The notes beneath the pieces were generated by a model. That model was not told where the DNA came from, searched no databases, and worked only from the letters and a program-made list of their open reading frames with translations. Shown here piece after piece: positions 1 to 24,875 of a DNA stretch of 24,875 bases. Within the stretch, counting starts at the first letter, position 1; the number at the start of each line of letters is the position of its first letter. The stretch covers positions 1 to 24,875 of the IMG/VR virus record IMGVR_UViG_3300019776_000644. One strand, written 5' to 3'. This stretch comes from a virus. The translations under genes were made by a program, and so were the position numbers.

Positions 1-1
1 A

Positions 2-682
2 GCTGATACGGAGGTTTTATTTACTGTTTCTGATTCAGGGCCTTCTAGTTTTGCATACTCATTAACAGCATCATCTTTCATTAAATCAGGTGGCACATCC
101 TCCCAATTCCTAAAAGCAGATGGTAGTGTAGATAATAATACCTACCTAACAAGTTTGAGTAGTTTATCAGCAGGCAGTGGTTTAATCGGTACTGCATATA
201 ATGGCAGTGCTGCACAAACTTTTAGAGTAGACACTGGCAGAGCAGCAGCACAAATTATCACTGGTGGCTCACTAAATAAAGTGAGAGATAGTATTGTAAA
301 TCTTATTCCTACTAGTACTCCAACTGCAGGGTATTATACTCCAACAATTAGCGGTACTGTAAATATCACATCTAGCACAATGAATGAATGCAGGTGGACT
401 AGGATAGGTGATATTGTTACAGTTAGTGGATCAGTTTTAATTTTACCAACTACCATCTCTAGTAACGTAAGCTTTCAGATTACACTTCCAATAGATACAG
501 AACATCCATCTACTTATGAATTAAGTGGGGTAGGTTCTGCTACTGAATTAGCAATAAATAAATTAGTTAATATCACCGGATTAACTTCTAGTAATACTGC
601 TGCATTTAATTATGTAGCATCACAAAATAGTGCATCAGATACAGTATCATTTATGTTCACTTACAAAGTAATCCCATTATAA
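2..682 (+). CDS. Tail fibre protein, C-terminal part (5' truncated by window edge)
   Basis: The reading frame is open from base 2 to the TAA at 680-682, so the gene begins left of the window; the TTG at 155 is internal and not a start. About 226 residues are visible. The early part carries SFIKSGGTSSQFLKADG, close to the 'F-x-K-x-G-G-T-S-S-Q-F-L-x-A-D-G-S' segment I know from tail fibres of Bacteroidota phages. The last 100 residues are rich in Thr, Ser and Val and hold a W-T-R-I-G-D-I-V-T-V-S-G-S-V segment, typical of a beta-sandwich tip domain that probably contacts the host receptor. The assignment to a fibre is by motif and composition. The exact fold and receptor are unknown. Confidence 0.75.
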   Translation, partial: ADTEVLFTVSDSGPSSFAYSLTASSFIKSGGTSSQFLKADGSVDNNTYLTSLSSLSAGSGLIGTAYNGSAAQTFRVDTGRAAAQIITGGSLNKVRDSIVNLIPTSTPTAGYYTPTISGTVNITSSTMNECRWTRIGDIVTVSGSVLILPTTISSNVSFQITLPIDTEHPSTYELSGVGSATELAINKLVNITGLTSSNTAAFNYVASQNSASDTVSFMFTYKVIPL

Positions 683-1058
683 AAAATCAATCATGAAAAA
701 ACTACTATCAATCTTATTCGTATTCATTGCATTTAATGCATCAGCACAAAAATTAGATACTGTAAAAAATGCTATTCTAGTGCAACCGGTTGTAATTGAT
801 GCATTAATGAAAGACACTGTTTTTCAATTAAAGTGGGAGGCATTTGGATTAAAAAGAAAAGATACTACAGGCTGCAATACCTATGTACAAATGTTTGATA
901 GGAAAGGCAAACAAGTAAGAGAGAGAAATATTCCTATCCCATACTCAGTAACATCTGTATGGTTAGATGATGTAGTAATTGACAATTACATCCTTACATT
1001 TTTAGGTCTTCAAAAAAAGTAATCTAAATCAAAAAATACATCATGAAAAAACTACTAT
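681..1058 (+). repeat. Direct repeat at the starts of two adjacent secreted-protein genes
   Basis: The 18-base word TCATGAAAAAACTACTAT occurs at 691-708 and again at 1041-1058. Each copy is preceded by an A-rich leader (AAAAAATCAA and AAAAAATACA), giving about 28 near-identical bases. The repeat covers the translation start and the first codons of the signal peptide (Met-Lys-Lys-Leu-Leu). The rest of the two genes is not alike. Confidence 0.85.
693..1022 (+). CDS. Small secreted protein of unknown function
   Basis: This 109-residue protein has a clear Sec signal peptide: Met-Lys-Lys, a hydrophobic core (LLSILFVFIAF) and a cleavage region ending A-S-A-Q near residue 19, so the mature chain of about 90 residues should reach the periplasm or outside. 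The mature part is mixed polar, with one Cys and no motif I recognise. The start is the ATG at 693, ten bases after the tail-fibre stop. The next gene begins with an almost identical start and signal peptide, so the two are probably co-expressed. A role in lysis, superinfection exclusion or fibre assembly is possible, but nothing in the sequence decides it. Confidence 0.75.
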   Translation: MKKLLSILFVFIAFNASAQKLDTVKNAILVQPVVIDALMKDTVFQLKWEAFGLKRKDTTGCNTYVQMFDRKGKQVRERNIPIPYSVTSVWLDDVVIDNYILTFLGLQKK

Positions 1059-1423
1059 TTATCTCAGCATTATTATTTGCAGCAACCACATTTGCCCAGG
1101 AGAAGCCAAAGCCTGATTATAAAGTAGCTGCAGAGAAAGCCAAAGCAGCAACTGATTTACAGTTTGGCATCTCATCAAATCTTGCAACTGCAAAAGGTGA
1201 TACTCTCACCATTGGAGATGCTGCAAAGTTTATTGTAATAAAAGATAGAATCTATCCAGTAGCAGCTTTCACTCAATCAGTACCGGTATTCTTATCAGCA
1301 GATGCATGGGGTGCAGTATTGGAAATCATTAACAGTAGAGATTATGGTAAAATACCAGCCACTACTATAGGCCAAATCATTCAAGCAATAGGCCAACAAA
1401 TACCCAGAAAAGAAAACCAATAA
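1043..1423 (+). CDS. Small secreted protein of unknown function
   Basis: This 126-residue protein starts with a Sec signal peptide (MKKLLFISALLFAATTFAQ, cleavage expected after A-Q near residue 19). The mature chain opens with a Lys- and Ala-rich helix and continues as an apparently mixed alpha/beta domain; there are no cysteines. It lies 20 bases after the preceding secreted protein and 11 bases before the coiled-coil membrane protein, so the three read as one small operon downstream of the tail fibre. I do not recognise a family. Confidence 0.75.
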   Translation: MKKLLFISALLFAATTFAQEKPKPDYKVAAEKAKAATDLQFGISSNLATAKGDTLTIGDAAKFIVIKDRIYPVAAFTQSVPVFLSADAWGAVLEIINSRDYGKIPATTIGQIIQAIGQQIPRKENQ

Positions 1424-1434
1424 ACTCAGTAGCA

Positions 1435-1680
1435 ATGGCTGAAAGAGAGCAAATCAAAAGAGTGGGTATCACCATAGGAGAGCTTATAGGTGCAACCATA
1501 GCAGTGATTATTTCTATCTCCTCCTATTGGATCAGTACAGAGAGAAGATTAACCATCCTGGAAGCACAGATGAAAGAGGAGCAGGCGGCAAAAGCAGAAT
1601 TCAAGCAGGATATGAAAGAGCTAAAAAATGGCATCCAGCGTATTGAATTACTACTAAAAGATAAAGCAGATAAAAAGTAA
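1435..1680 (+). CDS. Small one-TM, coiled-coil protein (holin- or XhlA-like candidate)
   Basis: The 81-residue product has one hydrophobic segment at about residues 12-33 (GITIGELIGATIAVIISIS...), followed by a charged heptad-like helix from about 36 to the end (RRLTILEAQMKEEQ...). This layout, a single membrane anchor plus a short coiled coil, is seen in small phage lysis accessory proteins such as XhlA types, and in assembly factors. There is no enzyme motif. It closes the operon behind the tail fibre and is followed by an A/T-rich stem-loop and candidate promoter. The lysis role is inferred from architecture only. Confidence 0.65.
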   Translation: MAEREQIKRVGITIGELIGATIAVIISISSYWISTERRLTILEAQMKEEQAAKAEFKQDMKELKNGIQRIELLLKDKADKK

Positions 1681-1727
1681 AAGGACAAGCTGCAAACTCA
1701 ATAAAATCAAGCGTTTTATTGTCCTTT
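1680..1727 (+). other. Nested A/T-rich stem-loop overlapping promoter candidate P1
   Basis: AAAGGAC at 1680-1686 pairs with GTCCTTT at 1721-1727. Inside it AATAAAA at 1700-1706 pairs with TTTTATT at 1714-1720 across a 7-base loop. A 13-base one-sided bulge separates the two stems. There is no T-run after it. The 3' half is the TTTTATTGTCCT box itself, so the structure could be a by-product of conservation of that box or a weak terminator for the upstream genes. Confidence 0.55.
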
Positions 1728-1755
1728 AAAAAGGCATTTGGAGAGTGTAGGTTTG
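1714..1755 (+). promoter_or_regulatory. Candidate phage promoter P1 (capsid block)
   Basis: TTTTATTGTCCT at 1714-1725 is followed after exactly 22 bases by TAGGTTTG at 1748-1755, a full match to the Bacteroidota -7 consensus TAnnTTTG. The S49 protease ATG lies 27 bases further on at 1782. The same box and spacing recur at 8766, 19827 and 22829. The upstream box sits further from the -7 box than the usual -33 TTTG element, so it may bind a phage activator rather than the standard sigma factor. Confidence 0.6.
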
Positions 1756-1781
1756 TATCTGTTAAAAATAATTTTCACCAC

Positions 1782-3047
1782 ATGGGATCAATCAAAGTTT
1801 TATTACAAGCAATTAACCGGCCCTGGTTTATTGATCCAGTAGCAGCAGAGAAATATGCAGCAGTGGTAGATAATATTTTTGCAAAAGAGGGATCAGATAT
1901 TTGGTTAAACGAATTAGTTAAACCGGTATCTGCAGATTTCGTTTTTGCAATAGCCCCATCCCAATCATCAGTAGGCAGCTTTACTGATGCCCCCCCAGGA
2001 TCGGTGGCATTGATCAATCTTTCAGGAGCAGTGATGAAATATGATTATTGTGGAGCACCAGGTACCCAGAGCATAATGGGTATGATAGATGCAGCCAATC
2101 AATCACCTAATATTTCAGCTATCATTTTACAGATAGATAGCCCTGGAGGATCAGTGGATGGCACAGCACAATTAGCCAATAAAATTAAGAGCAGCAGTAA
2201 ACCAGTAGTAGCATATGTAAATGGGATGATGGCCTCTGCAGCTATGTGGTTTGGCTCAGCAGCATCATACAGGATAGCATCAAGTGGCACAGATATGATT
2301 GGATCAATCGGTACCATGTCCTCCTGGAGAGATAGCAAAAAGCTAATGCAATCAGCAGGAGTAATCACTCATGAAGTGTATGCCACAAAATCTACCAAAA
2401 AGAATATTGAATCCAGGGCAGCATCAGGAGATGAGCCTAATTATCAGCCATTGATTGATAATATTTTGGATCCAATGAATGAGCAGTTTATTGCAGCAGT
2501 AAGAGGCAATATCAAAAATGTAAATGAGGAAGTATTTACCGGGGCTATTTATTTGGCAGATAAAGCCAAAGAGATGGGCCTGATTAATCAAATAGGTACA
2601 CTGGGAGATGCTGTTAATAAAGCACTACAGTTAGCCACCAAAAATCAAAAAACAGCTATGGAACAAAATCAGCGTTTTGCAGCAACATTAGCAGCAACAG
2701 GTGCAGAATCATTTGAGATGTTGAATGAGGGCATTTGGCTAACAGAGGCACAATTAGAGGGGATTGAAACTGCTTTAAATACATCAGCCACTGCATTACA
2801 AACAGCCCAGGATAATGTAGCAACAGTGCAGGGTAGCTTAGAAGAAATGAGCACTCAATTACAAACAAATGCAGATGCATTAACAGCAGCTCAAAATCGT
2901 ATTCAAGAATTGGAGGCAGGAGTAATTACTCCAGCAGCACCGGCAGCAGGAGGAGATCCAGCAGGTGGAGAGCCAAAGGGATTTGATAAGTTCAAAACAT
3001 CAGTGGATGCAGAGGCAGAAAAATTAAGAGCAATCTATAATTCATAA
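1782..3047 (+). CDS. S49-family head maturation protease with C-terminal scaffold-like region
   Basis: I place the start at the ATG at 1782 (421 residues), because MGSIKVLLQAINRPWFIDP matches the usual N-terminus of this phage family; the in-frame TTG at 1719 lies inside the promoter hairpin. A ClpP/SppA-like domain follows: SPGGSVDG at about residues 120-127, the probable nucleophile Ser152 in GMMASAAM, and a Lys-rich segment about 51 residues later (Lys203 and neighbours), close to the Ser-Lys spacing of SppA. From about residue 290 the chain becomes a helical, coiled-coil, Gln/Ala-rich region ending in a Pro/Gly/Ala linker and a charged helix, as in internal scaffolds. It lies directly before the major capsid gene. 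I infer self-cleavage and scaffold removal during head maturation. Confidence 0.88.
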   Translation: MGSIKVLLQAINRPWFIDPVAAEKYAAVVDNIFAKEGSDIWLNELVKPVSADFVFAIAPSQSSVGSFTDAPPGSVALINLSGAVMKYDYCGAPGTQSIMGMIDAANQSPNISAIILQIDSPGGSVDGTAQLANKIKSSSKPVVAYVNGMMASAAMWFGSAASYRIASSGTDMIGSIGTMSSWRDSKKLMQSAGVITHEVYATKSTKKNIESRAASGDEPNYQPLIDNILDPMNEQFIAAVRGNIKNVNEEVFTGAIYLADKAKEMGLINQIGTLGDAVNKALQLATKNQKTAMEQNQRFAATLAATGAESFEMLNEGIWLTEAQLEGIETALNTSATALQTAQDNVATVQGSLEEMSTQLQTNADALTAAQNRIQELEAGVITPAAPAAGGDPAGGEPKGFDKFKTSVDAEAEKLRAIYNS

Positions 3048-3071
3048 AAAAAAGCAAGCAATCGTGAAGCC

Positions 3072-3098
3072 AGCCCGGTACCGTAAATGGATCGGGCT
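3072..3098 (+). other. Hairpin between protease and capsid genes
   Basis: AGCCCG at 3072-3077 pairs with CGGGCT at 3093-3098, and the stem can extend inward with a mismatch (GTACC against GGAT). Only three T follow, so it is a poor rho-independent terminator. A processing or stability hairpin ahead of the highly expressed capsid gene is more likely. Confidence 0.5.
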
Positions 3099-3138
3099 TT
3101 GGCAGCGAAAGCAATTAAAAAAATAAAAATTTAAGACA

Positions 3139-4044
3139 ATGGCAAATCCAGATGTATCAGCAATCGCCTCCTCTTTTGTAGAGTTTGGTGGTGATATTTT
3201 TTCAAAGAAAGTAGTAAACTGGAAGCTCAGAGAATTGGGTATCCAGGTACGCACAAACGTAAATGCACCCCAGCCACTTACTAAGTTGAGTGCTGTAGGC
3301 GGCCCACGCCCATATGCCACCGGTGATAATACATCTGGCAATGGAGTAAAATATACTGATCGAGTATTAACTGCTTATCAGTCTAAATGGGATCATGATT
3401 TTGATCCAGAGGAATTCCGTAACACTTACCTGGCTACTATGGCTTTGGAGGGTGTAGGATTTGCTCAGGCAGCAAATGAGCAGATAGCAAAAGAATACCT
3501 AGCAGCTATCATGAATGATGTGCTTTTATTAGGTGTAAGAAATGGAGCAGGTACCACTGCAGCAGCAATTGCTGATGGATGGGGTACTATTATTGCAGCA
3601 GAGATTACTGCAACCAATATCACTCCAGTTGCAACAGGTGCATTAACCACAGCAAATGCAGTAACCAAAGTAGAGGAAATGGTAGCAGCATTCCCTACCT
3701 GGATGAGAGAGTATGAAACTCCAATAATCATGTATTGCTCTTATGCCACAATGGATAAGTATGTAGCACACTACAGAACATTAAATGGCTTTAAGTTAGA
3801 TACATCTGTAAAAGGAGATTATGCTTTAGATGGTAAGAATGCCATTTTGCGCCCAGCATCTTTCATGAAAACATCAGGCCGTATTATTGCTACAGTTCAA
3901 AACAACTTAGTATTTGGTACCAACATTGAGCAGATTCAGGTAGCAGCATCAGTTCGCAGAAATGTGATTGAGAGCAGACCAATGATGCCAGTAGGATGCC
4001 AGATTCAAGATTTGGATGCATTGGTTGTAAATGATCAAGCGTAA
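3139..4044 (+). CDS. Major capsid protein
   Basis: This 301-residue protein directly follows the S49 protease/scaffold gene, the usual place of the major capsid gene in tailed phages. It has no signal peptide or membrane segment and an Ala/Thr/Val-rich, mixed alpha/beta composition. The segment W-D-H-D-F-D-P-E-E-F-R-N-T at about residues 76-88 resembles capsid proteins of Bacteroidota prophages as I recall them. Family membership (HK97 fold) is inferred from neighbours and general likeness, not from an alignment. Flanking hairpins at 3072 and 4060 would protect or isolate its mRNA. No separate N-terminal delta domain is obvious, in line with a protease gene that carries its own scaffold. Confidence 0.82.
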   Translation: MANPDVSAIASSFVEFGGDIFSKKVVNWKLRELGIQVRTNVNAPQPLTKLSAVGGPRPYATGDNTSGNGVKYTDRVLTAYQSKWDHDFDPEEFRNTYLATMALEGVGFAQAANEQIAKEYLAAIMNDVLLLGVRNGAGTTAAAIADGWGTIIAAEITATNITPVATGALTTANAVTKVEEMVAAFPTWMREYETPIIMYCSYATMDKYVAHYRTLNGFKLDTSVKGDYALDGKNAILRPASFMKTSGRIIATVQNNLVFGTNIEQIQVAASVRRNVIESRPMMPVGCQIQDLDALVVNDQA

Positions 4045-4059
4045 TCATTTTAAATAATT

Positions 4060-4105
4060 AGAGCAGGAGTTTGACCAATCGGCATTTGCCACTTACTCCT
4101 GCTCT
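4060..4105 (+). other. Long hairpin after the capsid gene
   Basis: AGAGCAGGAGT at 4060-4070 pairs perfectly with ACTCCTGCTCT at 4095-4105 (11 bp). The 24-base loop contains a small GGCA/TGCC hairpin at 4081-4090. An A-run rather than a T-run follows on this strand, so it is not a classical terminator. It may set the 3' end or the stability of the capsid mRNA. Confidence 0.7.
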
Positions 4106-4119
4106 CTTAAAAAAAGTAT

Positions 4120-4533
4120 ATGGCTCAATTAAGATTAGTATCAGTTGAATTATTAGATGATAAATCATTCGATACTTTAACTAAAGCAATTGCTAAAAAT
4201 CCAGAACTGGCAGCTCAGGATGTAGTTTACTTAATGCAAGAAAACAAACAACTCCACGAGGGCTTTGATGCCTTAAAGCTAGAGCATGAAGCATTGGCTA
4301 AAATCAATGCAGAGCTGCAGGCACAAATCGAAGCTGGCCCAGGTGCAGCAGTAGTAGTAGCAAAGCCAACTTTAAGTGATAAGACTTTCACCCAGAATAA
4401 AAAAGAGTATGGGTTTGCATATCCACAGCTCCGATTTGAGGGTGCCATAATCACAGCAGATGATGTAGTAAAAGACAAGAAGCTGCAGGAGAAGTTGGTG
4501 GAGATGGAAAGTGGTTTTATCAAATTAGTGTAA
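4120..4533 (+). CDS. Hypothetical coiled-coil virion-region protein
   Basis: The 137-residue product has a predicted helical, coiled-coil first half (DVVYLMQENKQLHEGF... through about residue 70). An Ala/Gly/Val linker (GPGAAVVVAKP) at about 73-84 leads to a compact C-terminal domain of about 50 residues with F, Y and K. The layout recalls head fibre or decoration proteins, and the position between capsid and tail-tube candidates fits that, but no family is recognised. The start ATG at 4120 follows the long capsid 3' hairpin closely, so translation may depend on read-through from the capsid transcript. Confidence 0.65.
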   Translation: MAQLRLVSVELLDDKSFDTLTKAIAKNPELAAQDVVYLMQENKQLHEGFDALKLEHEALAKINAELQAQIEAGPGAAVVVAKPTLSDKTFTQNKKEYGFAYPQLRFEGAIITADDVVKDKKLQEKLVEMESGFIKLV

Positions 4534-4563
4534 AAAAAACTTTAACCCTTTTAACAGAATACA

Positions 4564-5112
4564 ATGTCAAACTTGTACAAGAAATTCACCAAAACCGAAG
4601 CAGCGGTAAACAGAGATGGAGGTTATAAACCAAAAATCTTTTTTTGCCCTATTGATACATTCTTAGCAATCCAAAAGCCAACTGCATCACCAACTGCATT
4701 GGGAGATACTAAGAAGATCACCACAGCCCACACATTTACCTCTCCTGCAGGATTCTTTAGCTTGTATGCAAAAGATCATTCTGTAAAAACCAAATCTACC
4801 TCAGTAGGTGATGATGGTGTAAAGCAGATAGAGCATGAATTTGAGGTGATTGTAACTGGTGATAGTGCAGAACACTTAGAGCAGTTTGAGGCAATGCTGA
4901 ATGATGATCTAATGATTTTGCTAAAGGATCAAGATTGCATTAATGCAACCGATCATGTGCAGTATGGAGATGAGTGCTTAACCCCTACATTAAGCATAGA
5001 GTTTGATTCTGCAGATACCAATACAGGAGTGAAGTACTACAAGATCACTGGTAAAATCAGAGGCCATAAGTATTTCTACACTGGTACCGTAACTGAGAAA
5101 ACAGTAGCATAA
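4564..5112 (+). CDS. Probable major tail tube protein
   Basis: This 182-residue protein is rich in beta-prone segments (KIFFCPIDTFLAI, EHEFEVIVTGDS, YYKITGKIRGHKYFYTG), has no membrane segment, and lies between the capsid gene and the tape measure gene, where siphophages carry the tail tube gene. The strongly charged middle (HLEQFEAMLNDDLMILLKDQD) looks helical, as in tube proteins with one long helix between two sheets. I give this as position plus composition; it could instead be a head-tail connector. Expression from P1 with the terminator downstream at 5375 would make capsid and this protein the two most abundant products, as expected for a tube subunit. Confidence 0.55.
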   Translation: MSNLYKKFTKTEAAVNRDGGYKPKIFFCPIDTFLAIQKPTASPTALGDTKKITTAHTFTSPAGFFSLYAKDHSVKTKSTSVGDDGVKQIEHEFEVIVTGDSAEHLEQFEAMLNDDLMILLKDQDCINATDHVQYGDECLTPTLSIEFDSADTNTGVKYYKITGKIRGHKYFYTGTVTEKTVA

Positions 5113-5132
5113 TCATCCTTTAAATAATCAGT

Positions 5133-5354
5133 ATGGAAACTAAGCCAATTACCCCAAAGGCATCAGAAGCCAAAACACCAACCCCTGAATTCTTTAAGAA
5201 TCCAGAGGTGAATGCAAAGTACCTGGCACCAATGGGAGCAGATAGTGTTATCCATATACCGGGCAAATACAGTGGCCACTTATCAGGTATATCACTTGAA
5301 GTAGCAGCAGCCCTGGTAGCCATGAAAGATAACCAGGTGGAGGAGAAAAAATAA
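5133..5354 (+). CDS. Small hypothetical protein before the terminator
   Basis: The 73-residue product has a Pro/Lys/Thr-rich N-terminus (about 20 residues), then a compact part with IHIPGKYSGHLSGISLEVAAALVAM and a Lys/Glu tail. In siphophages small tail-assembly chaperones sit between tube and tape measure genes; this protein is at that place but is short, and I see no slippery frameshift site joining it to the next gene. It is the last gene before the strong terminator at 5375-5408. Confidence 0.65.
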   Translation: METKPITPKASEAKTPTPEFFKNPEVNAKYLAPMGADSVIHIPGKYSGHLSGISLEVAAALVAMKDNQVEEKK

Positions 5355-5374
5355 CCACACAAAGAAAGCTAAGT

Positions 5375-5408
5375 AAAAAGCTCTGCCATCACCGGTGGAG
5401 CTTTTTTT
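5375..5408 (+). terminator. Strong rho-independent terminator inside the structural region
   Basis: AAAAAGCTC at 5375-5383 pairs with GAGCTTTTT starting at 5398. The loop holds the palindrome CACCGGTG, and seven T end at 5408. It separates the capsid/tube block from the tail-completion and tape measure genes. No promoter-like box is visible in the 14 bases before the next start, so downstream genes must rely on read-through. Confidence 0.88.
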
Positions 5409-5422
5409 AAATCAACCATATC

Positions 5423-5854
5423 ATGTTAGCTGTAGATCAAGAAAGGGTTAATCGAATTATCCAGGAGAAAACCAAAATGCTCCCAGCAGCATTGGTGGCA
5501 GAGCAGGGCAAATATGGTATGCAGCACTCCAGTAATGGTATCAGTAAAGTAAAGGCCACCACTAGAAAGCGTGATGGTATGATCAATAAAATATCTCTGG
5601 TATTTAAACGATCAGGAATCTACAGAGAAAAGGGAGCAGGTAAAGGGCAGGGAGGAGCTAAAGGATCTAAATGGGTAAACGCAAAAGGCCAACAGAAAAC
5701 CACAAATCCCAATAGTTTAAATAAGCAAGGCACCGGTAATAGACAGCCAGCACCCTGGTTTAATCCAGTAGTAGAAAAATTTGCAGATGAGCTTGCACAG
5801 GAGCTCTTAGATGAGTTTGTAGAAATTGCATTTAACAATTTAAAAATCAAATAA
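5423..5854 (+). CDS. Probable tail-completion / HK97 gp10-like protein
   Basis: This 143-residue basic protein starts 14 bases after the terminator and overlaps the tape measure start by one base (TAATG). The middle is Gly/Lys/Gln-rich (GAGKGQGGAKGSKW) and the end holds PAPWFNPVVEKFADELAQELLDE, a pattern I associate with gp10-like neck or tail-completion proteins, where P-x-F/W-x-P is followed by a long amphipathic helix. Such proteins sit at the head-tail interface. The assignment is by pattern and position; a minor tail protein is the alternative. Confidence 0.55.
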   Translation: MLAVDQERVNRIIQEKTKMLPAALVAEQGKYGMQHSSNGISKVKATTRKRDGMINKISLVFKRSGIYREKGAGKGQGGAKGSKWVNAKGQQKTTNPNSLNKQGTGNRQPAPWFNPVVEKFADELAQELLDEFVEIAFNNLKIK

Positions 5855-8754
5855 TGGCTCAGAATAATACCACAAATACAGGCAGGAGTATTTACCTAGA
5901 TACAACAGCAGCACAAACGGCCCTCACTAAACTCACAGAAAAAAGTGAGATACTTACAAGACAGATCCAGGCAGGAGAGAAAGCAGGTAAGAGTATGGGT
6001 ACAGAGATTGCTAAGCTATCAGAAATCAAGGGTAAAATTACTGAGGTACAGAATGTATTAGATAAGGGATTGAGCCCATCATTAAGAGAGCAAGAAAAGC
6101 TGGTAAAAAAATTGAGGGTAGAGTTAAGAGGGATGAGCTCAGATGCAGAGGGATTTAATCAAAAGAGAAAAGCATATATAGCAGCTACTGGTGATTTAGA
6201 AAAGTTGAGAGGAAAGGTAGGTGCAGTATCACAGGCCAATAATCAATTAGGAGGTAGCTTTTTAAATTTCACAAAGAATGCAGCAGGCATTGCACTAGCT
6301 ACTGTAGGAATACAGGGGCTATTTAGCGTACTAGAGGGCTCAATAACCGAAGCAACAGAGGCAGAGGAATCAATGAGCAGGTTAAAGAATACACTGGCTA
6401 ATATTGGCAGAGAAGATGCACTGGAGAGATTAGTAGAAAAGAGCAATGAACTTGCACAATCATTTAAGTTTTTAGATAATGATGATATCAATGGAGTTTT
6501 CCAAAAGTTAATTACTTATGGTAAATTAACTGAAAGGCAGATAGGTGATGTAACAGAGGTTATTATCAATTTTAGTAAGAAAAATAAAATATCATTAGAG
6601 GAAAGTTCATCAGTAATTATTAAGGCCCTGGAGGGGTCAGGTAAAGCTCTTAAAGAGTATGGTATTAATATTAAAGATGGCGGAGATGTAACAGAAAGAT
6701 TTGGCATAATCATGAACGATTTAAAGCCAAAAGTAGATGGGGCTGCAGATGCATTTGGAGAAACTTTTGCAGGGAAATTGGCCATAGCAAGACAATCAAT
6801 TAAAGACACTCAGGAAGAGATTGGAGGTAAACTTATTCCTGTTTTAGCATCATTATTAAAAGCTACTTCTGAAAGCGTAACTGGTTTATTTGATTATTTT
6901 GAGATGCTAAAAAATTCTTTTTTTCTAGGTGGTGGGCCACTCGGTAATGCCGGTGCTTTAGCTATTAATAATGCTAAACAGATTGCTGCTGGTAAAGCAG
7001 AAGCAGATAAAAATCAGATTAATAATATCATTAAAAGTTATGAACGTGATGCAAAAGGCAGAATGAGAACTGCTGCAGAAATACTTACATCATTGGGGCA
7101 AGAGCAGGAATTTAATTTACAACAGATTGCATTAAAAAGACTTTCTGGGGATATCCAGGGGGAAGCCATCTACACACGAGCAAAAGATCTTACCATAAAG
7201 GCCATTGAAAAAGTAAAGAAAGATTTTAATCCAGAATTAGATAAAGTATTGGGTAGTGGTGATAAATCTAAGCCAGATGATTCATTCCAAAAGGAGTATG
7301 ATAAAATGCGGAAAGATTTTGAAACTCTCATGGGAGTGCTTAATCAAACTGCAAAGCTGTTAGATCTATCTCCAATGGAGCAGGAGTTTTTAAAGATCAA
7401 TGATTTACTAGCAAAGCAATTAGAGGAGATTGATAAACTACAAAAAGCTGGAGCCATCTCAGCTAAAGAGGCAGTTAATGCAATTGCTCTAGCACAGCAA
7501 GCAGCTACAGTATCATCAGGACTAGCATTTGATAAAGATGCAAAAGCACGAAGATCAAAAAACAGTGTAGCTACAGTAGTTTCATTTGCTGATTTTTTAG
7601 CTAATCAAACAACTAATACACCTGCAGATAAAGAGTTAAATGATACAAGTACACCATCAGCAGTATCAGCATTCAATAGAGATAAATTAGCTGGGTTACA
7701 AAACAGTGTAACATTAGCTGGCAATTCAAAAGAAAGAATGAAAGCACAGTTAGCATTGCTTGAACAAGAAAGAGCAATGGAGTTAGATAATGCAGAACTA
7801 ACTGAGCAGGAAAAATTACGGATCAATTTAGAATATAATGAGAAGAGAAAATTAATTGAGGAAGAACATCAAAAGACAATCTTTACAGCTATTACAGATG
7901 CTATAAATTTTGCTCAGGCAGCATTAAGCATTTTAAGCCAGATTGATCAGGCACGAACTAATATGGAGAATCAAGCTCTAAAACGTGATATTGCCAATAA
8001 CGATAAGCGTAAAAGAGATTTGGAAATGACTGCCAAAAAAGGTTTGATATCTCAGCAAGAGGTGAGAATCCAAACTATTAAAATGGATCAAGAGCTGGAT
8101 GATAAAAAACGAAAATTAGAAGCACAGCAATTTGAGAGAAGTAAAAAAATACAAATAGCACAGGCATTAATGAATGGAGCTTTAGGTATTACTCAGGCAT
8201 GGGCATCCCCTGGATTCCCTGCAGCCATTGCAATAACTGCACTAATAGCAGCACAAACAGTTGCACAAATAGCGGTGATTAGTTCTCAAAAGCCACAGTT
8301 TGCTCATGGTGGTATCTTACCTGGGCCATCCCATAGAGAGGGAGGTTTGCCAGTAGTAAATCCTCGAACTGGTCAAGCAGTAGCAGAGGTAGAGGGTGGT
8401 GAGTTAATCTTATCCAAAAAGTTTGTTCAATCTAATCCATCACTGGTGCCAACATTACTACATGCATCAAAGCAGGGGCAGCGGTTAATGTTTTTAGAAA
8501 GGCAGTACCAGGGCATCAATTATGCAGGGCTCTCTAGAATGAAAACAAAGTATGCAGATGGAGGTATTTTTAATTCAACCGGTAATAATCCCACACCTGC
8601 ATCTATTGTACCAGGTACAGAAAGGATGGAGCAAATTTTAGAGGCATTAATACAAAAACTAGATGAGCCATCAATTGCAATTATTTCACAGAATAAAATA
8701 GATCAGGCAGCATCTACCAGAAATAAAATCATATCTGATGCAGCATTTATGTAA
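5854..8754 (+). CDS. Tail tape measure protein
   Basis: At 966 residues this is the longest gene in the window. The N-terminal 140 residues are coiled coil, followed by a hydrophobic segment at about 141-160 (AGIALATVGIQGLFSVLEGS). Long helical stretches run to about residue 800, with a strongly charged coil at about 625-780 and a hydrophobic Ala-rich helix at about 785-805. The C-terminus has FAHGGILPGPSHREGGLP near residue 813 and YADGGIF near 899, the F/Y-A-x-G-G-I signature common in tape measure proteins. It fixes tail length and probably passes into the cell envelope at DNA injection. It is translationally coupled to the upstream gene. Confidence 0.9.
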   Translation: MAQNNTTNTGRSIYLDTTAAQTALTKLTEKSEILTRQIQAGEKAGKSMGTEIAKLSEIKGKITEVQNVLDKGLSPSLREQEKLVKKLRVELRGMSSDAEGFNQKRKAYIAATGDLEKLRGKVGAVSQANNQLGGSFLNFTKNAAGIALATVGIQGLFSVLEGSITEATEAEESMSRLKNTLANIGREDALERLVEKSNELAQSFKFLDNDDINGVFQKLITYGKLTERQIGDVTEVIINFSKKNKISLEESSSVIIKALEGSGKALKEYGINIKDGGDVTERFGIIMNDLKPKVDGAADAFGETFAGKLAIARQSIKDTQEEIGGKLIPVLASLLKATSESVTGLFDYFEMLKNSFFLGGGPLGNAGALAINNAKQIAAGKAEADKNQINNIIKSYERDAKGRMRTAAEILTSLGQEQEFNLQQIALKRLSGDIQGEAIYTRAKDLTIKAIEKVKKDFNPELDKVLGSGDKSKPDDSFQKEYDKMRKDFETLMGVLNQTAKLLDLSPMEQEFLKINDLLAKQLEEIDKLQKAGAISAKEAVNAIALAQQAATVSSGLAFDKDAKARRSKNSVATVVSFADFLANQTTNTPADKELNDTSTPSAVSAFNRDKLAGLQNSVTLAGNSKERMKAQLALLEQERAMELDNAELTEQEKLRINLEYNEKRKLIEEEHQKTIFTAITDAINFAQAALSILSQIDQARTNMENQALKRDIANNDKRKRDLEMTAKKGLISQQEVRIQTIKMDQELDDKKRKLEAQQFERSKKIQIAQALMNGALGITQAWASPGFPAAIAITALIAAQTVAQIAVISSQKPQFAHGGILPGPSHREGGLPVVNPRTGQAVAEVEGGELILSKKFVQSNPSLVPTLLHASKQGQRLMFLERQYQGINYAGLSRMKTKYADGGIFNSTGNNPTPASIVPGTERMEQILEALIQKLDEPSIAIISQNKIDQAASTRNKIISDAAFM

Positions 8755-8765
8755 TGCTTAACTGC

Positions 8766-8807
8766 TTTTATTGTCCTTTTTGCAGTATGGTATATAGAGC
8801 AATTTTA
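8766..8807 (+). promoter_or_regulatory. Candidate phage promoter P2 (portal block)
   Basis: TTTTATTGTCCT at 8766-8777 begins 12 bases after the tape measure stop. After 22 bases comes CAATTTTA (8800-8807), one base from the P3 box TAATTTTA. The start codon of the next gene lies 35 bases after the first box, the same distance as in P3, and both are preceded by GCT directly before ATG. Confidence 0.6.
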
Positions 8808-8811
8808 TGCT

Positions 8812-9132
8812 ATGGATTTTAATGATAGCATACTGTTTAAAGATATGATTACCTACATGGATAGTGGGCAGCCATTCTCTATGAGCTTTGTTACTTACGA
8901 TAAAAAACGTAAGCGAGGAGGAGAATGGATCAATATCAAAAGTGCAGTAAAGCTCATGGCACCAGAGAAGCAGCAGAAAGCCATTGAAGCAGCACAGCCA
9001 ACCTTTACAATGGTTAGCAAAAACCCAAAACATTTTGAAAATTCAACTAGGAATATCAAACTCCAGAATGGATCAGTTAGGAAAATTCATATCCGATTGG
9101 TTCGATTATTCAACAATAAAAAAGTGATTTAA
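8812..9132 (+). CDS. Conserved-looking hypothetical protein upstream of portal
   Basis: The 106-residue basic protein has no signal peptide or membrane segment. It contains MDSGQPFSMSFVTYDKKRKRGGEW near the N-terminus and a C-terminal basic strand (VRKIHIRLVRLFNNKKVI). It is the first gene behind candidate promoter P2 and overlaps the portal start by one base (TAATG), so the two are translationally coupled. I recall similar short proteins next to portals in Bacteroidota prophages but cannot name a function. Binding of nucleic acid is possible from its charge, but this is only a guess. Confidence 0.7.
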   Translation: MDFNDSILFKDMITYMDSGQPFSMSFVTYDKKRKRGGEWINIKSAVKLMAPEKQQKAIEAAQPTFTMVSKNPKHFENSTRNIKLQNGSVRKIHIRLVRLFNNKKVI

Positions 9133-10469
9133 TGGTACAGCTAGTGGATGGCATAGGATATAGCTCTAAAGCAGTTTTCATGAGTGAGGGAATGTATGGT
9201 GGCACAGATGGCAAATCTGAGGCTGTTACATTACCATCACAGCAGGATAAACTTACTCAGGGCCCCTGGGCATTATGGGGTGCTGATAATAAATTGCCCA
9301 TCACTTTTGCAGATCATATTGAAAACTGTGGGGTATTATCTGCAGCACTAGATGCCAAAGCAAGAATAGCAACCGGCAAAGGTGTACAGCCATTTACCAT
9401 TGAAAATATTTTACCTGATGGCACAGAGGAATTAAAATGGGTGAATGATGCAGAGATCAATGAATGGCTAGAGGAGAATCAATTATTTGATACTCACCTA
9501 GATTTTTCATTTGATAAAAATGGATATGGCTGGAGATGTGGTTCATACATGCTAAATGTAAAAAGAGATAAGATAAAACGAATCCACAGAAAAGATGTGT
9601 ATGAGTGTAGACTGCAAAAGAAATCTACTAAAGGCATCATTAATAGTATTTATATGTGTGCTGATTGGCCTAATAATTCAGCAGCATTTAATAAAAATGA
9701 GCATATCCAATTGCCAGCACTCATGGAGGGATTTGAGCTGCATGATTTAAATGGCAGAGCAGGTGGCTTTGAGTTTGCATTTATAGATCGTAAGCGGAGA
9801 AATGGTAGGCAGTATTATCCAATGCCATTATGGTATGCAGCACAGGAATGGGTGAAGCTTGCAAGATCAGTACCAGGTCATAAGAACACCCAATTTAAAA
9901 GACAGATTCAGCTGCAGTATGTAGTAACCATCAGTCAAAAGTATTGGGAGAATTTATACCAGAACTGGGGCACTATGGAGATAGCAAAAAAGATGGAGAT
10001 AGTAAATGCAAAGTATGATGAGATTGATAGTTGGTTATCAGGATCAGGCAATGCTTACAAATCATTATTCTGTTTCTCTTATGTAGATCCAGTTACCGGT
10101 AAAGAAGTGAAAGATATTCAAGTGGAGGCCATTGATGATAAGGTGAAAGATGGAAAGCTCCTGCCTGATTCAGCAGCAGCCAACAGTGAAATATTATTTG
10201 CATTAATGGTAAACCCTGCACTCATGGGAGCAGGACAACCAGGAGGGCCATACAGCTCCAATGCAGGAGGATCTAATGTGAGAGAAAGTTATTTAGTACA
10301 GATGATGTTGCTAGAGGAGGAAAGAAAAATGAATCTCACCCATCTCAATACAGTGAAACGCTATAATGGCTGGGATAAAAAATTTGATAAGCCATTGGTA
10401 TTTAGAATTCAATCCGGATTACTTACCACACTAGATACAGGTAAATCCACTAAAAATGAAATGCTTTAA
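9132..10469 (+). CDS. Portal protein
   Basis: This 445-residue protein has the features I associate with portals of Bacteroidota phages: an N-terminal W-G-A-D-N-K-L-P-I segment near residues 50-58, alternating helices and strands, a long central charged stretch, and a C-terminal helical region (RESYLVQMMLLEEERKMNL) followed by a short beta end. The stretch ALMVNPALMGAGQPGGPYSS before the long helix is typical of portal clip/stem regions. The dodecameric portal would form the DNA channel at one capsid vertex and dock the terminase. It is placed after the tape measure gene, which is unusual (see findings). The start overlaps the upstream stop by one base. Confidence 0.75.
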   Translation: MVQLVDGIGYSSKAVFMSEGMYGGTDGKSEAVTLPSQQDKLTQGPWALWGADNKLPITFADHIENCGVLSAALDAKARIATGKGVQPFTIENILPDGTEELKWVNDAEINEWLEENQLFDTHLDFSFDKNGYGWRCGSYMLNVKRDKIKRIHRKDVYECRLQKKSTKGIINSIYMCADWPNNSAAFNKNEHIQLPALMEGFELHDLNGRAGGFEFAFIDRKRRNGRQYYPMPLWYAAQEWVKLARSVPGHKNTQFKRQIQLQYVVTISQKYWENLYQNWGTMEIAKKMEIVNAKYDEIDSWLSGSGNAYKSLFCFSYVDPVTGKEVKDIQVEAIDDKVKDGKLLPDSAAANSEILFALMVNPALMGAGQPGGPYSSNAGGSNVRESYLVQMMLLEEERKMNLTHLNTVKRYNGWDKKFDKPLVFRIQSGLLTTLDTGKSTKNEML

Positions 10470-10472
10470 GCC

Positions 10473-11438
10473 ATGCCTATAATATCCACCATCACCACGT
10501 TTAAAAAATATTTGAGAGTAGCATATACCTCAACTACAGAGAATGGTTTGCCCAATATGGTGAGGGCAGATAGAAAGTACCTGGTACCAGTATTAGGACA
10601 ATCAGTGTATGATGCATTAATGGCAAAAGTTACTGCAGGAAATACCGACTGGGCCACACTATTAGATATTTGCAGGAGCTATGTAGCACCTATGGCCATG
10701 CTTTTAGATTTACCATCTAGGCAGGTGCAGATAACAGATAGTGGAATAAAAAAAACCACCTCCACTGATTTAGATAATGCATTCAGATGGGAATACTTAG
10801 AGTTAAAGAATGCACTAGAAACACAGGCAGCAGAGGCATTAGATGAATTGTGGGAGCACCTATTTGTAAGTGGTTCTACTTATTCCTGGAGTGCTACCAA
10901 TATACATGGCACCATCATTAAAACAGCTACAGAGTTTAAAAAATATTATCTACCACTGCAGCACTCATACAGATGCTTTGCAGCCATGCAACCGGTAATG
11001 GTAAGTGTACAGGATCAAATAGTACATGATGCAATTACTAAAGAGTTTTTTATTGATCTCAGAGATAAAGCAACCCCATCTAATGAGGAGAAAGTAGCCA
11101 TAGAGTTACTTAAAAAAGCAGTAGCCTATCTCACCATCATGGCATCTACAGAGCAGCTATCTGTTAAGATTTCTGGCAATGGATTTACAGTGCTTATGCA
11201 GGATGCAACAGATGCACCATACAAAGGCGAAACAGCAGCACCAGGAGATAACCTAAGCCTGCTCAGATCATCATGTGAAAAGATTGGGCAGGGGTACATG
11301 CAGCAATTAAAACGCTATCTGAATGATACGGCCACAGCATCTATAATGCCACTGTATTTCAACTCATCAAAATATGTAGCACCAGGCACAGTAACAGATA
11401 GCCCTAACAAAAACAGAAACGGAGTATTTGCTCTATAA
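10473..11438 (+). CDS. DUF6712-like protein, probable head-tail connector
   Basis: This 321-residue soluble protein starts three bases after the portal stop. The N-terminus (TFKKYLRVAYTSTTENGLPNM) is followed by alternating helical segments, including AVAYLTIMASTEQL, and the chain ends with NKNRNGVFAL. I associate this pattern with DUF6712, a family found in Bacteroidota phages next to structural genes. Tight packing behind the portal suggests that it makes or supports the connector. The family link is from memory and the function is inferred. Confidence 0.6.
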   Translation: MPIISTITTFKKYLRVAYTSTTENGLPNMVRADRKYLVPVLGQSVYDALMAKVTAGNTDWATLLDICRSYVAPMAMLLDLPSRQVQITDSGIKKTTSTDLDNAFRWEYLELKNALETQAAEALDELWEHLFVSGSTYSWSATNIHGTIIKTATEFKKYYLPLQHSYRCFAAMQPVMVSVQDQIVHDAITKEFFIDLRDKATPSNEEKVAIELLKKAVAYLTIMASTEQLSVKISGNGFTVLMQDATDAPYKGETAAPGDNLSLLRSSCEKIGQGYMQQLKRYLNDTATASIMPLYFNSSKYVAPGTVTDSPNKNRNGVFAL

Positions 11439-11447
11439 AAATCAGGT

Positions 11448-11876
11448 ATGGAAATTTTAGTAAACAGGAGAACAAAAACCAAACTCAGTACCATCAGTGA
11501 TGTAACCATAGATGGAGTATTTTTTTGCTATGGCTTAGAGGATGTAGATAGAGGGCTAAAACAATCTGATGATATTGATGTGATCAAAACAAAAAAAGTA
11601 TTTGCACAAACAGCCATCCCTGCAGGCAGGTATGAGATCATCATTAATTTCTCCAATCGATTCCAACAGTACATGCCACTGCTTTTAAATGTGCCAGGCT
11701 TTGAGGGAGTGAGAATCCACCCGGGCAATAAAGCAGCGAACACTGAGGGCTGCTTATTACTGGGCCAAACAGAGGGTGCTGATTTCGTTGGCAATAGCAG
11801 ATTAGCATACAGATCATTTCTACCAAAGCTCAGGGCTGTAGAAAAGAAAGAGAAAATCTTTATCACTTTTAAATAA
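11448..11876 (+). CDS. DUF5675 protein, lysis or cell-wall candidate
   Basis: The 142-residue protein carries VPGFEGVRIHPGN at about 82-94 and TEGCLLLG at about 99-106. I recognise this G-F-E-G-x-R-I-H-x-G-N ... T-x-G-C pattern from DUF5675, a family frequent in Bacteroidota prophages. A His followed closely by a Gly-Cys recalls the active-site layout of L,D-transpeptidase-like enzymes, with His91 and Cys102 as candidate catalytic residues. The protein directly precedes a multi-TM holin-like gene and a TM-plus-coil gene, which supports a peptidoglycan role in lysis. No signal peptide is seen, as for holin-dependent endolysins. Enzyme activity is an inference. Confidence 0.72.
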   Translation: MEILVNRRTKTKLSTISDVTIDGVFFCYGLEDVDRGLKQSDDIDVIKTKKVFAQTAIPAGRYEIIINFSNRFQQYMPLLLNVPGFEGVRIHPGNKAANTEGCLLLGQTEGADFVGNSRLAYRSFLPKLRAVEKKEKIFITFK

Positions 11877-11882
11877 ACAAAC

Positions 11883-12236
11883 ATGCAACAAGCAAGCAAC
11901 AAAGGATGGATCACCACTTTAATTGGTATTGTATATGCAATGCTCATTTTATTTCTGCAGCAATTTACAGCAGGTAGCATTGATGTAATTACCATCCTGG
12001 AAGCAGGAGCAGGTATTCTGTTTGGATTAAAAGCAGCAGACAATTTAAAAGCTCAGGGGGCTTATGAATTATTGGTACTGCAGTGGAGAACCACACTAAT
12101 GGGAATCCTAACAGGAGCAGGAGCATTACTGTTTACTTATTACAAAGCAGCAGAGCCCATCACATTATTGGTAGTATTTAAAGCAGTAGGAGTAACACTG
12201 TTAGGAATGATCTCAAAAGATAGCCAACCTAAATAA
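11883..12236 (+). CDS. Holin-like small membrane protein
   Basis: The 117-residue product has four hydrophobic segments, at about residues 9-28, 34-50, 70-87 and 92-110, with short polar links and a charged end (SKDSQPK). Small size, multiple TM segments, and position between the DUF5675 protein and a membrane-anchored coiled-coil protein fit a holin, which would open the inner membrane at lysis. There is no transporter motif. The start ATG at 11883 follows the upstream stop by six bases. Confidence 0.65.
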   Translation: MQQASNKGWITTLIGIVYAMLILFLQQFTAGSIDVITILEAGAGILFGLKAADNLKAQGAYELLVLQWRTTLMGILTGAGALLFTYYKAAEPITLLVVFKAVGVTLLGMISKDSQPK

Positions 12237-12237
12237 T

Positions 12238-12945
12238 ATGATAACCATCAAATTCAGCTGGTATAAATTATTGATTGCAGTAGTACTAATTACTGCAATC
12301 GTTGTATGCACATTCAGAGCATGCAACCATACTCAGCCTGCACTCACATCCTCTGCCCCAGGCAAGGTAATACCCAAACAAATCCCGATTACCTACAAAG
12401 GCAAATCTGGTACAGTTCATACTGAAATAAAAGTGGTGCAGGCTGAGCATGATGTATGGTTAGAGGAATACTACCAGCATTTATTAAAGGAGGCCAGAGA
12501 TAGTTTAAAGCTCAAAGAAGCAGAACTAAAAGAAGTGGTAGCAGCATCACTCTACACCAGTGGAGCAGTCAAAATCTCCATTAAGAGAGATACGGTAAGA
12601 GTGCATGATACTTTATACCCGGCACAGGTATTCAAGTACCAGAATAAGTTTATTAACCTGGTAGGCAGAATTGAAAATGATTCAATGGATCTAGGGTATA
12701 AAACATTTGATAGCTTAACCTTTGTTACCTACACCAAAAAGAAAAACTGGTTTGCAAAAAAAGAGCTCTACTTAAATGCATTCAGTATGAATCCCAATGC
12801 ATCCATCAAAGGATTGCAATCGGTTAAGATAACAGCTCCAGCACCTAAATGGGCAGTAGGCATTACTGCAGGGTATTATTTCAATGGGCAGGTGTTTGTG
12901 CCAGGAGTAGGCATAGGCATTACAAAAACACTTATTAGATGGTAA
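12238..12945 (+). CDS. Membrane-anchored coiled-coil protein, spanin-like candidate
   Basis: This 235-residue protein starts one base after the holin-like gene. A single N-terminal TM helix (residues about 9-28, LLIAVVLITAIVVCTF) is followed by a short linker, a charged helix at about 75-105 (HLLKEARDSLKLKEAELKEVV), a beta-rich middle and a C-terminal glycine-rich beta end (VGITAGYYFNGQVFVPGVGIG), which looks like a two-strand outer-membrane or wall-associated hairpin. Anchor, periplasmic coil and a C-terminal surface-active end is the layout expected of a one-piece spanin that joins inner and outer membranes. It may belong to the DUF6808-like proteins of Bacteroidota phages. Function is inferred. 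Confidence 0.6.
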   Translation: MITIKFSWYKLLIAVVLITAIVVCTFRACNHTQPALTSSAPGKVIPKQIPITYKGKSGTVHTEIKVVQAEHDVWLEEYYQHLLKEARDSLKLKEAELKEVVAASLYTSGAVKISIKRDTVRVHDTLYPAQVFKYQNKFINLVGRIENDSMDLGYKTFDSLTFVTYTKKKNWFAKKELYLNAFSMNPNASIKGLQSVKITAPAPKWAVGITAGYYFNGQVFVPGVGIGITKTLIRW

Positions 12946-13724
12946 CACTACTCTACAATAATAAAGAGTACACCATTGCCAGTGAGTACAATGAACTTAC
13001 AGGCATGCAGCTAATTAAGTTAGCACCACTGCTAAAATCAGTAGTAAAGGATGATCTGCTGGTAAAATTGCAAGTGCTGAAAGTGCTAATGAATGTAAGC
13101 ACCTCAGCTTTTTATTTTATGAGTTTAGATTTAAGGGAGAGAGCTCTGGAGCATGTAGAGTGGGTATTCGAAAAAAATACACTTACCAAACAATTGCTCC
13201 CAGAGATAGATGGATATCATGGCCCAAAAACATGCTTTGATAATTTAACCCTGGAGGAGTATCACTGTGCAGAAATCTTTTACTCAGACTTAATAGCAGA
13301 TGGAGATGCAGATGCATTAGATAAATTGGTGGCAGTGTTATACCGGAAACAAAAGAGCCTATTTTACAATCAAGAAAAGGATCCTGCAGGAGATATAAGA
13401 AAGCCATTCAATGAGCATGAGATAGACTACTGGGCAAAGAAGATCAGCAAGTGGCCCACTGACACCAAACAAGCCATTCTGCTTTGGTATGATGGATGTA
13501 GACAGCATTTGATATCACTTTATGCTGCAGTATTTACTCCCACTCAACCAACCACTGAGCAGGCCGATACAAAGGGCATGTTTGGGGTAATGAGGCAAAT
13601 AGCAGATGGCAATAAGTACGGACAATTTGAGCACGTTAAAAAACTAAATATTCATACTGCATTGCTAGAGATGGAGCAGCTGATTAAAGAAGCAGCAGAG
13701 GCAAATAAATTATCCCAATCATGA
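12939..13724 (+). CDS. Hypothetical phage protein, possible tail assembly factor
   Basis: The 261-residue soluble protein is mostly helical with many aromatic and acidic residues. Near its end it has GMFGVMRQIADGNKYGQFEHVKKL followed by a helix ending in LIKEAAEAN; I have seen a similar 'F-x-V-M-R-x-I-A' region in Bacteroidota prophage proteins but know no function. It overlaps the preceding gene by seven bases and the next by four (ATGA), so it is translationally coupled on both sides. Placement at the head of the tail-tip block suggests a tail assembly chaperone or terminator. Confidence 0.7.
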   Translation: MVTLLYNNKEYTIASEYNELTGMQLIKLAPLLKSVVKDDLLVKLQVLKVLMNVSTSAFYFMSLDLRERALEHVEWVFEKNTLTKQLLPEIDGYHGPKTCFDNLTLEEYHCAEIFYSDLIADGDADALDKLVAVLYRKQKSLFYNQEKDPAGDIRKPFNEHEIDYWAKKISKWPTDTKQAILLWYDGCRQHLISLYAAVFTPTQPTTEQADTKGMFGVMRQIADGNKYGQFEHVKKLNIHTALLEMEQLIKEAAEANKLSQS

Positions 13725-14263
13725 GTAAGTACATCAGTAGAACAGCCTATTTTGAAGCGCTAGCAGTTGCAGATCCAACCATCCAGCACACAGCCACTAT
13801 TACAGTGGATGGAGAGGCAGTGGTAAGAAATTCGTTTATCCAGGTATCATCAGACCAGGATACATTAAATGCAGATATGATCAATGGATTGCACTATCCA
13901 TTTGTGGTACAGGCAGGATTTACTGCAGGCTTAACAGATCGAGATTTGGATATCAGAAACCAATACCAGAACAGGCTGCAGTTTTTAACTAAAGCAGTAA
14001 CCAGTGATGGAGTGCCAACCAAAGAGGCAGCAATCAAAAATGCCAAAGAGCAGATGTATATCATCTTAAAAAAATGGTTGAATAAAATACATGCAGAGGT
14101 AAGAGAGGGCTGTATAGGGGATATTAAAAAGATGGATTATGCATCAGTACGAATTGCAGATTTAGGCCCAATCAGTGATGATTTTTATGGATGGGAGTTA
14201 AGCTTTTCAGATGATGAGCCAGCCCATGATATTGTAGATGAGGATGAAGATTATTTTAATTAA
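13721..14263 (+). CDS. Hypothetical tail-region protein
   Basis: The 180-residue product has a beta-prone N-terminal half (HTATITVDGEAVVRNSFIQV), a helical middle (KEAAIKNAKEQMYIILKKWLNKI) and a strongly acidic C-terminus (DDEPAHDIVDEDEDYFN). There is no signal peptide or TM segment. Its start overlaps the stop of the preceding gene (ATGA). The position directly upstream of two long tail-tip proteins suggests a minor tail or tail terminator role. I do not recognise a family. Confidence 0.7.
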   Translation: MSKYISRTAYFEALAVADPTIQHTATITVDGEAVVRNSFIQVSSDQDTLNADMINGLHYPFVVQAGFTAGLTDRDLDIRNQYQNRLQFLTKAVTSDGVPTKEAAIKNAKEQMYIILKKWLNKIHAEVREGCIGDIKKMDYASVRIADLGPISDDFYGWELSFSDDEPAHDIVDEDEDYFN

Positions 14264-14277
14264 TAAATCAAAACTAA

Positions 14278-15486
14278 ATGAGCACCAGCATCACAGAGAG
14301 GCCAGCCCAATATAGCCATACAAAGAATGAAATCAGGTACCGATTTCTTAGCACCGATTTAACCCCATTAAAGCAATACATAGAGGTAGAACTGTATGCA
14401 AGAATAGTAGGTGCAGCCAGTTATACTAAAGTAAAAACATTCAATTTAAAACCCAATCCAGATGGCATTACTTATGTGTATTTGGAGGGCTATATAGATA
14501 GCATGCTCAGCTGGGTATTACCAGTAGTAAACACCACATTTACCTCAGCAGCCAATCAAGTGGCACAGTTTTATATCAGATACAGAGAAGTGAGTGAAAC
14601 AACACCATCACCTGATTGGATAGGTACAGAGGTAGACCATATCCGATTGGCATTAAAAGGGGGAGTAGAGAAACAAAAGTGGAGCAGGAATAACTTTTTT
14701 TTATGGCAGGGTAACACCAAATCATTTTATACCTGGGAGCCAACCAATCGATATGTATTCCAAAATCAATTTGCATTTTTATCCTGCTTTATCAAAACAA
14801 CAGGCACCTATAAATTAACTATAACAGTAAAGAAAATAGGAGTAGATACACCAGTAGTACAACAAACAAACTGCAGCTTTACAGCAGCCTATTTTTATCA
14901 CTTGAATGTAGGGTTTACACAGCTAGGGGTAAACACCATAGCAGCAGGAGATCCAGTGCATTACTATGAAATCACATTGGTAAATCCATCAGATGCCATT
15001 GAGTATGCAGCAGTAAGATTTTATGTAGAGCAGCGGCCATTATATGAATATGTAGATTTTATTTATCACAATTCACTAGGAGGAGTGGGCACCCAAAGAG
15101 CCAGAGGAGAGTTAATGATAGGCTTTGATAAAGAAGTACAGCAGATGGATGGATCAATGAGTAACCAGGGATGGAATACAGTAGTAAAATCAGCAGAGAA
15201 TTACCACAACAATATCAAGAAAGACACCTACAAAGGAGATCTAGGATATTTTGCCAGTAAAGCACACCAGGATAGCTGCCAGGATCTACTCATTAGCCCA
15301 TCAATATATCAGTGGATGGATGGCAGAATGGTACCGGTACTTAATCTACAGAGGAATGTAAGTTTTAGAAAGACCACAGATAAGGTTTTCAGCTTACCAA
15401 TTGAGTGGCAGTTAGCATTTGCCAATGCAGTATATACCCCACAAAAAATAGAGTTAGGAATAGGCACAGAAACAGAAACATACTAA
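14278..15486 (+). CDS. Tail-tip / baseplate-region structural protein
   Basis: This 402-residue protein is rich in Tyr, Phe, Trp and Thr and in predicted beta strands (IEVELYARIVG, AQFYIRYREVS, YKLTITVKKIGV), with no hydrophobic anchor. It pairs with the larger 709-residue protein directly downstream, and such pairs occur in many Bacteroidota prophages. Composition and position between small tail proteins and the largest tip protein make a distal tail or baseplate subunit likely. A central stretch with PLYEYVDFIYHNSLGG and the end with SLPIEWQLAFANAVYTPQ suggest two beta domains. The function is inferred. Confidence 0.65.
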   Translation: MSTSITERPAQYSHTKNEIRYRFLSTDLTPLKQYIEVELYARIVGAASYTKVKTFNLKPNPDGITYVYLEGYIDSMLSWVLPVVNTTFTSAANQVAQFYIRYREVSETTPSPDWIGTEVDHIRLALKGGVEKQKWSRNNFFLWQGNTKSFYTWEPTNRYVFQNQFAFLSCFIKTTGTYKLTITVKKIGVDTPVVQQTNCSFTAAYFYHLNVGFTQLGVNTIAAGDPVHYYEITLVNPSDAIEYAAVRFYVEQRPLYEYVDFIYHNSLGGVGTQRARGELMIGFDKEVQQMDGSMSNQGWNTVVKSAENYHNNIKKDTYKGDLGYFASKAHQDSCQDLLISPSIYQWMDGRMVPVLNLQRNVSFRKTTDKVFSLPIEWQLAFANAVYTPQKIELGIGTETETY

Positions 15487-15495
15487 AAAACAACT

Positions 15496-17625
15496 ATGCT
15501 CCAGGTATCATATAAAGGCCAGTTTTTACACTTAGCAGCAGGCTCACAGGTAGAGATAGAAAAAAGCAGCCCACTGTTTTTAATTGATACTGTATTGGCA
15601 GAGTACACCATGCCCATCACACTTAGTTATGATGAGCACAATGCCAAAATATTAGGAGAGGTATTTTTTGAATATGGCATCAAGCAAAAGCAAAAGCTAG
15701 AGGTAATATTGTACGATTCTAGCACCATCATAGGTACAGCCACCATGATCATTGATAAGAGCTTAACCAATAATCAGAACAGATCTAGGGGCAATGTGCA
15801 GGGCTATTTTTTAACAGGAGCAAGTGAGTTTTTTACAAAGATTAAAAACAAGAAATTGAACTCCTTATTTTTTGGAGGATCACAAAGTTTCAATTTTACC
15901 ACATGGGATGCATTTGATAGCAGTGATGGATTTTGGCAGCATGTGCATGCAACCTGGGATGGCAGTTATAACTATGTAATGGTACCACACCGAAATGATG
16001 GATGGATAGATGGAGAGTTTTTTGATGGATGGGTAAATCAATTAGGCTATGGATATTTGGCAGGTATCCCACAGTTTGAACCAGGGCAGGTAGAAGCCAC
16101 TAGCTGGGTAGTATTATGGCCCAAATTAAAGTTTGTGCTAGAGCAGTTGTTTACAGAGAATGGATGGAAGCTAGATACCACAGGCATAGGAGATGCAGAT
16201 TGGCATAAATTATTTTTATATAACCCTACACCCATTAGAACAACTAGAGCAGATGATGTAGCCACAGTAGTACCAGCACTGCAGATTAGTATTTCAGTAA
16301 GTGATATGATATCACCAGAGGTTTACTGCTCCGATTTTTTACTATGGGTATGCAAGAGATATGGCTGGGCACCCATATTTGAACCAGATACCAAAACCTG
16401 CAGAATCATCTCACTCAAATCATCAGGAGCAGGAGTGGTAAAAGATTTTACAAAGTATGCACCAGCTACAGCAGATAATGATTTTTCAGCAGAGCCCAGG
16501 ATATTTGCATTTACGAATCAGTTGCCAGAAAATGACAACTATTTACAATCACCCGATTTTACCAATTACACCATTCAACCACCGGTGGCTAGCTTTAATG
16601 TATTGCCCACCCCATCAGTAAATTTTGATACATCACTCATATTTTGCTACCTAGAAAATGCCTGGTATAAAATTGAGGTGAATGATGTAGGAGATAGGAT
16701 TTGGATTAAGCATGCAGATAATGTGTACAATGAGGAGCCAAAGGATTACACAGATGAAATACCAACCGGATTAAGCACCATGCCCACACAGTTATCAGAG
16801 TACAGAGAAACAGTGGCAGGGGTAAAATACTATGGATACTTCCCAATTTGCAATCAGCCCAGGAATAAAGAGTGGGGATTGAGGGCCATATTTTTCCATG
16901 GTATGGTACTAGAGCAAAATGCAGCAGGAGGAGCAGGCACCATGACCTATCCACATGCATCACCAGTAGCCCAATTACCAGATGGATCTAGTGCAGGAGA
17001 TTGGAGCAATGTGTACAAGCATTCCAATGGCACCACAGAGGATGGTATCATTAAATTTTGGTGGGAGGAGTGGTTAAGATACATACAAGTACCACAGCAA
17101 GTAGAACAGGAGCTCCACTTACCACTGCATGAATTAGCCCAATTAAAATGGGATGATATCATCAATATCAGAAACCAGCCATTTTTAATTAAAAGCTATA
17201 TACAGCCCATCCCTTACAATGGCATGATAAAAAGTACCCTGCAGCCACTATTGCTCAATGATGTAGATGCAGTGATAACAGATCCAGATGCACCGGTGGT
17301 TTATTTGCGAATAGCATTCGAAAATATTACCTCACCATCCACACCATATTGGGATGATTATTTATTGGGAGATGTAGTAGTGAGAGCCTACTCAGATTTA
17401 GCAGGTACTATACCATATAATGCAAATGGATTAGTGATCAGGGCCTATGCAGAAATAAATGCAGTAGGAATAAGTATTACCAATCAACCTACAGAAAGCT
17501 TTGTATTAACTGGAGCAGTAACCACTTTAAAGCCATACATGAAACAGGGTACCACACCAGGCACTACACTACAGTATATCATGAACTACTTTTTAGAGCC
17601 ATCTAGCACATATATCATTATTTAA
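15496..17625 (+). CDS. Large tail-tip / baseplate-region structural protein
   Basis: The 709-residue product starts with MLQVSYKGQFLHLAAGSQVEIEK and continues with YTMPITLSYDEHNAKILG, a pattern I associate with the large tail-tip protein following the baseplate-like gene in Bacteroidota prophages. The first 100 residues look like a domain that docks to the distal tail. The middle is very rich in Trp, Tyr, Gly and Asp (WDAFDSSDGFWQHVHATW), as in carbohydrate-contacting modules, and the C-terminal 130 residues are beta-rich and Thr/Pro-rich. It is the last structural gene of the block. It may act like a tail-associated hub protein, though I see no lytic enzyme motif. Confidence 0.65.
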   Translation: MLQVSYKGQFLHLAAGSQVEIEKSSPLFLIDTVLAEYTMPITLSYDEHNAKILGEVFFEYGIKQKQKLEVILYDSSTIIGTATMIIDKSLTNNQNRSRGNVQGYFLTGASEFFTKIKNKKLNSLFFGGSQSFNFTTWDAFDSSDGFWQHVHATWDGSYNYVMVPHRNDGWIDGEFFDGWVNQLGYGYLAGIPQFEPGQVEATSWVVLWPKLKFVLEQLFTENGWKLDTTGIGDADWHKLFLYNPTPIRTTRADDVATVVPALQISISVSDMISPEVYCSDFLLWVCKRYGWAPIFEPDTKTCRIISLKSSGAGVVKDFTKYAPATADNDFSAEPRIFAFTNQLPENDNYLQSPDFTNYTIQPPVASFNVLPTPSVNFDTSLIFCYLENAWYKIEVNDVGDRIWIKHADNVYNEEPKDYTDEIPTGLSTMPTQLSEYRETVAGVKYYGYFPICNQPRNKEWGLRAIFFHGMVLEQNAAGGAGTMTYPHASPVAQLPDGSSAGDWSNVYKHSNGTTEDGIIKFWWEEWLRYIQVPQQVEQELHLPLHELAQLKWDDIINIRNQPFLIKSYIQPIPYNGMIKSTLQPLLLNDVDAVITDPDAPVVYLRIAFENITSPSTPYWDDYLLGDVVVRAYSDLAGTIPYNANGLVIRAYAEINAVGISITNQPTESFVLTGAVTTLKPYMKQGTTPGTTLQYIMNYFLEPSSTYIII

Positions 17626-17648
17626 AAAATGCTATTTTTAGATAAATA

Positions 17649-18254
17649 ATGATCAATATGAAAAAAACGATCGTACTAATATTGCTTTGCTTTTTGGCAT
17701 TAAATACAAGCTACTCACAGGATGCAGATTTATACTTTAGAGATCAGCAGTTAAAGAAGCAAGAAGATGATAAGGTTATTGCAGATTGGCCATTGGATCC
17801 CAAAACAAAGCAGATCCTATTTAGCGAAGTAATTAATGTAGATAATGCTAATGCTAAAGAGCTTTACAGCAGAGCCAAATTATTTGTGGCAGATGCATAT
17901 AAAAGCAGTAAATCTGTAACAGACTTAAATGATGATGAAGCGAAAATAATTTTGATTAAGCCATCAATGAAAGTCCGTATAAAAGATTTTTGGGTTAATG
18001 ATGATTACTATGTTCAATACCAATTAAAAATAGAGTGTAAGGATAACAAGTATAGATATACTATTGAGGGCCATTCAATACTAATTCCAATAAGAAGTTC
18101 AGGGGCTGATATATCATATTCTTTTTTAGAAAAAAGGCCATCAATGTTTTCAAAAAAATCATGGATTGGGGCCCAAAATAGTGCTATTATAGATACTCAG
18201 ATTCTTATTAAGGTTCTAAAATCATCAATGAGTAAACCAAACTCAGATTTCTAA
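17649..18254 (+). CDS. Secreted DUF4468 (TBP-like fold) protein, probable moron
   Basis: The frame opens at ATG 17649, but the Met at 17658 starts a better signal peptide (MKKTIVLILLCFLALNTSYS, cleavage before Gln), so the mature protein should lie in the periplasm or outer membrane. Of about 180 mature residues, the first part (FSEVINVDNANAKELYSRAKLFVADAY) matches my memory of DUF4468, a Bacteroidota family said to have a TBP-like fold. DUF4468 genes are usually chromosomal. Here one sits behind the tail-tip gene, with codon choice less biased to GCA and GTA than the structural genes, which fits a lysogenic-conversion gene. A weak TATTTTTA box lies at 17633-17640, but I see no full promoter. 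Confidence 0.72.
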   Translation: MINMKKTIVLILLCFLALNTSYSQDADLYFRDQQLKKQEDDKVIADWPLDPKTKQILFSEVINVDNANAKELYSRAKLFVADAYKSSKSVTDLNDDEAKIILIKPSMKVRIKDFWVNDDYYVQYQLKIECKDNKYRYTIEGHSILIPIRSSGADISYSFLEKRPSMFSKKSWIGAQNSAIIDTQILIKVLKSSMSKPNSDF

Positions 18255-18561
18255 AAATATTTTAAACTTTTTTTGCTAATCAATTTGCTAACTGCTCAAT
18301 ATTGTAAAAATCAATTATTGGCACGTTTTTGGTAATTAGTAAGCAATAAAGTGAGCAAAACCCATTTTGCAGATTGATGTTTACTGCATAAAATTGTAAT
18401 GCGTAAACATCATAATATTAAATGGAGCAAACTCCACACAAAAAGTTAAGAGCCTTAAATAAAGGGCAGCTGAGCCGATTAGATCGGTACTCTTTCCTCG
18501 TGCTCCGCATTAGGTTGTTTACGCAGCAGCTGCCTACTTTTTTAATTCTAAATTTTCTAAA
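18255..18561 (+). promoter_or_regulatory. Non-coding leader rich in inverted repeats
   Basis: No convincing gene is present in these 307 bases. They hold: direct repeats TTTGCTAA at 18272-18279 and 18284-18291; a hairpin GCAAAA/TTTTGC at 18355-18370 with loop CCCA; an imperfect 13-bp hairpin at 18376-18411; TGGAG/CTCCA at 18423-18436; arms GGCAGCTG at 18465-18472 and CAGCTGCC at 18527-18534 enclosing a CCGAT/ATCGG hairpin near 18475-18487; and TGTTTACGCA at 18516-18525, complementary to the start region of the 108-aa gene. A 66-codon reading frame from ATG 18422 crosses this area and could be a leader peptide, but I do not count it as a gene. Confidence 0.6.
18376..18411 (+). repeat. Imperfect inverted repeat, arms A and B
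   Basis: Left arm GATGTTTACTGCAT (18376-18389) pairs with ATGCGTAAACATC (18399-18411) with one bulged T. The core decamer of the right arm, TGCGTAAACA, is repeated exactly at 18563-18572, and its complement TGTTTACGCA is at 18516-18525. Confidence 0.85.
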
Positions 18562-18572
18562 ATGCGTAAACA
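18516..18572 (+). repeat. Inverted repeat covering a start codon, arms C and D
   Basis: TGTTTACGCA at 18516-18525 and TGCGTAAACA at 18563-18572 are a perfect 10-bp inverted repeat with 37 bases between. The right arm begins at the second base of the ATG at 18562, so the hairpin would hide the start of the 108-residue protein. Confidence 0.85.
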
Positions 18573-18888
18573 GAAAAGAGTTGAACAGGAGCAAATTAAT
18601 GCAACTGAAAATGGCTGGGTAAGCCAGTACACCATGCCCAAAAAGCTTAAAAAATGGGAGATTGATGAAAAAACCCCACTACTAAACAAGCTTAAAGAGG
18701 CTAATCCATCCATGCAGGTAACAGTAGTGCATCACAATGGTATTTTTGCTGTAGTAGTTCACTTTGAAAATCACTGCTTTTGTGATTGCCATTGGTGCCT
18801 AACAGAAGCAGATGCAGCCATTGCTTTAGGGCTGCTAGAAATTCAAAAACAGTTCAAGAAATTTGTAGAGCCACACGATTTTTTCTAA
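18562..18888 (+). CDS. 108-aa hypothetical protein with a compact Cys/His cluster
   Basis: The product starts with a charged, Gln-rich segment (MRKQKRVEQEQ), then a helical Lys-rich part, a beta hairpin (VTVVHHNGIFAVVVHF) and a tight cluster: His71, Cys72, Cys74, Cys76, His77 and Cys79. It ends with a helix containing LGLLEIQKQFKKF. The cluster could bind zinc or form disulfides; no named zinc-finger family fits. The ATG at 18562 is the only good start. It is covered by arm D of a repeat that can pair with an upstream arm, so translation may be switched by RNA structure. A terminator follows at 18918. I cannot assign a function. Confidence 0.65.
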   Translation: MRKQKRVEQEQINATENGWVSQYTMPKKLKKWEIDEKTPLLNKLKEANPSMQVTVVHHNGIFAVVVHFENHCFCDCHWCLTEADAAIALGLLEIQKQFKKFVEPHDFF

Positions 18889-18902
18889 AGCCAATTTTTT
18901 AC

Positions 18903-18950
18903 GGACAAATTTTGTCCAAAGCCATCCTAACTCAATAGGGTGGCTTTTTT
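18903..18950 (+). terminator. Rho-independent terminator after the 108-aa gene
   Basis: AAAGCCATCC at 18918-18927 pairs with GGGTGGCTTT at 18938-18947 (one G-U pair), and the T-run reaches 18950. It is preceded by a short palindrome, GGACAAA/TTTGTCC, at 18903-18917 with a one-base centre. Confidence 0.85.
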
Positions 18951-18953
18951 AAT

Positions 18954-18961
18954 TATATTTG
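18954..18961 (+). promoter_or_regulatory. Bacteroidota -7 box before the DUF4760-like gene
   Basis: TATATTTG is a full match to TAnnTTTG and lies 17 bases before the ATG at 18979, directly behind the terminator at 18918-18950. No good TTTG is seen at the -33 distance. The TTTTATTGTCCT box of the phage promoters is absent, so this gene is probably read by the host sigma factor during lysogeny. Confidence 0.6.
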
Positions 18962-18978
18962 GAGTAAATCATATATAA

Positions 18979-19644
18979 ATGAGTGAATCAAATAATCAAA
19001 ACACATCCTACTCAATCAATGGGTTAGAAAGAATCTTAAATTCTGCTATCAATTTTATATTTTATTACAGATTGGTAGTAGTAGTGATTGCAATAGTTTT
19101 TTTAATCATTTCTGCTGTTTCAATTTCGAATAGTTCAACCGATAACGATAAACTAAAAAATATTTCAATAGTTCTAGCATGTGGATCTGTTGTAATTGGT
19201 ATTTTTTATTCAGTTATTAACTATGAGCACTCCCAGATTAAATTTAGGCATGATATAAAAGCATCTCGCAATTCTTTATCATTCAATGCTGCAAGTGAAT
19301 GGTTTAAACCATCTATGGTAGAGAATCTTAAAATAACTAAGGTTTTATATGTGCAGCATAGGCACTTAATTGATGAGAATAAAGCAGCAGAATTCTCAAA
19401 AATATTAGACGAAAATGAACAAGCTAGGTCTGCTCTTGTTTCTATATTTAATTATTTAGAATGCATTGCAATTGCAGTTAATGAAAACATTTTAGATGAA
19501 AGCTTTATGAAAAAGTACTTATCTGGGGTTTGCGTTAATTACATTATTGACTATGGATTCTACATCGATTACAAAAGAAATGTTAATAAATCAGCACAGA
19601 TTTGGATTAATTTCACAAATTTGGCTCGAAAATGGCAGGATTAA
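18979..19644 (+). CDS. Membrane protein, DUF4760-like, autonomous moron candidate
   Basis: The 221-residue product has two TM helices at about residues 28-48 and 62-82, then a mainly helical cytosolic part of about 140 residues. This contains EWFKPSMVENL and LVSIFNYLECIAIAVNENILDESFMKKYL, resembling DUF4760-type proteins (F-x-x-L-E-x-I-A-I... followed by a helix with D-E-x-F). Function of that family is unknown. The gene has its own TATATTTG promoter box and is enclosed by terminators at 18918 and 19805, so it can be expressed alone from the silent prophage. That suggests lysogenic conversion, for example superinfection exclusion. Codon choice and CpG content look less phage-like than its neighbours. 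The family call is from memory. Confidence 0.65.
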   Translation: MSESNNQNTSYSINGLERILNSAINFIFYYRLVVVVIAIVFLIISAVSISNSSTDNDKLKNISIVLACGSVVIGIFYSVINYEHSQIKFRHDIKASRNSLSFNAASEWFKPSMVENLKITKVLYVQHRHLIDENKAAEFSKILDENEQARSALVSIFNYLECIAIAVNENILDESFMKKYLSGVCVNYIIDYGFYIDYKRNVNKSAQIWINFTNLARKWQD

Positions 19645-19804
19645 AAGTATAAGTAATCACAATTATTGCAACAGAATGCACGTTTTATTAAATCAAGACC
19701 TATATTTACTCAAGAATCTAAAAAACCGCTAACATGAAACAGGGCAAAAAAAATCAAATTATTAAAGAAGCTAGTGGATGGTAAACTTTTAAAAAAATTA
19801 ATAT

Positions 19805-19830
19805 AAGGGGGCTTTTTAGCCCCCTTTTTT
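19805..19830 (+). terminator. Rho-independent terminator after the DUF4760-like gene
   Basis: AAGGGGGCT at 19805-19813 pairs with AGCCCCCTT at 19818-19826 across a TTTT loop, and a T-run follows to 19830. The 160 bases between the gene and this hairpin hold only a 16-codon frame at 19734-19784, which I do not count. Confidence 0.92.
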
Positions 19831-19868
19831 ATTGTCCTAAATCGACTGCATTAGCACAGTTAATTTTA
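19827..19868 (+). promoter_or_regulatory. Candidate phage promoter P3 (terminase block)
   Basis: TTTTATTGTCCT at 19827-19838 starts inside the T-run of the preceding terminator. After exactly 22 bases comes TAATTTTA at 19861-19868, and the ATG of the next gene is at 19873. Box spacing and distance to ATG are identical to P2. Confidence 0.6.
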
Positions 19869-19872
19869 AGCT

Positions 19873-20583
19873 ATGCAAAAGATTAAAGAGTGGCTATCTG
19901 GTAAGCAGAATTTTATCATTGGGAGGGCAATTTACAGAGCCATGATTAGTGCAAATGATGATTTAATCCAATTGCTTGATCAAGGATACAGCCAATACAC
20001 ACATCAAAAGTTGGTTAATGCAATGCAGGCCCATTTAGAGCCACCTGCAGCCATTGCAGAAATCACTGTAGAGGATAGATTAAATTATTACCCAACGGTT
20101 TGGATGGATGAAGATTTAGACCAACCATTAATGGAATTAACCTCATTAGTGCCCAGTAAACCTCAAGTAGATCAATTTGTGGTAAAAGCACTTGAAAAAG
20201 AGTGGCAAATACCTTATAAAAAGATGCAGTACCTGATTGCACAGCTTGATCAGTTTGGAGAGGCTAATGATCCTGCAGCAATAGCATCCAGAATGGATTT
20301 AGCAGGGCAAATTTTAGAACTAGAGCAGCAGGTGAATAGTGTATGGGCTAAAAAGGATGAATATGAAAAAACAGGGCATTTATCTGCTGCAGTAGATGAT
20401 TTAGAAATACCTACTGATCCAATTCAACTAGCAGAGCTCATTAATCGAATTAAAAAAGGCATTCGAAACAATAAAACCAGGATGCAGCAATTTCCTGATA
20501 AAGCTACTTATGCAGAGAAGTATCAAACTTATAAAATGCAATATTTTAAAGTAACCGGTAAACACTATCAAGATAAAGTATGA
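19873..20583 (+). CDS. Hypothetical protein upstream of terminase
   Basis: This 236-residue, largely helical, charged protein opens with MQKIKEWLSGKQNFIIGRAIY and ends in a basic segment (KKGIRNNKTRMQQFPDKATYAEKY). Proteins with a similar N-terminus occur in front of the terminase in other Bacteroidota prophages as I recall, but their role is not known to me. It is the first gene behind promoter candidate P3 and overlaps the small-terminase-like gene by four bases (ATGA). Tight coupling suggests a part in DNA packaging or its control. Confidence 0.72.
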   Translation: MQKIKEWLSGKQNFIIGRAIYRAMISANDDLIQLLDQGYSQYTHQKLVNAMQAHLEPPAAIAEITVEDRLNYYPTVWMDEDLDQPLMELTSLVPSKPQVDQFVVKALEKEWQIPYKKMQYLIAQLDQFGEANDPAAIASRMDLAGQILELEQQVNSVWAKKDEYEKTGHLSAAVDDLEIPTDPIQLAELINRIKKGIRNNKTRMQQFPDKATYAEKYQTYKMQYFKVTGKHYQDKV

Positions 20584-21137
20584 ATACAAAAAATATTTAT
20601 GCAAGTATCCAACGGAAACTAAGACCAGAAACAACTTTAGAAGTACTTAGAGCATACATCATTGCAGATGGAGTGGGTATTACATTAACAGCGGAACAGG
20701 AGGAGCAAAAAGAAATCATTGATTTTACTGATGAACAAATCAGGCAAAAGCAAGGGCAATTAAAGCGGTATGATATTGCTAAAATAATTGCTAATCGATT
20801 TGAGATTACCCCTAGAACTGCACAGCGTTACATACAGTTAGCTGAGGAGTTATACAGCAGCTCTGCTCCACTTAATAAAAAATATAAAATTCAATTAAGG
20901 ATTGAGTTTTGCGAACAGCAGCAACAAATTGCCATGCTGCAAAATGATCATGATGCTGTAGTAATGTTTGAGAGGTGCATTCAAAAATACATTGAGATGT
21001 ATCCAGAGGTTAAAGTTACCAGAACACGCAGGCAGCAAACTTTTGTATTACCTGGTACTGTTTTAGAAAATACATCATCTATTGAGGATGCTGTTGAAAT
21101 TCTCACATCTGAAACCGATTTGGACAATGAGCAATGA
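20580..21137 (+). CDS. Terminase small subunit-like HTH protein
   Basis: The 185-residue protein has a helix-turn-helix at about residues 62-92 (KRYDIAKIIANRFEITPRTAQRYIQLAEEL), followed by helical segments with many Gln that look suited to oligomer formation. Size, HTH and position directly before, and overlapping by 11 bases, the large terminase fit a small terminase that recognises the packaging site. An alternative is a late transcription activator, which would be of interest given the repeated promoter elements. The start ATG overlaps the preceding stop (ATGA). Confidence 0.65.
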   Translation: MNTKNIYASIQRKLRPETTLEVLRAYIIADGVGITLTAEQEEQKEIIDFTDEQIRQKQGQLKRYDIAKIIANRFEITPRTAQRYIQLAEELYSSSAPLNKKYKIQLRIEFCEQQQQIAMLQNDHDAVVMFERCIQKYIEMYPEVKVTRTRRQQTFVLPGTVLENTSSIEDAVEILTSETDLDNEQ

Positions 21138-22701
21138 TGAGGAGAAAATAATAAAGCTTACCAAATCTCAGGCTTTATTAAAGTTGGTTAACCCAAATGT
21201 ATGCTATGCACTATGGCCCAGGGCTGCTGGTAAAACCAATGCAATTGGTGATAGGGTAGAGCATCTGAGTGAAACCATGCCACGTTCTCAAATACTGCTT
21301 TTCTCAGATACTTTTAAACGATTAGAGGAGCGTATTGTACCCAATATCCTGGGCTATTTTCAAAATGAGATTGGCTTAATTGAGAATGAGGATTTTGTTG
21401 TTTTCAAAAAGCCACCAGAGCACTTTGATAAACCCATCACCCCACTAAAAGTATTTGATCATGTGATTACTTTCTCATCAGGTTTAGCCCTATGCTTAGC
21501 ATCTCAGGCAGTACCAGGATCTGCCAATGCTTACAATGCTCAGGCAATGATTGTAGATGAAGCAAAGTACTGTAAAGAGCAAATCATCAACACTGAGGCC
21601 CTACCTGCTTTAAGAGGTGCATTTGATACTTTTGCCCATCTACCTGAATATCGTTCTCATTGGTATTTTACTGATAAGTTTGGAGAGAATATTGCATGGC
21701 TATTGGCAAAGAAAAGGTTATCAGATCCAAAGAAAATAAAAGCAGTAATCACTCTAGCATTGGAGGTAATTAGATTAGAGGAAAAAGTTAAATCATATAA
21801 AAGCACTCATCAGCAATATGAGAACCTGCATAAAATTAAACCACTATCAGACCTGTTAGAGAAAGCCAGGAAAGAATTGGTATTTTATTCTGATGCTGCA
21901 CCTTATGAGAATTTGCAAAATCTAGGTGAGAAATACTTTAGGGATTTGAAAAGAGATCTTACCCCTTATGAATACAGTATATCTGTAGAGAATAAAGATC
22001 CGGATAAAGCAGAGCACAGCTTTTATCCTGCACTATCAGGAGTGCAGCACTACCACAATATTGAGCATGATGTAGATAAGAGTGCACCACTTATCATAGC
22101 ACTAGATTATAACTGGAGGATAACACCAATGGTAGTAGCTCAGTTTAGTAAGATGCCTGATCAAGCATACACCACATTAAACATTGTGGCTGCTATACAT
22201 ACACTGCATCCATCTGGTGGCATAGAGCTAACAGTGAATGCATTTACTGAATACTTTAGAGAGCATCCTAATAAGCATGTGTACTTTGTTTACGATCATA
22301 CTGCAGTAGGTAAGCGGCCTGATGGTGCAACCTTTGCAAAGATTGTATGCAGTGCATTGCAAACTGCAGGCTGGAGCTTTACTGAGTGCTACATGGGGCA
22401 GGCACCACACCATGATATAAAGTTCGAACAGTTCAAAAAGCTGATGAGTAATAATGCTGATATGGCTATCCGTATCAACAGGATAACTGCTGCACCTCTC
22501 ATCACATCAATGGAGAATGCTGCTGCAGTGATGAGTATGGGTAAGACCAAAAAGGATAAGAGCCAGGAGAAAAATCTAAGACTAGATCCCATTGCTCAAA
22601 CAGATTACTCTGATGCATTTGATCAGTTGTTATGGGCAGTGCTAGAGTTGAAGCTGGTGAAGCATGGCCCAGTGTTTACTATGCCAATGCTAGTGAGATA
22701 G
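21127..22701 (+). CDS. terL: Terminase large subunit
   Basis: I choose the ATG at 21127 (524 residues), which overlaps the upstream gene by 11 bases; an earlier in-frame ATG at 21082 would overlap more deeply. The ATPase domain has a Walker A-like site in WPRAAGKTNAI (Gly-Lys-Thr at 35-37) and a Walker B site MIVDEA (Asp144, Glu145). The C-terminal RNase H-like nuclease shows the expected acids: Asp327 in LIIALDYNW, Asp390 in YFVYDHTA, and Asp496/Asp499 in DYSDAFDQ. It cuts concatemeric DNA and drives it through the portal. The gene is followed by a nested hairpin and a terminator. Confidence 0.88.
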   Translation: MSNDEEKIIKLTKSQALLKLVNPNVCYALWPRAAGKTNAIGDRVEHLSETMPRSQILLFSDTFKRLEERIVPNILGYFQNEIGLIENEDFVVFKKPPEHFDKPITPLKVFDHVITFSSGLALCLASQAVPGSANAYNAQAMIVDEAKYCKEQIINTEALPALRGAFDTFAHLPEYRSHWYFTDKFGENIAWLLAKKRLSDPKKIKAVITLALEVIRLEEKVKSYKSTHQQYENLHKIKPLSDLLEKARKELVFYSDAAPYENLQNLGEKYFRDLKRDLTPYEYSISVENKDPDKAEHSFYPALSGVQHYHNIEHDVDKSAPLIIALDYNWRITPMVVAQFSKMPDQAYTTLNIVAAIHTLHPSGGIELTVNAFTEYFREHPNKHVYFVYDHTAVGKRPDGATFAKIVCSALQTAGWSFTECYMGQAPHHDIKFEQFKKLMSNNADMAIRINRITAAPLITSMENAAAVMSMGKTKKDKSQEKNLRLDPIAQTDYSDAFDQLLWAVLELKLVKHGPVFTMPMLVR

Positions 22702-22712
22702 GGGCAGCACAG

Positions 22713-22765
22713 GGCCTTTCATATTTCTATGCAATGCCTAGAGGCATTGCCTCAGCGTACAGGCC
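22713..22765 (+). other. Nested hairpin behind the terminase
   Basis: GCAATGCC at 22731-22738 pairs perfectly with GGCATTGC at 22743-22750 over the loop TAGA. Outer arms GGCCT (22713-22717) and AGGCC (22761-22765) can close the structure. It has no T-run and precedes the actual terminator by a few bases, so it may be a separate structured RNA element or a packaging-related site. Confidence 0.7.
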
Positions 22766-22769
22766 GCGC

Positions 22770-22797
22770 AGTGCCATCGAAAAGAGTGGCATTTTTT
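22770..22797 (+). terminator. Rho-independent terminator after terminase
   Basis: AGTGCCA at 22770-22776 pairs with TGGCATT at 22787-22793 (one G-U pair), and the T-run continues to about 22797. It ends the transcript started at P3. Confidence 0.75.
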
Positions 22798-22828
22798 ATT
22801 TTATCAAATTGATATTCAATTATTTGCA

Positions 22829-22870
22829 ATTCATTGTCTTATACTTTATAAATATTCATATTTATTTTTC
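22829..22870 (+). promoter_or_regulatory. Candidate phage promoter P4 (weaker match)
   Basis: ATTCATTGTCTT at 22829-22840 matches TTTTATTGTCCT at 9 of 12 positions. After exactly 22 bases TATTTTTC follows at 22863-22870 (TAnnTTT). It lies just behind the terminase terminator, and the next ATG is at 22894, preceded by GCT as at P2 and P3. Confidence 0.45.
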
Positions 22871-22893
22871 GGTATCATTTACTAGATCATGCT

Positions 22894-23328
22894 ATGAAAA
22901 AAAATCAGCTTAAAGCTTTAAAGAAATTAGCAGAGCAGCTGCCTGTTACAAAAGAATTACAGAAATATTCTATTGCTGTGCAGGGCTTTGAAATTAATGC
23001 AGATGAGTATGATCCTGCAGTAACACCCATTGAAGCAGAGGCATGGTATAAGCAAGGTGGGCACTTTAGATTGGTAGATGTAGAACATTTTAACCGATTA
23101 AAAAAAGCATATGCCAGGAATAAAGAGCAGGGCCTGATAGATTATATTGAATGGGTAGACCGTAACAATAAAAAAGTGAATGAGATGTTTGAGGAGATGG
23201 AGATGGAAAGGGTATCTGCAGAACTGATGGCCATTGCAAAAAAAGGTAAAAGCAATTTTTGGAGCAACCTCATCAACTTTCTGTTTGCATTCATAGCCAT
23301 ATTTAAGCCGGATAAAAAAGTAGCATGA
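22894..23328 (+). CDS. Hypothetical protein after terminase
   Basis: The 144-residue protein starts with MKKNQLKALKKLAEQLPVTKEL. It has a central HFRLVDVEHFNRLKKAYARNKEQGLIDYI region and a C-terminal hydrophobic helix at about 121-138 (SNLINFLFAFIAIF) followed by a Lys-rich end, so it may be tail-anchored in the membrane. I recall similar proteins next to terminase genes in Bacteroidota prophages, always of unknown function. It overlaps the following 41-residue gene by four bases (ATGA). Confidence 0.72.
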   Translation: MKKNQLKALKKLAEQLPVTKELQKYSIAVQGFEINADEYDPAVTPIEAEAWYKQGGHFRLVDVEHFNRLKKAYARNKEQGLIDYIEWVDRNNKKVNEMFEEMEMERVSAELMAIAKKGKSNFWSNLINFLFAFIAIFKPDKKVA

Positions 23329-23450
23329 GTTACATCAAGTGGAAAAATAAAAGAGCATTTACCAAAAAAAATAAATCCTCCAAAGGTGGTGTAGGGAGGA
23401 TTTATAAAGTGATCAATAAAAATAGAGATAAAGCTATCAGCAGATTCTAA
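23325..23450 (+). CDS. Small basic protein, 41 residues
   Basis: The ATG at 23325 overlaps the preceding stop (ATGA), and the frame runs 41 codons to TAA at 23448-23450. The product is strongly basic (MSYIKWKNKRAFTKKNKSS at the N-terminus, then Gly-rich and Lys/Arg-rich to the end). It overlaps the convergent integrase gene by 14 bases. Translational coupling and the matching style of small basic genes behind terminases in related prophages support it as real. It may bind nucleic acid, but this is inferred from charge only. Confidence 0.6.
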   Translation: MSYIKWKNKRAFTKKNKSSKGGVGRIYKVINKNRDKAISRF

Positions 23451-24630
23451 ATTTCAACTGCTCCACATCAATAAAATAGGCTCCTATTCGCTTGTTATAT
23501 GTTTCAGTCATTACTGCAGAGGAGTGGCGGTTTTGTAGCTGCTGCCATTTTAAATTATTCATCCCTTTATTATTGATTAAATACTCAATATTCCCAGTAT
23601 GTTTTAGTGCATACAAATCTTTATTGATGCCGATTTTATCCTTTACCTTTTCTCTCCATCTAGCAGATGGATTATTCTTTGATAACATTCTCTCTCCTGG
23701 TAAGTAGTTATCAGAAAAAATATAATAATGATCAGGGTACTGTGAAAGATTTAGCTCTTTAATTTTTTCCATCAGTGGTGGTACAATTTGCACATAAGAT
23801 GCCTTACCATTTTTGGTTTGCCCTTTCTTAAATCGAATTACCTCTCTCTCCATTTCAATATCAGCCACTTTTAATCTTAATAATTCAACTGGCCTAGCCC
23901 AGGCATAGTAAACGAACAATAAAAACCTGATAAAATCATGCTGATTGGCAGCCCTTAACTCAGTAAAAATCTGTTTCATTTCACTATCAGTGATGGGCTC
24001 AAATCTTATATGAGCATCAGCAGCCATTGGCTTATCTTTTAACCTTGCTTTAGTGAGTAGTTTAAATGGATTCTGCTCTGTTAATTGCTCCTCTATGGCC
24101 CTATCCCAGAACATGGCTAAATGGCTGATAGTATTGTTTACCGTTTTGGGTGATAGATCTCTTTCATTCAGCATCCAATCTTTGAATGCTTTGGCATCTG
24201 ATAAACTAAAATCAAACATAGAGCTCTGCAGGAGTGAGAAAAATTCACAGTACAAAAGCAATCTATTTTGCATCTCCTGGTAGCTATTCATTTGGCTCTT
24301 TGTTGCATTGATAGTCATCAGTGATACAATATGCTCCAGTTGAGATTTGATTCCCATGAATGGCTGCAGATGCACATCAGCTCTCCTCTTTGCAGTGAAT
24401 GGATTAAATCCTTTAGCTAATTTATCAGCCACAAATTTTAGGGCCTCAGTACCATAAATTAATCGATCAGATAGATCCTTAATCTTGTTGATGCCCAGGT
24501 ACTCTTTAAACCTTTTGAATTGATGTACTGATCCTGGATAGAGGTAGTAGAATTCAATGTACCAGCGTTTTTTAATATTCTTGTTTGCAGTGTAGAGTTT
24601 TAAACTCTTGTAGGGTAAAGTGATACTCAT
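23437..24630 (-). CDS. int: Tyrosine recombinase, prophage integrase
   Basis: I choose the ATG at 24630 (397 residues); the frame extends to a GTG at 24756 that lies in a perfect stem, and an ATG at 24663 is another option. The N-terminus (KRWYIEFYYLYPG) looks like the arm-binding domain, followed by a core-binding domain and the catalytic domain. Numbered from the GTG, the catalytic candidates are Arg288 (in AWARPVELL), Lys315, then Tyr382-x-x-Lys385 where most integrases have His-x-x-Arg, His411 and the nucleophile Tyr420 (TETYNKR). The Y-x-x-K-H-T-G variant is common in Bacteroidota integrases as I recall. It is convergent with the late genes and adjacent to tRNA-Glu, the likely target. 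Confidence 0.9.
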   Translation of the reverse strand: MSITLPYKSLKLYTANKNIKKRWYIEFYYLYPGSVHQFKRFKEYLGINKIKDLSDRLIYGTEALKFVADKLAKGFNPFTAKRRADVHLQPFMGIKSQLEHIVSLMTINATKSQMNSYQEMQNRLLLYCEFFSLLQSSMFDFSLSDAKAFKDWMLNERDLSPKTVNNTISHLAMFWDRAIEEQLTEQNPFKLLTKARLKDKPMAADAHIRFEPITDSEMKQIFTELRAANQHDFIRFLLFVYYAWARPVELLRLKVADIEMEREVIRFKKGQTKNGKASYVQIVPPLMEKIKELNLSQYPDHYYIFSDNYLPGERMLSKNNPSARWREKVKDKIGINKDLYALKHTGNIEYLINNKGMNNLKWQQLQNRHSSAVMTETYNKRIGAYFIDVEQLKFRIC

Positions 24631-24747
24631 ATGATGTCTTTTAGTTTTAAAAGCATCAAGCATCAAAGATTGCAGCGGAGGTTTAGATTGATACAGAGCA
24701 GAGGTATTATTCGCCTCACTATTCGCCCCACTATCTTTTCTTTTTGG

Positions 24748-24776
24748 CTCAAACACAGGCTGCTGCTGTGTTTGAG
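24748..24776. other. Perfect 11-7-11 inverted repeat, candidate att core or tRNA 3' hairpin
   Basis: On the + strand, CTCAAACACAG (24748-24758) and CTGTGTTTGAG (24766-24776) are perfect inverted arms around the 7-base spacer GCTGCTG. It lies three bases from the tRNA 3' end and ahead of the integrase. Two 11-bp arms with a 7-bp spacer is the layout of a tyrosine recombinase core site. A tRNA terminator is the alternative, though no T-run follows in the tRNA direction. Confidence 0.6.
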
Positions 24777-24779
24777 TTG

Positions 24780-24851
24780 TAGCCGGTACGGGAATCGAAC
24801 CCGTCTTTGCCCCGTGAAAGGGGGCTGTCCTAACCGATAGACGAACCGGCC
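24780..24851 (-). tRNA. tRNA-Glu (anticodon TTC)
   Basis: Read on the minus strand, a full 72-base cloverleaf forms: acceptor GGCCGGT with ACCGGCT (first pair G-U), D stem GTCT/GGAC, anticodon stem GCCCC/GGGGC around loop CTTTCAC (anticodon TTC), T stem ACGGG/CCCGT with loop TTCGATT, and discriminator A. The CCA end is not encoded. It is intact and next to the integrase, so the right prophage end lies at or just beyond its 3' end. The remaining 24 bases to the window end should be host DNA. Confidence 0.95.
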
Positions 24852-24875
24852 ATGGTTTTATCTTTCGGGTTGCAA

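Follow-up and report, generated by a model that had tools for sequence, protein, structure and literature searches.

What is the T-rich 12-mer that recurs, with a downstream box at fixed distance, before several gene blocks of this viral DNA? We took the whole IMG/VR record as the window (24,875 bases); it is probably a fragment of a virus, with a 5′ end that falls within late genes. Judged by comparison with other phages, three of the four copies noted by the first-pass annotation belong to an apparently undescribed, probable promoter signal that many very different Bacteroidota viruses position with single-base precision ahead of the genes for building the virion, and this signal is probably switched on by a protein that the virus itself makes. 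The exact 12-mer TTTTATTGTCCT is present, as first reported, at 1714, 8766 and 19827 on the + (late) strand, each time in an intergenic gap, and at all three exact copies a gap of 22 bases leads to the downstream box (TAGGTTTG, CAATTTTA and TAATTTTA, respectively). The distance of 35 bases from the 12-mer to the ATG at both 8812 and 19873 and the GCT before the ATG are also as described.

The head-block element (1714–1755, +) comprises the 12-mer (1714–1725), the core TGTCCTTT (1720–1727) and the −7 box TAGGTTTG (1748–1755), which matches the host −7 box TAnnTTTG in full. The first gene behind it encodes the head-maturation protease (1782–3047, +; phrog_53, E = 9.5e-48), with its ATG at an offset of 68 from the 12-mer; transcription is predicted to start near 1760, leaving a leader of about 22 nt. 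The portal-block element (8766–8811, +), which stands without an upstream terminator, contains the 12-mer (8766–8777), the core TGTCCTTT (8772–8779) and the −7 box CAATTTTA (8800–8807). A conserved gene for a 106-residue protein (8812–9132, +) opens this block and is followed by the gene for the portal protein (9132–10469, +). The terminase-block element (19827–19872, +) contains the 12-mer (19827–19838), the core TGTCCT (19833–19838) and the −7 box TAATTTTA (19861–19868), and deviates from the TGTCCTTT core in reading TGTCCTAA. An intrinsic terminator (19805–19826, +; nine pairs, tail TTTTATTGTC) lies directly 5′ of this 12-mer, the first part of which is the terminator's T-tail. About 20 of 24 phage contigs contain a homolog of the gene that opens the block (19873–20583, +). 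The conserved large terminase (21082–22701, +) had no match in the PHROG comparison of the window genes and was named by synteny and family (43% identity to the relative L004). The −7 boxes differ among the copies, so that some may be weak.

A fourth copy (22829–22870, +), proposed on a 9/12 match, was rejected as a member of the class: the match is at chance level, with 58 matches of up to three mismatches to the 12-mer observed in the window against 54 expected, and it was recovered by neither of our profiles. The proposed placement of copies before gene blocks stands for the head block (starting at the protease), the portal block and the terminase block and is withdrawn for the post-terminase genes. 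Because Markov models of the window give at least one three-copy 12-mer in about 35–77% of simulations, we rested the case on position and comparison; two further 12-mers also occur three times in the window. An independent profile, built from 47 promoters of other phages with the window excluded, places 8772 (+) at the top of the window with a score of 21.5 and 1720 (+) second with 18.3, the highest score in shuffles (n = 60) being 18.3. Site 19833 scores 9.6 with this profile, owing to the A that comes after TGTCCT. The same A is found in G002, G003, G006 and G009, and the 19827 copy is assigned to the class through identical elements that other phages carry upstream of the homologous terminase-block gene.

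To avoid selection for the motif, 80 loci were fetched solely by the protein family of the gene at 8812. TGTCC occurs in 64 of the 68 distinct regions upstream of its homologs, mostly about 40 nt before the ATG. The logo of 38 non-redundant copies reads TGTCCTTT-N20-[CG]AnnTTnG-NNN-Y-ATG, with T (61%) or C (34%) as the pyrimidine before the ATG. The T-run upstream of the core is weakly conserved, and the conserved unit is therefore TGTCCTTT and not the 12-mer, whose T-run often overlaps the tail of an upstream terminator. The first T of the −7 box is present in 18% of the portal class, mostly being replaced by C or G, and a TTTG near −33 is absent, logo positions −40 to −31 reading TGTCCTTTTT-like.

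Mapped start sites in Flavobacterium psychrophilum place the TAnnTTTG box at −12 to −5 (PMC9723704). When the logo is aligned to mapped Bacteroidota starts, the conserved G falls on −5 and the pyrimidine on −1, and the ATG begins with its A at +1. Since the ATG falls at +1, the portal and terminase-block mRNAs are predicted to be leaderless, with starts on the ATG of the gene at 8812 for the 8766 element and on the ATG at 19873 for the 19827 element. Of 75 elements, 28 have their first usable ATG exactly 40 bases from the start of TGTCC, distances of 42–49 are almost never seen, and from 50 on any distance occurs; this sharp spike is counted on the first usable ATG, the distance table of the logo set (in-frame start nearest to 40) being biased. 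A spike followed by a gap is to be expected if mRNAs either start on the ATG or carry a leader no shorter than about 10 nt, and a transcription start at the ATG best explains the equal ATG distances at 8766 and 19827. The mRNA of several virion genes probably begins right on the start codon. Leaderless mRNAs amount to 5.5% in F. psychrophilum (PMC9723704), and 3.7% of the 5′ UTRs of B. thetaiotaomicron are under 10 nt (PMC7366714).

Across the phages compared, the element precedes the head protease (17 of 20 phages), the 8812 homolog (17 of 19), the terminase-lead gene (13 of 21) and the tape measure (ten of 22), and is found before none of the block-internal genes (portal, 0/23; large terminase, 0/22; capsid, 0/20) and before 66 of 912 other genes (7%); as TGTCC[TC] was accepted anywhere from −150 to +60, a few of these counts are accidental. 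A looser pattern gave 75 matches in 22 contigs, compared with 3–19 for eight scrambled controls, and 69 of the 75 lie on the strand that holds most matches in their own contig; a stricter pattern gave 31 matches in 20 contigs and none for its control. Host genomes showed no enrichment, with three matches against two for the control in 395 genomes and again three against two in a second set of 148, and one match in each set is the B. xylanisolvens prophage. The element is thus no general promoter of the hosts. As a functional class, activator-dependent late promoters are marked by multiple copies ahead of late blocks and absence elsewhere, and this pattern is observed here. The comparison, in which copies recur in prophages and host genomes stay at control level, lends strong support to the suggestion of a phage-specific promoter class in which several promoters serve one late regulon.

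The conservation extends over a wide range of phages. In viral contigs, the pattern of the 12-mer followed by N22 and TAnnTTT was found in 43 stretches, and in several unrelated ones the element is intergenic, behind a terminator-like hairpin and a few bases 5′ of a gene. This gene is a homolog of the one at 19873 in G002, G003 and G006, and the distance from the element to the ATG of the 19873 homolog is identical in these, in G009 and in others. In G009, the head protease, the terminase-lead gene and the 8812 homolog are each preceded by a copy, and these are the blocks marked in the window too. The head protease, portal and large terminase of element-bearing phages are often only 22–30% identical to those of the window. 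A bacterial and archaeal scan covering genomes of 84,980 species gave only 22 matches, of which half fell in Bacteroidota records; those that are clearly intergenic precede phage genes (assigned by homology and the author's reading) in Bacteroides xylanisolvens XB1A, Bacteroides sp. GM023, a Muribaculaceae bacterium, a Prevotellaceae MAG and a Bacteroidetes MAG. Each of the prophages of these two Bacteroides, like the record G013, contains four to six copies, and nearly all of them are intergenic and share one strand. Six copies with the core TGTCCTTT are present in the cultured Polaribacter phage Leef_1, where they precede the blocks of the protease/capsid, the terminase-lead gene, the 8812 homolog and the neck/tape measure and also occur at two other places. 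Many copies have a terminator directly upstream, and a palindrome, TGGCGATCGCCA, is found within the spacers of some. Matches with a spacing of 21 were background without a nearby start. The L007/L044/L156 group (spacings 22–23) was taken as false because its opposite strand reads AAGGACAATAAAAATG, a ribosome site plus start codon; it contributed two of the 15 seeds of our first profile and was left out of the logo and of the 47-site profile.

From these comparisons we infer promoter activity, the start site and dependence on an activator, and we regard late promoters in which a phage-encoded activator replaces recognition of the host −33 element as the best explanation, one that we consider quite probable. 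Host RNA polymerase with its primary sigma factor would read the relaxed −7 box nAnnTTnG at −12 to −5, and TGTCCTTT at −40 to −33 would stand in for the host −33 element, bound by an activator made as the early phase ends. Each element would open one late block, headed by the head protease, the portal-block gene or the terminase-lead gene, and in relatives also the tape measure. In the portal and terminase blocks transcription would start on the A of the first ATG, giving a leaderless mRNA; in the other blocks a short leader would follow the start. A phage factor is argued for by the absence of the element from hosts, the lack of TTTG at −33 and the depletion of the first T of the portal-class −7 box.

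The first-pass annotation had envisaged an activator or an alternative sigma factor. No sigma factor was seen among the genes common to element-bearing phages; a DNA-binding activator is the likelier of the two, and a candidate can be named. When the proteins of 24 contigs were clustered into families, the near-universal ones comprised those of virion and terminase genes and a single further family, of ∼160 residues, present in 17–18 contigs; the next were the integrase (15), a family of ∼990 residues (nine) and a LuxR-like family (nine). The gene for the ∼160-residue protein sits near the end of the early region, near the head block; the member in Polaribacter phage Leef_1 is Leef1_39. The window fragment lacks the gene, and a homolog would be expected in the part of its phage that the fragment does not cover; G001, the closest relative of the window found, carries it (L339). 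Nor was it found in G414, G415, G008 or the remnant G015. With 27 loci fetched by this family alone, using closer subsets of its diverse alignment, about 38 elements were found on the strand of the gene, two on the opposite strand and one for the control. In L329, L330, L331, L336 and L337 the gene itself has an element 54–55 nt upstream of its chosen start, suggesting that the protein activates its own gene.

The family members tested had no Pfam or PHROG match, and comparison of the models with PDB folds gave no significant match. Both AlphaFold models, which are fairly confident (mean pLDDT of 84 and 82), begin strand–helix–helix, a predicted likeness to ribbon–helix–helix proteins; unlike these, the candidate has a large extra helical part. 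Ribbon–helix–helix proteins of archaeal viruses matched it weakly (E = 0.07–0.9). We propose the family, a putative DNA binder encoded just 5′ of the late genes, as the best candidate for the phage activator. That it is a dedicated late activator, possibly ribbon–helix–helix-like, which steers the Bacteroidota polymerase to promoters bearing TGTCCTTT and yields leaderless virion mRNAs across a large and diverse group of Bacteroidota phages, is a tentative proposal to which we give somewhat less than an even chance. The same late promoters might instead answer to another phage factor, either a LuxR-like early protein (the Leef1_22 family) or an undetected sigma-like protein, with the ∼160-residue family otherwise employed. 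Such a factor would fit the few element-bearing phages in which the candidate was not found and the weak fold match of the candidate, and Leef_1 is among the nine of 24 contigs with the LuxR-like family; that family is, however, missing from most element-bearing contigs, whereas the candidate is in 17–18 and co-occurs with the element when fetched alone, and we consider the substitution unlikely, though it deserves serious thought.

Less probable still are readings that dispense with an activator. A host primary or ECF sigma factor could read the element as an ordinary promoter, given a box that resembles the host −7 sequence TAnnTTTG and is suitably spaced from the inferred start; this we hold to be improbable, as host genomes are no richer in the element than controls, TTTG is lacking at −33, the first T of the −7 box has dropped to 18% in the portal class and the element marks late blocks only. 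A non-promoter signal of DNA or RNA at block borders, such as a repressor operator, a processing site or a terminator-linked site, would account for the many copies right behind a terminator and for the palindrome TGGCGATCGCCA in some spacers, but we rate it as very improbable, since the fixed distance to the −7 box, the pyrimidine at −1 and the ATG spike at 40 are start-site features and copies without a terminator exist (8766). Chance repetition of a T-rich 12-mer, which the frequency of three-copy 12-mers in simulated windows and the chance-level fourth copy might favor, is negligible given recurrence at homologous positions in phages with proteins often only 22–30% identical, and is refuted for the class by the 64 of 68 upstream regions and the pattern counts of 31 against 0 and 75 against 3–19.

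Activator-replaced late promoters would share with the primary-sigma promoter of Bacteroidota (TAnnTTTG at −7, TTTG near −33) a TAnnTTTG-like box at a matching distance from the inferred start. They differ in carrying TGTCCTTT in place of TTTG at −33, in a portal-class −7 box that starts mostly with C or G and in not being a host signal. In phage Mu, the activator C, encoded at the end of the middle/early region, switches on four late promoters; the arrangement proposed here, several late promoters under one phage activator, would be similar, and the host and the sigma factor differ. The middle promoters of T4 (sigma appropriation by MotA/AsiA) would be alike in that a box of phage origin takes the place of the host upstream element and the downstream box of the host sigma factor is kept, and in that several promoters answer to one phage regulator (PMC2988021). 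There, the MotA box WWWTGCTTtA lies at −30, 12 bp from a −10 box with a strict match (PMC2988021); here, TGTCCTTT lies at −40 to −33, with 20 bp between it and a relaxed −7 box, and late genes, the Bacteroidota polymerase and an unrelated candidate protein are concerned. The logo, with its core TGTCCTTT and N20, holds no MotA box TGCTT about 12 bp before a −10 box, and as sequence, position and host polymerase all differ, we do not place the element in the T4 middle promoter family. In the open-access papers searched, a late promoter shared by Bacteroidota phages was nowhere described, which does not prove that no description exists, and there was no useful match for the motif or for a ribbon–helix–helix late activator.

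The element thus offers a precise and widely shared signal, with a predicted start base and one candidate regulator, that can be tested in a cultured phage. For virion genes it predicts leaderless mRNAs, a kind that is rare in this phylum. Recognizing the element would make operons and gene starts easier to predict in phages of the gut and the sea, and it may yield inducible expression tools for Bacteroidota.

In the putative late-promoter element, TGTCCTTT is replaced by CGTCCTTT at an unchanged position upstream of the terminase-lead genes (homologs of the gene at 19873 of the window) of two compared phage or prophage contigs, G417 and G428, and upstream of the homolog of the gene at 8812, the first of the portal block, at locus L274. 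The core may therefore be flexible at its first T and, with the CGTCCTTT variants considered, the element counts given are lower bounds. The spacers of several terminase-block elements (L005, L008, L013, L022, L026 and L023) contain a palindrome, TGGCGATCGCCA / TGGCAATTTCC, which lies at about −29 to −18 with the TGTCCT core on one side and the −7 box on the other and is possibly a second operator.

The phage contigs L007, L044 and L156, regarded here as false members of the element class, carry numerous near-identical repeats with a promoter-like stretch and AAGGACAATAAAAATG on the opposite strand; these repeats read as a repeated expression signal of a different kind. A complete 12-mer with TACCTTTG is located upstream of a gene without phage-like appearance in a Prevotella MAG (L192; G018:C3 near 166364), and this copy may reflect chance or host use.

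The window's right end carries a tyrosine-recombinase-like integrase gene (23437–24756, minus strand) directly adjoined by a tRNA-Glu gene (24779–24851, minus strand), an arrangement that makes an attachment site and prophage border likely here. Near the left end, a 51-base repeat (681–731 and 1031–1081, with 78% identity between the copies) spans the start regions of two adjacent small genes, the N-terminal parts of which are signal-peptide-like.

Bacteroides sp. GM023 encodes a second member of the candidate-regulator family (G016:C23 near 676580–677071; slice position 75580), ∼67 kb away from the prophage copy and perhaps inside another mobile element. At five compared loci (L329, L330, L331, L336 and L337), the candidate regulator gene is itself preceded by the element, 54–55 nt upstream, which suggests that the regulator is self-activating.
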